DNA of 64,000 bases from Cordylochernes scorpioides. Lineage: Eukaryota; Arthropoda; Arachnida; Pseudoscorpiones; Chernetidae. Position 1 is the stretch's first letter; each line of letters opens with the position of its first letter. Positions 1 to 64,000 of the stretch are shown in pieces. Location of the stretch: assembly GCA_030710605.1 (NCBI GenBank), contig CP092877.1, forward strand, positions 73,593,970 to 73,657,969, given 5' to 3'. The translations under genes were made by a program, and so were the position numbers. The notes beneath the pieces are model-generated. The model saw only the letters and a list, made by a program, of their open reading frames with translations, was not told the origin of the DNA and ran no database searches.

Positions 1-277
1 TTAGGTCCTCAGCAACTTCTCTAACGGTGATTCGACGATTGGCCAATATCATTTTCTCCACTTCATTAATTTTTTCGTCTGTTGTTGAAGTGCTCGGGCG
101 TCCGGCACGCTCTTCGTCGTTCACATCTTCTCGGCCTTTTGATAACATTTTGTACCACCGATAAACGTTGCTTCGGTCCAAGGTAGCTTCTCCGTATGCC
201 ACAGTCAACATTCGGAATGCATCCGCGCACTTAATTTCGTTTTTCACACCAAATTTGATACAGGTTCTTTGATTCAT
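1..277 (-). CDS. mariner transposase, N-terminal 92 codons (partial)
   Basis: Reading from ATG at 277-275 the frame is open for 92 codons to the window edge. It shows the mariner N-terminal helix-turn-helix region: a KFGVKNEIKCADAF start, then VAYGEATLDRSNVYRWYKML, the GREDVNDEERAGRPSTS linker and the second helical block ending RRITVREVAED. These are standard mariner blocks that bind the TIR. The catalytic DDD domain would lie beyond the edge. No stop or frameshift is visible, so this is either a young copy or a well-preserved one. Confidence 0.85.
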   Translation of the reverse strand, partial: MNQRTCIKFGVKNEIKCADAFRMLTVAYGEATLDRSNVYRWYKMLSKGREDVNDEERAGRPSTSTTDEKINEVEKMILANRRITVREVAEDL

Positions 278-485
278 TTTTTTTTTAATAGGTAAAAATC
301 GAAGACGATCCAAAACACCTGCAAGCAAAGCAGCTGTCAACAATTAAGTCAAAATTCAAAATGGCCGAGCTTGTCGGCATAAGTGAGAGACATGAGTACC
401 AATATAAAGCCACAAAAAGATCGAAATTCGAATATACGTAACCCGCGAAAATTCAAAAGTCGCGATACTTTTTGAACACACCTCG
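1..485 (-). mobile_element. mariner element, 5' (right) part, cut by window edge
   Basis: The right end reads as a mariner terminal inverted repeat on the minus strand, beginning CGAGGTGTGTTCAAAAAGTA, followed by a TA at 486-487 that would be the target duplication. A transposase reading frame starts at 277 and runs leftward out of the window, so the other terminus is not visible. The stretch 278-485 is the untranslated leader between TIR and start codon. Assignment is to mariner by TIR sequence and protein; activity cannot be judged from half an element. Confidence 0.85.
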
Positions 486-487
486 TA

Positions 488-791
488 TATATAAATTATA
501 TACAGTCTTCATTGGTGACGTCCACCGCGGGAAAGACTTCGCCACCGATGGACTGCGAGTGTTCTTTCCTACAGAGTGGGCAGGTCGATGTGATGGCTGG
601 TGTTACCCAACTCAAGACCAAGATGGTACTTGTAGATGGTTGCCTTCGCCATACTTGTTATATATAGAGAGAGATTGAGATTGAAACTGATTTATTATAA
701 CGTCCATATAAGATTATATAAGGTTAAATACAGAGAGAGAAATATATTTGCGAATTTACAAATTAGACGACCTTTTATTAACATGCATGAA
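488..791. other. unassigned stretch between mariner and foldback
   Basis: About 300 bp. 500-660 is richer in GC than its surroundings and could be a decayed repeat, but I recognise no family in either strand. No gene call is supported. Confidence 0.4.
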
Positions 792-1127
792 TTTGTAAAA
801 CGACATTTTAAAATTATCCCGCATGTGTTTCTTTTCAACGAAAAATCCAAATTCATTTCCAAGGAGAAATAACGATTATTTCTAACCTTAGGGATGAGGT
901 ATGAATGGATGAATTGTGAAGAGTAATGATAAACGGAAAAATAAAAGTGTCCAGGGATGGGAACTTTTATCTCTTCACAATTCATCCTTTCATACCTCAT
1001 CTCTAAAGTTAGAAATAATCATTATTTCTCCTTGGAAATGAATTTGGATGTTTAGTTGAAAAGAAACACATGCGGTATAATTTTAAAATGTCGTTTTACA
1101 ATCACAAGTCGCATTATATTATATTGT
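792..1127. mobile_element. Foldback element R, copy 1
   Basis: Two arms of about 120 bp are inverted copies of each other (about 792-900 and 960-1127). Both contain the family landmarks AACGACATTTTAAAATTAT, a TTTCTTTTCAACGAAAAATC block and a CCTTAGGGATGAGGTATGAA block. The short centre holds GTGTCCAGGGAT, which is the 3' end of the tRNA-like core seen complete in the copy at 36980-37390. Copies also occur at 2795-2975 (one arm), 8404-8758 and 56979-57262. Confidence 0.75.
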
Positions 1128-1439
1128 ATGTATGAGTTTGTGGATCAGAGAAGAATAAAATATGAACATCTCTTTTCCATCTATCAAAGAACCTTCGTGA
1201 CTTACACATTAAAAAGCCTTCTTCCTCAAAATTACAATATACATCTGTGTCCTTGACTTACGCTGCTTCGACTTATTCCAAAATGACGTGATTCCTGATT
1301 TTTATAGTTCTTGCTTCCGTTCTCTATTGGTGTTTCTTTTGGACGCTTCTTTCTTAAACGCCTCGTGCACGGTTACGACTCTTCACGATGTCTGAATTTT
1401 CCAAAACTGATGTTCTAGCTCATTCTTTATCATCATCAT

Positions 1440-1745
1440 TACAATCATTATATTCGTGATCGAACGTTGTGGCCCACTGTACATATTACATCCCAAACAC
1501 GACGCCAGCTATCTCTGTCTTGAACTCGATGTACCATCTTGGTGACTGTTAAACCAGTGAGTTACTTTAATTGGTTCACGAAGCGTATCGGCGAGCGTCC
1601 AGGTATGCATCGCCCAGATGTATTTCATTCTCCAACAATACATCTCGAAAGCATCGATTTTTTCTTCTCTAGCGATGATGTTATAATCAAAAACTCTGAA
1701 GCATAAGTAACCACTGAGAAAACAAGTGCCCGGACTCTAGTCTCT
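1440..1745 (-). pseudogene. RTE-like reverse transcriptase C-terminal relic
   Basis: On the minus strand, conceptual translation gives VRALVFSVVTYASEF, then (after a one-base frameshift) KKIDAFEMYCWRM and a further degenerate stretch. This matches the 'YGSEtW...KKIDAFEMWCWRRML' block found just after the RT catalytic core in RTE/BovB-type non-LTR retrotransposons. The catalytic motif itself is not present. It is a fragment with at least one frameshift; its ends are approximate. Confidence 0.65.
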
Positions 1746-2104
1746 CCTTGATTCTCTTCGTGATAAGTAAAATTGAAGGAAGATAGGAAGACCTCCAATA
1801 AGCTGACTAGAAGGAATCAGGAAAGCTACCAGAAGATCACTAGATGAACTACGAATGATGGGTCACTAACAGATCAAATTGAAGAATATTTGTCACCATA
1901 TAGTTACTATATGTCGAACTCGACTTGATGAACACTAACAACAACAAAATAACTCATACCATGATGATCATATCTGTATTAATTTTTTCACTGAATATAT
2001 ATAATTGTATTCTTAGTACCTATTTCTGCTCCGCGCTTATGGAATTGAAGACTTGGGGAAATGGCGTCGACCTTTCATATTAAATCTTACTTTTCCTTAT
2101 TACT
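1746..2104. other. unassigned AT-rich stretch
   Basis: No open frame or repeat family recognised. A short part may be further decayed retrotransposon sequence continuing from 1440-1745. Confidence 0.4.
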
Positions 2105-2225
2105 AATAATTGTATATAGTTGCGGAACTACTGGTTTCCTGTGCTGCTCTTTTCCTGATATTGCACCTTGTACGGAGAATCTGTATAAGACTAATGTCTT
2201 AATAAAGGCTTTGTGTGTGTGTGTA
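2105..2225 (+). repeat. Family G repeat, diverged single copy
   Basis: It shares the ending 'gaatctgtataagac..ttaataaagctttgtgtgtgtg' with the 125-bp units at 13351-13968, including an AATAAA just before a GT tract. That layout looks like a transcript 3' end. Confidence 0.5.
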
Positions 2226-2238
2226 TAATTGTATTATG

Positions 2239-2372
2239 ATGCACTAGCGCGCCATCTGTTATCAAAATACGAAACTATTTTAGACGCGTATGATTCTTTG
2301 CAGTAAGGGAAGTAGAAATTGTTTTATTTTAAAAAGAATCATACGCGTCTAAAATAGTTTTGTATTTTGATA
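2239..2372. mobile_element. MITE family M, short palindromic copy
   Basis: Arms TAGACGCGTATGATTCTTT and its complement face each other around 'gcagtaagggaagtagaaattg'. The outer flank GCGCGCCATCTGTTAT is also found beside the copies near 11521 and 54955, so it belongs to the element. This copy has lost the usual centre. Confidence 0.65.
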
Positions 2373-2478
2373 TATAATTGTAATTATTTTCTACTACTAT
2401 TGGGGGGAAATAAATTGAACATTCTTGCAAATGTATTAATAAAAATATATTACATAATTCACCCATAATTACTTTTTA

Positions 2479-2785
2479 GGGGGTTGGTGGAAGGAAGATC
2501 TAAACCGTTGGTTTTCGACCACTACGACCCAAGTTCGATTCCCGCATTGGGCACTTTTTTTCCGATTAAAAAAAAATGCTCCAATGGTCCCCGATTCTTG
2601 CAAAAATCCAACCCCACCAGCGACTGCAAGTAACCAAACGGGGCTCTGGCACATTTGTAAGTGCATAGTCGAACTGCTTTTCACATGCGTAGACATGTGG
2701 TGCACTTACAGTAAAAGCAGTCGTCAACCTCTACCCATAATGATTATAATGGCCTACTACCTCGTGTACTAGGGATAAGAAAAAA
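2479..2785 (+). mobile_element. tRNA-derived SINE S, copy 1
   Basis: The head (about 2479-2560) has RNA polymerase III-like boxes: an A-box-like TTGGTGGAAGG and a B box GTTCGATTCCC. The body follows (gcatagtcgaactgcttttcacatgcgtagacatgtggtg...), then a tail ending CTAGGGATAAG and an A-rich run. Reverse-strand copies lie at 8855-9153, 10603-10823, 38304-38618, 52627-52697 and 62129-62447. The body is the apparent source of the 63-bp satellite at 14.4-20.7 kb. Confidence 0.85.
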
Positions 2786-2794
2786 TAATAATAA

Positions 2795-2975
2795 TACTTT
2801 TTCCGTTTATCATTACTCTTCACAATTCACCCTTTCATACCTCATCCTAAAGGTTAGAAATAATCGTTATTTCTCCTTGAAATAAATTTTGATTTTTCGT
2901 TGAAAAGAAACACATGCGGGATGGTTTTGAAATGTCGTTTTACAATCACAGGCCGCATTATATTATATTGTATTA
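2795..2975. mobile_element. Foldback element R, single arm (copy 2)
   Basis: Only the right arm is present, directly after the SINE tail: TTTCCGTTTATCATTACTCT through ...ATGTCGTTTTACAATCACA. No matching left arm is nearby. Confidence 0.7.
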
Positions 2976-3780
2976 TAAATAATAATAATAATTACTTTTT
3001 TTTAATAAAAGAGAACACAATAAATTTTATAAATAATAGGACGAAATTAACTATATTAGTTTAATTATAATTCCTTATTTATTCATAAAAGAAATTGGGT
3101 TCACATCATTAACACTTTCATTAGTTGATTTTATCTACTTCAGAAGAATAATCTTCTATCCAACCTGAACATTTTTCTCTGAGCTCTCATTTTTAATTTT
3201 TTTCTCTTTTCTTTCATCTTGCTACCCTGTAATTCCCATTAGAAAGAATCCAATTAGCTTTGGTCAAATGTCAAAATTTAATTACACCATTTTCATTGAT
3301 TGCTTCACTTTAGCTTAATGATAAAACGTTTGAATTCTATATTTCCGTTTCTAGAAAATTCCTGGAATAAATCTAACGATAAAATTATGCGAAGAATTTT
3401 CGATTTTTGTGCTTTTTCTAAAATGCATTTCAGATCTAAACATTCTGATTTATAAATAATACAATTTGGATCGTTAATAATTAGTTAATTGAGATATTTA
3501 AATTAGCGTTTTATATAGAGATTTTATATTTTATTTCGTTTTATTTCTCTTATATATATATTTTTTTAGAATGGATCGTATAAATATCACCCAAACAAAA
3601 ATTTTGTTCAATGCTTTGGTCAAAATATTTTAAATATTCAAAGAGGAGTTATTGATTTGAGTTTCTTGCGTCTGTGTGTTTCCATATATCATCATCGAAT
3701 CTATCATTATCACTAATATAGTCATCGGCAATGCACAATTTCGAGCTTATACTAAAATAAAATACCTAACTTTTTATATA
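2976..3780. other. AT-rich intergenic DNA
   Basis: I see no coding frame, RNA gene or repeat structure beyond short A/T runs. Confidence 0.5.
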
Positions 3781-4035
3781 CACCCATACCTCGCTTTGCG
3801 TCGGGGTTACGTACCAAAAAAACACGACGCAAATTGAAACGACGCAAAGTGAAAATATGTGAAGGCGCAATCAAAAATAAAGGTGTTGCCATATTTTAGG
3901 AAAAAATAAATAAAAAAAATTAAAGACTTGAATCCAAAACAACGCAACTTCGAAAATCTAACGACGCTCAGTGAAAATCAGTAAAAATTAAGCAGCGACG
4001 CAACTTCGAAAAAAACGCAAAGCGAGGTATTGGTG
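3781..4035. mobile_element. pogo/Tigger-type MITE P, copy 1
   Basis: A 255-bp element begins CACCCATACCTCGCTTTGCG and ends with its imperfect complement (GCGAGGTATTGGTG). It is flanked by TA at 3779-3780 and 4036-4037. The inside is built from repeated 'cgacgcaa' words. A second copy lies at about 11541-11816. It has no coding capacity; assignment to the TA-targeting pogo/Tigger group is by TIR style and target site. Confidence 0.8.
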
Positions 4036-4494
4036 TATTTAATTTTATAAATATATAAATAAATGTAAATTTTGCACATGGTTTCATATTAGATTGATTA
4101 TTTGTTTTAGATTCAAACTAGGACACGACAAACTTTTTTCGATACTCTTTAATGGCACCATTTCTGTAATTATGTATATTGAAAATAATTTTGATCTAGC
4201 AACGCAGACAAAAACAAATAAACAAAAGAAATATAAATTGCCCCTTACAAAACACGCAACGTACATAGAATTTTTTCATTTAATCTTTATATTTCCATTT
4301 AATATATATCTAAACATGGTTTATCTTTAATTATTTTTCTTATTATTTAATACACAAGAATAAAATAGCTTCAGCATTTTATAAAATATATTCTACAGTG
4401 TTACTTGACTCTGAATATTAATTTAATCACTTACTAAATAATCGCTAATTTTTTTTAATAAAAAATATTATTAATAATCATTTAAAAAATGATA

Positions 4495-6654
4495 CAGTCT
4501 ACTCTCGTTATAACGCCACTCGATATAACGCCACCCTCGCCTTACGCCGCTTTTTCGTATTGTCCCAATCGACATCAATGTATTTTTCTCGATATAACGC
4601 CACTCCCTCGCTGTTCGCCTTCCGCCGCTGATTTTTCGTATCCCAAGTAGCAAAAATCACTCGTTATAGCGCCGCTCACAACGTCCCTTCCCCCCCCCGC
4701 TCCCCCTTTCTTGTCTGCATTTTTTTACGCCAACGGCGCCGGGCTTTGTTTGCTATTGACACAACAGATAACTATTTGGGTGAACAGCCAGCAGACCCTT
4801 TTCTTGCTTGTTCCTGGGACATACACAGTCGCTTCATCCTTTGCTAACGTCAACACAACAACTTTATTGTCGTATCATGAGTTCCCAAAAGCGTAAACGT
4901 GAGTCGATCACCATTGAAAAGAAGAAGGAGATATGCCAGTTGGCAAGAAATAACCCTACGATGTCGAAGAATGAGATTGGAAAACGTTTCTCAGTTTCTC
5001 ACTTCCACGAACAACTGTACACTGTCCGTGATATTCTCACTCAGGCTGAGAAGTGGGAAAATTATAGTGTTGGTTCTTCAAAGAGACAAAGAGTCGGAAA
5101 ATTTAGTGACTTGGAAGACGCTCTCTTCAACTGGTTTACCCAAAAGCGTGCCAATAATATTATTATTACTGATGATATCTTAAGAGAAAAGGCAAAAAAC
5201 TTGGCGAGCATTTGGACGTACCAGAAAATTTCGCGTACAGCAGTGGGTGGCTGCAGCGATTTAAAGGGAGATTCCATATTTCGCAACGACGGCTCTGTGG
5301 GGAAGGCGCATCGATTTCTCCAGCTATCATTGATGAACATCTTACAAATTTGAACAGTATTCTGGCGAACTCCGGATATGATCCAGCTAACATATACAAT
5401 GCAGACGAAACAGGATTATTTTTTCAGCTCATTCCTGACCGAACACTTGCTCACAAAGATGAAAATTGCCGTGGTGTCAAAAGGATGAAGCAACGAATCA
5501 CTGTTCTACTGTGCTGCAACTCTACTGGAACAGACAAGCGGCGATTGCTGATTATTGGAAAATCGGCAAAGCCTTGATGCTTCAGAAACTTTAGTCCACA
5601 CTTCTACTGCACTTACACATCTAACAGCAAAGCATGGATGACCTCTAGCATCTTTCAAGAATGGCTACTGCAGTTCAACAAGCAGCTTGTCTCTGAAGGA
5701 CGTCGTATCCTACTGTTGTTAGATAACGCTATGTCTCACTGCGTCCCTAATGATGGTCTCAGCAACATAAAGATACACTTCCTTCCACCAAATATGACTG
5801 CCAGTCTGCAACCACTGGATAGTGGCATCATCAAAAGTTTCAAGGCTCAATATCGCAAGTTTCAACTCCAGAAAATGGTGGAATTGATGGATGCCCATCT
5901 ACCCACAGAATTACATCTGGATTACGCTGTGCGCTATTGTAAAATGGCTTGGGATTCTGTGAGCCCTGATTCCATCAGCAACTGCTGGAATCACACAGGC
6001 ATTATTCGCTTCACTTCTACTGCTGCAGTTGAGCCTCTTAATTATGGAAATCTGCTCGATCGCATTCGCGACATCTTCGCTATTACACCAGAGAATTTGA
6101 TGACTGAAAGGGAGTTTCAACTGGTTGATGATTCCCAGGAGGCGGAAATGAAGCTAACAGATGACAATTTTCTGGTGTCCACTGTTACAGCGAAAGAAGA
6201 ACTTGGCGAGGATGATGATGCAACAGTGACCCAGCGCCTACCATCGTTAAGGGAAGCCAGAACAGCTGCTGAGACAGTTTTGTTGTTTCTTGAGCACTCC
6301 AAGAGAGCAACATCTGACGACGTCAATCTATCTGCGGATTTGTTACGCCGTGTCTATGCCATAAGTGAGGGAGAGAAAACACAAGTTGTGATCACAGTCT
6401 TCTTCAAGAAAATGTAATTACTTTTTAATGAATAAAAATAAATAAATTATTCCAATTTGTCATATTAATTAATTAATGCCGGCATTCTATATATATATAT
6501 TGACTTAGGGTATAAGTTGTTTTTAGTAATTGTTATAAATAATTTATTGTATCTTTAAATTTCACGATTTAAACGTGTTCGATACAACGCCACCCTCGCC
6601 TTACGCCGCTTTTTTGCAAAATCCGGATGGTGGCGTTATAACGAGAGTAGACTG
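4495..6654 (+). mobile_element. Tigger-like (pogo superfamily) DNA transposon
   Basis: Terminal inverted repeats begin CAGTCTACTCTCGTTATAAC on both strands (24 bp identical) and are flanked by TA duplications at 4493-4494 and 6655-6656. Inside the left end, the unit CGATATAACGCCACCCTCGC occurs at 4521 and in a variant at about 4590. Nearly the same unit is found in direct, not inverted, orientation near the right end (6580-6616). The element spans 2,160 bp, close to full length for Tigger elements, and encodes one transposase. Confidence 0.95.
4877..6417 (+). pseudogene. Tigger transposase with one frameshift and one stop
   Basis: The start chosen is ATG 4877 (MSSQKRKRESITIEKKKEIC), the usual basic start of CENP-B/Tigger proteins, rather than the upstream in-frame ATG at 4808. 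An N-terminal CENP-B-like DNA-binding domain precedes the catalytic domain. The catalytic blocks are NADETGLFF (about 5398), LLLDNAMSH (about 5717) and LPPNMTASLQPLDSGIIKSF (about 5785). A frameshift lies near 5190-5212, and an in-frame TGA at 5575-5577 falls in what reads as a conserved arginine position (CGA to TGA). The tail ends at TAA 6415-6417 after an acidic region. It is inactive as it stands but recently lost. Confidence 0.9.
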
Positions 6655-6656
6655 TA

Positions 6657-7351
6657 TATACAAACATATATAGGGAAAAAATATATTAAATAATTAATCT
6701 TTTTTTAAATAGATATTATTTTTGCGAATATTTTTACGTTAAAGTTATTTTAAAATACGCTTATGAAAATGTTTAAATTGTCTCATTTAAAATTTTAAAT
6801 ATATATTTCTCTCCCTCACAAATAAACATAGGGTTTATAAGAATAAAAATGCATCGTATAAACTTAGTTTTAACATAAATAGATCTTTTTAATATAAGGT
6901 TTTCACGCTTCACACCAACGCTGTAATAGCAGACGTATATCTTTACAAAATGGCGCTTTGGCAAAAGTCTTCAGACGACATAGTGGCAATAATTAAACTT
7001 CCACCGGATAAATATGGCCTTTCAACATCCACCATGATTGAGGATAGCTAATTAGCGAATTCTAAAATATTTCACCTGCTAAAAGCTTACTTTTTTAAAA
7101 TAAAACTTTTTCAGTTCTTAATTTACTTTAATTACTTTAAGAAGTTGGATTAATCTTTGCTGATTACCTTGAAAGCTCCTCCTATTTTTCAAAACTTTAC
7201 CTGTATATGGAAAAACTTATTTAATCTGGGTATTAACTGATGAACATTAGGAACATTTCCCCATTTATATATCGACCTATATAAAATTTTGTAGATTCAA
7301 ATTACGTTTAATTAGGTTGTGATGGTATTTACATATTACCACTCGTGCCGC

Positions 7352-7387
<36 letters not shown>

Positions 7388-7493
7388 AAAAAATAATAAA
7401 TTGAAAAAAATGCTAATATGAAAGTCAGGATATGCCTTTTTTTCACCATTAAGCTATATATAGCATGAAGTTCAGGTATATATACGTATATAT
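6657..7493. other. AT-rich intergenic DNA with microsatellite
   Basis: No gene seen. 7350-7387 is an (AT)n(GT)n microsatellite. The rest is unremarkable AT-rich sequence. Confidence 0.5.
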
Positions 7494-7984
7494 TGTCGCG
7501 TATATGAGCCTGAAAAACACCTATAACCTCCGCCAATAGATGGCGCTTTCGCCTATTTCCCGTCTGGAACTGGTGTGGGAATCGCCGACTGCTGTGGTCC
7601 TGTTTTCTGGGGCAAATAGTTGTAAATAGATGTTTATATTGGCTCTGGAGTGTAAATAAATTTAAATACCCGTTAATTGTTATTCGAGTTATATTTAATA
7701 TGGTTTAAAGATGGCAATAAAAGGAAGTGTGTTAGAAGTATTGGTGCCGGTTTCTGTTATGGCTCTCTCTCCAATACCACAGTCGCTACTCTTCTGGTAA
7801 GTCTCTCGTGTCCCTCCACCAGTGGTAAGGCCGAGAGATACTGCCAGAAGAAAGAAGATCCACCTGAGTAGTGGTTCTCGGAGGTCTTTGGGTGGTCTGC
7901 AGGGAAGAGCTGCAGAGGGGGAGCCCAGGGTAGGTGATCCACGAAGGAGGAAGCGGTGTAGTCGCAAAGGACCGGAGGGGTCGT
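7494..7984 (+). repeat. possible LTR and leader of an LTR retroelement
   Basis: A GC-richer block begins TGTCGCGTATATGAGCC. It contains AATAAA signals near 7655 and 7717 and a TTGGTGCCGG at about 7740 that resembles an LTR element primer-binding site, then about 220 bp of leader-like sequence. No gag or pol frame follows. The layout suggests an LTR remnant, but I see no second LTR, so this is weak. Confidence 0.3.
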
Positions 7985-8330
7985 AATATGCAAATTAGCT
8001 TGTAATCGTGTTAATTTGCATATTGCGCGGTATTGAAACTATAAGATCCTACGGGCTCTATATAGTATCAAATTTTCATACACATAGGTGAGATGTGTGT
8101 GTTGTGGAAATGTATATGGAATATGTAAATTAGCGCACAATCGGATTAATTGCATATTATGACTTTGAAACTATGCAAATTACTTCGACTATACAATCTC
8201 AATGTATTATCAAATTTATTCCAATTGGTCAAATATATTGTGGACATATATATTCGGAATAAATGGAATATGCAAATTATCAGGTAATTGGGTTAATTAA
8301 CATATTACGGAGTTGAACCTCTATTAGTAA
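7985..8330. repeat. Degenerate ~140-bp repeat with ATGCAAAT hairpins
   Basis: The word ATATGCAAATTA recurs at about 7988, 8135 (degenerate) and 8268. Each is followed 15-20 bp later by its inverse (TTAATTTGCATAT and variants). The spacing of about 130-147 bp indicates 2-3 old tandem units. Confidence 0.55.
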
Positions 8331-8403
8331 CTTTGATTCGATAAATGAGTTAATGATTGTTGAAACCTATGCGGAACAAAGACATTTAATCTTTAGTAAA
8401 ATA

Positions 8404-8758
8404 CAATATAATGCGGCTTGTGATTGTAAAACGACATTTGAAAACTATCCCGCATGTGTTTTTTTTTTTTTTTCAACGAAAAATCAAAATTTATTTCAAG
8501 GAGAAACAACGATTATTTCTAACCTTTGGGATGAGGTATGAAAGGATGAATAGTGAAGAGTAATGATAAACGGAAAAATAAAGTGATAAGAATCCCTGGA
8601 CACTTTTATTTTTCCGTTTATCATTACTCTTCACAATTCACCTTTTCATACCTCATCCTTAAGGTTAGAAATAATCGTTGTTTCTCCTTGAAATAAATTT
8701 TGATTTTTCGTTGAAAAAAAAACCACATGCGGGATAGTTTTCAAATGTCGTTTTACAT
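8404..8758. mobile_element. Foldback element R, copy 3
   Basis: Two arms of about 160 bp (8404-8575 and 8600-8758) are inverted copies carrying the same landmarks as 792-1127. The centre holds ATCCCTGGACAC, the 3' end of the tRNA-like core on the minus strand. Confidence 0.75.
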
Positions 8759-8764
8759 TTCATC

Positions 8765-9250
8765 TTTATTTTTATTATCAAGTAAAAAAATAAGAAAGAC
8801 AAACTTCAGGTTTACACAGAAATTTATTTAATGCAATAACAAATCGACATTTCTTTTTTTTTGTTTGCTTATCCCTAGTACACGTGGTACAGGCCATGAT
8901 AATCATGGTGGGTAGTTAGCGACTGCTTTTTACTGTAAGCGCACCACATGTCTACACATGTGAAAAGCAGTTCGACTTTGCACTTACAAATGCCAGAGCC
9001 CCGTTTGGTTACTTGCACTCGCTGGTGGGGTTGGACTTTTGCAAGAATCGGGGGCCATTGGAGCATTTTTTTTTAACAGAAAAAAGTGTCCAATGCGGGA
9101 ATCGAACCCGGGTCCTAGAGGTCGAAAGCCAAACGGTTTAAACCAGCCTTCCACCGACATTTCTAAAATACCAGAGAAGCAATGAGGGAAATTTACAGAA
9201 TAACAAAATATAAATACAATTTCTAAATTGACTTTCTGTGAGGGAATTGT
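8765..9250 (-). repeat. Miniature LTR (TRIM) LTR, minus strand, split by SINE
   Basis: Both outer parts match the LTR of the element at 38197-39950 on the opposite strand: 'gaaagacaaacttcag...aatttattta' on the left and 'gaaatttacagaataacaaaa' on the right. SINE copy 2 lies in the middle and is flanked by the duplication CGACATTTCT. Confidence 0.65.
8855..9153 (-). mobile_element. tRNA-derived SINE S, copy 2
   Basis: Near full length. The B box reads GGAATCGAACCC on the plus strand (9098-9110) and the A/T-rich tail lies at 8851-8880. The flanking CGACATTTCT duplication supports retroposition into an LTR. Confidence 0.85.
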
Positions 9251-9469
9251 ATTTAAAATTAATATTACTAAAGAGGCTGAAAAATGTTTAACCGGTCTCA
9301 CCTTAATTCTGCCTGAATGAATATTGGCTAAATATTCTGGAAAACTATGCGGAAAAAGTTTGTTCTAGGTTCTAAAACCGTTATATGAAAATCATTAGTG
9401 TCATGGAATTACGTACAGATAGCGACCTTAACTATCCATCTCCTAATTCTATCAATGTTTATAAAATGA

Positions 9470-9783
9470 AAGGATTTAAAAGCACGAATGTTTCTTTTAT
9501 ACATAAAACAAACTTCTACTGTCCTTACTGCGATGAAAAAATATGTATTGGGAGGGCTTTGCTCATCAGTGGTGAACCCTCCCAACGGTTTCGCCAATTT
9601 AATCCACCATATATTTTTTTTTTCATCGCTGTAAGGACAGTAGAAGTTTGTATTATGTATAAAAGAAATGGTGGATTAAATTTGCGAAACCGCTGGGAGG
9701 GTTCACCACTGATGAACCAAGCCCTCCCAATATATTTTTTTCATCGCAGTAAGGACAGTAGAAGTTTGTATTATGAATAAAAG
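9470..9783. mobile_element. MITE family M, nested inverted copies, runs into gap
   Basis: The word CTACTGTCCTTACTGCGATG and its inverse frame a centre with GGGAGGGCTTTGCTCATCAG and 'ggtgaaccctcccaacggtttcgcc'. A second inverted half follows directly (9640-9780). The sequence then enters the run of N, so the far end is unknown. Confidence 0.7.
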
Positions 9784-10297
9784 NNNNNNNNNNNNNNNNN
9801 NNNNNNNNNNNNNNNNNNNNNNNNNNNNNNNNNNNNNNNNNNNNNNNNNNNNNNNNNNNNNNNNNNNNNNNNNNNNNNNNNNNNNNNNNNNNNNNNNNNN
9901 NNNNNNNNNNNNNNNNNNNNNNNNNNNNNNNNNNNNNNNNNNNNNNNNNNNNNNNNNNNNNNNNNNNNNNNNNNNNNNNNNNNNNNNNNNNNNNNNNNNN
10001 NNNNNNNNNNNNNNNNNNNNNNNNNNNNNNNNNNNNNNNNNNNNNNNNNNNNNNNNNNNNNNNNNNNNNNNNNNNNNNNNNNNNNNNNNNNNNNNNNNNN
10101 NNNNNNNNNNNNNNNNNNNNNNNNNNNNNNNNNNNNNNNNNNNNNNNNNNNNNNNNNNNNNNNNNNNNNNNNNNNNNNNNNNNNNNNNNNNNNNNNNNNN
10201 NNNNNNNNNNNNNNNNNNNNNNNNNNNNNNNNNNNNNNNNNNNNNNNNNNNNNNNNNNNNNNNNNNNNNNNNNNNNNNNNNNNNNNNNNNNNNNNNN
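9784..10297. other. Assembly gap (514 N)
   Basis: Unresolved bases. The gap begins inside a palindromic element, a structure that often breaks assemblies. Confidence 1.
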
Positions 10298-10602
10298 CGA
10301 TCACTCGTTGAATCACAAAGGGAGAGTTATTCTATAAAGGAATCCCACACATGGGCGTAGTTTACACAAACACACTGATTTTATTTAACAAAGCTATCCA
10401 AAAAAAATTTACATACTTTGGCACGCGGTAACATTAATTAATTTTACAAACAAAAGAACATTATGCAAAACAGCTAGAATTTGAACTATTATGTAACAAC
10501 AGGTAGAAATTAAATATCAATCTGAATAATATTCATACTGAGATTGACAAAAGTTCTTTTTAAATCAAAAACTACAATAGTCATCAGCATCAGATTCCTA
10601 AT

Positions 10603-10823
10603 TCTTTTTTTTTGCTTATCCCTTTTACACGTGGTAGAGGCCATGCTAATCATGGTGGATAGAAGTAGGCAACTGCTTTTACTGTAAGTACACCACATGT
10701 CTACACATATCAAAAGCAGTTCGACTTTGCACTTATAAATGTGCTAGAGCCCCGTTTTGGTTACTTGCACTCGCTGGTGGGGTTGGACTTTTTCAAGAAT
10801 CAGGGGCCATCGGAGCATTTTTT
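10603..10823 (-). mobile_element. tRNA-derived SINE S, copy 3, head missing
   Basis: Body and tail are present (tail TTTTGCTTATCCC at about 10610; body to GGAGCATTTTTTAG). The tRNA-like head with its B box is absent. Confidence 0.8.
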
Positions 10824-10829
10824 AGATTT

Positions 10830-11403
10830 TAGATTCCTAATTCTAAATCATAGAAGCGATCCACATAACAAAACATACGATAAATTCTCATTCAAATAAT
10901 AAAAGCCAAATAAACAAATATTAACACTTTTAAAACAAATTTAATTCCAATAACACTCAATTTATACCACAATAAAGATTGTATATACAGTATTACATTA
11001 AAATAACTTTGTAACAAACTGAAGCAGAAGATAGAATAAGTGAAAAAAATAATCCATTTAAATTTTAATATCATTTTGATCTTCTTATAAAAGTTTAAGC
11101 ATTTTTTGAAAAAATCGGTAAAATAAAAAAAAGGTTATTATTTATTTCAAATAGAAAAAAAAAACAACAAGAAAATTCCATTGAGGGTGATAAGAAATCG
11201 CTAAGCTCCTCTGTGAACGATGTAGAAATGACTGAGCTCCTTTGACAGAAAGGAACACTCCCGCTAATCCTACCATTAAGTAAATATCTGTGAAGGCAGA
11301 TTAAAAAAAAACCATTTAATATTATTTCAAAATTTTAAAATGATTTGTTTCAATTTACTTTTCGATTAAAGAAATGGTTATTTATATATATTTTAAATAA
11401 ATT
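10830..11403. other. AT-rich intergenic DNA
   Basis: No coding frame recognised. 11165-11300 is less AT-rich, but I cannot assign it. Confidence 0.5.
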
Positions 11404-11540
11404 CGAAACTATTATAGACGCGTATGATTCTTTTTAAAAATTAAACAATTTCTATTGTCCTTACTGCAATGGAAAAATTAATGAGAGGGCCTGGCTCATC
11501 AGTGGTGAACACTTTTTTGATAACAGATGGCGCGCTAATG
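11404..11540. mobile_element. MITE family M, left half
   Basis: CGAAACTATTATAGACGCGT is followed by 'tctattgtccttactgcaatgg' and the 'gggcctggctcatcagtggtgaac' centre. It then passes into the family's outer flank in reverse (AACAGATGGCGCGCTAATGC). The right arm is missing, which is best explained by a deletion between centre and flank. Confidence 0.65.
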
Positions 11541-11816
11541 CATCATAATATACCTCGCTTTGCGTCGTTTCGTTTTGCGTTTTTTTCAAAGTTGCGTCGT
11601 TGCTTAATTTTTACTGATTTTCAATGTGCGTCGTTAGATTTTCCAAGTTGCGTTGTTTTGGATTCGAGTCTTTAATTTTTTAATTTTTTTTTCCCTAAAA
11701 TATGGCAACACCTTTGTTTTTGATTGCGTCCTTCACATATTTTCGCTTTGCGTCGTTTCAATTTGCGTCGTGTTTTTTTGGAAGGTAACCTCGACGCAAA
11801 GCGAGGTATATGGGTG
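11541..11816. mobile_element. pogo/Tigger-type MITE P, copy 2
   Basis: Same family as 3781-4035 in the opposite order. The right end reads GCGAGGTATATGGGTG followed by TA (11817-11818). The left end is slightly altered (TATACCTCGCTTTGCGTCG). Confidence 0.75.
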
Positions 11817-12029
11817 TATTTTAAATTACTCACTAATAATATCTTTTATTTTCCTTATAGAAAACTATGTATAGATATATATTTAGAATATTTCGTTCAC
11901 TCTTTATTATATTTGTTTTATTTACCTTAGAAGAATGACCAGTTTTCTTTCGGGATTCTCCTAAGTAAATTTTCTGCCATACAATAGTAAAAAAGGAAAA
12001 GGTGAAGATATAGGCTGCCTGGCCGGTAT

Positions 12030-12300
12030 TCATATTTCTTGAAAAAAGATACCTTCGGCCAGTATAAATCTTTTTATTACCTTTTGACCTTTATTTTTGA
12101 CTCGTGCTTTAGATGTTGTACAAAATTTCGAATATCGCGTGAGAACGCCCTTAGAGCTTTAGAATAATTTTTAACGCCTTGCTAAATGTTTTAATTTTTG
12201 TTTGCTCCTGACGAGGACAAAAGCTTTTTGTCGAAACGTCGAAGTAATAAAAATATTTATACTGGCCGAAGTATCTTTTTTCAAGAAATAAGGAAAAGGT
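12030..12300. repeat. Family D repeat (hammerhead-bearing), inverted pair
   Basis: 'accttcggccagtataaatc' (about 12050) and its inverse 'atttatactggccgaagtatc' (about 12254) bracket a unit holding a hammerhead-like motif at 12204-12244. The sequence 'ttcttgaaaaaagat' is repeated in inverse outside them. Confidence 0.55.
12204..12244 (+). ncRNA. Hammerhead ribozyme motif, family D
   Basis: Core CTGACGA (12208-12214), an extra G, a 7-bp stem II GACAAAA/TTTTGTC (12216-12222 with 12226-12232), GAA (12233-12235), stem III ACGT (12236-12239) and cleavage base C at 12240. Core and stem II are excellent. Stem I pairs for only two bases (CT/AG) before mismatching, and there is an unpaired G at the base of stem II. 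It resembles Penelope-associated minimal type I motifs. Activity is uncertain. Confidence 0.6.
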
Positions 12301-12607
12301 ATCTTTTAATCGTACAATTAAAAGTTGCTGATGGCTTTCGCCATCTATCGGAATAAATATTGAATGCAGATAGCATAAAACCATCAGTAACCTTTCGTTG
12401 TACAATCTGGAGATGCCTTTTCTTAATTTATCTATCTGATCCCAGTATACTTTTGTACGCTTCTTTCCAGACAATATTGATTTAATAAAAAATTATTTTT
12501 TTTTTAAATATAGTAATACTATATTATTACCGATATAAATTATTAATATAGTATATTATATTAAGTTAATATAGCTTCCTTTAACCTATGACAATAAACC
12601 AAATATA

Positions 12608-13350
12608 AATAATACACACACATACAGCTTTATTACCACCACAGGTCTTATACAGATTCACCACAGGAATGAAGCATAGATAGAGCTCCTATACTCCAGG
12701 CAGCACAGAACCCAACAACAGCCTCCAGGTCCGACGTATGTCCAGTGGAACAGAATCCACCGTGTATAAGTTACCGTATCACTGAAAAGACGGATGTGGA
12801 ATCAGCCGCGTTCTAGTCTTCGCTTTCCTCATCCAAATGGACCACGACATTCGGCAATTCAATTAATCTCCTCTGAACGGTGACTGCGGTCTTGTAGAAT
12901 TTATATGAACCAAAGACCTTGATCAAACATCATTGTATTCATCCAGTTATATATAAGTTGACTATCGGATTGAGACAAAGATAAGTCACCCAAGAGTTCT
13001 CTGTTTCTCCAAGCAAAATCAACCAAAAATTATATGAATGAGTTCATGTTGTATTCTGCTATTACATACATCCCAAGTTATTTATTCCCACTCACAAAAG
13101 TACAAAGATAACAATAAATCAGCAGTAAAATAGAGGCAAAGAGAAGAGTTTCTTTTATTTATAAACGGTTGTACAAGTTTTCGGGAAAATCACCTTTCAA
13201 CGGATATATCTTGTATCAATACGTTGTACTCTTAGAAAGGCGTCTTGTACGAAAGCTTTTACAACCGGTCTTCAACACGGCTTTTCAGTGATACGCTAAC
13301 CTTTACGTATGCATGAAGGAATGTGTGGCCACTGGACATGTGTTGAACCT
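12608..13350. repeat. Inverted copy of family G and unassigned spacer
   Basis: 12608-12736 is the reverse complement of a 125-bp family G unit ('gctttattaccaccacaggt...cccaacaacagcctccagg'). The spacer 12737-13350 contains diverged motifs near 13150-13265 (plus strand TTTTCGGGAAAATCACC; 'cgaaagctttt') related to family E at 57272-57722. Confidence 0.6.
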
Positions 13351-13968
13351 GGAGGCTGTTGTTGGGTTCTGTGCTGACTGGAGTATAGGAGCTCTATCTA
13401 TGCTTTCTTTCTGTGGTGAATCTGTATAAGACCAGTGGTGTTAATAAAGCTGCGTGTGTGTATTCCAGTATTCCTGGAGGCTGTTGTTGGGTTCTGTGCT
13501 GACTGGAGTATAGGAGCTCCATCTATGCTTCCTTTCTGTGGGGAATCTCTATAAGACCGGTGGTCTTAATAAAGCTGTGTGTGTGTATTCCAGTATTCCT
13601 GGAGGCTGTTGTTGGGTTCTGTGCTGACTGGAGTATAGGAGCTCTATCTATGCTTCCTTTCTGTGGGGAATCTCTATAAGACCGGTGGTCTTAATAAAGC
13701 TGTGTGTGTGTATTCCAGTATTCCTGGAGGCTGTTGTTGGGTTCTGTGCTGACTAGAGTATAGGAGCTCCATCTATGCTTCCTTTCTGTAGTGAATCTGT
13801 ATAAGATCGGTGGTCTTAATAAAGCTGTGTGTGTATTCAAGTATTCCTGGAGGCTGTTGTTGGGTGCTGTGCTGCCTGGAGTATAGGAGCTCCATCTATG
13901 CTTCCTTTCTTTCTGTGGTTAATCTGTATAAGACCTATGACCTTAATAAAGCTGTGTGTGTGTACAAA
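13351..13968 (+). repeat. ~125-bp tandem array (family G), five units
   Basis: The unit start GGAGGCTGTTGTTGGGTTCT recurs at 13351, 13476, 13601, 13726 and 13849. Each unit has AATAAAGCTGTGTGTGTG near its end, so a polyadenylation-like signal repeats every 125 bp. With 12608-12736 it forms an inverted arrangement. Confidence 0.85.
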
Positions 13969-14371
13969 CGGTTTATAAATGGAATCAACTTTTGTCTCCG
14001 TCTTGTGATTTTTTGTCTTTTAACGAATAGAAAAATTACCATTGTTTGATATCTTTGTAGTTAATTATAACTGTTTTAGTGAGAAAATATTCTTGATAAA
14101 AAAATAACATCGGATAGTCGAAATGTTCAAATAAATAAAAATAATGAATTAAAAAAAACGTGAAAGGTAAATACAACGTGTGACAGGAAGAAAAGAGTGA
14201 TAAAAATATACAGCGATGGAGCAATCTCAGGGGAATAGGAAGGTGTGCTCAGTAAAGCGTGAAGCTCTCTACGGTTGGTTAAGTGGCGTCTATTCCTGTA
14301 GAGCTGTAATGGAGTTTTTTGTAGGAAGATATATCTCTCTCTAGCTCTGTTCTACCACGCCTAGTACCTAA
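13969..14371. other. unassigned stretch before satellite
   Basis: No gene recognised. 14230-14360 is less AT-rich and may be repeat-derived. Confidence 0.45.
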
Positions 14372-14893
14372 TACATGTGTAGATATGTAGTGTACTTACA
14401 GTACAAACTGTCACTACCCACCATGGCCTGGTACTACATGTGTAGACATGTGATGTACTTACAGTACAAGCTGTCACTACCCACCATGGCCTGGTACTAC
14501 ATGTGTAGACATGTGATGTACTTACAGTACAAGCTGTCACTACCCACCATGGCCTGGTACTACATGTGTAGACATGTGATGTACTTACAGTACAAGCTGT
14601 CACTACCCACCATGGCCTGGTACTACATGTGTAGACATGTGGTGTACTTACAGTACAAGCTGTCACTACCCACCATGGCCTGGTACTACATGTGTAGACA
14701 TGTAGTGTACTTACAGTACAAGCTGTTACTACCCACCATGGCCTGGTATTACATGTGTAGACATGTGGTGTACTTACAGTACAAGCTGTTACTACCCACC
14801 ATGGCCTGGTACTACATGTGTAGACATGTAGTGTACTTACAGTACAAGCTGTTACTACCCACCATGGCCTGGTATTACATGTGTAGACATGTG
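14372..14893. repeat. 63-bp satellite, array 1
   Basis: About 8.3 monomers; GTAGACATGTG recurs every 63 bp (for example 14442, 14505, 14568). Monomer landmarks are TGTACTTACAGTACAAGC, CTACCCACCATGGCCTGG and TACTACATGTGTAGACATG. Because 63 is divisible by three, several frames stay open without coding anything. The last 13 bp (14881-14893) form one half of the target duplication of the inserted half-LINE. Confidence 0.95.
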
Positions 14894-17208
14894 ACAATTT
14901 GACAATTAAAACATACTTTATTGACACTCGTCAATAGTTACATTCAATCAAGAATTAATGGGATTTACAGATTAGGGGGGGGGGGGGAGCATTTCGCTGA
15001 GTATGCGCAGGCCTTCACGCACAAAGGGATCCGAGCTCCGAGCGCGCTCAGATGCAGCGCTGACGATCCCGGCAAGAATGGTTCTCTTCTGAGTGGAGAG
15101 GCGCCTGAGGAGAGGTTCCCTATCGTCGGGGAAAATAATTGCCTCTACGATGTCACCCTCAGTGACTCCGATATCGGATAAAGTCTCCAAGTAGCGCTCA
15201 TCGCTTAATTCATAAATTATGTCATTTGCCTGGTCGTAGCAGGCATCAATGAATTCGGTTGACAGTGGAGGTGGAGGTGTCGCGATGTCCGGCGACGTCT
15301 TTTCCCCGTGGAGAGCGGGTGGTGTTGGCTTAGCAGGCCAAGGCGCAGGCAGTGTGGGTGTTGGAGGCACTGCTGGTGTTGTCCTGAGCTCGGCCTTGAC
15401 TTGTCCGAGGACCTTATATAAATTAGAGGTGTGTCCGGGCTTCAGGTCCAGAATTTGACCGATCAGGCCGACGAGGGCGTCGCACTGCGGAGGCGACAGG
15501 AGGGGTCCCTTCCTCTGCGCCTTGGTCCTCGAGGAGAGGAGGTCCAGGACCTCCTCCCGCCCAAGACCAAGGGCGTCCGTCTTAGCGAATGACACGCTGG
15601 GGAGCCCCTCGATGAAAGCATCGAGGTCGACTCTCGTAGAGTTTTTTTGCCGATGACGTGGAGGACGCAATGGTCTCCTCCACGATGGACATCTCCACGT
15701 CCTGTGTTGGGGCTGCAGGCCCGAGGGTCTCCTGGATGGGCGGAGGGCCACGCGGGGCAGCGAAGTCAGGTCGAGCGGGAGGCGTCGGCTCTGGATGACG
15801 CGGCGTCGCCGAGCGAGGGTCCACGGGATTCTTGGGTACCTGCAGGGACGGAGCAGGGATCACAGGTGGAGGGGCAGAAGGCGTCTCCTCCATAGGTAAG
15901 GCTGGGGCCGCTGGTGGAGATGGCCGAGGTGCGGATGGATGGAGCACAGCTCGGGCCATGGGAGGAGCGCTGCAAACCTCCATGGCTAGATTGGAGGGAG
16001 CTGGCGCAGGAGGCTGGGCTGCTGACCGCTGAGGCGGTGCAGAGGTGGTCGGTGGTGGGACGCCAGCAGGAGTGGTTGGTGGGGCCATTCTGGTGTTGTT
16101 GGACAGCCCTGCAAGCAGGGGGCAGATGGCTCTCCGATGCCCTTGTCCGTGGCACCTGGAACACCTGATGCCCGAGGATAGGTACGCAGGCCAGGCTTGG
16201 CCTTTGATGTTGATGTCGAGGCGGGTTGGAAGCCTCTCTATGGGTGATCCCCTCATGTAGGGTGATGAAGACGTCACGCCGGCCATCGACGTAGACGTAG
16301 GGGCCCGCCTTCATCTGCTTAGGGGCGATGGACGTAACCCGCCCAAATGGAGAGAGGGCGGTGATGACAGCAGAGTCCGCTACAAAGAAGGGGAGGTTAC
16401 CCACTGTAATCCTTTCCGCTCTTTTGCGGAAAGGGAATGCCCTGAGGAGTGTTCCCTCAACCTCGAGGCCCTCACTTATGAGGCGCTCGGCCAGGCCTCT
16501 GTTGGTTAGTCCCAGTAGCTGGTGGCCGTTCACCTTGGTGATCTGGATGACTCCGGCGGTTCCTCCGAGTTTCCTATCCAAAGCCCTAAGGTAGTGGAAG
16601 GGCTCAAGTTCGGGGCTGTGTTCGATATACACACAGTGTTCCTCGGAAGAGGACGCCTGCCGCGCCCTGGCATCCGCGATGTGAGCCCTGGTGGCCCTGA
16701 TTTCTTGGGCTCGGGGCACTGATCCCGCCGATGATTGAGGTCGGCGAATGGTCCTGGAAGCTCCGGCATTGGAGGAGGGTGTAGCCGCCGTAGGTGAATT
16801 CCCCGAGCCACGGCGCCTCTTCCTACCCTGGACGAGGGTAAATCCTTCCTCAGCTCCAGGATTCACCTCTTCTGTGATGTCAGCCCAGTTTCTCCGGACT
16901 TGAGCAGCGGCGTTAGAAGTTGGAATAGCCGCAAGGTCGACCGGCGCGGCAGAATTTGCATCCTGGCCGCCGGCGGGCGGATTTACATAGTTTTGATTTT
17001 TTCTCAAAACTATTGGAATTTCGTTCTGCAAATCTTGATTTGCGGATAATTCTGCACATGGTTGTGCTAGTGAGCCGTGCCTTACAGGCTTTTGCTCGGC
17101 TTTTGACGGGCTTTCAGCCCGTATAAAATTTGTCGCCATCCGCGACACTTTTCGCCCGCCAGAGGCGAAACACTCAGGAGCTCGCGCGACGCGTGGCCGC
17201 ACGGCCGA
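14894..17208 (-). mobile_element. gag-only non-LTR element (half-LINE), copy 1
   Basis: The element lies inside the 63-bp satellite with the 13-bp duplication GTGTAGACATGTG on both sides (14881-14893 and 17209-17221). On the minus strand it has a GC-rich 5' end (CTCGGCCGTGCGGCCACGCG), one ORF1-type frame, a C-rich run and a short 3' tail with AATAAA (plus strand 'actttattgacactcgtc'). There is no reverse transcriptase frame. It is GC-rich compared with its surroundings. Confidence 0.85.
14972..17139 (-). pseudogene. ORF1/gag-like protein with CCHC zinc knuckle, copy 1
   Basis: Start chosen at ATG 17139 (MATNFIRAESPSKAEQKPVR), the first Met inside the element; frame upstream of it belongs to the satellite. 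In order: basic/low-complexity N-terminus, RNWADITEEV block, an RNA-binding-like region (ITVGNLPFFVADSAVITALS ... VYVDGRRDVFITLHEG), a CCHC knuckle CSRCHGQGHRRAIC, a proline-rich linker and a conserved C-terminal region (GREEVLDLL, FIDACYDQANDIIYELSDE, SDIGVTEGDIVEAI). It is broken by an extra G near 16241 and an extra T in the T-run near 15646. ORF1 proteins bind the element RNA. Confidence 0.75.
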
Positions 17209-17914
17209 GTGTAGACATGTGGTGTGCTTACAGTACAAGCTGTCACTACCCACCATGGCCTGGTACTACATGTGTAGACATGTAGTGTACTTACAGTACA
17301 AGCTGTTACTACCCACCATGGCCTGGTACTACATGTGTAGACATGTGGTGTACTTACAGTACAAGCTGTCACTACCCACTATGGCCTGGTACTACATGTG
17401 TAGACATGTGGTGTACTTACAGTACAAGCTGTCACTACCCACCATGGCCTGGTACTACATGTGTAGACATGTGGTGTACTTACAGTACAAGCTGTCACTA
17501 CCCACCATGGCCTGGTACTACATGTGTAGACATGTGGTGTACTTACAGTACAAGCTGTCACTACCCACTATGGCCTGGTACTACATGTGTAGACATGTGG
17601 TGTACTTACAGTACAAGCTGTCACTACCCACCATGGCCTGGTACTACATGTGTAGACATGTGGTGTACTTACAGTACAAGCTGTCACTACCCACCATGGC
17701 CTGGTACTACATGTGTAGACATGTGGTGTACTTACAGTACAAGCTGTCACTACCCACCATGGCCTGGTACTACATGTGTAGACATGTGATGTACTTACAG
17801 TACAAGCTGTCACTACCCACCATGGCCTGGTACTACATGTGTAGACATGTAGTGTACTTACAGTACAAGCTGTCACTACCCACCAAGGCCTGGTACTACA
17901 TGTGTAGACATGTG
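17209..17914. repeat. 63-bp satellite, array 2
   Basis: About 11 nearly identical monomers between the two half-LINE copies. It begins and ends with the 13-bp word GTGTAGACATGTG that is duplicated at each insertion. Confidence 0.95.
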
Positions 17915-20129
17915 ACAATTTGACAATTAAAACATACTTTATTGACACTCGTCAATAGTTACATTCAATCAAGAATTAATGGGATTTACAGATTAGGGGG
18001 GGGGGGGAGCATTTCGCTGAGTATGCGCAGGCCCTCACGCACAAAGGGATCCGAGCTCCGAGCGCGCTCAGATGCAGCGCTGACGATCCCGGCAAGAGTG
18101 GTCTCTTCTGAGTGGAGAGGCGCCTGAGGAGAGGTTCCCTATCGTCGGGGAAAATAATTGCCTCTACGATGTCACCCTCAGTGACTCCGATATCGGATAA
18201 AGTCTCCAAGTAGCGCTCATCGCTTAATTCATAGATTATGTCATTTGCCTGGTCGTAGCAGGCATCAATGAATTCGGTAGACAGTGGAGGTGGAGGTGTC
18301 GCGATGTCCGGCGACGTCTTTTCCCCGTGGAGAGCGGGTGGTGTTGGCTTAGCAGGCCAAGGCGCAGGCAGTGTGGGTGTTGGAGGCACTGCTGGTGTTG
18401 TCCTGAGCTCGGCCTTGACTTGTCCGAGGACCTTATATAAATTAGAGGTGTGTCCGGGCTTCAGGTCCAGAATTTGACCGATCAGGCCGACGAGGGCGTC
18501 GCACTGCGGAGGCGACAGGAGGGGTCCCTTCCTCTGCGCCTTGGTCCTCGAGGAGAGGAGGTCCAGGACCTCCTCCCGCCCAAGACCAAGGGCGTCCGTC
18601 TTAGCGAATGACACGCTGGGGAGCCCCTCGATGAAAGCATCGAGGTCGACTCTCGTAGCGTTTTTTGCCGATGACGTGGAGGACGCAATGGTCTCCTCCA
18701 CGATGGACATCTCCACGTCCGGTGTTGGGGCCGCAGGCTCGCGACTCCCAGGTGTTTGCAGGGACGGAGCAGGGGTCACTGGTGGAGGGGCAGGAGGCGT
18801 CTCCTCCATAGGAAAGGCTGGGGCCGCTGGTGGAGATGGCCGAGGTGCGGATGAGTGGGAGCGCAGCTCGGGCCACGGGAGGAGCGCTGCAAACCTCCAT
18901 GGCTGGATTGGAGGGTGTCGGCGCAGGAGGCTGGGCTGCTGACCGCTGAGGCGGTGCAGGGGTGGTCGGTGGTGGGACGCCAGCAGGAGTGGTTGGTGGG
19001 GCCGTTCTGGTGTTGTTGGCCAGCCCTGCAAGCAGGGGGCAGATGGCCCTCCGATGCCCTTGTCCGTGGCACCTGGAACACCTGATGCCCGAGGATAGGT
19101 ACGCAGGCCAGGCTTGGCCTTTGATGTTGATGTCAAGGCGGGTTGGAAGCCTCTCGATGGTGATCCCCTCATGTAGGGTGATGAAGACGTCACGCCGGCC
19201 ATCGACGTAGACGTAGGGGCCCGCCTTCATCTGCTTAGGGGCGATGGACGTAACCCGCCCATATAGAGAGAGGGCCGTGATGACAGCAGAGTCCGCCACA
19301 AAGAAGGGGAGGTTACCCACTGTAATCCTTTCCGCTCTTTTGCGGAAAGGGAATGCCCTGAGGAGTGTTCCCTCAACCTCGAGGCCCTCACTTATGAGGC
19401 GCTCGGCCAGGCCTCTGTTGGTCCAGTCCCAGGAGCTGGTGGCCGTTCACCTTGGTGATCTGGATGACTCCGGCAGTTCCTCCGAGCATCCTGTCCAGTG
19501 CCCTAAGGTAGTGGAAGGGCTCCAGTTCGGGGCTGTGTTCGATGTACACACAGTGTTCCTCGGAGGAGGACGCCTGCCGCGCCCTGGCTTCCGCGATGTG
19601 TGCTCTGGTGACCCTGATCTCTTGGGCCCGCGGCACCGAACCCGCCGATGGTTGAGGTCGGCGAATGGTCGGTCCTAGAGCCTCCGGGATTGGAGGATGG
19701 TGCAGCCGCCGTAGGCGAATTTGCCGAGCCACGGCGCCTCTTCCTACCCTGGACGAGGGTAAATCCTTCCTCAGCTCCAGGATTCACCTCTTCTGTGATG
19801 TCAGCCCAGTTTCTCCGGACTTGAGCAGCGGCGTTAGAAGTTGGAATAGCCGCAAGGGTCGACCGGCGCGGCATAATTTGCATCCTGGCCGCCGGCGGGC
19901 GGATTTACATAGTTTTGATTTTACTCAAAACAATTGGAATTTCGTTCTGCAAATCTTGATTTGCGGATAATTCTGCACATGGTTGTGCAAGTGAGCCGTG
20001 CCTTACAGGCTTTTGCTCGGCTTTTGACGGGCTTTTAGCCCGTATAAAATTGGTCGCCATCCGCGACACTTTTCGCCCGCCAGAGGCGAAAAACTCAGGA
20101 GCACGCGCGACGCGTGGCCGCACGGCCGA
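17915..20129 (-). mobile_element. gag-only non-LTR element (half-LINE), copy 2
   Basis: Second head-to-tail copy at exactly the same monomer position as copy 1, with the same 13-bp duplication (17902-17914 and 20130-20142). It is very similar to copy 1 and is shorter mainly through a gap of about 100 bp in the proline-rich region. Ends are identical in structure to copy 1. Confidence 0.85.
17976..20060 (-). pseudogene. ORF1/gag-like protein with CCHC zinc knuckle, copy 2
   Basis: Start ATG at 20060 (MATNFIRAKSPSKAEQ). Same domain order as copy 1, with the intact CCHC knuckle CSRCHGQGHRRAIC near 19080. Its breaks differ from copy 1: shifts near 19860 (extra G), 19420, about 18855 and a base loss near 18097 that alters the last 40 residues. 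Regions broken in copy 1 (16241, 15646) are intact here, so the two copies decayed independently after they separated. Confidence 0.75.
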
Positions 20130-20442
20130 GTGTAGACATGTGGTGTACTTACAGTACAAGCTGTCACTACCCACCATGGCCTGGTACTACATGTGTAGAC
20201 ATGTGGTGTACTTACAGTACAAGCTGTCACTACCCACCATGGCCTGGTACTACATGTGTAGACATGTGGTGTACTTACAGTACAAGCTGTCACTACCCAC
20301 CATGGCCTGGTACTACATGTGTAGACATGTGATGTACTTACAGTACAAGCTGTCACTACCCACCATGGCCTGGTACTACATGTGTAGACATGTAGTGTAC
20401 TTACAGTACAAGCTGCCACTACCCACCATGGCCTGTATTTAG
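20130..20442. repeat. 63-bp satellite, array 3
   Basis: Five well-conserved monomers following half-LINE copy 2. Confidence 0.95.
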
Positions 20443-20720
20443 ACATGTGGTGTACTCACAATAAAAGCACAATCATAACCCACCATGGCCTTGCACTACA
20501 TGGGTAGACACGTAGTGTACTTAGAGTATAAGCAGTCGCCTTCTCCTACCCTCCACGGTTTAATATGACATTTGTAGATATGTGGTATACTTACACTAAA
20601 AAAGGGGGACTCTTTTACCCACCATGATTATCATGACCTGGTACCACATGGGTAGGCTTGCAGTTTACTTACAGTTCCACCCTATCCCTGCCATAATCCT
20701 CAATACCTGGTATCACAGCC
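20443..20720. repeat. Diverged edge monomers of the 63-bp satellite
   Basis: At least four units of increasing divergence. The one near 20618-20650 keeps CCACCATGATTATCATGACC, an insertion present in SINE S but lost from the homogenised monomers. This links the satellite to the SINE tail. Confidence 0.8.
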
Positions 20721-20758
20721 ATAGTATTATATTCCCCATGTTTTTAATTATTTTCCAA

Positions 20759-21259
20759 TCTATATATATATATATATATATAAATATGAATGTATGTGTG
20801 TCTGTCCTTTATGCCTGACCAAACCACTCATTGGAACGCCATGAAACTTTAAGAAGTTATTTAGTATAGTACTGGGAAGGTTTCTAGCAAATTAAATTTT
20901 TGAAATAACTTTTCGCCTAAAAATAAACAAGATAAATATTCTAATTTATCTGTTATAATTCAACAATCTGCCCTGAATATTATCATGATGATACGATGAT
21001 TTTGTAATGAAGAAAATTAGGAAAGACAAAATTCAGAATGACACGGCAATTTATTTGAGACAAGAATAATGATACAATTCCAAGGCAAGATACTATTCCT
21101 TTAACTTCCAATTACCGAGGGAACCAACTAATATTGATTTTATTCAACTTATCGAGTATTTTTAAAGGGACCGGGAAAAAAATGTTCACTTTATCGAGAG
21201 ATTCGTTAGACAAACCTTTACTCGGGTAAAACCCGGGCGAAGCCGGGTACGTCCTCTAG
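20759..21259 (+). mobile_element. Non-autonomous Helitron H, copy 1
   Basis: Starts TC|TATATATAT after an A. The 3' end has a 6-bp hairpin ACCCGG...CCGGGT (21231-21248), 7 bp, then CTAG (21256-21259) and T. This is the Helitron layout (5' TC, 3' hairpin then CTRR, insertion between A and T). No Rep/helicase is encoded. It carries a minus-strand fragment of the TRIM LTR near 21005-21070. Confidence 0.8.
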
Positions 21260-21459
21260 TGTTCTATAAAAAAACTCTGATCTCTATCAAGGTTTACATT
21301 TTTGTCTGTTTCTTAGGTCGACCTCTCATCAAGGTGTTTCCAAACTAATTATAGGCCTTGTATAAATGCAAGTTCGCACTTGCAGCAAACTCTACACTGA
21401 TACTTACAAAAATGTGTGAGCCCACTATAATGGAATACTCAAGTTTTCAAAGATATTTT

Positions 21460-22310
21460 TACGCTATGTATATATAACGTCCCTACTTTTCAACAAGGCT
21501 TTCAAACTCTTTTAGAACTCTCTATAGTGGCTCTCAACTGTCCATCAAGACCTATGAGATCTCTGAGCTTGCGGCCAGCCTCTCAGATGAAACCTCAGCA
21601 TGGAACTTCCTAGTCAACTGGTTCAACTCAGCAATCAAAACAGGACGCGAGTAAAAGGGCTTAGCAACTAGTTTATACTGGTGAGCTGGATTCCCCGGGT
21701 AGTTGGTGTTCTGTGCTTCATGGGTTATAAATATCTCTCTCTCAACATTTTCCCCACCTCAATCCTACATCTATGGTCAGCCTTCCAGACTCAACCTCAG
21801 CATGGAACTTCCTGATCAACTGGTTCAACTCAGCAATCAAAACAGGACGCGAATAAAAGCGCTCAACACTAATCCATACTGGTGAGCTGAATTCCCTGGG
21901 TAGTTGGTGTTCTGCGCTCCGGGAACCTGGGTTAAAAGTATGTTAATTATCAAATTGTCTCTCTCTCTTTGAGCTCTAAATAGCGGTTCAAGTGTCCATA
22001 AAGACCTACGAAATCTCTTTGAGCTCTCCATAAATGCTCAAAGTTCATTAAGGCTTCCAAAACATTTTGAGATTTCCCAAAGGCTCAACGACTCATCATG
22101 CAATCTCAGATCTCTTTAAGATCTCTATAGCGGCTTAATAGCTCATCTAGATTTCCAAATTCTTTTAAGATCTATAGCGGCTGAATTGTTCATGAAGACT
22201 TCCAAACTTTCTTTGAGCTCTCCATAGCTGCTCAAGAACTCATTACGACTTCAAAAATATGTTGAGAGCATTTTCTAAAGACGCTCAACCACTCATCAAG
22301 AGGTTCAAAC
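21460..22310. repeat. Degenerate ~57-bp tandem repeat with two 202-bp direct repeats
   Basis: Recurrent blocks read 'tttgagctctccatagctgctcaagaactcattaagacttccaaa' with heavy divergence. Embedded are two direct copies, 202 bp apart, of CCTCAGCATGGAACTTCCT...(21593 and 21795), each with AATCAAAACAGGACGCGA. The array runs almost to the start of the UBE2K-like gene. Confidence 0.6.
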
Positions 22311-22358
22311 AATTTCTGATCATTCTCCTGATCTCTCATTTGTTGGCCGGGCGGAACA

Positions 22359-22967
22359 ATGGCCAGCGCCTCGGCCAAGCGAGTCCGGCGCGAGCTGAAA
22401 GAGATGATGGAGAGTGAGGAGTTTAGCCTTCTGTCCATTAAGGTGGAGCCGCAGGAGGGCGAGTGGCAGCGTCTCAAGGGTATCATCGCTGGCCCTTCCA
22501 ACACGCCTTACGAAGGGGGAAAGTTTGAGATGGATATCTCCGTTCCCATTGACTATCCATTCAGACCTCCAGTTGTACGATTCGAGACGAAAATCTGGCA
22601 TCCAAACATCTCCCCGAGTACAGGCATGGTCTGTTTGGATGTCCTCAACAGCAAGGATTGGACACCAGCTATGACACTTGGATCGATTCTGATGTCTCTT
22701 CATTCCTTGTTAGCTTCACCATTACCGGATGATCCTCAAGATACCATTGTAGCAGCTCAGATGAAGTCGGATCCAGAAGTCTTCAACATGACAGCGAGGT
22801 ATTGGAATGCTGTTTACGCTAAAGCACCGGTGATGGAAGATTTTAAGATTGAAGAAGACAAAGTCCAACGGTTGAAAGATCAAGGCGTTCATGAGGATGT
22901 TGCAAGGCTTATTTTATCAAGATGTGGATGGAATGAGGAAATGGCATTACAAGATCTTTTTCCGTAA
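22359..22967 (+). CDS. UBE2K-like E2 ubiquitin-conjugating enzyme, single exon
   Basis: The product is 202 residues, the usual length of E2-25K/UBE2K. E2s accept ubiquitin on a cysteine from E1 and pass it to substrates with an E3. Residues 5-155 form the UBC fold, with PYEGG (50-54), the HPN motif (81-83) and active-site Cys92 in MVCLDVL, the same position as in UBE2K. Residues about 162-202 form a C-terminal UBA domain that binds ubiquitin; its usual MGF loop reads QGV. The start at 22359 has a good context (AACAATGG). No introns and no obvious poly(A) tract or flanking duplication. The 5' side is degenerate tandem repeat and the 3' side a Penelope relic. It could be a diverged paralogue or an old retrocopy; the open frame argues for function. 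Confidence 0.9.
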   Translation: MASASAKRVRRELKEMMESEEFSLLSIKVEPQEGEWQRLKGIIAGPSNTPYEGGKFEMDISVPIDYPFRPPVVRFETKIWHPNISPSTGMVCLDVLNSKDWTPAMTLGSILMSLHSLLASPLPDDPQDTIVAAQMKSDPEVFNMTARYWNAVYAKAPVMEDFKIEEDKVQRLKDQGVHEDVARLILSRCGWNEEMALQDLFP

Positions 22968-23094
22968 CTCGCTTTCTTCCAACTTCTTCTTCGAAATGCT
23001 TTTATTGTATTTATTTAAATGGAAAGAGAAGGCCCGCGCTAACTTTAAATTGTAAAGTTGTCTGTAGAGATTTACTTTGCTCATTATACACGAG

Positions 23095-23697
23095 TGAAAC
23101 AAATAGAAAGTGTTACGATAAGGCACTAAAAGTGAAATGTGGAAAATGTGAGCAATGCTATGTAGAACAAACATCCAGAATTTTAAAAGAAAGAATGTTA
23201 AAAACCATGAATATGCTCTAAAATGGGATAAAAATTGAGAATTCTGCACTTGTAGAACATAGAAAAATCACAAGACATAATAATTTTAACCTTAAACAAA
23301 CAAAGATACAGTGGTACCTCGACATACGAGCGCCCCAACATACGAGATTTTCGAGATACGAGCCGACGAGCAAGTGATTTTTTGCTTTGAGTTACGAGCG
23401 AAATTCGAGATACGAGTTCGGTTCGGTAGTGTTGAAGATATTTATCTGTGATTTTAAATGGGAATTTTGTATGGGGAAATTTGCTTCGAGATACGAGTAA
23501 TTCAAGATACGAGCATGGTTGCGGAACGAATTAAACTCGTATGTCGAGGTACCACTGTATTTGATTATGAGAAAAATTATTATAGGAGACAATTCAAAAA
23601 AGCCTTTTTCATTCAAAAGAAATGTGTTACAATTAAAATAATGGAAGAAAGAGGAAATATAAATGATATTTATATATATGCTTTTAATTATATCTAA
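23095..23697 (+). pseudogene. Penelope-like element, GIY-YIG endonuclease relic
   Basis: Fragments in several frames give KCGKCEQCYVEQTSRILKER, then NHEYALKWDKN, then SALVEHRKITRHNNFN. After an inserted MITE (23309-23557) comes VFDYEKNYYRRQFKKAFFI and a short tail to TAA 23697. This order is that of the C-terminal endonuclease of Penelope-like elements: a Cys-rich start, an [Y]VEQT.R.LK.R block, a SALxEH..xxxH block, and a final E-x-NY-x-RR-x-FKEA block. Frameshifts and a stop are present. No reverse transcriptase is visible upstream, so it is 5' truncated. Confidence 0.7.
23309..23557. mobile_element. pogo/Tigger-type MITE, 249 bp
   Basis: Begins CAGTGGTACCTCGACATACG and ends with its complement, flanked by TA at 23307-23308 and 23558-23559. 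The interior repeats 'gagatacgag'. It splits the Penelope endonuclease relic, so it inserted after that element. Confidence 0.9.
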
Positions 23698-23845
23698 AAA
23701 AAAAGTGGGGTTTTCCACTTTTAATTCTAAGAATAATATTCTGTGTTTCTCAGAAAACTATCATCTTATCTGTTATCTTGTTTACACACTTGATAACAGT
23801 AACTATTTAAAACATGCTGTGGTAAAATTTCCCATTCAGTACTTT

Positions 23846-23885
23846 TGTCTGAAGATGGTAACAACGCTGTTACCGAAACCTCACA
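23846..23885 (+). ncRNA. Hammerhead ribozyme motif, family C (near-intact)
   Basis: CTGAAGA core (23849-23855), one extra T, 7-bp stem II GGTAACA/TGTTACC (23857-23863 with 23868-23874), GAA (23875-23877), then ACCTC instead of ACGTC, so the cleavage triplet is altered by one base. Stem I is TGT/ACA. It lies 150 bp after the Penelope endonuclease relic. Confidence 0.6.
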
Positions 23886-23929
23886 CACTATTTATTTATT
23901 TGGATTTGGTCTTATTACCTTGTGTTTAG

Positions 23930-24500
23930 AAAGTATTACGCTCAAGTGAAATTTAAGATAAAAAAAATAATTTATCTCATATTTACTTCTTGTATCCGGT
24001 TATGAATGTTTACATTTTAGATTTAAAAAAAAAAACGTCTAAAAATTGTAAAATGCGAATACAATTTCATTTTCTAATAATTGATCTATTTGAAAAATAG
24101 AGAAATCCATAAATATATGTTTAATTAAAAAGGCATATATTGGATTAAAAAAATTACTTATTTATCAATATTTCAGTTGGCTGAATGCTAACCTTTTTCG
24201 AGGTACAATAACGTATTTTAACACAAAGCAATAACGCGCCATATATATATATTTCATATATATATATGAAATGTAAATAATAAAGTTTACAAATAAAAAT
24301 TTAAATCTTAAATATAATTTAAATTAAGTTGATATTATAGAGTAAGTTAACATGGATTTATATATTGAAAGAACTATATTTAAAACTTTTAATAATAGTA
24401 ATATTTTATATATAAATAGGAAATTCTATTAGATTAGCAAGCTAAATCTAAATTAAATTTATAAGATTAAAAATTATCAACTTTTATCTTATATATATAA
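23930..24500. other. AT-rich intergenic DNA
   Basis: No gene. 24165-24240 (ATTTCAGTTGGCTGAATGC...) is a diverged copy of the repeat at 43971-44230. 24240-24275 is a short AT palindrome. Confidence 0.5.
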
Positions 24501-24504
24501 AGAA

Positions 24505-24935
24505 AGGATTTAAAAGCACGAATGTTTATTTTATACACAAAACAAACTTCTACTGTCCTTACTGCGATGAAAAATTATATTGGGAGGGCTTGGCTCATCA
24601 GTGGTGAACCTTCCCAGCGGCCTCGCTAACTTAATCTACCAGATCACCCCTCAAAGCTCCAACACTGTATTGGACGACTCAGCCCATATACGCAGCACTG
24701 AAGGGCGGAATCTCAGAAACATAAGCTTATAGGAGAGTAGAATTTCTGAGATTCCATCCTTCAGTGCTGCGTATATGTGCGGAGTCTTCTAATAGTGTTG
24801 GAGCTCTGAGGGGCGGTCTGGTAGATTAAATTGGCGAAACCGCTGGGAGGGTTCACCACTGATGAGCCAAGCCCTCCCAATATATTGTTTCATCGCATTA
24901 AGGACAGTAGAAGTTTGTTTTGTGTATAAAAGAAA
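24505..24935. mobile_element. MITE family M, long foldback copy
   Basis: The arms match CTACTGTCCTTACTGCGATG at about 24549 and its inverse at about 24890. An inner hairpin of about 75-bp arms (24640-24830) carries CCATATACGCAGCACTGAAG and its inverse. Overall it is a nearly complete palindrome of 430 bp. It has no coding capacity. Confidence 0.8.
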
Positions 24936-25801
24936 CAATTGTGCTTTATAATGATTCCATTTATTGTAAATAGTTAATAAGCCATTATATTTAAAATTAT
25001 TTGAACATATTCTAAGATAACAGTAACAAAGACTCGATGCATTTTTATCAAGAAGTGTGTTCCCACTAACCGAGAAATTCTATTGGATGGAAAGGAAATT
25101 GTGTTCGATATTCAGCATGTCATGAGATAGACATGTTGCCAAATGTAATTTCCTTATTTTGACACCAAACGACGCCTTCGTTTCCTCTCTGTGAGAAAAA
25201 AAAAAACATAAACATTAAATTTGGAAAATAATTTATTTTTGAAAATATTAATCTATTATATATGTCATAATATTCAGAAATATATATAAATAAATGGAAA
25301 TATATATAAATAAAAAATATATAAAAAATATGAGGAAAGTGAAGATAAAATAGCATGGTCAAAACTACCCTTTGGGTCACCAGATGCTAGCTTTCTGACT
25401 CATCTTACTCCCCTTCCCCCTGGTGATAGTTTATCCTACTCACACACACACACACACAAGCCTTTTTATTGGGCATCCAGCCCTATAGTTTATCCTACTC
25501 AAAGTGGTTTAAAAGCACCTAGATTTGGTGATCAGGGGACAGTTCACATTGAGGTGGTCTCGACACCACTTGTTCCCAGGGTAGTCCTTGGACTTTCTCT
25601 CTTTCCTCTCGATCTACTCCTCACGGGTTTTTGTTTCTGGATTCTGTCTCCTGTGTGCATCTTTACCACTTATCACACCACTACTACGACTGCTTCACGA
25701 ATCACTACATATATATACATACACAAGAGAGGTGTAATATACATATTTGCATATACATATATTTAGATTAGAAAATTTGGCGGGAGGAAATTGATCCATA
25801 G
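24936..25801. other. Intergenic DNA with CA microsatellite
   Basis: 25440-25458 is a (CA)n tract. 25380-25700 is less AT-rich and contains two 'gtttatcctactca' copies (about 25430 and 25490). No gene call is supported. Confidence 0.45.
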
Positions 25802-26047
25802 AAGCATAGGGCGCCTCTCCCGTCAAAATAAACGTCAAAACCTGACGCCAGCAAAACACCTCTTTGGTAGATTGTGAAGATTCCATTAGATCCCGTGTGG
25901 ATCTCATGGAATAAAGTCCGCCCTAGACTGAAGAGGGCCATTAGCCCGAAACCATGGTCTCTAGGTGGACGCTTCTCAGTTTGCCAAAGCTGGTGTTGTG
26001 GCTTTGTCACCGACCCGAGGCCGCGACGGGAGAGGCGCCCTATGCTT
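25802..26047 (+). mobile_element. Family B repeat with hammerhead, bounded by 23-bp inverted repeats
   Basis: The termini 25802-25824 and 26025-26047 are perfect inverse copies (AAGCATAGGGCGCCTCTCCC...). The centre carries a complete hammerhead at 25922-25965. After it comes the family body 'gtttgccaaagctggtgttgtggctttgtcaccgacc'. Other family B copies are 33430-33900, 49362-49566 and 59755-60035. The inverted ends look like a truncated second copy of the same unit in opposite orientation rather than a classical transposon TIR. Confidence 0.75.
25922..25965 (+). ncRNA. Hammerhead ribozyme, family B, canonical
   Basis: Stem I CCTAGA (25922-25927) pairs with TCTAGG (25960-25965), all six bases. 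The core is CTGAAGA (25928-25934). Stem II is GGGC/GCCC (25935-25938 with 25944-25947) around CATTA. GAA lies at 25948-25950. Stem III is the self-complementary octamer ACCATGGT (25951-25958), and the cleavage base C at 25959 makes the GUC triplet. Every conserved core position is met. Stem III has no loop, so pairing between two RNAs or tandem units is expected. Confidence 0.85.
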
Positions 26048-26060
26048 ATATATACATATA

Positions 26061-27372
26061 CACAGTCTAGCCATAAATTCTGTTACAAACAATTTTATAA
26101 ATTAAATGATTAAGAACAAAAACTAATGGAATATAAATACATATTTTATTAGCCAATAGGACATAGATTTTAAATACACAAGCATTCAAAATGTTCTCCC
26201 TTATTTTTGACACAGGATCTCAAACGTTCGGGCCACTGATCTATGGTGGCACGCACCTCTTCTAAGGGTATTTCTTTCATTGCTCTCACCAATGATGATT
26301 TCAATTTATCCAAATTATGATATCTTTTATAGCACACCTTCTCCTCTAAATATGCCCACAATTTTTAATTAAGGGGGTTTAAATCAGGGCTTCCAGAGGG
26401 CCATTCATTGGCCTTTATGAACTCCGGAACATTCGTCTCCAACCATTGTTGAGTTGACTTAGCTTTGTGAGCAGGAGCTGAATCTTGTTGAAATATCCAA
26501 TGTTCTCCATTAAACATTTTTGTATTCAGAGGCTTTACTATTTGTTACAAAATGTCTTATTTATAGTTTTTAGCTGTATTTTTTACCCCTTTGGCACAGA
26601 AGTGGAGATCTGTTACACCTTGGTAGCTAACTCCCCACCAAACCATGACAGAATAAGGATGGTGACCTTTTCAAGTCTTCTGACTTTCAAAGAAGCTTCT
26701 AGAGAGCTACGAGCATATATCCTATCATTCTGACGATTAATCTTTTCCTCGACAGTGAAAAATTTCTCGTCTGTGAAAAGGATTCTCTCATGCCACCGAC
26801 CATCATGCTGCGCCAACAACATTTTTGATCTAACCCTTCTAATATCTCTAAGAGCAGGGATTATCAAATGACCTGTGCGTCGTTTGAAAGCTCTCAGTCC
26901 AGTTCTTCGTTGATTATCCTTGAAACTATCTTGGAGCTAAATTTATCTGCTTTGCTAAGATCTTTTGTTTGCAGTGTGGATTTCGACGAATTCTTTCGCG
27001 AATGGCTTTTATAGCTGCTTGCGTTCGTTGCATGCGAGGTCGACCAGATCTTTCAAGGTCATCAATAGTGCAAGCCTTGTTGAACCTTTCAATGATTCGA
27101 TAAACAAATTGACGCGTAATATTCAAATTTTGTAAAAGTTTAAAAAGGGTGAAAGATTTTGGCCTACCTTGTGTAAGGCTATTGCAACTATAGGGTTTTC
27201 TTTAATACCCAAACCCATTATCAAAAAACAAATATATTTCGATTTTTTTTTCTGAGCACGTGTGCACCAGATATTCAAATAACAACAACTGTATTTTGAA
27301 TACTTAACGCGGTCAAATTAATTTTTTTTATCACTGATTTGGTTTTGTAACAAAATTTATGGCTAGACTAAG
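26061..27372 (-). mobile_element. mariner/Tc1-like transposon
   Basis: 1,312 bp with inverted ends sharing AGTCTAGCCATAAATT and flanked by TA at 26059-26060 and 27373-27374. Length, ends and target site are those of the Tc1/mariner superfamily. It encodes one degraded transposase on the minus strand. The left end abuts the family B repeat (12 bp apart). Confidence 0.9.
26170..27218 (-). pseudogene. Tc1/mariner transposase, degraded
   Basis: From ATG at 27218: a divergent N-terminal helix, then VYRIIERFNKACTIDDLERS and GRPRMQRTQAAIKAIRERIR (second HTH and linker). The catalytic domain has WHERILFTDEKFFTVEE (first Asp, about 26790), FQQDSAPAH (second, about 26480) and SPDLNP (third, about 26380). 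I count 32 residues between the second and third Asp. A TAA directly after SPDLNPLN and several frameshifts break it. The C-terminus ends about 26170. Confidence 0.85.
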
Positions 27373-27374
27373 TA

Positions 27375-30005
27375 TATTTTAAAATGATATGATGATGATA
27401 ATCATTGGATTAAAAAGTTCCTCTCCTTTTAATAAACATTTATCAAGACAAAGCGTTTCGTTGATATTTTTCGCGCATAAAACGCACAAATTCATATTAA
27501 ATAATATTTCAAAACACCAGAAACTTTTATTATTTATTTTTATTACGAACCTTTGCGCATATCTAATTTATAAGTAATCTAAATTTGTCAAATTTTAAAC
27601 TCTTAAATATTAAAATAAGAGTTATAATATTTTTTTGTTCTTTAAACCTATATGTATTTAGAATTGAGACCAACGAGTAACTGTTAGATAGTGTAAATAT
27701 AATTAAAACTAAGAATACCACATACATATATATATATATTAAAAATAAAGAAGGCATATCTTGACGAGGAGAACATGTGATTTTATATTATTTTTTTCAC
27801 ATTTTTATATTTATGAAGCAAGAAGTTAATTATTCTTTGAGTGTGAAAGCTTGTAAAAATAGGAACTTACCCTCTGTTGTGTTGTTTATCTTTTATAAAC
27901 TACAACTTATATATTTATTATTTAATTATTTATTTATCACACACATTTAACTTTAGTAAAGATTAATTATATGTTTACAAAATACCGTCAGTCTATTGTT
28001 CTTCATTCCATTTCTTATATTCACATCACTTATATATTTCACACTATTCTACACCCTCTATTATTAATTTGTTTTTTTTCTTTGTCGTCTGTTTTGCACC
28101 AGTTGAATCTGGTTAGAATGATGTATGTAAATTAGATAATTCTTTTGTTGCCTTAAATACGAGGTAATTAACTCTCTCTATATCTATAAATGTTTAAAGT
28201 TTAATTTTATAAATCTGAGAGTTGTGTCTTCAAATACGATCCAACAATTTATTATATTATATATATGTGTTATATAAATTGAACTTTGAAAAAATATATT
28301 TTTCTGGAAAAACTCTGTGAAGTCGACTGCCATATGGCGCCGTTTTACACTATATGCATTTTTTTTCTTTTGACCGGCACAAAAGTTTTCGTAAATATGT
28401 AAATACATAAACAAGTATTTTCTTTGTTCTTCACGTCTCACAAGTCAGGTATTTCTTTCTCAAAATATTTTTGTGTTTTAGAAAAATCGATCTATTATCA
28501 AGATTCTTCAAATTCTTATTTGAATTAATTATTTTTATTTAAATTACTAGAGTTCAATTAAAACTGTTGGAATATTACAGAGTAACAATGGCTATAGATG
28601 AGACTGAGTTTGAAAAGGAACTTGTATGTATATAATGTTTTCTGTATTGCTTTTGTTGTTTTCATGTAGACATATATACCAAGATTTGTTTCATATAATT
28701 ATTATTAATAACAAATAATATGCAATGTTAAATTGGTTACGGATTCGTCCTTCTAATTTACTTTAATTAAATAACAAAAACAAATAGTGATCTAAAATGA
28801 TTTGTATTTATTGTTTTATGTAATTGTATTTATTTTTTCAAAAAGGTCACGATATATTGCACAACATTGGCACACAAAAATACTCTTTTATTAAATATTA
28901 TAATTAATTTCTATAGAAAAAAATATATATAGCGTTTTTTTTCTAATTTCAACTTGGAATACACGAGTATACTACAAATATAACAGACGCTACCAATGTC
29001 ACCATCTTCTGATAAGAAATATTATCGTTAATAACGAATTCAATAGTTTTTGGCTCATAAATACAAGACAGATATTAAAAAAACTAGATTTCACTCTCCC
29101 TTATGTGAACAGTCTGAAATAATTGCTCTAAAACTCTAGTTTCAACTTTGAACAGCACGGGTTGAAATGGCGTAACATTTTTATAGGCAGACATCCTATT
29201 TATGTAAAATAGAAAAAACCATTTATATATGTAATATATAATATGTATATAAGATTTTGACTAAGGACTTGGTTGTTGTTGTGTGATGTAATCAATATAT
29301 AGTGTGAGATATTCATGTTTTTAGTTCTTATGATAATTCTGTAATAATAAAATATTATACAAATATATAACAGTAGCATACAATCTATTTTAATGAAAAA
29401 CTACACTACCTATGATTATTGAATATATTAGGTAGAAGAGTACATAACAATATAAAATAGAAATAAAAAATAAATAAATATTTTACAATATTCTTATTAT
29501 TGTATGTGTGAAAATAGATTATATAATGTGTATATTTGATCATATTTTTGATTCTTAAAATGTCTTTTAAATGATTACATTTTAAATTAATCCCATTAAA
29601 TTTGTAACTTCTTAAAAAATTACAAATGCTTCATTAAATTTTAATTTATTATCCTTTCTAAGTTACACAATTTTAAAAAATGATATTTTCTAATTAAAAA
29701 ATGAAAATTATACGTGATATTAAAAGTAATAAACTAAAGAGGTTCTTATTAAAGTTATATCTTTTGGTTGGATATTTATATTTAAAAAGATTTTGTTATT
29801 TATCATTATCGTAAAAGGATTTAGTATGAAAATTCACTATCATATATTTATTTGATTTATCTTTTTTGTATATATTTTTTTAGAATCTAGAAATGTTAAT
29901 TTATCTGTTTTTTTTTAAAGAAATATATTAGTTAATACTCTTTTCAAAAAAATCAAAATAATTAACATAATTCGAAGCTATTTAAAATATGATTTATATA
30001 TATAA
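27375..30005. other. Long AT-rich intergenic region
   Basis: Mostly A/T-rich with no long frame. 27725-27790 is a short fragment of family A (AATAAAGAAGGCATATC). 28430-28630 holds the possible exon described separately. I see no RNA gene. Confidence 0.5.
28588..28624 (+). other. Possible first coding exon of a host gene (weak)
   Basis: ATG at 28590 has a good initiator context (AACAATGG) and reads MAIDETEFEKEL before a donor-like GTATGT at 28625. Acceptor-like ATTACAG lies just upstream, and a second donor-like CAG|GTATTT lies at about 28448. Together they could be a 5' UTR exon, an intron and a short coding exon. I do not recognise the protein and find no further exon. Confidence 0.2.
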
Positions 30006-30827
30006 CTAGCGAACCCGGCCACGCGTTGCTGTGGCTAAATTGTAATATGTTAAATTAACATTATACTAAACTATTCAGTAAAGTAAAGTTAATATTCACT
30101 TATAGAGATAAAATGTTTTAGCCGATCTAAAGCCCTACGGGATTGAGAAAGGAACGTTACGTTAAAATTTGAAAGTGATTTTTATATATATAGATAATAT
30201 AGCCCTTCATTGTAATCATTGATTATATTCACTGCATTAATAAATGTCAGTGAACGCGTTTATTTGTATTGTTTTTTGTGTTCGAGATATTCGAATAGAA
30301 CGTTCTCACATTTTCTGTAAAATATTTATATATGCACAAACACAGAATATAATCACTATGTCCTAATTGCGCTATAATTATTGTTATAAATATTATTCTA
30401 AAATAATTCGCCAGAAATCGTCCTGATAGTATACCAAACAACCTCCCAAAGTTAATGGCAAACATCTAAAATAAAATAATACTTTCAATTCTTTGCTACA
30501 ATATTAAAAAGAGGGGTGCTTAGGTGTTTAAAAATGTAAAAATGTGCTCTAAATAGTATTACATAGAGCCTTCATAACAAACATTTTTAAAATAAACCAA
30601 TAAAAATATAATAATGCTGTAAAAACAGACCTTGCTACAATATTATAAAAGAAATGAAAATAAAAAAAGACACCCACGCTGAGCCTCGAACCTAGGTTTG
30701 TTACAAATATTATTAAAAAATTGTTTATGTTAATTTTTATTTTAAAAAGCCTACATTTTAAATAAAATAATATTTTTAATAATATAAAAGAATACAATAA
30801 TATAAAAGAAATGAAAAAAAAAAAACA

Positions 30828-30898
30828 CCCACGCTGAGCCTCGAACCTAGGTTGCGGGGGTACGAAGCTGTGTACCTAACCTATAGGCTAAGCTTGAC
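30828..30898 (-). repeat. tRNA-like block in Helitron, copy 1
   Basis: The minus strand shows an A-box-like TAGCCTATAGG and a B-box-like GGTTCGAGGCT about 35 bp apart, the spacing of a tRNA gene. The flanks lack a convincing acceptor stem, so this is a tRNA-derived repeat head, not a tRNA gene. Confidence 0.55.
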
Positions 30899-31118
30899 GT
30901 TACAAATAAGCTCATGCGAGGCTATTTCAGGCCAAACGTCTACCGCGAGGGGGCGTTGATTGCGAGTGAATTTACGTTTTTCGTAAATAAAAATGCAACG
31001 TATTAAAAAATTGTTTATGTTAATTTTTATTTTAAAAAGCCTACATTTTAAATAAAATAATATTTTTAATAATATAAAAGAATACAATAATATAAAAGAA
31101 ATGAAAAAAAAAAAAACA

Positions 31119-31189
31119 CCCACGCTGAGCCTCGAACCTAGGTTGCGGGGGTACGAAGCTGTGTACCTAACCTATAGGCTAAGCTTGAC
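31119..31189 (-). repeat. tRNA-like block in Helitron, copy 2
   Basis: Identical to the block at 30828-30898, part of the 290-bp direct duplication. Confidence 0.55.
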
Positions 31190-31458
31190 GTTACAAATAA
31201 GCTCATGCGAGGCTATTTCAGGCCAAACGTCTACCGCGAGGGGGCGTTGATTGCGAGTGAATTTACGTTTTTCGTAAATAAAAATGCAACGAAAGGTTAT
31301 TTCTAAAGAGTAATTAGCCAGAAACCATCCCGGTAGTATACTAAACATCTTCCCAAAGTTTCATCACGATTGGTTGAGCGATGTAGAAGATTATCACGAA
31401 CGGACGGACGGACGGACGGACCAACGGACCAACAAACATCCATTTTTATATATATAGA

Positions 31459-32128
31459 TTAAAGGAAACAAATGGATAATTTTGAATAATTTAAGTACGT
31501 TGGAAAAAAGAGTCAGACGAAACAAACATTTGGATAATTTAGGATGTCGAATTAATTATTAATTTAGAACAATTAGTGTATAAAATATACACTCCACCAT
31601 AAATTTCATTTGTAAATGTATCAGGTATACTCATGGGTCTTCGTTACATTTTGAAAAAAAAAAACATGTATAAAATTAAGCAGGTTTTATTTAAAAAAAG
31701 TGATAATAATTTGATTAGTTTAGCGTAAAACAGACGATTTTATTATTAATAAAGCAAATAATATTATTGATTAATTCAAAACACATTCAGTATATTTTTA
31801 AAAATATAAAGCTATTGTGATATTTATCGATTAAAATTTTATTTTTCATGAATTATTTACGCCAAGACACAATAATAAAGCATAGTTTTAATTGAATAAT
31901 TCCCTAATATCTTGTGCATATCTTCATTCTAAAATATTCCTTAAAACTTTCTTCAATCTGTAAATTGTTTTTCTCGAATACACACAATACTTTATAATTT
32001 GATTTCATTTAACTAAATTTGCATACCAACCCTTTGTATATTTCAATTGTGTTGATATTTTTTCTCTTTTCATCTAACTAACTTGCATACTAATTATTGT
32101 ACATATTTCAAATGATCTTTCTTTATTT
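31459..32128. other. AT-rich intergenic DNA
   Basis: No gene or repeat recognised. Confidence 0.5.
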
Positions 32129-32305
32129 TATAGGTTTTTAACTTTTAATTAGACAATTTTAATTTATATTTAGACATTTTCCATTTTAATTTAGACATTT
32201 TCATTTTAATTTAGACACATGGACTTTTCTATAAAAGTCTAAATTAAAATGAAAAATGTCTAAATATAAATTAAAATTGTCTAATTAAAAGTTAAAAAAC
32301 CTATA
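32129..32305. mobile_element. AT-rich near-perfect palindrome (MITE-like)
   Basis: Arms of about 75 bp: TAGGTTTTTAACTTTTAATT at the left and its inverse at the right end (to 32305). The loop is around 'cacatggacttttctata'. Unit 'ttttaatttagacatttt' repeats within each arm. Confidence 0.7.
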
Positions 32306-32759
32306 TTTCAATGTTTAGTTTACCTTTTAAGTGTAAGTTTCCCTAGGGGGACATAGCGCTCAGTGTCGCAATAAAATAAAGACACAATAATAAAGGATAA
32401 ACAATATTTTCTATTCCACGTATCCATGTATTCTTGAATAAAAGAAAAAGGATAAAAGAAAAACGAGTTCTGTTAGACATAGGAAATCAAGGAGGTGGGA
32501 TAGGAACATCTGTACAGAATGATATAATGTTAAGATTAGTATCGTTTGGTTTACTTGGCAGAAAATAAATATAATTCTCTTATATAACTGAAAGCATCAT
32601 TGTTATTTTGTTCATCATTTTTCTTTTATATAGTGTGTGTAATCAAAGTTTTTCTCTACATCATAGCTATAAGACCTCAATCAAGCTATCAAACTCCGTC
32701 ACGCAAACATATTAAGAAACTACAGGTATTTATAGTATTTCTATTCGGGTAAATTATGT
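32306..32759. other. AT-rich intergenic DNA
   Basis: No gene recognised. Confidence 0.5.
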
Positions 32760-33118
32760 TAAATCATAACTCCGCCTTTGCCGGCCCCAAGTCCGGATGA
32801 AAAGGAGGAGGGGGAGCAGTAACAAGCTCTGTAAAAAACCTGGGTTCAGCTGGCCCGGCTGATAGTACCCTGTTAGAGCTCCTAATCCAGGGAAAAAAGA
32901 TGAGCAGCGTTTGTACTCGATGTTAGGAGAGGCTGCAGGTGACATCTGTTCCTCATGTCAGAGGCGGCCATTTCTTTTGGAGCTAAGTCGGCCTGCCACT
33001 GAATAGTGCTCCCAGTCTTAATGATAAAGGCAGACACATTCTACTTCGTCCAGTCGTGATATCAAGCTTGTAAAACTTGATACCCTAATATGATTGGGTG
33101 GAGATAAGAAAGAAGAAG
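32760..33118 (+). repeat. Dispersed repeat K, copy 1
   Basis: GC-richer unit with landmarks GCTGGCCCGGCTGATAGTAC, GTTTGTACTCGATGTTAGG and 'gaggcggccatttcttttggagctaagtcggcctgcca'. It ends TTGATACCCTAATATGATTG...GGAGATAAGAA. The tail matches the 3' end of the LINE fragment at 34085-34500. Other copies are at 42343-42708 and 44231-44386 (partial). Confidence 0.75.
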
Positions 33119-33224
33119 AAGATGTTAAATCATTCTCTTTAGTATTCAAATGGATATATCATATATAGGGACATTCCTTATTGGTTATGTAAAAAATGTA
33201 AAAACAGAGAAAAATCTTTATTAT

Positions 33225-33390
33225 TGTATATATATATTAAAAATAAAGAAGGCATATCCTGACCAGAAGCACATGTGCTTTTTAGATGGCAGAGCGCTAT
33301 CTAGTGGAACAGAAATCAACTAATCATTGATTTTACTTGTTCCCTGATATTTGGCCAACCCATATTTTTGATAAATCAACACCTGACCTT
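33225..33390 (-). repeat. Family A repeat, truncated before the hammerhead
   Basis: It matches the 3' part of family A (AGGCATATCCTGACCAGAAG, GGCAGAGCGCTATCTAGTGG, TATTTGGCCAACCCA), but the ribozyme end has been replaced by unrelated sequence. Confidence 0.7.
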
Positions 33391-33429
33391 TTTAATTTTT
33401 CTACTGTTTTTTTTTTCATATATGTATAT

Positions 33430-33900
33430 CTAAAGAGACAAGGGACGCCTCTCCCGTCAAAATAGACGTCAAAACTAGACGCCATCTATTGACCGTCGCC
33501 GCAAACTAGCGGCCTCGGATCGGTGACAAAGCCACAACACCAGCTTTGGCAAAATAAAAAGCGTCCACCTAGAGACCATGGTTTCGGGCTAATGGCCCTC
33601 GTAAGCCTAGGGCGGACTTTATTCGATGAGATCTACATGGGATCTAATGGAATCTTGACAATATACCAAAGAGGTGTTTAGCTGGCAAAGTGGCTGGGCC
33701 AAATCTATGGCTAAAATATAGATGGAAATTTTGCCGGGAGGATGTTGAACTAAAGAGACAAGGGTCGCCTCTCCCGTCTTTGTCATCGACCCAAGGCCGC
33801 TAGTTTGCGGCGACGGTCAATAGATGGCGTCTATTTTGACGGGAGAGGCGACCCTTGTCTCTTTAGATCAACATCCTCCCAGGCAAAATTTCCATCTATA
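33430..33900 (-). mobile_element. Family B repeat, inverted composite with hammerhead relic
   Basis: Ends are inverse copies (AAGAGACAAGGG.CGCCTCTCCC). The hammerhead on the minus strand (about 33573-33611) keeps stem II and GAAACCATGGTC, but its core reads CTTACGA instead of CTGACGA. That loses the essential G, so it should be inactive. The right half is a foldback without a ribozyme. Confidence 0.7.
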
Positions 33901-34084
33901 TATATGTATATATAATGCCGCATAGGAATTTAATTTTGAAAATTTGAGAGGTTTATTAGTTTAAGTTATTTTAATGAGAAAGCACACTTGTTTAATAGTA
34001 TTAAATTTGGAAAATAAGTTTCATAAAATTCTCTTATGTTTATTATATACTTGACAGGCCTTGTCTTTATTGTTTGTGGAAGAT

Positions 34085-34500
34085 CATTCTTCTTCTTTCT
34101 TATCTCCACTCAATCATATTAAGGTATCAAGCTTGTAAAGCTTTAGACTTTTGATGGTGTCTGCCGGGGATGAGTAGAGCTCATTAATGGATGAGTCAAT
34201 ACAACCAATAATGTGTTTTGGGGTTGCAGGTTGACACTTAGTACATAGTGGGAAAACCTTGCAACCATTATGGAAAGTTGTTCTCTTGGGAGGACAGAAC
34301 CGGTGCTTGTCCCTCCTGCTCTGTATCAGTCATGTGCAGCATTAGATTTCCATTCCTGCAGGCATTGGGTTTGATGGTACGGAGGAGGTCTCTTTCGTCT
34401 AGTTGGGTGGTAGATTCTCTGGCTTCAGGTAAGGCCAAGAGCTCCAGCCTTTGCCAGAGAGTCTGCCAGCTCATAATACTTTGCTTAAGTACCATAATTA
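34085..34500 (-). pseudogene. LINE ORF2 C-terminal end and 3' tail
   Basis: Minus-strand frames read LPEARESTTQLDERDLLRTI, NACRNGNLMLHM and then CTKCQPATPKHIIGCI, the 'C..C....TPxHI..C' zinc-like block near the end of ORF2 in many non-LTR elements. The 3' tail ends with TTGATACCTTAATATGATTG and an AAGAAG-rich run. It is 5' truncated. There is a break between the two frames near 34260. Confidence 0.6.
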
Positions 34501-34680
34501 AGATTCCACCCTTCAGTGTATCATATATAAGCAGAATCGTCTAATACAGTATTAGAACTCTAAAAGCGGTCTGGTGGATTAAATTTGTCGAAAGCGATGG
34601 AAGGGTTTCCCACTAATGAACCAAGCCCTTCCAATATTGTTCATGCATCAATAAAAAAGTAGAAGTTGGTTTCATTTGGA
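34501..34680. mobile_element. MITE family M, diverged right half
   Basis: 'attccacccttcagtg', 'gcggtctggtggattaaatttg' and 'ccactaatgaaccaagccc' match the M centre and right arm. Confidence 0.6.
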
Positions 34681-34713
34681 TTTAAGAGAGACACTTGTGC
34701 CTAATGGTTCTAT

Positions 34714-35094
34714 TCTATATACAGTTACGAGCGTCATGCGTTCTTAATCCTTCATCTCTGTCACCGTTTGCTTTTTTTTTTTGGAATGGCGCTCTCCTAT
34801 TGGTTGGCTACGATCACGCCACCTTTGCCCCCCCCCCCACTCGCTTTTTGGTTTTTGTAACTATTGTGTTGGAGCGGGTCGCTCCTTAAATAAATGCATA
34901 TATTAGTTAATAACTAAATGGAATCCTCTCTTTCTTTTTTCCCAGTAAGAGACGCCTACGGAAGCTAACAGTACATAGACAGATAAAGCACATAGGCTAT
35001 AGTTAAGGCGCCAATTTATAATTGTAACAAATAGTATTTGAATCAAAACATTCAATCGGGTAAAACACGGGCGTTGCCCGGGTCATTCGGCTAG
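34714..35094 (+). mobile_element. Non-autonomous Helitron H, subfamily 2, copy 1
   Basis: Starts TC|TATATACAGTTACGAG and ends with a hairpin around ACGGGCGTTGCCCGGGT followed by CTAG (35091-35094) and T. The interior 'ggaatggcgctctcctattggttggctacgatcacgcc' is shared with 50203-50616. Confidence 0.75.
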
Positions 35095-35599
35095 TTTATT
35101 ATAAATGAAAGAAGAACGTTTCTTCTTTCATTACAAAATGTACGTAAATGCACTTAATCATACATAAAAAAAGTAATATATATTTACTTTTTATTATAAA
35201 TAGACAGCTCCATTCAGCTTGAGGAACTACACTACTATGCGACTTGATTTACATCAATGTAAATAATTAATAAGTTACTTTAGAATATAACTCATTGTAA
35301 ATAGCTCAACTTTATCAACTTTCTCTCTCCACGATACTAATTATTACAGATAACTTCATCAACTTCCATCATTGCTTAACATATTGTAAATAACTACCTG
35401 GCGATTTCTTCTATCTACTTATGTTGTTGCTTATTTGTTTAATGTATATGTTTATTTAATGCTCTTTTCTTAATTGTTTATTTTCTTTTTGATAATTCTG
35501 TTACCTACTCTACTACAATATGAATTATTGTAAATAGTTTCACGCGCAATTATCCAGATCGGATATAGCGTGTCTTGTTTGCAACTGGTAAAATATAAA

Positions 35600-36190
35600 T
35601 AAAAAAATATATATATTATTAATACATTCATGAAATTTTCTTTAATATTTATATATTAGAAAATGTATGTGTGGAACAATACCTTTTAAGATAATTATTA
35701 AAAAAAAAGAAAATAAACGAAACAGAGCAATGTTAAAATTTCATCTTTTAAGACAAATATATATTCTTTCTTTTATATTTATCTAAGTAAACATATGACG
35801 AGCGGCAACAGCGCGAAACGCGTTCGTGGATGGCCTTTCTTGATTTATCAAGAAATTGGGTTGGCCAAATATCAGGGAGCAAGTTAAATAAAAGTTTAGT
35901 TTATATTTGCTCCACTAGATGGCGCTCTGCTATCTAAAAAGCACATGTGCTCGTGGGGTCAGGAGATGCCTTCTTTATTTTTAATATATATAAATATATT
36001 ATCAATAAATTCATTACTTTTTTCTTCAATATTTATATATTAGAAAATGTATTTGTGGAACAATACCTTTTAAGATAATTATTTAAAAAAAAAGAAGAAA
36101 AAATATCAAACAGAACAATGTTACAATTTCATCTTTTAATACAAATATATTTTCTTTCCATTATATTTATCTAAGAAGTATATGATATAT
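35600..36190. repeat. ~370-bp direct duplication split by a family A copy
   Basis: 35625-35795 and 35995-36180 are diverged direct copies ('aatatttatatattagaaaatgtat.tgtggaacaataccttttaagataatta'). Between them, 35797-35985 is a plus-strand family A repeat that begins inside its hammerhead core. The 3' half GAAACGCGTTCGTGGA (about 35815-35830) is intact, while the 5' strand of stem I and the first core base are missing. Confidence 0.65.
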
Positions 36191-36979
36191 GATAATTATA
36201 ACTAGGAATATAATTCTATGTAAAAATATTAATAAAATTTCATTAATTTGTATTCAAACTAAAAGAACAAGAGAGAGAAAGATTAAATAGAAATGCAATC
36301 AATCAAATATTTAGGTTTTTAAAACAAAAGCTTTATTAAAAAAAAAAGTGAAAATGTATTTTTCCATTTTCCATAAAATGAGATTTTTTTTCTCTCTTTA
36401 GTTAAATATAAAAACACTTTAATTCAATACATCCATCAAAATTTCTAATTATTTTTATTATGGGGAAAAAAAGAACATATCTAAAATTCTATCGCGAGAT
36501 ATAATAATAAAAAAATGCAGACGATAAGAATTAGAAACGGAAAAAAAAAAGGCGGGGAAAAAAAAGGGCGGGAAAAAAAAGATATTTCGATTTTTTTTTC
36601 TTTTGGCCGATTTATGATCAGATTGATCGGCTGTAAATATTGACGGTCTTAATTTAGGGTTAGCTCTCTAAAGATAATGGGGAGATCAGGGAAGATATTG
36701 CTCAGCCGTTTCTTTCCCTAATATTTTCTCTGAAGTCAATTATTAATTATTTTCTTTTAAAAAATATATATTCTCTTTCTATATATAATTTTATAAGTAT
36801 TAAAAGCTTCTCAGAATAATATTCTTTTTTATAAATTGTTTAAAAATATATATATTTTTAGTAAAAATTGTATATAATAAAAAAATATGTATTAAACTCT
36901 TTTATACTGAAAATATATAGATTAATCAATGCAAAATTTTATATACATACATAATATTTATATTACAATATAATACACT
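36191..36979. other. AT-rich intergenic DNA
   Basis: 36540-36590 has alternating A-runs and GGCGGG words. No gene seen. Confidence 0.5.
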
Positions 36980-37390
36980 GCGGCCTGTGATTGTAAAACG
37001 ACACTTGAAGCTACACCGCATGAGTTTCTTTTCAATGAAAAATCAAAATTTTTATTTCAAGGTGAAATATCGACTATTTCTAACCTTTTTGGATGAGGTA
37101 TGAAAAGATGATATGTTACTTTATGTATCATTTACGAATGAAAAAAAAAAAAAAAAACGTCCAGGGTAGCCTAGTGGACATGGCATCTGCCCGGTAAGCG
37201 GAACATTGTGGGTTCGATTCCCATCCCTGGACACTTTTATTTTTCCGTTCGCCATTACTCTTCATAATTCATCTTTTCATACCTCATCCAAAAAGGTTAG
37301 AAATAGTCGATATTTCACCTTGAAATAAAATTTTGATTTTTCGTTAAAAAGAAACTCATGCGGTGTAACTTCAAGTGTCGTTTTATAATA
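36980..37390. mobile_element. Foldback element R, copy 4, with complete tRNA-like core
   Basis: Arms at about 36990-37115 and 37262-37386 are inverse copies. The centre contains an A-run and a complete tRNA-like sequence (37160-37232). Other copies keep only the last 10-12 bases of that core, so this is the most complete member seen. Confidence 0.8.
37160..37232 (+). tRNA. tRNA-like sequence, anticodon position GGT (probable SINE-type pseudogene)
   Basis: The cloverleaf can be drawn by hand. Acceptor TCCAGGG/CCCTGGA (7 bp), T8 A9, D stem GCC/GGC, anticodon stem TCTGC/GCGGA with loop CCGGTAA, 5-base variable loop, T arm GTGGG-TTCGATT-CCCAT. A box TAGCCTAGTGG and B box GGTTCGATTCC are perfect. 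Against a working tRNA: position 33 is C not T, the anticodon GGT is unusual in animals, and it sits in the loop of a foldback repeat whose other copies have lost most of it. Likely a Pol III-competent tRNA-derived core. Confidence 0.55.
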
Positions 37391-37409
37391 TTTATATATA
37401 CACAAACAA

Positions 37410-37625
37410 AAAGGCATATCCTGACCGTTCATATGCGAATTTTTTAGATGGCAGAGCGCGCCATCTAGTAGAATAAAAATCAATTAAACGTTGATTTAAC
37501 TTGTTTCATGATATTTGGCCAACCAATATTCTTGATAAATCAAGAAAAGCCAACCAGGAACGCGCTTCGGGTTGTTGGCCCTCGTCAGCGTGGTGCAAGC
37601 TGTACCTCAACGACCAATATTTTGA
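37410..37625 (-). repeat. Family A repeat with near-intact hammerhead
   Basis: Minus-strand unit. The ribozyme end is at the right (37553-37594) and the tail toward 37415 (AGGCATATCCTGACC on the plus strand). Body landmarks are GAGCGCGCCATCTAGTAG and GATATTTGGCCAACCA. Confidence 0.75.
37553..37594 (-). ncRNA. Hammerhead ribozyme motif, family A (one stem mismatch)
   Basis: Minus strand: stem I ACCACG with CCTGGT (one C.C mismatch), core CTGACGA (37582-37588), stem II GGG/CCC around CCAACAA, GAA (37566-37568), then GCGCGT and T. The first pair of stem III is G.U instead of A-U. Core otherwise canonical; activity probably reduced. Confidence 0.65.
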
Positions 37626-37689
37626 TCCTAGAGGCTTCCTGAGAAATCAAGAAATGGGTATTTAAGGCCAAATTGTGTGTATATTATAT

Positions 37690-38050
37690 GAATAAAAAGA
37701 ATGAAATTTCTGTTGATTATGAGATTAATTACTTGTAGAGGAATTATTGGTCATTTGCTTGCTTTTGGTATGCAGTCGTGGAAGAGATTATAATCAAATT
37801 AGTTATCAAAAATAGCTTTAATTGCGCTAAAGGAATATATAAAAAAACAATTTGATAAAAGTACTGCCTGGCTTAAGGCGAGTAGAACAAAGGAAAAACA
37901 AAAGATTATTTACATAATGTACAAAAGTTTTGAGCCGGCCATTGGGGAAGCATGACCTCTGGCGGTCGATTTAACAGAGTATTTGGATCTATGAAATATA
38001 ATTTTTAAATAGAATAATATTTTAATATAACATATATATACGCTGAATAT
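37690..38050. repeat. Dispersed repeat N, copy 1
   Basis: Shares GTACTGCCTGGCTTAAGGCG, 'ttatttacataatgtacaaaagttttgagccggcca' and 'acctctggcggtcgattta' with 60750-61150, and part with 59620-59735. No coding frame. The layout could be a solo LTR but no partner is visible. Confidence 0.6.
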
Positions 38051-38196
38051 GTGAAAAAAATAGTGAAAATATCCTGACATGAGCATTTTTAGATGACAGA
38101 GCGCCATCTAGTGGAACAAAAAGTTATTTAGACCTGTTCTATAATATACATGAGTATATATATTGAATTTTTAAACTTATTTCATAATATTATTGT

Positions 38197-39950
38197 GATA
38201 TATTTATCATTTTATGTACAGATTATCAATTTTGTAATTTTTATTTGCTATTCTGTAAACTTGCCTAATTGCTCCTCTCTGTTATTATATAAATTTAAAT
38301 TTGTTTTTTTTTGCTTATCCCTAGTACACGTGGTACAAGCCATGATAATCATGGTGGGTAGTTAGCGACTGCTTTTACTGTAAGCGCACCACATGTCTAC
38401 ACATGTGAAAAGCAGTTCGACTTTGCACTTACAAATGTGCCAGAGCCCCGTTTGATTGCTTGCACTCGCTGGAGGGGTTGGACTTTTGCAAGAATCGGGG
38501 GCCATTGGAGCATTTCTTTTTTTTTTTTAACAGAAAAAAAGTGTCCAATGCGGGAATCGAACCCGGGTCGTAGTGGTCGAAAACCAAACGGTTTAACCAG
38601 CCTTCCACCGACCCCCATTTAAATTTGTTCTTGCCTTAAAATAAATTGCTGTGTCATCCTGGAGTTTGTCTTTCCTAATTTTCTACAAGACATTTTGGTG
38701 GAGATGCTGGGTAGTTTAGGGAAGACAAACTGAAGATCGCCAAAAAGACCTAGAGGCCATGGAAGCTGTGATCTGCATTTTCAGAGACTGGCTCAACCGC
38801 CGTGCCAAAGCCAAGACTCCCTTTCAAGATGACGATGTCCCTATAGACGATACAACGACAAAGCCGCTCTTCACGTCGAAAGAAATAATACGTTAAAGTA
38901 CTAGGGACAAAGTTCCAAGACTCTGAGATAATCCTTGGCAGAAGCATGTTAAATCCATGTCAGTAGAGACAAGATTTGCAAGCTGTGAATCACATCTCCC
39001 ATAGGGAAGGATCTTTGGTATTTATTATTTCATTAACAGATTATCAATTTTGATTTTTTTATTTTGCTACTTTATAAACTTGCCTCATTGTTTTATCTAT
39101 TATAATTTATTCTTGCCTTAAATAAAAGTTAGCGAGTCATCCTGAAGTTTGTCTTTCCTAATTTTCTATGTTACATTTTGGTGGAGATGCTGGGTAAATT
39201 AGGGAAGACAAACAGAAGATCGCCGAGAAAACCTTAAGACCATGGGTGCTGTGATCTACATTTTCGGAGACTGGCTCCAGGATTCCACCGACGTGTCAAA
39301 GCCAAGACTTCCTTACAAGATAACGATGTCCCTATAGACGATACGACGACAAAGCCGCTCTTCACGCCGCAAGAAAAAGGATGTAAAGTTACTGTATGAA
39401 AAAAGTGAAAGTTGTATAAGCTTATGATTTTGCTTTGTTTTAAAAATGAATCGATGTTGGTTCCATATGTCTGAATTGAATATTACACCTTAGTTCTATA
39501 TATTTTATTGCTTAAAAAGGCACACAACAAAGCAAAAAAAAAAAACTACAATTACAAAATGATTTGATAACTAAGATAAAAAAAAAACAATATTAAAAAT
39601 GATGATGATAAAAATTGAATATGTCTGCCAGAAAAATGCTTCTATGAATTAAAAAATAAGAATAATTACAAAATTAACAGGTACTAAGGACAAAGTTTTA
39701 AGACTAAGGGAATCCTTGGCAGAAGCATGTCAGATCCATGTCAGTAGTAACAAGATCACAGCTCCCATAGGAAAGGATCTATATAGAAAGGTATTTATAA
39801 TTTAATTAACAGATTATCAATTTTAATATTTTATTTTACTACTCTGTAAACTTGTATAATTGTTTCTCTTGTATTTTATCATTCATAGTTTGTTCTTGTC
39901 TTAAATAAATTGCTGTGTCATCCTGAAGTTTGTCTTTCCTAATTTTCCAC
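38197..39950 (+). mobile_element. Miniature LTR element (TRIM), LTR-internal-LTR-internal-LTR
   Basis: Three LTR copies of about 160 bp lie at 38197-38690 (split by a SINE), 39017-39174 and 39790-39950. They share AACAGATTATCAATTTT, AAACTTGCCTCATTG and GAAGTTTGTCTTTCCTAATT. After the first two, TGGTGGAGATGCTGGGTA (38696-38713 and 39179-39196) sits where a tRNA primer-binding site should be. The internal regions share CCCTATAGACGATAC.ACGAC and a small frame starting MEAVICIFRDWL (38758, 45 codons), with no pol genes. The second internal region is interrupted at about 39390-39685. Confidence 0.75.
38304..38618 (-). mobile_element. tRNA-derived SINE S, copy 4, within a TRIM LTR
   Basis: Near full length (tail at 38310-38325, B box near 38557-38568, head to 38618). 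It is flanked by ATTTAAATTTGTT on both sides, a target duplication of about 13 bp. Confidence 0.9.
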
Positions 39951-40435
39951 GTGGCAATATTGTTGCACCAAGTTGCAGCTTTGCAGGTTCGTCGACCTTG
40001 GTTTCTTCCTTCTTGGTGTTATACACGTTTCCCGAGCGGGTTTCCATAGTCAAAGCAAATAAATAAAAGTAAATAAAAATAAATCACCTTTCAAAGTTAT
40101 TGTGTTTATTTATTCGTGGTCTTCCTCGTAGGTCGTGATCCGCAGTCTCCGTCTAGGTCCTCTCTCGCTCCAATAACCAATCAAGATATATGTACAATAA
40201 CAATATTACAAAAGGAATGAAACTATAAAAAGGAATGATGATAATCTAAATAAGCTGTTTTAAATAAATATTAAATATCATAGAATATTTTGAATAAATG
40301 TAGGGCGGATTGATGTAACAATATATATATAATATTTACGTAGGGTTATAAGTATAATACTATTAAAACCAGTAAAAACGTGATTTTTATTAACCGTTTA
40401 ATTTAATTATTGCCAAAGACATCACGATAAATATC
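39951..40435. other. unassigned stretch
   Basis: 39960-40180 has more GC and ends of unknown repeats ('ggtttcttccttcttggtgtta', 'cgtggtcttcctcgtaggtcg'). No gene call. Confidence 0.45.
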
Positions 40436-40950
40436 TCTATATATATAAAAATGAATGTTTGTATGTTTGTTTGTCTGTCTGTATGTCCGGTATACAAATT
40501 CGCAGTAGTTCACTAATTCAAACCAAAATTTCCATACATAGGTAAAAAAATACGGGGAAGACGATAGGCTATTTAAAAATATATATAAATCAATTATTAA
40601 AACTATATATTTTTAGTCAGAAAATGATGATGACGATATTGCTGTATCATGTTTGATTATCAGATACAAAATTTAATCGGGAAAAATTCCAAAAAGCAGA
40701 GACCACGGGTGAAACCAGTTCATTATTTTGTACGCAGGAACAAAATTCTAACAGAAAAACATTCATTCGAGCATAAAACAAAAGCCAGGTCATCTTTCTA
40801 TAAAAATATCGCTTCTCAGACACAAAGTTTGGAGCGGGACGTTTCACAAGATTGACATCCACGACGCCAATTTATAATTGTAACGAATAGTATTTGAAAA
40901 AAAACATTTAATCGGGTAAAACCCGGGCGTTGCCCGGGTCATTCGGCTAG
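40436..40950 (+). mobile_element. Non-autonomous Helitron H, copy 2
   Basis: Starts TC|TATATATATAAAAATG. The 3' hairpin ACCCGGGCGTTGCCCGGGT (40921-40939, 8-bp stem) is 7 bp before CTAG (40947-40950), followed by T. No Rep/helicase. Confidence 0.85.
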
Positions 40951-41299
40951 TAATAAATAAATTAAACCAGATTCAAAATTTAATTTATTGGTGAAAATCT
41001 AATGATGAATAGAAATACACCAAACGTGTATTGTGGAATTTTAATTAGCAAAATTTACTGATGGAGTCATCTTTAATTATCTTAATTTATTCATCAAGTT
41101 TAATTATTTTTATGGATGAGAGAGACTGGGGGTGTGTGAAAAATATTAATTATTAAAAAATCAGAATAGAAAATATTTGCAAATATTGCAGATAGATGGC
41201 GCTGAGAAATACATATAAAGAAATCTTCACATTTTGATGGAATATATATGATTAAAGAATGCGGGTAAAAAGATGGTACCTATGTAAACACAGGTCAAA
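40951..41299. other. AT-rich intergenic DNA
   Basis: No gene. An AGATGGCGC word lies at about 41196, in unassigned sequence. Confidence 0.5.
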
Positions 41300-42240
41300 T
41301 CTTATTGTGAGGGCTTTGCTCATCAGTAGTGAACCCTCTCAGCGGTTTCATCAATTTAATCTACCAGGCCGCTTCTTAGAGCTCTAATACTGTATTGGAC
41401 CGGTTCCAAAATCACTTTATTAGGTACCGCTCAACAAGAGAATTTTGATACAATAGGTTATACAACAACTTTTCTTTCTTTGTTTATAATAGAATCTTCT
41501 ATTATCTTCATGTCAATATGCAAATATAATAAATTTCTCTTACTCACATCCATACTCTTCCGGTAAGCAAATTTCAGATGAAGAGCCTGAATTCGAAAGC
41601 TCGCCTTTTTAAAATGCATAAAAAAGATTCTTATAGCATCATTAAATTGGTGACATATATCCATGAAAATCATAAACATATATGTGTTTAGGAATTCTAT
41701 GTATGTAACCTCTACAGACCTATAAACCTATGTCCATAGATTCCATAAATACCACTAAGCTACCTTCCATAGAAAATACAGGATATATAACAAAACCAAT
41801 CCCAATACAATAGTAGAGCGGTCTTGAGATTGATTTGGTGATACTGCTGAGAGGGTTCACTACTGATGAACGTAACCTCTACATACCTACAAGCTTATGC
41901 CCATAGATTCCCTAAAAAACCCTAAGCTGCCTTCCATAGTAAATACACATTCCAAACCAATCCCAATACAATAGTAGAGCGGTCTAGAGATTAATTTGGT
42001 GAAGCCGCTGAGAGGGTTCACTACTGATGAAAGTAACCTCTACAGACCTACAAGCTTATGTACATAGGTTCCCTAAACACCATTAAACTACCTTCCATAG
42101 AAAATACAGGATATATAAGAAAACCAATCCAATACAATACTAGAGCGGTCTAGAGATTAATTTGGCGAAACCGCTAAGAGGGTTTACTACTGATGAACCA
42201 AGCCCTTTCATTCAATAACTTTTATCATTGCAGTATGGTC
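41300..42240. repeat. MITE family M composite with three ~163-bp tandem units
   Basis: The left M half (41305-41400) is followed by unassigned sequence. Then three tandem units follow, marked by GAGAGGGTTCACTACTGATG at 41849, 42012 and 42178 (spacings about 161-166 bp). Each contains 'ccaatcccaatacaatagtagagcggtct'. The last ends in the M right arm near 42235. Confidence 0.7.
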
Positions 42241-42342
42241 TGTAGAGATAAAAAGAAACAAATTAAAATAAAAACATAAATCCTCCAGGGAAAAGAAACA
42301 AATTGCCGAAAATAATTGTTGTAGATGATTAGTATATTTTGA

Positions 42343-42708
42343 AACTCCGCCTTTGCCGATCCCAAGCCCGGATGAAAAGGGAGGAGGGGGAGCAGTAACA
42401 AGCTCACTAAAAAACCTGAGTTCAGCTGGCCCGGCTGATAGTACCCTGTAAGGGCTCCTAATCCAGGGATACAGGATGAGCAGCGTTTGTACTCCATGTT
42501 AGGAGCAGCTGCACATGGTGTCTGTTCCTCATGTCAGAGGCGGCCATTTCTTTTGGAGCTAAGTCGGCCTGCCACTGAGTAGTGCTCCCAGTCTTAATGA
42601 CAAAGGAAGACGAATTCTATTTCACCCAGTCATGATGGTTATCAAACAGACACCATCAAGGGTCACAACTTGATACCTTAATGTGATTGAGTGGAGATAA
42701 GAAGTATA
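42343..42708 (+). repeat. Dispersed repeat K, copy 2
   Basis: Full match to 32760-33118. The tail CAGACACCATCAAGGGTC...TTGATACCTTAATGTGATTG is even closer to the LINE 3' end at 34085-34180. Confidence 0.8.
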
Positions 42709-42959
42709 GTTTGACCAGTGACTTGTTACTCTGTATATAAATAGTGGTCGTTAGTTATAGTTAGTTCGTTCTCTTCCCTTTCAGTGTGAGGCTGGTGACT
42801 TTGAGTGTAAAGCCCTTGTTGAATAAAATCCTTCAAAATTCAACTCCTTCTCCCGTCTTCTTCTTTTTTTTTTCAACATAAGCTTCACTCAAATGACATT
42901 ATATTAACACACATTTTGACATCTTCAATCCAGAAAAAAATCTTCAATTCATCATTTTT
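42709..42959. other. unassigned stretch
   Basis: Contains a GTATATAAATAG TATA-like word (about 42736) and an AATAAA (about 42823) about 90 bp apart, possibly a solo LTR. Not supported further. Confidence 0.3.
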
Positions 42960-43200
42960 CAGGATGCCTTGAATGATAATTTTTTTGGTGTCGTTGAGGT
43001 ACAGCTTGCACCACGCTGATGAGGGCCAATAGCTCGAAAGGTGTCCGTGGTTAACTTTTCTTGATTAATCAAGAATGGGTATTTGGCCAATTCTGGAATA
43101 ATTAAAAAATCAACGAGAATAGTTGATATTTATTCCGATAGATGGCGTAAGCCATCAGAAACTTTCAGTTGCACGATAAGGAGATGCCTTTTTTTTCATA
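42960..43200 (+). repeat. Family A-like repeat with hammerhead
   Basis: Ribozyme end at 43010-43051, followed by the family words CTTTTCTTGATTAATCAAG and 'tatttggccaattctgg'. The 3' part differs from other A copies ('gatagatggcgtaagccatcagaaactttcagttgcacgataaggagatgcc') and is shared with about 12300-12430 and 43745-43805. Confidence 0.65.
43010..43051 (+). ncRNA. Hammerhead ribozyme motif, family A, GUC variant
   Basis: Stem I ACCACG (43010-43015) pairs fully with CGTGGT (43046-43051). Core CTGATGA (43016-43022); stem II GGGC/GCTC with one G.U; GAA (43036-43038); AGGTGT then C (43045) giving a GUC site. The stem III word is no longer a palindrome (only A-U pairs cleanly), unlike other family A copies. 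Confidence 0.7.
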
Positions 43201-43478
43201 ATTCTATTTATAGTTTAGTGAAATAACTCATAGTAAGAAAGTGTTCTGTAATAAAGTAAGTAACGAAATAGCTGAAGGCTATACATTATTAGGGTTACGC
43301 TTTCTATTGATAATCCTTTTAAATTAATGGACACACACATTTACCATCCCTCTTTGTAACCATTTACAGCCAATTTTACATATAGTCACATATTCAATTC
43401 AATAATCAATCAATGATAAAGCACAATTTGGATTATAGATTATAATAAAATAAGACCTAATCCAAATAATTTATTAGT

Positions 43479-43520
43479 GTGTGATGTTTCGGCAACAACA
43501 TTGTCACCATCATCAGACAA
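43479..43520 (-). ncRNA. Hammerhead ribozyme motif, family C, minus strand
   Basis: Core CTGATGA (43510-43516), an extra base, 8-bp stem II (GGTGACAA with TTGTTGCC, two wobbles), GAA (43488-43490), then ACATC; stem III is A-U with a C.A mismatch. Stem I TGT/ACA. Confidence 0.6.
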
Positions 43521-43540
43521 AAGAATAATAATGTGTGAAT

Positions 43541-43587
43541 GTGTTGTCTGATGATGGTGACAATGTTGTTGCCGAAATGTCACACAC
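43541..43587 (+). ncRNA. Hammerhead ribozyme motif, family C, plus strand
   Basis: Core CTGATGA (43548-43554), an extra T, 8-bp stem II (43556-43563 with 43566-43573), GAA (43574-43576), ATGT and cleavage base C at 43581. Stem I is TGT/ACA and extends by GTG/CAC if one T is bulged. Confidence 0.65.
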
Positions 43588-43970
43588 TAATAAATTATTT
43601 GGATTAGGTCTTCTTTTCTTTTATAATAATCAATCAAAACTGTTCCTTCATATCCTTGTTTCCAATAGACTGAAGACCAGTGTAATGGATACGATTGTTC
43701 AAGAGTTGGAGACTTCACCTCAACCTTTTTATAAAACATTTTTATAAAAAAGATGGTGAAAGTCATCAGCAACTTTCAGATGCACGATAAGGAGATGTCT
43801 TTTTTATTTCTTTTTATAAAGGTTTAATGTCATTGTGACGTTAGGGCGACCCAACGTCGTCCTTTTCAACAATTGAGAAAGCTTATTATTGAAGTATTGA
43901 TTTTTGAAAGAGACAATTAAAAAAAAAAGACAATACTTCACTAATAAGCTTTCTACTTTTTTATTGTATG

Positions 43971-44659
43971 TGTGGATATTGAATCAAAAAATAATTTATT
44001 TACTAATATTTCACTTGGCTGAATCTCAACCTTTTTCAAGGTACAACTACAAATATATTAAAGGAGAGGTAATGATGCATATATATCTTTCAACATATCT
44101 TCAATTTAAAGCCTTTCAGCCGAAACATCAGTTTCAAAACAGTGGAATGGCTTCAAATTGATGAAACGTTGAACGATATATTGATTAATTCGTCTCTTCC
44201 CTTTGTACGGAAGTAGGAAACTCAAATTACTCAGCTGGCCCGGCTGATAGTACCCTGTAAGGGCTCCTAATCCAGGGATACAGGATGAGCAGCGTTTGTA
44301 CTCCATGTTAGGAGCGGCTGCACATGGCGTCTGTTCCTCATGTCAGAGGCGGCCATTTTTTGGAGCTAAGTCGGCCTGCTACTGATGTGGATATTGGATC
44401 AAAAAATAATTTATTTACTAATATTTCACTTGGCTGAATCTCAACCTTTTTCAAGGTGCAACTACAAATATATATATATATATACGCAAAGGAGAGGTAA
44501 TGATGCATATCTATCTTTCAACATATCTTCAATTTAAAGCCTTTCAGCCGAAACATCAGTTTCAAAACAGTGGAATGGCTTCAAATTGATGAAACGTTGA
44601 ACGATATATTGATTAATTCGTCTCTTCCCTTTGTACGGAAGTAGGAAACTCAAATTACT
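43971..44659. repeat. ~260-bp direct repeats flanking a K fragment
   Basis: 43971-44229 and 44390-44659 are nearly identical ('ttcacttggctgaatctcaacctttttcaagg', 'cctttcagccgaaacatcag'). Between them, 44231-44386 is a fragment of dispersed repeat K. The second copy leads directly into the 98.5-bp array. Confidence 0.8.
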
Positions 44660-45690
44660 TGAATGGTTTAATAGATAGGATTGAATGTACAAGTTGTTGA
44701 CAACCCCAGTACAAGAAGAAACCCAAATTCAGAGTATTTTGAAGAAACTCAAATTCTTTGAATGTTTTAATAGATAAGCTTTGATGTGGGTTATTGACAA
44801 CACAAACACAAAAAGAACTCCAAATTCAGATTATATCAAAGTAAACACAAATTACTTGCATGTTTTTATATATTGGATTGTTATGTACAAGTTATTGACA
44901 ATACCAGAACAAAAGAGTCCAAATTATGAGTATTCCGAAGGAAACTCAAATCATTTGAATGTTTTAATAGATAGGATTGTTATGTACAAGTTGTTGATAA
45001 CCCCAGTACAACAAGAACCCCAAATTCAGCGTATTCCAAAGGAAACTCAAATTACTTGAATGTTTTAATAGATAAGATTTGATGTAGGTTATTGACAACA
45101 CAAACACAAAAAGAACCCCAAATTCAGATTATATCAAAGTAAACTAAAATTACTTGAATGTTCTAATATATTGAATTGTTATGTACAAGTTATTGACAAT
45201 ACCAGAACAAAAAGAGTCCAAATTCAAAATACTCTGAAAGAAAATCAAATTATTTGAATGGTTTAATAGATAGGATTGCATGTACAAGTTGTTGATAACC
45301 CCAGTACAAGAAGAAACCCAAATTCAGAGTATTGCAATAGAAACTCAAATTACTTGAATGGTTTAATAGATAAGATTAAAAGCAGGTTGTTACAACCCCA
45401 ACACAAGAAGAACCCCAAATTCAGCGTATTCCAAAGAAAACTCAAATTACTTGAATGTTTTAATATATTGGATTGTTATGTACAAGTTGTTGACAATACC
45501 AGAACAAAAGAGTCCAAATTATGAGTATTACAATAGAAACTCAAATTATTTGAATGTTTTAATAGATAAGCTTTGATGTAGGTTATTGACATCACGAACA
45601 TAAAAAGAACCCGAAATTCAGATTATATCAAAGTAAACTCAAATTACTTGAATGATTTAACAGTTAGGATTAAATGAAAGCTGTTGACAG
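44645..45690. repeat. ~98.5-bp tandem array, about 11 units
   Basis: The word CAAATTACTTGAATG.TTTAATAGAT recurs at 44651, 44750, 44848, 44947 and onward to about 45642. Units differ in a recurring pattern: 'gtacaagttgttgacaaccccagtac' versus 'gggttattgacaacacaaac' versus 'ttattgacaataccagaac'. This suggests a higher-order unit of about three monomers. Confidence 0.85.
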
Positions 45691-46302
45691 GATTTCGGGT
45701 TATTCTGAAGAATATTTAAGATGGAATGCTAATTTTGACATCAAAGAACACATATCTAAGGTAGAAAATGCAAGTTCTGACATCAGAAAGGAACACATAT
45801 CTAAGGTAGAATGATTGGAATATCTACAGAATTCAGATATGGATTCAATCTGCAGAACAAATTTGCAGAGATTTGAACTGACCTGGGATCCAATCTGGGC
45901 TTCCCAAAGTTCCTCAACAGTTGGTGCATGGAGCAGCCGGCTCGGAGCACAATGCACTAACAGCTGCGTTCGTTGCCTCTTTCTGGCCAGCTGTATGTGC
46001 CCCGGATGTACCTCTACTGTCTCTTACACGCATGTGCGACTGCATTGGTTACGGGCCCTTGCCATTGGTGAATTCGAGTAACCAATGAAGAGTTAGAAAG
46101 ATTCCTATCCTGTGAACATTTGAATGGACAATTCCTAGAAATTCTTACGGTCAGATATTGATTAGAAGTAAAACAAAGAAAAAGCAAATTAGTTAAAGAA
46201 CATCTTTGATATACATTCTAGCACATCAACAACATCTTCAACCTTAATGTAGAAAATACAGAGAGAATCTGAAATTGTAAATTACACTCATGGACAAAAC
46301 TT
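45691..46302. other. unassigned, moderately GC-rich stretch
   Basis: It has a short duplication ('acatcaaagaacacatatctaaggtagaa', 45738 and about 45780) and a frame 45815-46081 without recognisable domains or repeats. I do not call a gene. Confidence 0.4.
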
Positions 46303-47160
46303 AAGGAAGTTGTATATTTTAGCTTGTAAAAAAGGCGTCACTGTAATATCTTTCAGAGTTATTGTCTGAATCTCGATATACATGCTAAAAGGTATAACTT
46401 CCTTAAGTTTTGTCTATGAGTGTATACACACTTGGTTATCTCGTATGTCTTCAATAAAAGTCACTGTAATATCTTTCACAGTTATTGTCTGAATCTCGAT
46501 ATACATGCTAAAAGGTATAACTTCCTTAAGTTTTGTCTATGAGTGTATACACACTTGGTTATCTCGTGTGTCTTCAATAAAGGTCACTGTAATATCTTTC
46601 ACAGTTATTGTCTGAATCTCGATATACATGCTAAAAGGTATAACTTCCTTAAGTTTTGTCTATGAGTGTATACACACTTGGTTATCTCGTGTGTCTTCAA
46701 TAAAAGTCACTGTAATATCTTTCAGAGTTATTGTCTGAATCTCGATATACATGCTAAAAGGTATAACTTCCTTAAGTTTTGTCTATGAGTGTATACACAC
46801 TTGGTTATCTCGTGTGTCTTCAATAAAGGTCACTGTATTATCTTTCACAGTTATTGTCTGAATCTCGATATACATGCTAAAAGGTATAACTTCCTTAAGT
46901 TTTGTCTATGAGTGTATACACACTTGGTTATCTCGTGTGTCTTCAATAAAAGTCACTGTAATATCTTTCAGAGTTATTGTCTGAATCTCGATATACATGC
47001 TAAAAGGTATAACTTCCTTAAGTTTTGTCTATGAGTGTATACACACTTGGTTATCTCGTGTGTCTTCAATAAAGGTCAATATAATATCTTTCAGAGTTAT
47101 TGTCTGAATCCCGATATACATGCTAAAAGGTACAAATTCCTTAAGTTTTGTCCATACGTG
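46303..47160. repeat. 123-bp satellite built on a mariner-type terminus
   Basis: CACTGTAATATCTTTCA recurs at 46339, 46462, 46585, 46708, 46831, 46954 and 47077, exactly 123 bp apart. Each unit contains ACTTCCTTAAGTTTTGTC-TATGAGTGTATA, the end of the mariner-like MITE at 48351-48577. Two unit types largely alternate (AAAAGT..CAGAG and AAAGGT..CACAG), hinting at a 246-bp dimer. Confidence 0.95.
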
Positions 47161-47164
47161 TATA

Positions 47165-47287
47165 TATACTCATAGACAAAACTTAAGGAAGTTGTACCTT
47201 TTACCATGTATATCGGGATTCAGACAATAACTCTGAAAGATATTACAGTGACCTTTATTGAAGACATACGAGATAACCAAGTGTATA
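47165..47287. repeat. Single inverted unit of the 123-bp family
   Basis: Reverse complement of the satellite unit, directly after the array ('ctcatagacaaaacttaaggaagttgtacc...agataaccaagtg'). Confidence 0.9.
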
Positions 47288-47289
47288 TA

Positions 47290-48104
47290 TATGGTAATTT
47301 AAACCAACAACCCTATATTGTATAATTACTTATAACAAGATTGTCATGTTGTATATAGAAATACATCTATAAATAATTATATGCATGATTAATCTGTGTC
47401 ATTGCATCACCATATGTAATGTACTTTGTACAAATTGAAGACAAATAAATAAAACTATGTAATAGATTAAGAGCTGAGTTAAAGCAAGATTAATAAGTTC
47501 AAAAAACGTCTAAAATCGAGAGAGAAATCCAACAACCCTGAAAAGGAATTCAGCAGTCGTTGCCATCAAGGTCAAAGGGTGCAGACGTTCAAAGTTCACA
47601 TTCTCAGACATCTCCAACCCCCCTCCTCGGGAATGGTATATAAACACCTCGTTTTAGCCGATAAAAGTTAGTCCGCAGTTAGTCTCTTCACCGTCGGCGC
47701 AAGCCCTTGTCGCTTGTAGCCAGGTCCACATCATCGCCATGTAAAACAGTAAGAACTCTATATCTCCATCTTGCTTAGCTCAACTCCTATCTGTTCATGG
47801 AACTTTCCTACTTCAGCTGTGTCTCTTCGTTTTGTGTGTGTGGTTCCCAAGCTTTCCACTCTGCCTCGACCACGACTGCCTGTACTCTGTGAAAACTGTT
47901 AAAGGTCTTCCAGAGTGCAGAGAGGTACTGGAAAACTCTCCACGCCCTGACTGTCCCTCTCGGCTACTACAGGTTTGACCACCGGTTACCACAGCTTATA
48001 GCGAGAGTCGACAGGATTCTACAAGAGGCTACAAGACCTCAACATATTATTACAGAGAGTCGACAGGATTCTACAAGAGGCTACCAGACCTCAACTTATT
48101 ACAT
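47290..48104 (+). repeat. Possible LTR or promoter-bearing retroelement piece between satellite blocks
   Basis: It has a TATA-like GGTATATAAACACC (about 47635), then about 40 bp later an initiator-like TTAGTCCGCAGTTAGTC, and a GC-richer leader. 48001-48095 contains two copies of GAGTCGACAGGATTCTACAA. No coding frame. The identity is a guess from layout. Confidence 0.3.
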
Positions 48105-48350
48105 ATACACTCATAGACAAAACTTAAGGTAGTTGTATCTTTTACAATGTATATCAGGATTCAGACAATAACTCTGAAATATATTACAGTGACCTTTATT
48201 GAAGACACACGAGATAAACAAGGGTGTATACATTCATGGACAAAACTTAAGGTAGTTGTATCTTTTACCATTTATATCGGGATTCAGACAATAACTCTAA
48301 AATATATTACAGTGAACTTTATTGAAGACATACGAGATAACCAAGTGTGT
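48105..48350. repeat. Two inverted-orientation units of the 123-bp family
   Basis: Units start at about 48107 and 48229 (period 122 bp), opposite in orientation to the array at 46303-47160 and leading into the complete MITE. Confidence 0.85.
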
Positions 48351-48577
48351 ATACATTCATAGACAAAACTTAAGGAAGTTGTACCTTTTAGCATGTATAT
48401 CGGGATTCAGACAATAACTCTTAAAGATATTACAGTGACTTTTATTGAAGACACACGAGATAACCAAGTGTGAACAAAATTGCTTCTGTCTCCTTAAAAA
48501 AAAATAAAAAATAAAAATAGACGACCAACGATATCAAAGACTTTCCACTTCCTTAACTTTTGTGTGTGTGTGTCTAT
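48351..48577. mobile_element. mariner-type MITE, complete copy
   Basis: The left end TTCATAGACAAAACTTAAGG and the right end CCTTAACTTTTGTGTG...CTATGAG are inverse, within TA-containing flanks. The inside holds an A-run and 'gacgaccaacgatatcaaagac'. It defines the terminus that was amplified into the 123-bp satellite. Confidence 0.75.
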
Positions 48578-48579
48578 GA

Positions 48580-49361
48580 GTTTATATTTAAATTTAAGCA
48601 AACTATTCATAAAAAAATCAAATTATATAAGCTACGATCAAACGTAAATAATTAAAACGCAGAAATATAAATGGAAAAAGATAAAAATATTTACAAGGTA
48701 AAAATATATCTTTAAATATATTAAGATATGGTAAAAATTTACATTAGTAAAACACACGTTGTTTAGAGTATATAATTAATTATTTAATTAAATATAAAAG
48801 TTCTTTAAATTTAAACGAGTTGAAGAAAAAAAAATCAAAAGATTTTACACACATTTAATGACATTTTCTTTAAAATATATTTTTAAAATGTTAAGAATTT
48901 AGTGTTAAAGGTAATGAAAATTGAAAAGACTTAATAGTGAGAAAGATGCATTTTACAACTGGAAAAAAATAAAAATAAAAATGAAACATTGAATTTTATA
49001 TGTTTAAATTACAAATTTCTTTTATATTCTAATAGTATTTTTATTTATATATCAGAGTTTATTATTTATTTTAGTTAGCATTTCCTTAAAGATATGTAAT
49101 TTCAAATGAAAAATAAATAAACGTGTATAAAAAGATGAGAAATATGTGCTCTCTATTTACTGATGTAAAAACGCTTGGCCATTATGGAAGGAAATTAAAC
49201 AGTTTTTTTTAAAGAAGATAGAAATCTCTCTTTTAAACACTGAGATTTTTTTGAACGTTGGTAATTAATTTCAAAGCTTGAATATCGTTTTTGTTATGTA
49301 AATACATTTTTATATGTTTATATTCTAACATACATTCTGTTTATATGTTAATATATTGATC
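48580..49361. other. AT-rich intergenic DNA
   Basis: No gene or repeat recognised. Confidence 0.5.
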
Positions 49362-49566
49362 TAAAGAGACAAGGGTCGCCTCTCCCGTCAAAATAGACGC
49401 CAAAACCAGATGCCATCTATTGACCGTCGCCGCAACTTTTCAGTTTGCCAAAGCTGGTGTTGTGGCTTTGTCACCGACCCGAGGTCTCTAGTTGAGGCGA
49501 CGGTCAATAGATGGCGTCTGGTTTTGACGTCTATTTTGACGGGAGAGGCGACTCTTGTCTCTTTAG
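49362..49566. mobile_element. Family B foldback without ribozyme
   Basis: Inverse arms CTAAAGAGACAAGGGTCGCC ... and 'gcgactcttgtctctttag' enclose CAAAGCTGGTGTTGTGGC. The hammerhead part is deleted. Confidence 0.75.
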
Positions 49567-49574
49567 ATATATAT

Positions 49575-49765
49575 TTATATATCCTGTCCGTTCACATGAG
49601 CATTTTTAGATGGCAGAACGCCATCTAGTGGAACAAAAATTAACTAAACGTTTATTTAACTTGTTACCTCATATATTAGTCAACACTTTTTTTTTCTTTG
49701 ATGAATCAAGAACGTACGCGTTCCGGGTTGTTGGCCCTCGTCAGCGTGTTGCAGGCTTATAAGTA
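49575..49765 (-). repeat. Family A repeat with degraded hammerhead
   Basis: Minus strand. The core TGACGA and stem II GGG/CCC remain (49725-49744), but the second core block reads GGAAC instead of GAAAC and stem I no longer pairs beyond three bases. Predicted inactive. Confidence 0.7.
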
Positions 49766-50202
49766 TGAAAGTGGGTTCTCCTAACAAAATTGCTGAACTG
49801 TGTGCTTCCTTCAAATACGCAGTGGCTTCCAGCGCGCCTACGTCACGTGATGACGTGGCATTGAGGAGCTTCCAACCACCACCACTAGAGGCGCTGCACT
49901 TTTCCCTTCACTTCCTGTTCATGTCTTCCCTTGTTCTGGCTGCTTGCTATGTCGTGAGATATATTAAAACATATATATTTCAATCTATTCTGCATCTGAT
50001 TGAACCACCGATCCAACAAAAATGTTCTGATTTAAAATGACCAAAAAGATTTATTTGTTGCCTTAATTGAATGACTTCAAGAGATTTCAAACACTATATT
50101 TTATTAGAAATTCATTATTTTGATTACCTTTTGTGTTGAGAGGATATGGATATATAAGCGTTTTTAAAGTATAGAAATGATAAGGCACAATTTGTGGATT
50201 AT
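49766..50202. other. unassigned stretch
   Basis: 49770-49960 is GC-richer with a frame 49765-50040 showing no known domain. Not called as a gene. Confidence 0.4.
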
Positions 50203-50616
50203 TCTATATACAGTTACGAGCGTCATGCGTCATCTCTGTCACCGTTTGCTTTTTTTTTTGGAATGGCGCTCTCCTATTGGTTGGCTACGATCACGCCACC
50301 ACTACCCCAGACACTTTGTTTTTGACTTTGCCCCCCCACTCGCTTTTTGGTTTTTGTAACTATTGTGTTGGAGCGGGTCGCTCCTTAAATAAATGCATAT
50401 ATTAGTTAATAACCAAATGGAATCCTCTCTTTCTTTTTCCCAGTAAGAGACGCCTACGGAAGCCAACAGTACATAGACAGATAAAGCACATAGGCTATAG
50501 TTATTAACTAACATATGCATTTATTTAAGGCGCCAATTTATAATTGTAACAAATAGTATTTAAATCAAAACATTCAATCGGGTAAAACACGGGCGTTGCC
50601 CGGGTCATTCGGCTAG
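50203..50616 (+). mobile_element. Non-autonomous Helitron H, subfamily 2, copy 2
   Basis: Same ends and interior as 34714-35094: TC|TATATACAG start, hairpin with CGTTGCCCGGGT, CTAG at 50613-50616 then T. It has an extra 27-bp block (CACTACCCCAGACACTTTG...) and a short duplication of 'ttagttaataac' / 'gttattaactaa' near 50400 and 50500. Confidence 0.75.
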
Positions 50617-50888
50617 TAGATTATAAACACAAGGTAATAAGACCAAATACAAATAAGCACCACGCACATATATTTTCAAAATATTTTGATTTTCAAACAG
50701 AAATAATGTAGTATTTTTTTCTCTCAGTATATATAATAAGTATTTAAAATATATTTATAATAATGTGTATATAAAAATAGTATTTATTATTAATTTGTTA
50801 ACGTGATAATCCTGTTGAAAGACGGATAAGTCCGAAAGCTTGAAAATAAAAAGTTGCACAAGAAACTTAACCCTGGAAGCTTTATTTA
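50617..50888. other. AT-rich DNA with a decayed family E motif
   Basis: 50812-50845 reads CTGTTGAAAGACGG...TCCGAAAGCTTG, the family E hammerhead-like core with a substituted core base. Otherwise nothing is recognised. Confidence 0.45.
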
Positions 50889-52335
50889 TTTTATAACTTA
50901 AATAGTGTGTGATGTTTTATAAATAACGCTGTTACCGAAACGTCACACTATTTATTTAGATTTGGTCTTATTACCTTGTGTTTATAATCTATAATCCAAA
51001 TTGTACCTTAGCATTGTTAGATAAATTTCACACACGATTTAATTAGTTAGATTTGGTCTTATTACCTTGTGTTTATAATCTATAATCCAAATTGTACCTT
51101 AGCATTGTTAGATAAATTTCACACACTATTTAACTAGTTAGATTTGGTCTTATTACCTTGTGTTTATAATCTATAATCCAAATTGTACCTTAGCATTGTT
51201 AGATAAATTTCACACACTATTTATTAGTTAGATTTGGTCTTATTACCTTGTGTTTATAATCTATAATCCAAATTGTACCTTAGCATTGTGAGAAAAACTT
51301 CACACACTATTTATTTATTTGGATTTGGTCTTATTACCTTGTGTTTATAATCTATAATCCAAATTTTGCCTTAGCAGTTAGAGAAATTTCACACACTATT
51401 TATTTATTTGGATTTGGTCTTATTACCTTGTGTTTATAATCTATAATCCAAATTTTGCCTTAGCAGTTAGAGAAATTTCACACCCTATTTATTTATTTAG
51501 ATTTGGTCCTATTACCTTGTGTTTATAATCTATAATCCAAATTTTGCCTTAAAATTGTTAGATAAATTTCACACACTATTTATTTATTTGGATTTGGTCT
51601 TATTACCTTGTGTTTATAATCTATAATCCAAATTGTACCTTAGCATTGTTAGATAAATTTCACACACTATTTATTTATTTGGATTTGGTCTTATTACCTT
51701 GTGTTTATAATCTATAATCCAAATTGTACCTTAGCATTGTTAGAGAAACTTCACACACTATTTATTTATTAGGATTTGGTCCTATTACCTTGCGTTTATA
51801 ATCTATAATCCAAATTGTGTCTTATCATTTAGATTTGGTCTTATTACCTTGCGTTTATAATCTATAATCCAAATTGGCCTTAGCGTTGTTAGAGAAACTT
51901 CACACACTATTTATTTATTAGGATTTGGTCCTATTACCTTGTGTTTATAATCTATAATCCAAATTGTACCTTATCATTAGGATTTGGTCTTATTACCTTG
52001 TGTTTATAATCTATAATCCAAATTATACCTTATCATTGTTAGAGAAACTTCACACACTATTTATTTATTAGGATTTGGTCCTATTACCTTGTGTTTATAA
52101 TCTATAATCCAAATTGTGTCTTATCATTAGGATTTGGTCTTATTACCTTGTGTTTATAATCTATAATCCAAATTGTGCCTTAGCATTGTTACCGAAACAT
52201 CACACACTATTTATTTAGATTTGGTCTTATTACCTTGTGTTTATAATCTATAATCCAAATTGTACCTTAGCATTGTTAGAGAAACATCACACACTATTTA
52301 TTTAGATTTGGTCTTATTACCTTGTGTTTAAAAAT
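50889..52335. repeat. ~91-bp satellite derived from family C (Penelope-type) repeat
   Basis: About 15 units of ATTTGGTCTTATTACCTTGT, TTTATAATCTATAATCCAAA, CACACACTATTTATTTATT at about 91-bp spacing (for example 50961, 51052, 51143, 51233, 51324). The first unit begins GCTGTTACCGAAACGTCACA, which is the 3' half of the family C hammerhead; later units keep a decayed version (GTTAGAGAAACTTCACAC). Confidence 0.9.
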
Positions 52336-52369
52336 TGAATTGAAGAAAATAATAAAGAACACACATGCA

Positions 52370-52620
52370 CAAAATAAATTCCAAAAGACATATTAATTTC
52401 TTACCTTTTAATCATGCAAAAGATTTAGGTTCAAAACAGATGAATGAGGATCACAAATTCTTACCTGGACACAAACAGAACAATTTTAACTTCGTCATTT
52501 GAGCAAACATAAAGGAACAAGCAGAATTAGATATAATAGATCAATATAAAATACAAAATATTTCAGAATATCTTATTTCACAAAGTTTATTAACTACACC
52601 ACTATTGGAAATATTCAAAA
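52370..52620 (+). pseudogene. Probable Penelope-like coding relic
   Basis: Broken frames read GHKQNNFNF and then KEQAELDIIDQYKIQNISEY followed by LLTTPLLEIFK. I take this as a diverged C-terminal region of a Penelope-like protein by resemblance and because family C repeats lie on both sides. The match is weak and partial. Confidence 0.35.
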
Positions 52621-52626
52621 AGGTTT

Positions 52627-52697
52627 TTTTTTTGCTTATCCCAAGTACATGTGGTACAGGCCATGATAATCATGATGGGTAGTTAGCGACTGCTTGA
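52627..52697 (-). mobile_element. tRNA-derived SINE S, tail fragment (copy 5)
   Basis: Only TTTTGCTTATCCCAAGTACA to GTTAGCGACTGCTT is present. Confidence 0.8.
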
Positions 52698-53135
52698 AAG
52701 TAATGAGACCAAATCCAAATAAATAAATAGTGTGTGACGTTTTTTGTAACAGAGTTGTTACCATCTTCAGACAAAAGTACTGAATGAAAAAATATATATT
52801 TATATTCAAAATGTATAATGCAAATATATACAAATGAGAAATTTTACCACAGCATGTTTTAAATAGTTACTGCTATCAAGTGTGTAAACAAGATATCAGA
52901 AAATAAAAGAAAATAGTCTTCTGAGAAACCTCTGTTACTGAAACGTCACACACTATTTATTTGGATTTGGTCTTATTACCTTGTTTTTATAATCTATAAT
53001 CCAAATTGTACAACATTCAGTACTTTTGTCTGAAGATGGTAACAACGCTGTTACCAAAACGTCGCGCACTATTTATTTGGATTTGGTCTTATTACCTTGT
53101 GTTTATAATCTATAATCAAATTGTGCCTTATCAAA
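52698..53135. repeat. Family C repeats with two degraded hammerheads
   Basis: Minus-strand motif at about 52735-52780 has lost the GAAAC block (AAAAAC). The plus-strand motif at 53027-53065 has CTGAAGA and a perfect stem II, but AAAAC in place of GAAAC, so its G12 is lost. Confidence 0.7.
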
Positions 53136-53143
53136 ATATATTT

Positions 53144-53249
53144 TTAACACAAAGCAATAACGCGCCATCTATACATATAAAAGAAACATTCGCGCTTTTA
53201 AATCCTTTTATTTTATATGTATAGATGGCGCGTTATTGCTTTGTGTTAA
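53144..53249. repeat. Short perfect palindrome
   Basis: Arms of about 38 bp: TTAACACAAAGCAATAACGC through GATGGCGCG and inverse. The loop is 'gaaacattcgcgcttttaaatcc', which is the outer sequence of MITE M. Confidence 0.8.
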
Positions 53250-53299
53250 TTTATTCCTAATGAATTTGTCTTTATAGTTTGCTGAAGAGCATTGCTCGA

Positions 53300-53585
53300 A
53301 GCAAATATTTGAATATAATTCTACTGTCCTATAAGCTTATGTCCATAGTTTACTTGAAAACCATTTCTAAGATTCCATCCTTCAGTGTAGCATATGAAAG
53401 CAGAATGATCCAATACAATATTAGAGCTCTGAGAAGCGGTCTGGTGGATTAAATTGGCGAAACCGCTGGGAGGGTTCACCACTGATGAGCCAAGCCCTCC
53501 CAATATATTTTTTCATCGCAGTAAGGACAGTAGAAGTTCGTTTTATGTATAAAAGAAATATTCGCGCTTTTAAATCCTTTTATTT
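53300..53585. mobile_element. MITE family M, right half
   Basis: Contains GCGGTCTGGTGGATTAAATT, GGGAGGGTTCACCACTGATG and the terminal CATCGCAGTAAGGACAGTAG. Confidence 0.75.
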
Positions 53586-53819
53586 TAAAATATATTTTTG
53601 TTAAAATTATAATTAAAATATAAAAAACACACTGAATAACTCTTATTAAATCCAAAATAAACCTTATTTTTAAATAATATAGATTTTATAGATTGTTCTT
53701 TATGATCTGAATGATTGTACCCAGTTTTGGTTCAAACAAAACTCTCATTAAATCCAAAAACTAAGCCTTATTTTTAAAATAAAAACAATATTTCATATAT
53801 GGGTTACATCTCCATAATA
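53586..53819. other. AT-rich intergenic DNA
   Basis: Two similar 'aaatccaaaa.taa.ccttatttttaaa' blocks (53650, 53750) suggest a small old duplication. Confidence 0.4.
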
Positions 53820-53887
53820 ATGATAAGGCACAATTTGGATTATAGATTATAAAACAAGGTAATAAGACCAAATCCAAATAAATAGTG

Positions 53888-53927
53888 TGTGACGTTTCGG
53901 TAACAGTGTTGTTACCATCTTCAGACA
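53888..53927 (-). ncRNA. Hammerhead ribozyme motif, family C, best copy
   Basis: Core CTGAAGA (53918-53924), one extra T, perfect 7-bp stem II GGTAACA/TGTTACC around ACAC, GAA (53896-53898), stem III ACGT (53892-53895), cleavage base C (53891), stem I TGT/ACA. All core positions match. The extra base between core and stem II is shared by the whole family. Confidence 0.75.
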
Positions 53928-53948
53928 AAATTACTGAATCAAATATCA

Positions 53949-53987
53949 TGTCTGAAGATGTAACAACGCTGTTACTGAAACGTCACA
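53949..53987 (+). ncRNA. Hammerhead ribozyme motif, family C, weakened stem
   Basis: Core CTGAAGA (53952-53958), 6-bp stem II GTAACA/TGTTAC with a T.T pair at the base, GAA (53977-53979), ACGTC. The TT mismatch next to the core probably reduces activity. Confidence 0.6.
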
Positions 53988-54030
53988 CATTATTTATTTA
54001 TTTGGATTTGATCTTATAACCTTGTTTTTA

Positions 54031-54844
54031 ATCTATAATAATTCATTCTTATTGTACATATTATCAGACACTTCTTTAGTTTGTACACAGGTCTCGTTTT
54101 TTCTCTCTTTCCCATTGTTAACATCATATGACTATTCTATTCATGCCCTAATATTATTATATATATATATTATATAATTTAAAAACTCAAATATTTCTAT
54201 ATTTTAAAAAATATATATTTTATTTTATTCATTGATAATTTTACTTTTGTTATCATCGTTTTTAGAAAGACTTTCAGTTTTGTTGTAAATATGCGTAGTT
54301 AACATATCTATCCTTTTAAATCACTAATATAGGATTAACTTTATAAATTCTATATAATGTGAAAAATAACTAATGTGTAATATTTCCTCAAGTAATTGAA
54401 AATAAAAGCTACTTGACGGTAAATAATTATCTTTTTTTTATCACGACTGCACCTTCAACCCTTTATCTTATCGATCCTTTGTCTTATCAACCCTTTATCT
54501 AACAACAACAACAAAATATTCATAACATATATATGTTTAAAAATGTAAAGGCATATATGTATGACAGCGTAGGTGTCCCTAAGGGAACATAGCGCTTTAA
54601 ATTGATATAATATAAAAAATAAAAATCTCCAATAATAATAATTGGTGGAAAAATCTGTTTGGAGAACAGCATTAAAACATCCTTGCACGAATCCAAAAGA
54701 AACAATGTCAATGGTTAGGCCCCAAGTGGTTATACCCAAAACCTACCAATCTTTGTAGTGTTTTTAAACTCAAGATAATGATTAACAAGAAGGCAAGAAC
54801 AAAAACTGGATTGATAACATTACCAACAAGAAGCCTTTATTAAG
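54031..54844. other. AT-rich intergenic DNA
   Basis: No gene recognised; a CTTTATCTTATCGATCC-type short direct repeat lies near 54460-54500. Confidence 0.5.
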
Positions 54845-54905
54845 AACACGGCGACCGACGATATCAAAGACTTCCCACTTTCTTAAGTTTTGCCAATGAG
54901 TGTAT
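54845..54905. mobile_element. mariner-type MITE, right end only
   Basis: 'gaccgacgatatcaaagacttcccactttcttaagttttgccaatgagtgta' matches the right end of 48351-48577. Confidence 0.7.
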
Positions 54906-54937
54906 CCCCATCACCATTGGTTAACGACCAAACACAA

Positions 54938-55148
54938 GTGATGCATTAGCGCGCCATCTGTTATGTAAATTCGAAACTATTATATACGCATATGATTCTT
55001 TTAAAAATTAAACAATTTCTACTGTCCTTACTGCAATGGTTCACCACTGATGAGCCAGGCCCTCCCATTAATTTTTCACATTGCAGTAAGGGCAGTATAA
55101 ATTATTTAATTTTTAAAAGAATCATACGCGTCTATAATAGTTTTCAAA
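54938..55148. mobile_element. MITE family M, complete short form
   Basis: The left arm from CGAAACTATTATATACGC (54972) and the right arm to 55145 are inverse. Inside are CTACTGTCCTTACTGCAATG and its inverse, with centre GGTTCACCACTGATGAGCC. The outer flank GCATTAGCGCGCCATCTG precedes it. The most complete copy of this subfamily. Confidence 0.85.
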
Positions 55149-55254
55149 GACACAAATAATAATTTTGACATCTTAACCACATACAAAAAGAGCAAACCAC
55201 ATATCACAAATAGATAATCATTAAATAGATGAGAACCAGCTGATAAAGTTTATA

Positions 55255-55935
55255 AAACAACGACGTTTGCTGGACATGTGATGATCAGCAGGAGAGACAT
55301 TGCTGACTGTGTTGGAGGGAAAGCTCCAGGGGAAGAGATCGAGGGGAAGGAGATGACAGGGATACACAGACGATCTAAAACAATGGACTGGACGACATTA
55401 GGAGATGAAGAGGATGGCGGAGGAAGTATGGAGAGACCATGTGGTCCACCCTCATTAGAGGAAGGCATTGAAGGAGGGAGATATGGAGAGACCATGTGGC
55501 CCACCCTCAGTAGAGGAAGGTATTGAAGGAGGGAGATATGGAGAGACCATGTGGCCCACCCTCAGTAAAGGAGGCACTAAAGGAGAGAGATATGGAGAGA
55601 CCATGTGGCCCACCCTCAGTAGAGGAAGACACTGAAGGAGGGAGATATGGAGAGACCATGTGGCCTACCCTCAGTAGAGGAAGGCACTGAAGGAGGGAGA
55701 TATGGAGAGACCTTATGGCCCACCAAGTAGAGGAAGGCAGTGAAGGAGGGAGATATGGAGAGACTATGAAGGAGGGAGAAATGGAGAGACCATGTGGCCC
55801 ACCCTCAGTAGAGGAAGGCACTGAAGGAGGGGGATATGGAGAGACCATGTGGCCCACCCTCAGTAGAGGAAGGTATTGGAGGAGGGAGATATGGAGAGAC
55901 CATGTCCCTCAGTAGAGGAAGGTACTGAAGGAAGG
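55255..55935 (+). repeat. RTE-like C-terminal relic followed by 55-bp tandem repeat
   Basis: 55262-55415 reads TFAGHVMISRRDIADCVGGK and then HRRSKTMDWTTL, like the end of RTE-type reverse transcriptase proteins (GHVMRR... W.D.L). From 55420 the unit GGAGATATGGAGAGACCATG-TGGCCCACCCTCAGTAGAGGAAGG repeats every 54-55 bp (55431, 55486, 55541, 55595, 55650 ...), about nine units. Confidence 0.75.
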
Positions 55936-56285
55936 AGGGAACTATATGAGAAAGCCCACTACCAATTCTATAAAAAAAAGTCTATAACAAGGCTATTATC
56001 CCGCAAATTAAAAAGCAATTCCCAAAGGTTCAATTTAATCGCCCCCTTTCCTCAATTAATTTTCATTATCTTCAGATAACCCTATCTTATCACAACCATT
56101 TAACAATAATGTGCTCGTACATTAAAATATGGTTAAATTCTTTAGCCATTACTATTGTTTATGAGGGGAAAACCCACAGCAGGCACAGTTTAAATCTTTA
56201 ACTATTTTAAACTATCAAAGTTATATTGATTGAAGAGCGCCATCTATCCACAAAAAATAAAACCACTAAGCACGAGAAAGTGTCT
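55936..56285. other. unassigned stretch
   Basis: No gene; an isolated GAGCGCCATCTATCC word at about 56226. Confidence 0.45.
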
Positions 56286-56410
56286 TTTACAAATTTTGTA
56301 AACTTTTACTCTCTTTACTGCGATGAAAAATAGTGGGAGGGCTTAGCTCATCAGTGGTAAACCCTCTCAGCGGTTTCGCCAGTTTAATCCACTAGACCGG
56401 TATATTTAAT
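56286..56410. mobile_element. MITE family M, left half
   Basis: 'actctctttactgcgatgaaaaatagtgggagggcttagctcatcag' and 'ctctcagcggtttcgccag', with no right arm; family A follows directly. Confidence 0.7.
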
Positions 56411-56411
56411 A

Positions 56412-56620
56412 TACTCCACGCTACTCCACGCTGACGAGCGCCAAAAGCGCGAAACGCGTTTGTGGATGGCTTTTCTTGATTTATCAAGAAATTGGGTTGG
56501 CCAAATATCAGGGAACAGACTAAATCAATGTTTGGTTGATTTCTGTTCCACCAGATGGCGCTCTGCCTTCTGTAAAGCACATGTGCTCCTGGTCAGGATA
56601 TGCCATTTTTAATATTTAAT
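56412..56620 (+). repeat. Family A repeat with intact hammerhead
   Basis: The hammerhead at 56425-56466 is followed by the body CTTTTCTTGATTTATCAAG, TTGGCCAAATATCAGGGA, CCAGATGGCGCTCTGCC and the 3' end CCTGGTCAGGATATGCC-ATTTTTAATATT. About 200 bp, no coding frame. The ribozyme sits at the 5' end. Confidence 0.85.
56425..56466 (+). ncRNA. Hammerhead ribozyme, family A, canonical
   Basis: Stem I TCCACG (56425-56430) pairs with TGTGGA (56461-56466), one G.T wobble at the first pair. Core CTGACGA (56431-56437), stem II GCGC/GCGC around CAAAA, GAA (56451-56453), stem III palindrome ACGCGT (56454-56459), then T at the cleavage position (GUU triplet, allowed by the NUH rule). Confidence 0.8.
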
Positions 56621-56632
56621 ATACTGTATTAG

Positions 56633-56850
56633 ACATACACTCATGGACAAAACTTAAGGAAGTTATACCTTTTAGAATGTATATCAGGATTTAGACAATA
56701 ACTCTGAAAGATATTACAGTGACCTTTATTGAAGACACACGAGAAAACCAAGTGTGAACAAAACTGCCTCTCTCCCTATAAAAAAAAAAAAAAAAAAAAA
56801 AAAAACAGACGACCGACGACATCAAAGACTTTATACTTCTTTAATGGCTA
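56633..56850. mobile_element. mariner-type MITE, right end decayed
   Basis: CACTCATGGACAAAACTTAA at the left, the family body, an A-run at 56780-56805 and 'gacgaccgacgacatcaaagac'; the terminal repeat at the right is degraded. Confidence 0.75.
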
Positions 56851-56978
56851 ATATTTAAGCTGTAAACAGTCTGATGCACGCCCACACATGCCAATAACAT
56901 ATTTTTCAATTATTTCTGTACAAAGTTCATCTTTATATTGTACATAGAAGTATTTGCTCGAAGAACAGACATTTTGCT

Positions 56979-57262
56979 GAACGAAGTTTGACAATTTTAC
57001 CGCAAATGTTTCTTTTGAACGAAAAATCGTAATTTATTTTAAGGAGAAATAACGATTATTTCTAACCTTAGGGATGAAGTATGAAAAGATGAATTGTGAA
57101 GAGTAATGATAAACGGAAAACTAAAAGTGTCCAGGGATTGTAATAATCGTTATTTAACCTTAAAATCAATTACGAATATTCGTTCAAAAGAAACATTTGC
57201 GTTGAAATTGTCAAACTTCGTTCTACAATCATAAGCCGCATTATATTATATTAGAAATTTTA
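56979..57262. mobile_element. Foldback element R, copy 5 (diverged)
   Basis: Arms at 56985-57130 and 57145-57262 are inverse, with 'gtgtccagggatt' in the centre (tRNA-core remnant). Confidence 0.7.
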
Positions 57263-57271
57263 GACGAAAAA

Positions 57272-57722
57272 ACATGGTGAAGGAAGACGAGTTTCTTTTA
57301 TTGATGCATAGGTGCAAGCTTTCGGGTAAAAACACTTCAACAGGCGAGAAATGAAGCGCGACTTATAAGAACTATGGTACAAATGGTAGGAAGGAATATA
57401 TATATAAATAAAAAGGAAAGTTTTTAAATTATTTATATGTTAATATTAACAGTATACCTATTATTGAGCAAAGTAAATATTAAATCTACAGTCTGAAACC
57501 AGGAGATTTAATATTTACTTTGCTCAATAATCGGTCTTCTGTTAAGATTAACATATAAATAATTTTAAAAACTTTCCTTTTTATTTATATATATATATAT
57601 TCCTTCCTACCATTTGTACCATAGTTCTTATAAGTCGCGCTTCATTTCTCGCCTGTTGAAGGGTTTTTACCCGAAAGCTTGCACCTATGCATCAATAAAA
57701 GAAACTCATCTTCCTTCACCCC
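57272..57722. repeat. Family E giant hairpin with facing hammerhead-like motifs
   Basis: Arms of about 190 bp are inverse copies ('gagtttcttttattgatgcataggtgcaagctttcggg' versus complement). The plus-strand motif at 57653-57680 reads CTGTTGA, A, GGGT/ACCC stem, GAA, AGCT, T; the mirror motif is at about 57315-57345 on the minus strand. The core has T where A6 should be, so canonical activity is not expected. Confidence 0.75.
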
Positions 57723-58527
57723 ATGTTTTTTCGTCTAATTTTCAATTCAGGAAGAATTCTTTATCTATATTAGAAATTTTGCTTGAAAGCTTGCGAAATC
57801 AAAATTGAAAGAAAAGCTTTACCTTACTATTATTTAATATTTTTCAAATAATTTCTTAGTAACTATTTCTCACTATATACTTCTTTTACTAACTTTGAAA
57901 ACCATCATAGAAACTACACTAAACAATTCTATTGTAATATAACAATGGAAACCATTTCAAAGAATCTCACATAGTTGAAGAGAAAGACAAAACAAACATA
58001 GAGAAAACTCTAAAGTCAAAGTTAAATATATTCCCATATACAATACAATATTATTATGTTATATGTGACTGGTAGTTATATGGATTTAACAATAAAGTAT
58101 TTTAGAATTGTTAGCAAAATATATTTTTCGTCCACCATTTTGACTCGAATATTGATCACAACAAAGTTATCGTTTTTTCCCTTGTCCAGCTTATGAATAA
58201 AATTTGTTTTGGACATTTCAGATTTATGATATGGTCTCTATGTTGTTTATTGATATAGTTTTGGAATTCTTGTAGGAAGTAGATATTATCTTCTTTAAAA
58301 TAAAACTATTTTTTTTCAAATGTGATATATACTCATGAACAAAACTTAAGAAGGTTTTATATTTTGATGCCGCCGGTCTTTTTTTTTTTTTGGAATCCAA
58401 TATATGCCTTTTTAATTAAATATCTATTTATGGATTTCTCTATTTTCAAAAAACGATATACATATCTATTTATATATTAAAAAACGAAAGAAAAAATAAA
58501 AGATAAAAAGATCAGGTGTTGAAATCA
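57723..58527. other. AT-rich intergenic DNA
   Basis: 58328-58365 is a fragment of the mariner-type MITE end. No gene seen. Confidence 0.5.
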
Positions 58528-58805
58528 ATATCAAAAATGGCATATCCTGACCAGGAGCACATGTGCTTTACAGAAGGCAGAGCGCCATCTGGTGGAACAG
58601 AAATCAACTAAACATTGATTTAGCCTGTTTCCTGATATTTGGCCAACCCAATTTCTTGATAAATCAAGAAAAGCCATCCACGAACGCGTTTCGCGCTTTT
58701 GGCGCTCGTCAGCGTGGAGTAGGCTGAATTTCTGATTTCTGTTCCACCAGATGGCGCTCTGTCTTCTGTAAAGCACATGTGCTCCTGGTCAGGGTATGCC
58801 ATTTT
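58528..58805 (-). repeat. Family A inverted pair with intact hammerhead
   Basis: 58535-58722 is a complete minus-strand copy. 58735-58805 is the 3' end of a second copy in plus orientation (CCAGATGGCGCTCTGTCTTC to GGGTATGCC-ATTTT). The two face each other around the ribozyme end. Confidence 0.85.
58677..58718 (-). ncRNA. Hammerhead ribozyme, family A, perfect copy
   Basis: On the minus strand: stem I TCCACG pairs with CGTGGA at all six positions (58713-58718 with 58677-58682). Core CTGACGA (58706-58712), stem II GCGC/GCGC (58702-58705 with 58693-58696) around CAAAA, GAA (58690-58692), stem III palindrome ACGCGT (58684-58689), T at the cleavage position (58683). No mismatch anywhere. Confidence 0.85.
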
Positions 58806-58812
58806 AAATATA

Positions 58813-59387
58813 TCTATATATATAAAAATGAATGTATGTGTATGTGTGTGTCCTTTATGCCTGACCAAACCACTCATTGGAACGCCATGAAATTTTGGGA
58901 AGTTATTTAGTATAGTACTGGGAAGGTTTCTAGCAAATAAAATTTTTGAAATAACTTTTCGCCTAAAAATAATCAAGATAAATATTCTAATTTATCTGTT
59001 ATAATTCAACAATCTGCTCTAAATATTATCATGATTACGATGATTTTGTAATGTAGAAAATTAGGAAAGACAAAATTCAGGATGACACGGCAATTTATTT
59101 GAGACAAGAATAATGATACAATTCCAAGGCAAGATACTATTCCTTTAACTTCCAATTACCGAGCGAACCAATTAATATTGATTTTATTCAACCTATCGAA
59201 AATTTTTCAAGGGACCGGGAAAAAATGTTCACTTTATCGAGAGATTCAAATTTACGAGTTTCAAATTATCAAAATATATCTATTATTATTTTTTAAATAA
59301 GTTTATAGAGAATTGTTTTAACAAATGTTCGTTAGACAAACCTTTACTCGGGTAAAACCCGGGCGAAGCCGGGTACACATCCGCTAG
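58813..59387 (+). mobile_element. Non-autonomous Helitron H, copy 3
   Basis: Starts TC|TATATATATAAAAATG and ends ACCCGGGCGAAGCCGGGT hairpin, 9 bp, CTAG (59384-59387), T. Closely related to 20759-21259; both carry the minus-strand TRIM LTR fragment (59045-59120). Confidence 0.85.
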
Positions 59388-59399
59388 TATATTATAAAA

Positions 59400-59735
59400 A
59401 GAAAGATTTTTTGATGTTGATTTTGTAATAGTTGAGATAAGGTTTTGCTTTTGTATACATGAGTATTTTAAGATATTGTTTTGATATTGTTTGGCAATCG
59501 TGGAAAATCTTGAAAATATAAATAAAAATAGTTAAGATCAGAAATAGATTTAATTAAGCCCATGGAGTATAGAATACATAATATGATAAAGTACATAAAA
59601 AATACATATTTACATATGTACAAAAAGATTTGAGCCGGCCAACGGGAAACATCAACAATAGGTTTTATATAGGGAAAGCCGCGACCCCTGGCGGTCGAAT
59701 TTACAGAATAGTTTAATCTATGATATATATATATA
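59400..59735. repeat. Dispersed repeat N, copy 2 (diverged)
   Basis: 59600-59735 shares TTGAGCCGGCCAACGGGAA and 'cccctggcggtcgaatttacaga' with the other copies. The rest is diverged. It ends at an (AT)n run (59727-59748). Confidence 0.55.
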
Positions 59736-59754
59736 TATATATATATATTGCAGG

Positions 59755-60035
59755 GAGGAAATTGTCCAATGGAAGCATAGGGCGTCTCTCCCGTCAAAAT
59801 AAACGTCAAAACCTGACGCCATCTATTGACCGTCTCCGCAAACTAGCGGCCTCGGGTCGGTGACAAAGCCACAACACCAGCTTTGGTAAACTGAGAAGCG
59901 TCCACCTAGAGACCATGGTTTCGGGGTAATGGCCCTCGTCAGTCTAGGGCGGACTTTATTCCATGAGATCCACACGGGATCTAATGGAATCTTGACAATC
60001 TACCAAAGAGGTGCTTAGCTGGCAAAGTGGCTGGG
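59755..60035 (-). repeat. Family B repeat with hammerhead, minus strand
   Basis: Most complete family B body: GGGCGTCTCTCCCGTCAAAA, 'acgccatctattgaccgtc', 'actagcggcctcgggtcggtgacaaagccacaacaccagc', then the ribozyme (59905-59948) and 'ggactttattccatgagatcc'. Confidence 0.8.
59905..59948 (-). ncRNA. Hammerhead ribozyme, family B
   Basis: Minus strand: stem I CCTAGA/TCTAGG (six pairs), core CTGACGA (59936-59942), stem II GGG/CCC (fourth pair C.C lost), GAA, stem III palindrome ACCATGGT (59912-59919), cleavage base C at 59911 (GUC). Confidence 0.8.
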
Positions 60036-60043
60036 AAAGTGGC

Positions 60044-60105
60044 GTAGAAAATTAGGAAAGACAAACTTCAGAATGACACAGCAATTTATTTAAAGCAAAA
60101 CCAAA
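60044..60105 (-). repeat. TRIM LTR fragment
   Basis: GAAAATTAGGAAAGACAAAC...CACAGCAATTTATTTAAAGC matches the 3' part of the LTR at 39017-39174 in reverse. Confidence 0.7.
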
Positions 60106-60231
60106 TTAAATCTAATAAAATAGCAGAGAGGCAAAGAGAAAAAATTCACAGGGTATGAAAATACAAATATCGAAATTAAGAATCTTTTCATAGAATAATA
60201 AATAATCTGCTACAACATATTTCTATATATA

Positions 60232-60723
60232 TAAAAATGAATGTTTGTATGTTTGTTTGTTGGTTTGTATGTTCGGTATACAAATTCGCAGTAGTTCACT
60301 AATTCAAACCAAAATTTCCATACATAGGTAAAAAATAACGGGGATGACGATAGGCTATTTTAAAAAATATATAAATCAATTATTAAAACTATATATTCAA
60401 ATTATTCGACTTAGCTCACGAGCAGCGCCCTCTAGAACACTCAAGCGACCTGCCGGCGGCGCGCGCCCGTTGGCTGCCGGCAGGTCGCCTCAGCGTTTTA
60501 GACGAGAAGCTTTACTTAATTACAATGCAAGACCTTAACTATATTTACAGGTTTTCTAATTTATAACTATTTCACATATTTACATATATATTTTCATTTT
60601 TTGCTATAACTGATCTAATTCGCCGTTTAAAATAACTGCTCTTGCTATATTTGCTATGTTTTATGTGTTTGAATAATACATTTAATCGTGTAAACCCGGG
60701 CGTTGCCCGGGTCATTCGTCTAG
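60232..60723 (+). mobile_element. Non-autonomous Helitron H, copy 4, with GC-rich palindrome
   Basis: Starts TC|TATATATATAAAAATG and ends AACCCGGGCGTTGCCCGGGT hairpin, 6-7 bp, CTAG (60720-60723), T. Internally 60448-60490 is a strongly GC-rich inverted repeat (GCGACCTGCCGGC and complement), unlike the rest of the element. Confidence 0.85.
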
Positions 60724-60749
60724 TATCATATATAATAAAGAAAAAATAT

Positions 60750-61150
60750 TAGATGCTTGAATTTTGGATCATCTTGAGGATTATGGTATGGAGTTATTTG
60801 CTGGTTCTTTTTGGTACTAAATGATATTGGTGATGCAGTCGTGGCTATAATCTTGAAAAGTAAAATGATGAAACTAGTTTTGATATGAGATTGTTTTAAT
60901 TGAGATTTAGGATTATATAAAAAACATAATTTGGTAAAAGCACTGCCTGGCTTAAGGCGAGTAGAATAAGGAAAACAAAAGATTATTTACATAATGTACA
61001 AAGGTTTTAGCCGGCCAACGGAGAAGAACAACAACGAGTTTTTATAGGGGAAGTGTGACCTCTGCCGGTCGATTTAGCAGAGTATTTGCATCTATGAAAT
61101 ATATAATTTTTTTCAAATGAAATAATATTTTAATATAACATATATATATT
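60750..61150. repeat. Dispersed repeat N, copy 3
   Basis: Close to 37690-38050 over its length ('gatgcagtcgtggc', GCACTGCCTGGCTTAAGGCG, 'acctctgccggtcgatttagcagagtattt'). Confidence 0.65.
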
Positions 61151-62128
61151 TGTCGTGATCGAATGGTAGGGTGCAACCGTTATGCATGTAAGCTTCGAAA
61201 AGTATTTTTCCAGCCAAGTGAGCGCGTGCACGCGGCGTGGCGTAGCATTCGACCGCTCCCACGTTTATTTTGTACAGTGTATTTATAGATGGATGAATTT
61301 GTATTTACATTTGAACACAACAACAGCTTTATTAGGACATTTCCGTCCTGTAAGGACTCACCATACATCATTTTCATGGAGAAAGGAGAAAAAAAAAACA
61401 TAAACAAAGGAGAGAAGGAAAAATGAAAAGGAAATCAAAGTATTCAACATAACTATACAAATTAACTATGGATGGAAATTGTTCTGTGATTTTAGTTCTT
61501 AGAGATTACCTTGTTCTCTAACGCTTTATGAAAGTTAAACAATTCTATCGCTATATATTTTTTATCGGACATTATTCTGATTAGCTGAACTGGGTTCACA
61601 TAGACTTGGATAATGTTCTTTAAGATCTTATTCCGTTCCTCGTTAACAATAGTGCATTATATTTCAACATAAGCTTAACATATTTACAGCTTAACATACT
61701 TATTTTGAGAAAATAAATTATACCTCTTGGGTATTAGGCAATAAATATATTGAGTGAGTGATTGAGAGTGGATATATACATCAATATTGTATAATGTATA
61801 ACTACACTATATTTCTGATACCTCCAGGTTGAAGTAAAGTAGACATATAACGTTAAATGGATTAGATCACAGGGTGTGGAGTAATGAATATTCACAACTG
61901 GGATAATCATCTAATTTATTTAATGGCAGCGGCCATGATGAAACGTCAGTCAAGATTAATTGTTCCAACTTTCCATTTTTATTCTCAGGGTTAGAGGAGA
62001 ACATGATCCATTGATTGATTTATTCATGTACCCCTCTACAAAATTACGAAAAAAAAAACTGCCTATAATGAACCCCCCCTCAATATTGAGGTACGAAAAC
62101 CAAAGCGTTAAAAAAGAATAGGATATAC
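61151..62128. other. Intergenic DNA, no gene recognised
   Basis: 61160-61260 is GC-richer with GAGCGCGTGCACGCGGCGTG. The rest is AT-rich and I see no coding frame with known domains. Confidence 0.45.
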
Positions 62129-62447
62129 TTTTTTTTTTGCTTATCCCTAGTACACGTGGTACAGGCCATGGTAATCATGGTGGGTAGTGGTAGGCGACTA
62201 CTTTTACTATAAGTGCACCACATGTCTACACATGTGAAAAGCAGTTCGACTTTGCACTTACAAATGTACCAGAGCCCCGTTTGGTTACTTGCATTCGCTG
62301 GTAGGGTTAGACTTTTGCAAGAATCGGGGGTCATTGGAGCATTTAAAAATATATATATATCAGAAAAAAAGTGCCCAATGCGGGAATCAAACCCGGGTCG
62401 TAGCGGTCGAAAACCAAGGGTTTAGACCATCCTTCCACCGACCCCCA
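62129..62447 (-). mobile_element. tRNA-derived SINE S, copy 6
   Basis: Near full length; the B box reads GGAATCAAACCC (one change), tail at 62131-62150. Confidence 0.85.
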
Positions 62448-62512
62448 TAGGATATATTTGAAAACTAACATTGAGTATATATAGTAGATGTTTTAAACAT
62501 TGAGGACAGATA

Positions 62513-62890
62513 CACTACTATACTCATAGACAAAATTTATCGAAGGGAAAAGAATTTGAAGTTGCAGGACATCTGTATTTTTTAAAGAGAAAGAAATATT
62601 TTGTCCTCACACTATTTATTTATTGTGTCTTTAATAAAGGTCACTGTGTATCAAATATTTAAAGAGTTATTGTCTAAATCCCGATATACATGCTAATAGG
62701 TACAACTTCCTTAAGGTTTGTCCATTAGTGCATATATCAGAGTCATTGTCTGAATCCCGATATACATGCTAAAAGGTATAACTTCCTTTAGTTTTGTCTA
62801 TGAGTGTATATATTAGAGTTATTGTCTGTATCCCGATATACATGCTAAAAGGTACAACCTCCTTAAGTTTTGTCTATGAGTGTTTTTTGT
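62513..62890. repeat. mariner-type MITE end, three ~76-bp tandem units
   Basis: CCCGATATACATGCTAA.AGGTA recurs at about 62680, 62756 and 62833. Each unit ends in 'acttccttaagttttgtctatgagtg'. A shorter period than the 123-bp array but the same sequence. Confidence 0.8.
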
Positions 62891-63192
62891 ACGGAGCCAT
62901 TTAGCAAGATATTCAGGTGTTTCTATAAAACACGGCATTAGGAGCATTCTAGGTACCAAAGGCCATCGGAATTAACTCAAATTGTCTAAACGAAGATGTA
63001 GAAGTGGTTCTAAATAATGACGAGCAGTTAGAATCCTTGGAAAACCCTTCATTGAGGCCTACATAACATACAGTTTCTCTGTATTTGAGCAGGTCCTAGC
63101 CTTCATTGACGTCATACTTCTCTATCTTTAGCTCTTTATATATATTTTTTATAGTTTTGTCTAGTCCTTCAGTCCAATTCTTAATCAATTTT

Positions 63193-63797
63193 TTTACAGT
63201 TTCTTTTTCAGTTGTTGTTGTTGTGTCCAATGAAGAGCCTCAGATGTCTCCATACATCTCTATCACAGCAGTAGCAATGTCCTATATCTTGGGTGTGTAA
63301 AGCTGCTGTTATAGGTCCATTTCAATTTTCTGTTGTTGTCGTGTCTAATGAAGAGCCTCAGATGTCTCCGTGTATCTCTATCACAGCAGCAACAATGTCC
63401 ACTATCTTGGGTGTGTAAAGCTGCTGCTCTAGGTCCATGTCAATTTTCTGTTATTGTTGTGTCCAATGAAGAGCCTCAGATGTCTCCATACATCTCTATC
63501 ACAGCAGCAGCAATGTCCACTATCTTGGGTGTGTAAAGCTGCTGCTCTGGGTCCATGTCAATTTTCTGTTGTTGTTGTGTTCAATGAAGAGCCTCAGATT
63601 TCTCAATGTATCTCTATCACAGCAGCAGCAATATCCACTATCTTGGGTGTGTAAAGCTGCTGCTCTGGGTCTATGTCAACTTTCTGCAAGGCTACGGCCA
63701 TTGCTGGGCATGAGAATATGTGAGTAGGTGTTAGTTCCACACCAAGGCAGTCGTTGCATGTTCTATAGGTTCTTGTGCCATCTGGATGTATTGTCAT
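63193..63797 (-). pseudogene. LINE ORF2 C-terminus with four 118-bp tandem repeats
   Basis: From 63797 the minus strand reads TYRTCNDCLGVELTPTHIFS-CPAM, the C-x2-C...TPxHIxxCP block at the end of ORF2 of R1/Jockey-type elements. It is followed by VDIDPEQQLYTPKIVDIAAA. The DNA for that last segment is repeated four times at exactly 118 bp (TGAAGAGCCTCAGATGTCTC at 63231, 63349, 63467 and 63585, last word slightly changed). Since 118 is not a multiple of three, the repeats shift frame and most are not coding. Confidence 0.7.
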
Positions 63798-63891
63798 TCC
63801 AATTGTCGTTTTAGTTCATTATCCTATAATATCAAAACTGCGAAAACAATTTCTGAATAAACAAATAAATATAAAACCTCATAAATATATT

Positions 63892-64000
63892 TACACTCAT
63901 GGACAAACTTAAGGAAGTAGAAAGTCTTTGATATCGCCTGTCGTTTGGTTTTTTGAAGGACACAGAAGCAATTTTGTCACACTTGGTTATCTCATGTGTC
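63892..64000. mobile_element. mariner-type MITE, cut by window edge
   Basis: CACTCATGGACAAACTTAAG at 63894, then 'aagtctttgatatcgcctgtcg' and 'cacttggttatctcatgtgtc' at the edge, in the right-end orientation of the family. Confidence 0.75.

Follow-up and report, generated by a model that had tools for sequence, protein, structure and literature searches.

The window analysed here, a stretch of 64,000 nucleotides from the pseudoscorpion Cordylochernes scorpioides, contains several families of short repeats for which hammerhead ribozyme motifs had been proposed. This raises the question which of these motifs are hammerheads and which machinery copies the repeats that carry them.

Hammerhead motifs in the window

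Canonical type I hammerheads were found five times in the window, compared to a mean of 0.03 and a maximum of 1 in 200 first-order Markov shuffles. Minimal hammerheads were found seven times, with a mean of 0.19 and a maximum of 2 in 200 such shuffles. The core at 43016 is counted in both classes, thus there are 11 distinct motifs. Families A and B carry canonical forms, with an internal loop seen by eye within stem I, and families C and D carry minimal forms (Table 1). In the Rfam search no copy in the window reached the gathering score; the top score was obtained with RF02275 for 58663-58728 (31.3 bits against a gathering score of 52, E 6.8e-4). Covariation was analysed in 26 sequences with the stems aligned by position, since MAFFT had put stems III and I of different families out of register. 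In stem I 146 of 156 cells are paired (maximum 129 in 2,000 shuffles) and in stem II 98 of 104 (maximum 94 in 2,000 shuffles). Genome-wide, exact cores of the A/B shape occur 51,088 times, and the reversed-pattern control gave 0 matches.

The two checks suggested in the initial annotation had different outcomes: covariance scores stay below the gathering score for every copy, but compensatory changes in the stems are present. Its observation that the core is kept while the stems change between unrelated families is borne out by the covariation of stems I and II, and the copies at 35797 (5'-truncated), 49725 (GGAA) and 33573 (CTTACGA) are relics, as it had stated. Judged from the sequence, families A to D carry genuine hammerhead motifs of a type already known. 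The same annotation had also included family E, whose candidates at 57315, 57653 and 50812 could not be confirmed as hammerheads: their core reads CTGTTGA, and the descriptor count for E in the window is at chance level. Three features had not been noticed before: the tandem units of 351 and 319 bp, the non-consensus E core and, in families A to D, the head-to-head inserts with target duplications.

Table 1. Repeat copies of families A to E in the window. Canonical type I cores were called by descriptor.
Feature	Position	Strand	Remarks
Family A two-armed insertion	58476..58811	arms - and +	locus L021
Left arm of 58476..58811	58476-58729	-	3' end u208; hammerhead 58663-58725 (-), canonical core 58712-
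Right arm of 58476..58811	58733-58811	+	3' end u155; without hammerhead
Family A copy	56421..56616	+	canonical core 56431+; 3' end u156
Family A2 copy	42955..43196	+	canonical core 43016+
Family A2 copy	37408..37672	-	hammerhead core 37588- (GAAG, one stem I mismatch)
Family A relic	35796..35981	+	5'-truncated within core
Family A2 relic	49579..49757	-	GGAA
Family A tail fragment	33240..33379	-	absent from the initial annotation
Family B two-armed insertion	25761..26052	arms - and +	right end by eye
Left arm of 25761..26052	25761-25850	-	long end u177
Right arm of 25761..26052	from 25847	+	short end; canonical core 25928+
Family B one-armed copy	59748..60035	-	canonical core 59942-
Family B two-armed insertion	33439..33901	arms - and +	relic hammerhead CTTACGA
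Arms of 33439..33901	33439-33778; 33778-33901	-; +	short end; long end
Family B two-armed relic	49370..49552		without hammerhead; both ends short
Family C two-armed insertion (C43)	43414..43625		minimal hammerheads 43516-, 43548+; bounds by eye; 12-bp duplication ATAATCAATCAA at 43402-43413 and 43626-43637; left arm longer
Family C two-armed insertion (C53)	53822..54034		minimal hammerheads 53924-, 53952+; bounds by eye; weak AT-rich 8-bp duplication ATAATAAT; left arm longer
Family C copy	23833..23931	+	hammerhead-like minimal core 23849+, stem III altered (ACCT instead of ACGT)
Family C fragments	52697..53133		relic cores ~52735-, ~53027+
Family D insertion	12004..12290		minimal hammerhead 12208+; bounds by eye; inverted ends 12033-12092 and 12234-12290, left arm ~29 bp longer; 10-bp duplication AGGAAAAGGT at 11994-12003 and 12291-12300
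Family E two-armed palindromic insertion (E57)	57262..57736		E folds in 57315 region (-) and at 57653 (+); core CTGTTGA; weak short AATTTT duplication
E-like relic	50812..50850	+	core CTGTTGA

Two-armed insertions of families A and B

Families A and B consist of tandem units of 351 bp and 319 bp, respectively, measured between cleavage sites, with a GC content of 0.39 and 0.49. Over three tandem units the longest stop-free run is 97 amino acids in A and 115 in B, confirming the earlier view that both are non-coding. Such units, which lack a long frame, offer no room for a reverse transcriptase and a GIY-YIG endonuclease, thus A and B are not Penelope-like elements (PLEs) themselves. They have what is expected of retrozymes: a canonical type I hammerhead (identified by descriptor and covariation, below the Rfam gathering score in the window), tandem units in the range of about 150-450 bp, a low GC content, no long reading frame and target duplications of more than 4 bp (L022, L050 and L018:7615).

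Inserts of both families occur in a head-to-head, two-armed form, in which each arm has its outer 3' end at one of two fixed sites, u155 (short) or u208 (long) in A and u141 (short) or u177 (long) in B. Of the 24 two-armed inserts for which both ends could be read, 15 of family A and 9 of family B, 22 have one short and one long end. In family A, represented by the 40 most similar loci among 1,207 candidates, this holds for 11 of 12 inserts and for all three older ones added afterwards, and in family B, with ends read by hand, for 8 of 9. Before addition of the older A inserts the count was 19 of 21 (P 1.1e-4 at p=0.5). The exceptions, L029b and the relic at 49370, each have two short ends, and in L022 the long end is u193 instead of u208; two B inserts with one end unclear (L008:4917 and L017:5195) were left out of the tally. 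The tail, by which the long end exceeds the short one, measures about 53 bp in A and about 36 bp in B.

Reading the flanks of 25 A inserts showed that insertion sites are mostly (AT)n. Duplications enclose the entire two-armed insert at L022, L050, L031 and L018:7615 as well as at C43 and the D insertion; at most loci they are unreadable, since in an (AT)n target a duplication cannot be distinguished from the repeat. Reading by eye was used for the B ends and for several duplications, in many cases inside (AT)n. AT-rich targets and a tail confined to one arm are features of PLE insertion, and since the tail and the two fixed 3' sites match the PLE tail, they point to PLEs as the mover of A and B. 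The two-armed, Penelope-type pattern thus suggests which machinery copies these repeats.

PLE-type endonucleases are abundant in this genome: of 150 GIY-YIG matches that were scored, 146 lay above the cut-off, 17,015 candidates were detected genome-wide, and all 11 close pairs are in (-,+) orientation. One PLE copy reads as RVT_1 plus GIY-YIG. The comparison of the A and B tails covered one PLE of this genome, the broken 3.8-kb copy at L051-L053; neither tail was found in it, and this PLE, the one that was read, is without a hammerhead. Taken together, A and B are probably animal non-LTR retrozymes that would be copied in trans by PLE proteins of the same genome.

A possible course of this copying, with PLE reverse transcriptase and GIY-YIG endonuclease acting in trans, is as follows. 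Tandem units would be transcribed and the RNA cut by the hammerhead at every unit boundary; a short, self-complementary stem III makes it likely that cleavage would take place in dimers. A host ligase, by analogy with published work on other animals, would close the circle. The PLE protein would then nick both strands of an AT-rich target, each strand priming copying at one of two internal RNA sites, which are seen as the fixed 3' sites, one per arm. Copying might proceed for a variable distance round the putative circle, which would account for the tandem units and variable 5' ends observed. Finally, the two cDNAs would be joined head to head, leaving the target duplication that surrounds the whole insert in several loci. 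Self-cleavage, circular RNA and mobilisation by PLEs are thus predicted properties of A and B, the expected cleavage sites lying near 58677-58682 in A and near 25958-25960 in B.

Alternatively, the head-to-head form might result from a single cDNA folding back on itself instead of from both target strands, as has been proposed for bdelloid Penelope (PMC3846280). The arms of young loci are indeed nearly identical (0 differences in 244 compared cells in L026, 1 in 512 in L047), and the near-palindromic C43, C53 and E57 could fit such self-priming. It predicts, however, the same inner unit position in both arms, whereas the inner ends differ by at least 55 nucleotides in 12 A loci, and the two outer ends derive from different start sites; we regard it as rather unlikely. 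Distances between loci were also compared (1,421 A pairs), a weak comparison since the loci were chosen by similarity. LINEs are a still less probable mover. Ordinary twin priming by a LINE inverts the 5' piece and keeps a single 3' end, whereas in A and B inserts each arm has its own outer 3' end, these ends lie at two fixed sites inside the unit, and tandem units occur. For a LINE speak the many other mobile elements in the window and its flanks and the published hypothesis, in which LINEs are named beside PLEs (PMC7229834, PMC11722881). Satellite DNA spread by unequal exchange and inversion, with chance or relic cores, could account for the long A array (L039-L042) and the arrays of other repeats in the window, but is very improbable given that the copies are dispersed and show constant 3' but variable 5' ends as well as duplications, and given the stem covariation and the 51,088 exact cores against none for the reversed pattern.

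Families C, D and E

C43, C53 and the D insertion combine a minimal hammerhead with inverted terminal repeats, a target duplication (weak in C53) and a tail, as read by eye. Families C and D are minimal-hammerhead inserts built like those of A and B, probably PLE terminal repeats. A PLE tblastn search with a query from one copy revealed no PLE reading frame adjoining C, D or E in the window.

In family E the core is CUGUNGA, where the hammerhead consensus is CUGANGA ... GAA. All eight E copies examined have CTGTNGA, and among exact matches to the E fold genome-wide, 19,197 have U at core position 6 and 646 have A. In the window the E descriptor gave one match, no more than chance (mean 0.55, maximum 6 in 200 first-order Markov shuffles). 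Despite this count, family E is real genome-wide by its sequence matches; its fold is of PLE type, but the core departs from the consensus. E tandem places are 2.72 kb apart, fitting a PLE unit. Of the four GIY-YIG matches listed in C1:0-12.3 Mb, none lies within 6 kb of an exact E match among those listed, and a tail difference between the arms of E57 was looked for and not seen.

More than 19,000 copies retain stem II and the palindromic stem III, and most of them also stem I, whereas the core base normally needed by the ribozyme is replaced. This leaves two readings, a hammerhead that is active without the consensus core or a fold maintained for some other function. It is conceivable, though we consider it somewhat doubtful, that PLE-type elements multiply with the CUGUNGA fold, as an active, unrecognised core or as a structure on which the PLE protein docks. 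In the case of docking, canonical retrozymes such as A and B would make use of it, and of two-site, two-strand priming, with a circle that displays the fold.

Comparison with known systems

Many hammerhead families per genome have already been published for other animals; the earlier emphasis on their co-occurrence here was overstated, since 16 families are reported for one coral genome (PMC7229834). The same source gives 126,247 hammerhead motifs for the axolotl and describes canonical (retrozyme) and minimal (PLE) motifs coexisting in one genome. Like the metazoan non-LTR retrozymes described there (Cervera and de la Pena 2020), A and B have a canonical type I hammerhead, form tandem units of 150-450 bp with low GC and show target duplications; in both cases a single genome holds many families, and motifs in the tens of thousands. 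Those retrozymes are described as tandem copies, whereas many A and B insertions consist of two arms placed head to head, whose 3' ends lie at two fixed sites.

For PLEs, head-to-head inverted repeats of which one carries a tail, together with a target duplication of 8-10 bp, have been described (PMC3846280). Both strands are cut and extended at AT-rich sites, and two internal start sites explain the tail (PMC11167929). A and B share with tailed PLEs bounded by inverted terminal repeats (PMC3846280, PMC11167929) the head-to-head form, duplications of 8-14 bp, the AT-rich targets and an extension limited to one arm, and C and D share the minimal hammerheads. PLE tails are 30-40 bp long in these reports, next to the ~53 and ~36 bp found here. 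A and B differ from PLEs in being too short for reverse transcriptase and endonuclease and in having canonical, not minimal, hammerheads. The PLE signature on A and B insertions is new. In a 2024 review, LINEs and PLEs are both candidates for the enzyme that spreads animal retrozymes (PMC11722881); two fixed start sites with a one-arm tail provide a genomic test for any retrozyme-bearing genome. In vitro, PLE start sites were not seen to differ between the strands (PMC11167929), thus different start sites per arm also bear on PLE insertion itself.

Families C, D, E and G are similar to the minimal PLE hammerhead variants credited to Cervera 2014 and Lunse 2017, with A-NN-U as stem III and a short stem I. 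E stands apart by the U at core position 6. This E fold, in 19,197 exact matches against 646 with A, would likewise be new, and a hammerhead fold kept without the consensus core would help to separate the roles of fold and cut.

Hammerhead families and their stems

The assembly containing the window (C15:73593970-73657969) comprises 24 contigs and 2.62 Gb. A canonical descriptor (core CTGANGA, stem II, GAAA, U-H and a stem I of at least 4) identified five type I hammerheads within the window (mean 0.03 and maximum 1 over 200 shuffles), and a minimal descriptor identified seven (mean 0.19, maximum 2), of which the one at 43016 is also canonical. The presence of several hammerhead repeat families, as proposed in the initial annotation, was thereby confirmed for A-D. 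The covariance-model search was less favourable to the proposal: no hammerhead in the window reached the Rfam gathering score, and under a loose threshold the best HH9 match had 31.3 bits (58663-58728), followed by one with 19.7 bits (56416-56480). With 200 kb of flanks added (sequences L001-L020), canonical matches numbered 19 when stem I was relaxed to at least 3 (20 shuffles: mean 0.15, maximum 1), and the minimal descriptor gave 40 (mean 0.95, maximum 4), the two lists partly overlapping. Two additional families, F and G, are represented among the descriptor matches (Table). Judged from the sequence, these are genuine ribozyme families of a type already known, with cleavage as their predicted function.

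The covariation analysis arranged, stem by stem, 26 canonical hammerheads (two of which are relics) from A1, A2, B and F. In stem I, 146 of 156 cells were paired (maximum 129 when whole 3' strands were redealt in 2,000 rounds) and in stem II 98 of 104 (maximum 94 under the same redealing). More than one Watson-Crick pair type occurs at stem I positions 1, 2, 3, 4 and 6 and at stem II position 2. Since the shuffle takes no account of relatedness, the weight of the covariation lies on changes between families. The earlier view that the stems differ between families while the core stays is thus upheld, and the compensatory changes it had named as a check are present in these 26 hammerheads. The stem III sequences are short and in most cases their own complement: ACGCGT in the majority of A copies, ACCATGGT in B, ACGT in the majority of C and D copies, and ATAT in G; AGGTGT at window 43016 is an exception. 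Such stems are consistent with the dimer mode known for newts from the available text of two papers (PMC6155905, PMC7229834).

Unit lengths from cleavage site to cleavage site are 351 bp for A (L049) and 319 bp for B (L019), with GC contents of 0.39 and 0.49; the longest stop-free runs across three tandem units are 97 and 115 aa, respectively. Both occur as tandem units, partial units and arrays, and among the first 100 places listed, same-strand neighbours with an A/B-shape core less than 1 kb apart are spaced by 338 or 349-350 bp in 11 of 12 cases. Genome-wide, 51,088 sites match the core CTGANGAGNGCCANNAGCNCGAAA exactly and none match the reversed pattern. This anatomy is that of metazoan non-LTR retrozymes as described in the accessible part of PMC7229834, which also reports 126,247 motifs in axolotl and, for a single coral genome, 16 hammerhead families. 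The number of families found here therefore lies within the known range, and with the coral genome already published, the co-occurrence of many families is not as notable in itself as had been suggested.

The window contains further features (Table). A GC-rich stretch with long open frames, adjoining arrays of a 63-bp unit, is probably a non-LTR element; the one frame tested (15766-17256) had no Pfam match. In the A unit, CCACCAGATGGCGCT (about u88-u105; in window 58476-58729 (-)) resembles the CTCF binding motif, and B carries a related stretch, AGATGGCG; CTCF-like sites could be spread by a retrozyme. The two sub-threshold twister-P1 matches lie in similar sequence; RTE retrotransposons are noted to carry twister ribozymes at their 5' ends in the part of a review available (PMC7761336).

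Table. Coordinates of additional families, inserts and other features
Feature	Position	Detail
Hammerhead family F	L009:7290, L010:2022	descriptor match
Hammerhead family G	L014:6968, L018:6378	descriptor match
Run of 514 N	window 9784-10297	
D insert	window 12004-12290	10-bp duplication
GC-rich stretch	window 14361-20537	
Ubiquitin-conjugating enzyme frame	window 22359-22967	PF00179
Twister-P1 match	window 32763-32816 (+)	44.9 bits, E 1.1e-6 (gathering 67.2)
Twister-P1 match	window 42338-42392 (+)	40.4 bits, E 2.1e-5 (gathering 67.2)
Direct repeat, 190 bp	window 35607-35798, 35990-36185	86 per cent alike, on both sides of A relic 35796
tRNA-Thr gene or tRNA-like copy	window 37160-37232	
C43 insert	window 43414-43625	12-bp duplication
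Tandem arrays, 91- and 150-bp units	window 50949-52330	in common with family C part downstream of hammerhead, mostly without core
C53 insert	window 53822-54034	8-bp AT-rich duplication, weak

Two arms and two fixed 3' ends

Thirty A loci were taken from the genome, four of which (L039-L042) are one long array. Both outer ends were visible in 12 two-armed head-to-head inserts (L026, with one end out of view, was left out), and after re-alignment 11 of these had one short and one long end. The short end falls at u146-162 of the unit, usually at u155, and the long end at u190-214, usually at u208 (u193 in L022); L029b is the exception with two short ends. Three older inserts initially outside the count (L029:590-1165, L014:7004-7354, L017:7270-7598) each have one short and one long end. 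The B ends were read by hand in nine two-armed inserts (L007, L009, L012, L017:1313, L018:7615, L019, window 25761, 33439 and 49370), leaving out L008:4917 and L017:5195, where one end is unclear. Eight of the nine have one end near u134-146 and the other at u177, the exception being window 49370 with two short ends. For A and B combined, the rule of one short and one long end holds in 22 of 24 two-armed inserts.

The inner ends are variable and differ by at least 55 nt between the two arms in the 12 A loci. Because the insert flanks are mostly (AT)n, a duplication is in most of them indistinguishable from the repeat; outside (AT)n, duplications bound the whole two-armed insert in L022, L050 and L018:7615-7770 (TAGGTACAACTA). 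By eye, the window inserts C43, D and, with a weak duplication, C53 share this duplication-bounded two-armed form, the left arm being longer in each. Opposite-strand E neighbours less than 500 bp apart are head to head in 12 of 12 cases among the matches listed, and A/B-shape neighbours less than 1 kb apart show six (-,+) versus two (+,-) arrangements among the first 100 places listed.

In young loci the opposite arms are near-identical, with 0/244 (L026), 1/512 (L047) and 1/118 (L050) differences per compared cells. Thirteen arm comparisons, with multi-unit arms counted more than once, gave 48 private versus 26 shared differences, at least nine of the latter at the single site u53. Within a locus, 11 of 13 same-strand pairs of units differ by 0-1.0 per cent, the outliers being L022 (3.1 per cent) and L029:1189/595 (13.9 per cent, separate insertions). 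Of the opposite-arm pairs, 10 of 12 differ by 0.5-3.6 per cent, no clear reduction relative to the between-locus median of 2.1. For B, the L019 units are identical; the between-locus mean difference is 6.4 per cent (17 pairs). This likeness would be consistent with one RNA species per insertion, without proving it. At u53, on the GGG/AA border, tandem units within a single insertion switch between G and A while being identical elsewhere (e.g. L026, L047), which resembles a reverse transcriptase hot spot or a modified template base.

Family E and its U6 core

Core position 6 is U in all eight E copies examined. The pattern CTGTNGAAGGGC-(3-8)-GCCCGAAAGCT has 19,197 exact matches, the form with A at this position 646, and the reversed controls none. 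Stem II has 3-5 pairs in all eight copies; in stem I, 4-5 nt are paired in five copies and only 2-3 nt in three, the window copy included. That a non-consensus core predominates in the E fold is new, although it may already be familiar to specialists. A6C, a natural change at the same position, is slow in vitro (PMC3088659, available part), and PLE insertion in vitro is independent of the cut (PMC11167929, available part); thus, E is either a ribozyme, weak or unrecognised, or a fold retained for another use. The arrangement and a 2.72-kb tandem spacing are what would tie E to PLE frames; against this tie, of the four GIY-YIG matches listed for C1:0-12.3 Mb, none has a listed exact E match within 6 kb.

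Relation to Penelope-like elements

A GIY-YIG search of the genome gave 17,015 first-look candidates, and 146 of 150 scored matches were above the cut-off; by eye, close pairs were (-,+) in 11 of 11 cases among the matches listed. One PLE copy (L052) matches RVT_1 (58.5 bits) in one frame and GIY-YIG (33.2 bits) in another, the two being separated by a stop. With many PLE-type endonucleases and this copy, the helper type exists in the genome. The shared insertion signature suggests that PLEs could act as helper of A and B. What is new is an insertion signature that would tie canonical retrozymes to PLE machinery; in the open-licence literature, none of the titles and abstract beginnings among the matches listed mentions retrozymes with a PLE tail or a head-to-head arrangement.

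In the available text on bdelloid PLEs, copies carry inverted terminal repeats, most often head-to-head, with duplications of 8-10 bp and an optional 31-bp tail on one repeat, and the authors favour self-priming (PMC3846280). In experiments with a purified PLE protein, both strands were cut and extended, with a preference for AT-rich DNA, and copying began at a pair of neighbouring internal sites; the sequence between these sites forms the tail, a feature called unique to PLEs in the part available (PMC11167929). A and B differ from PLEs in being too short to encode the PLE proteins, but they resemble the elements described in these two sources in their head-to-head form, AT-rich sites, two sites and one-arm tail.
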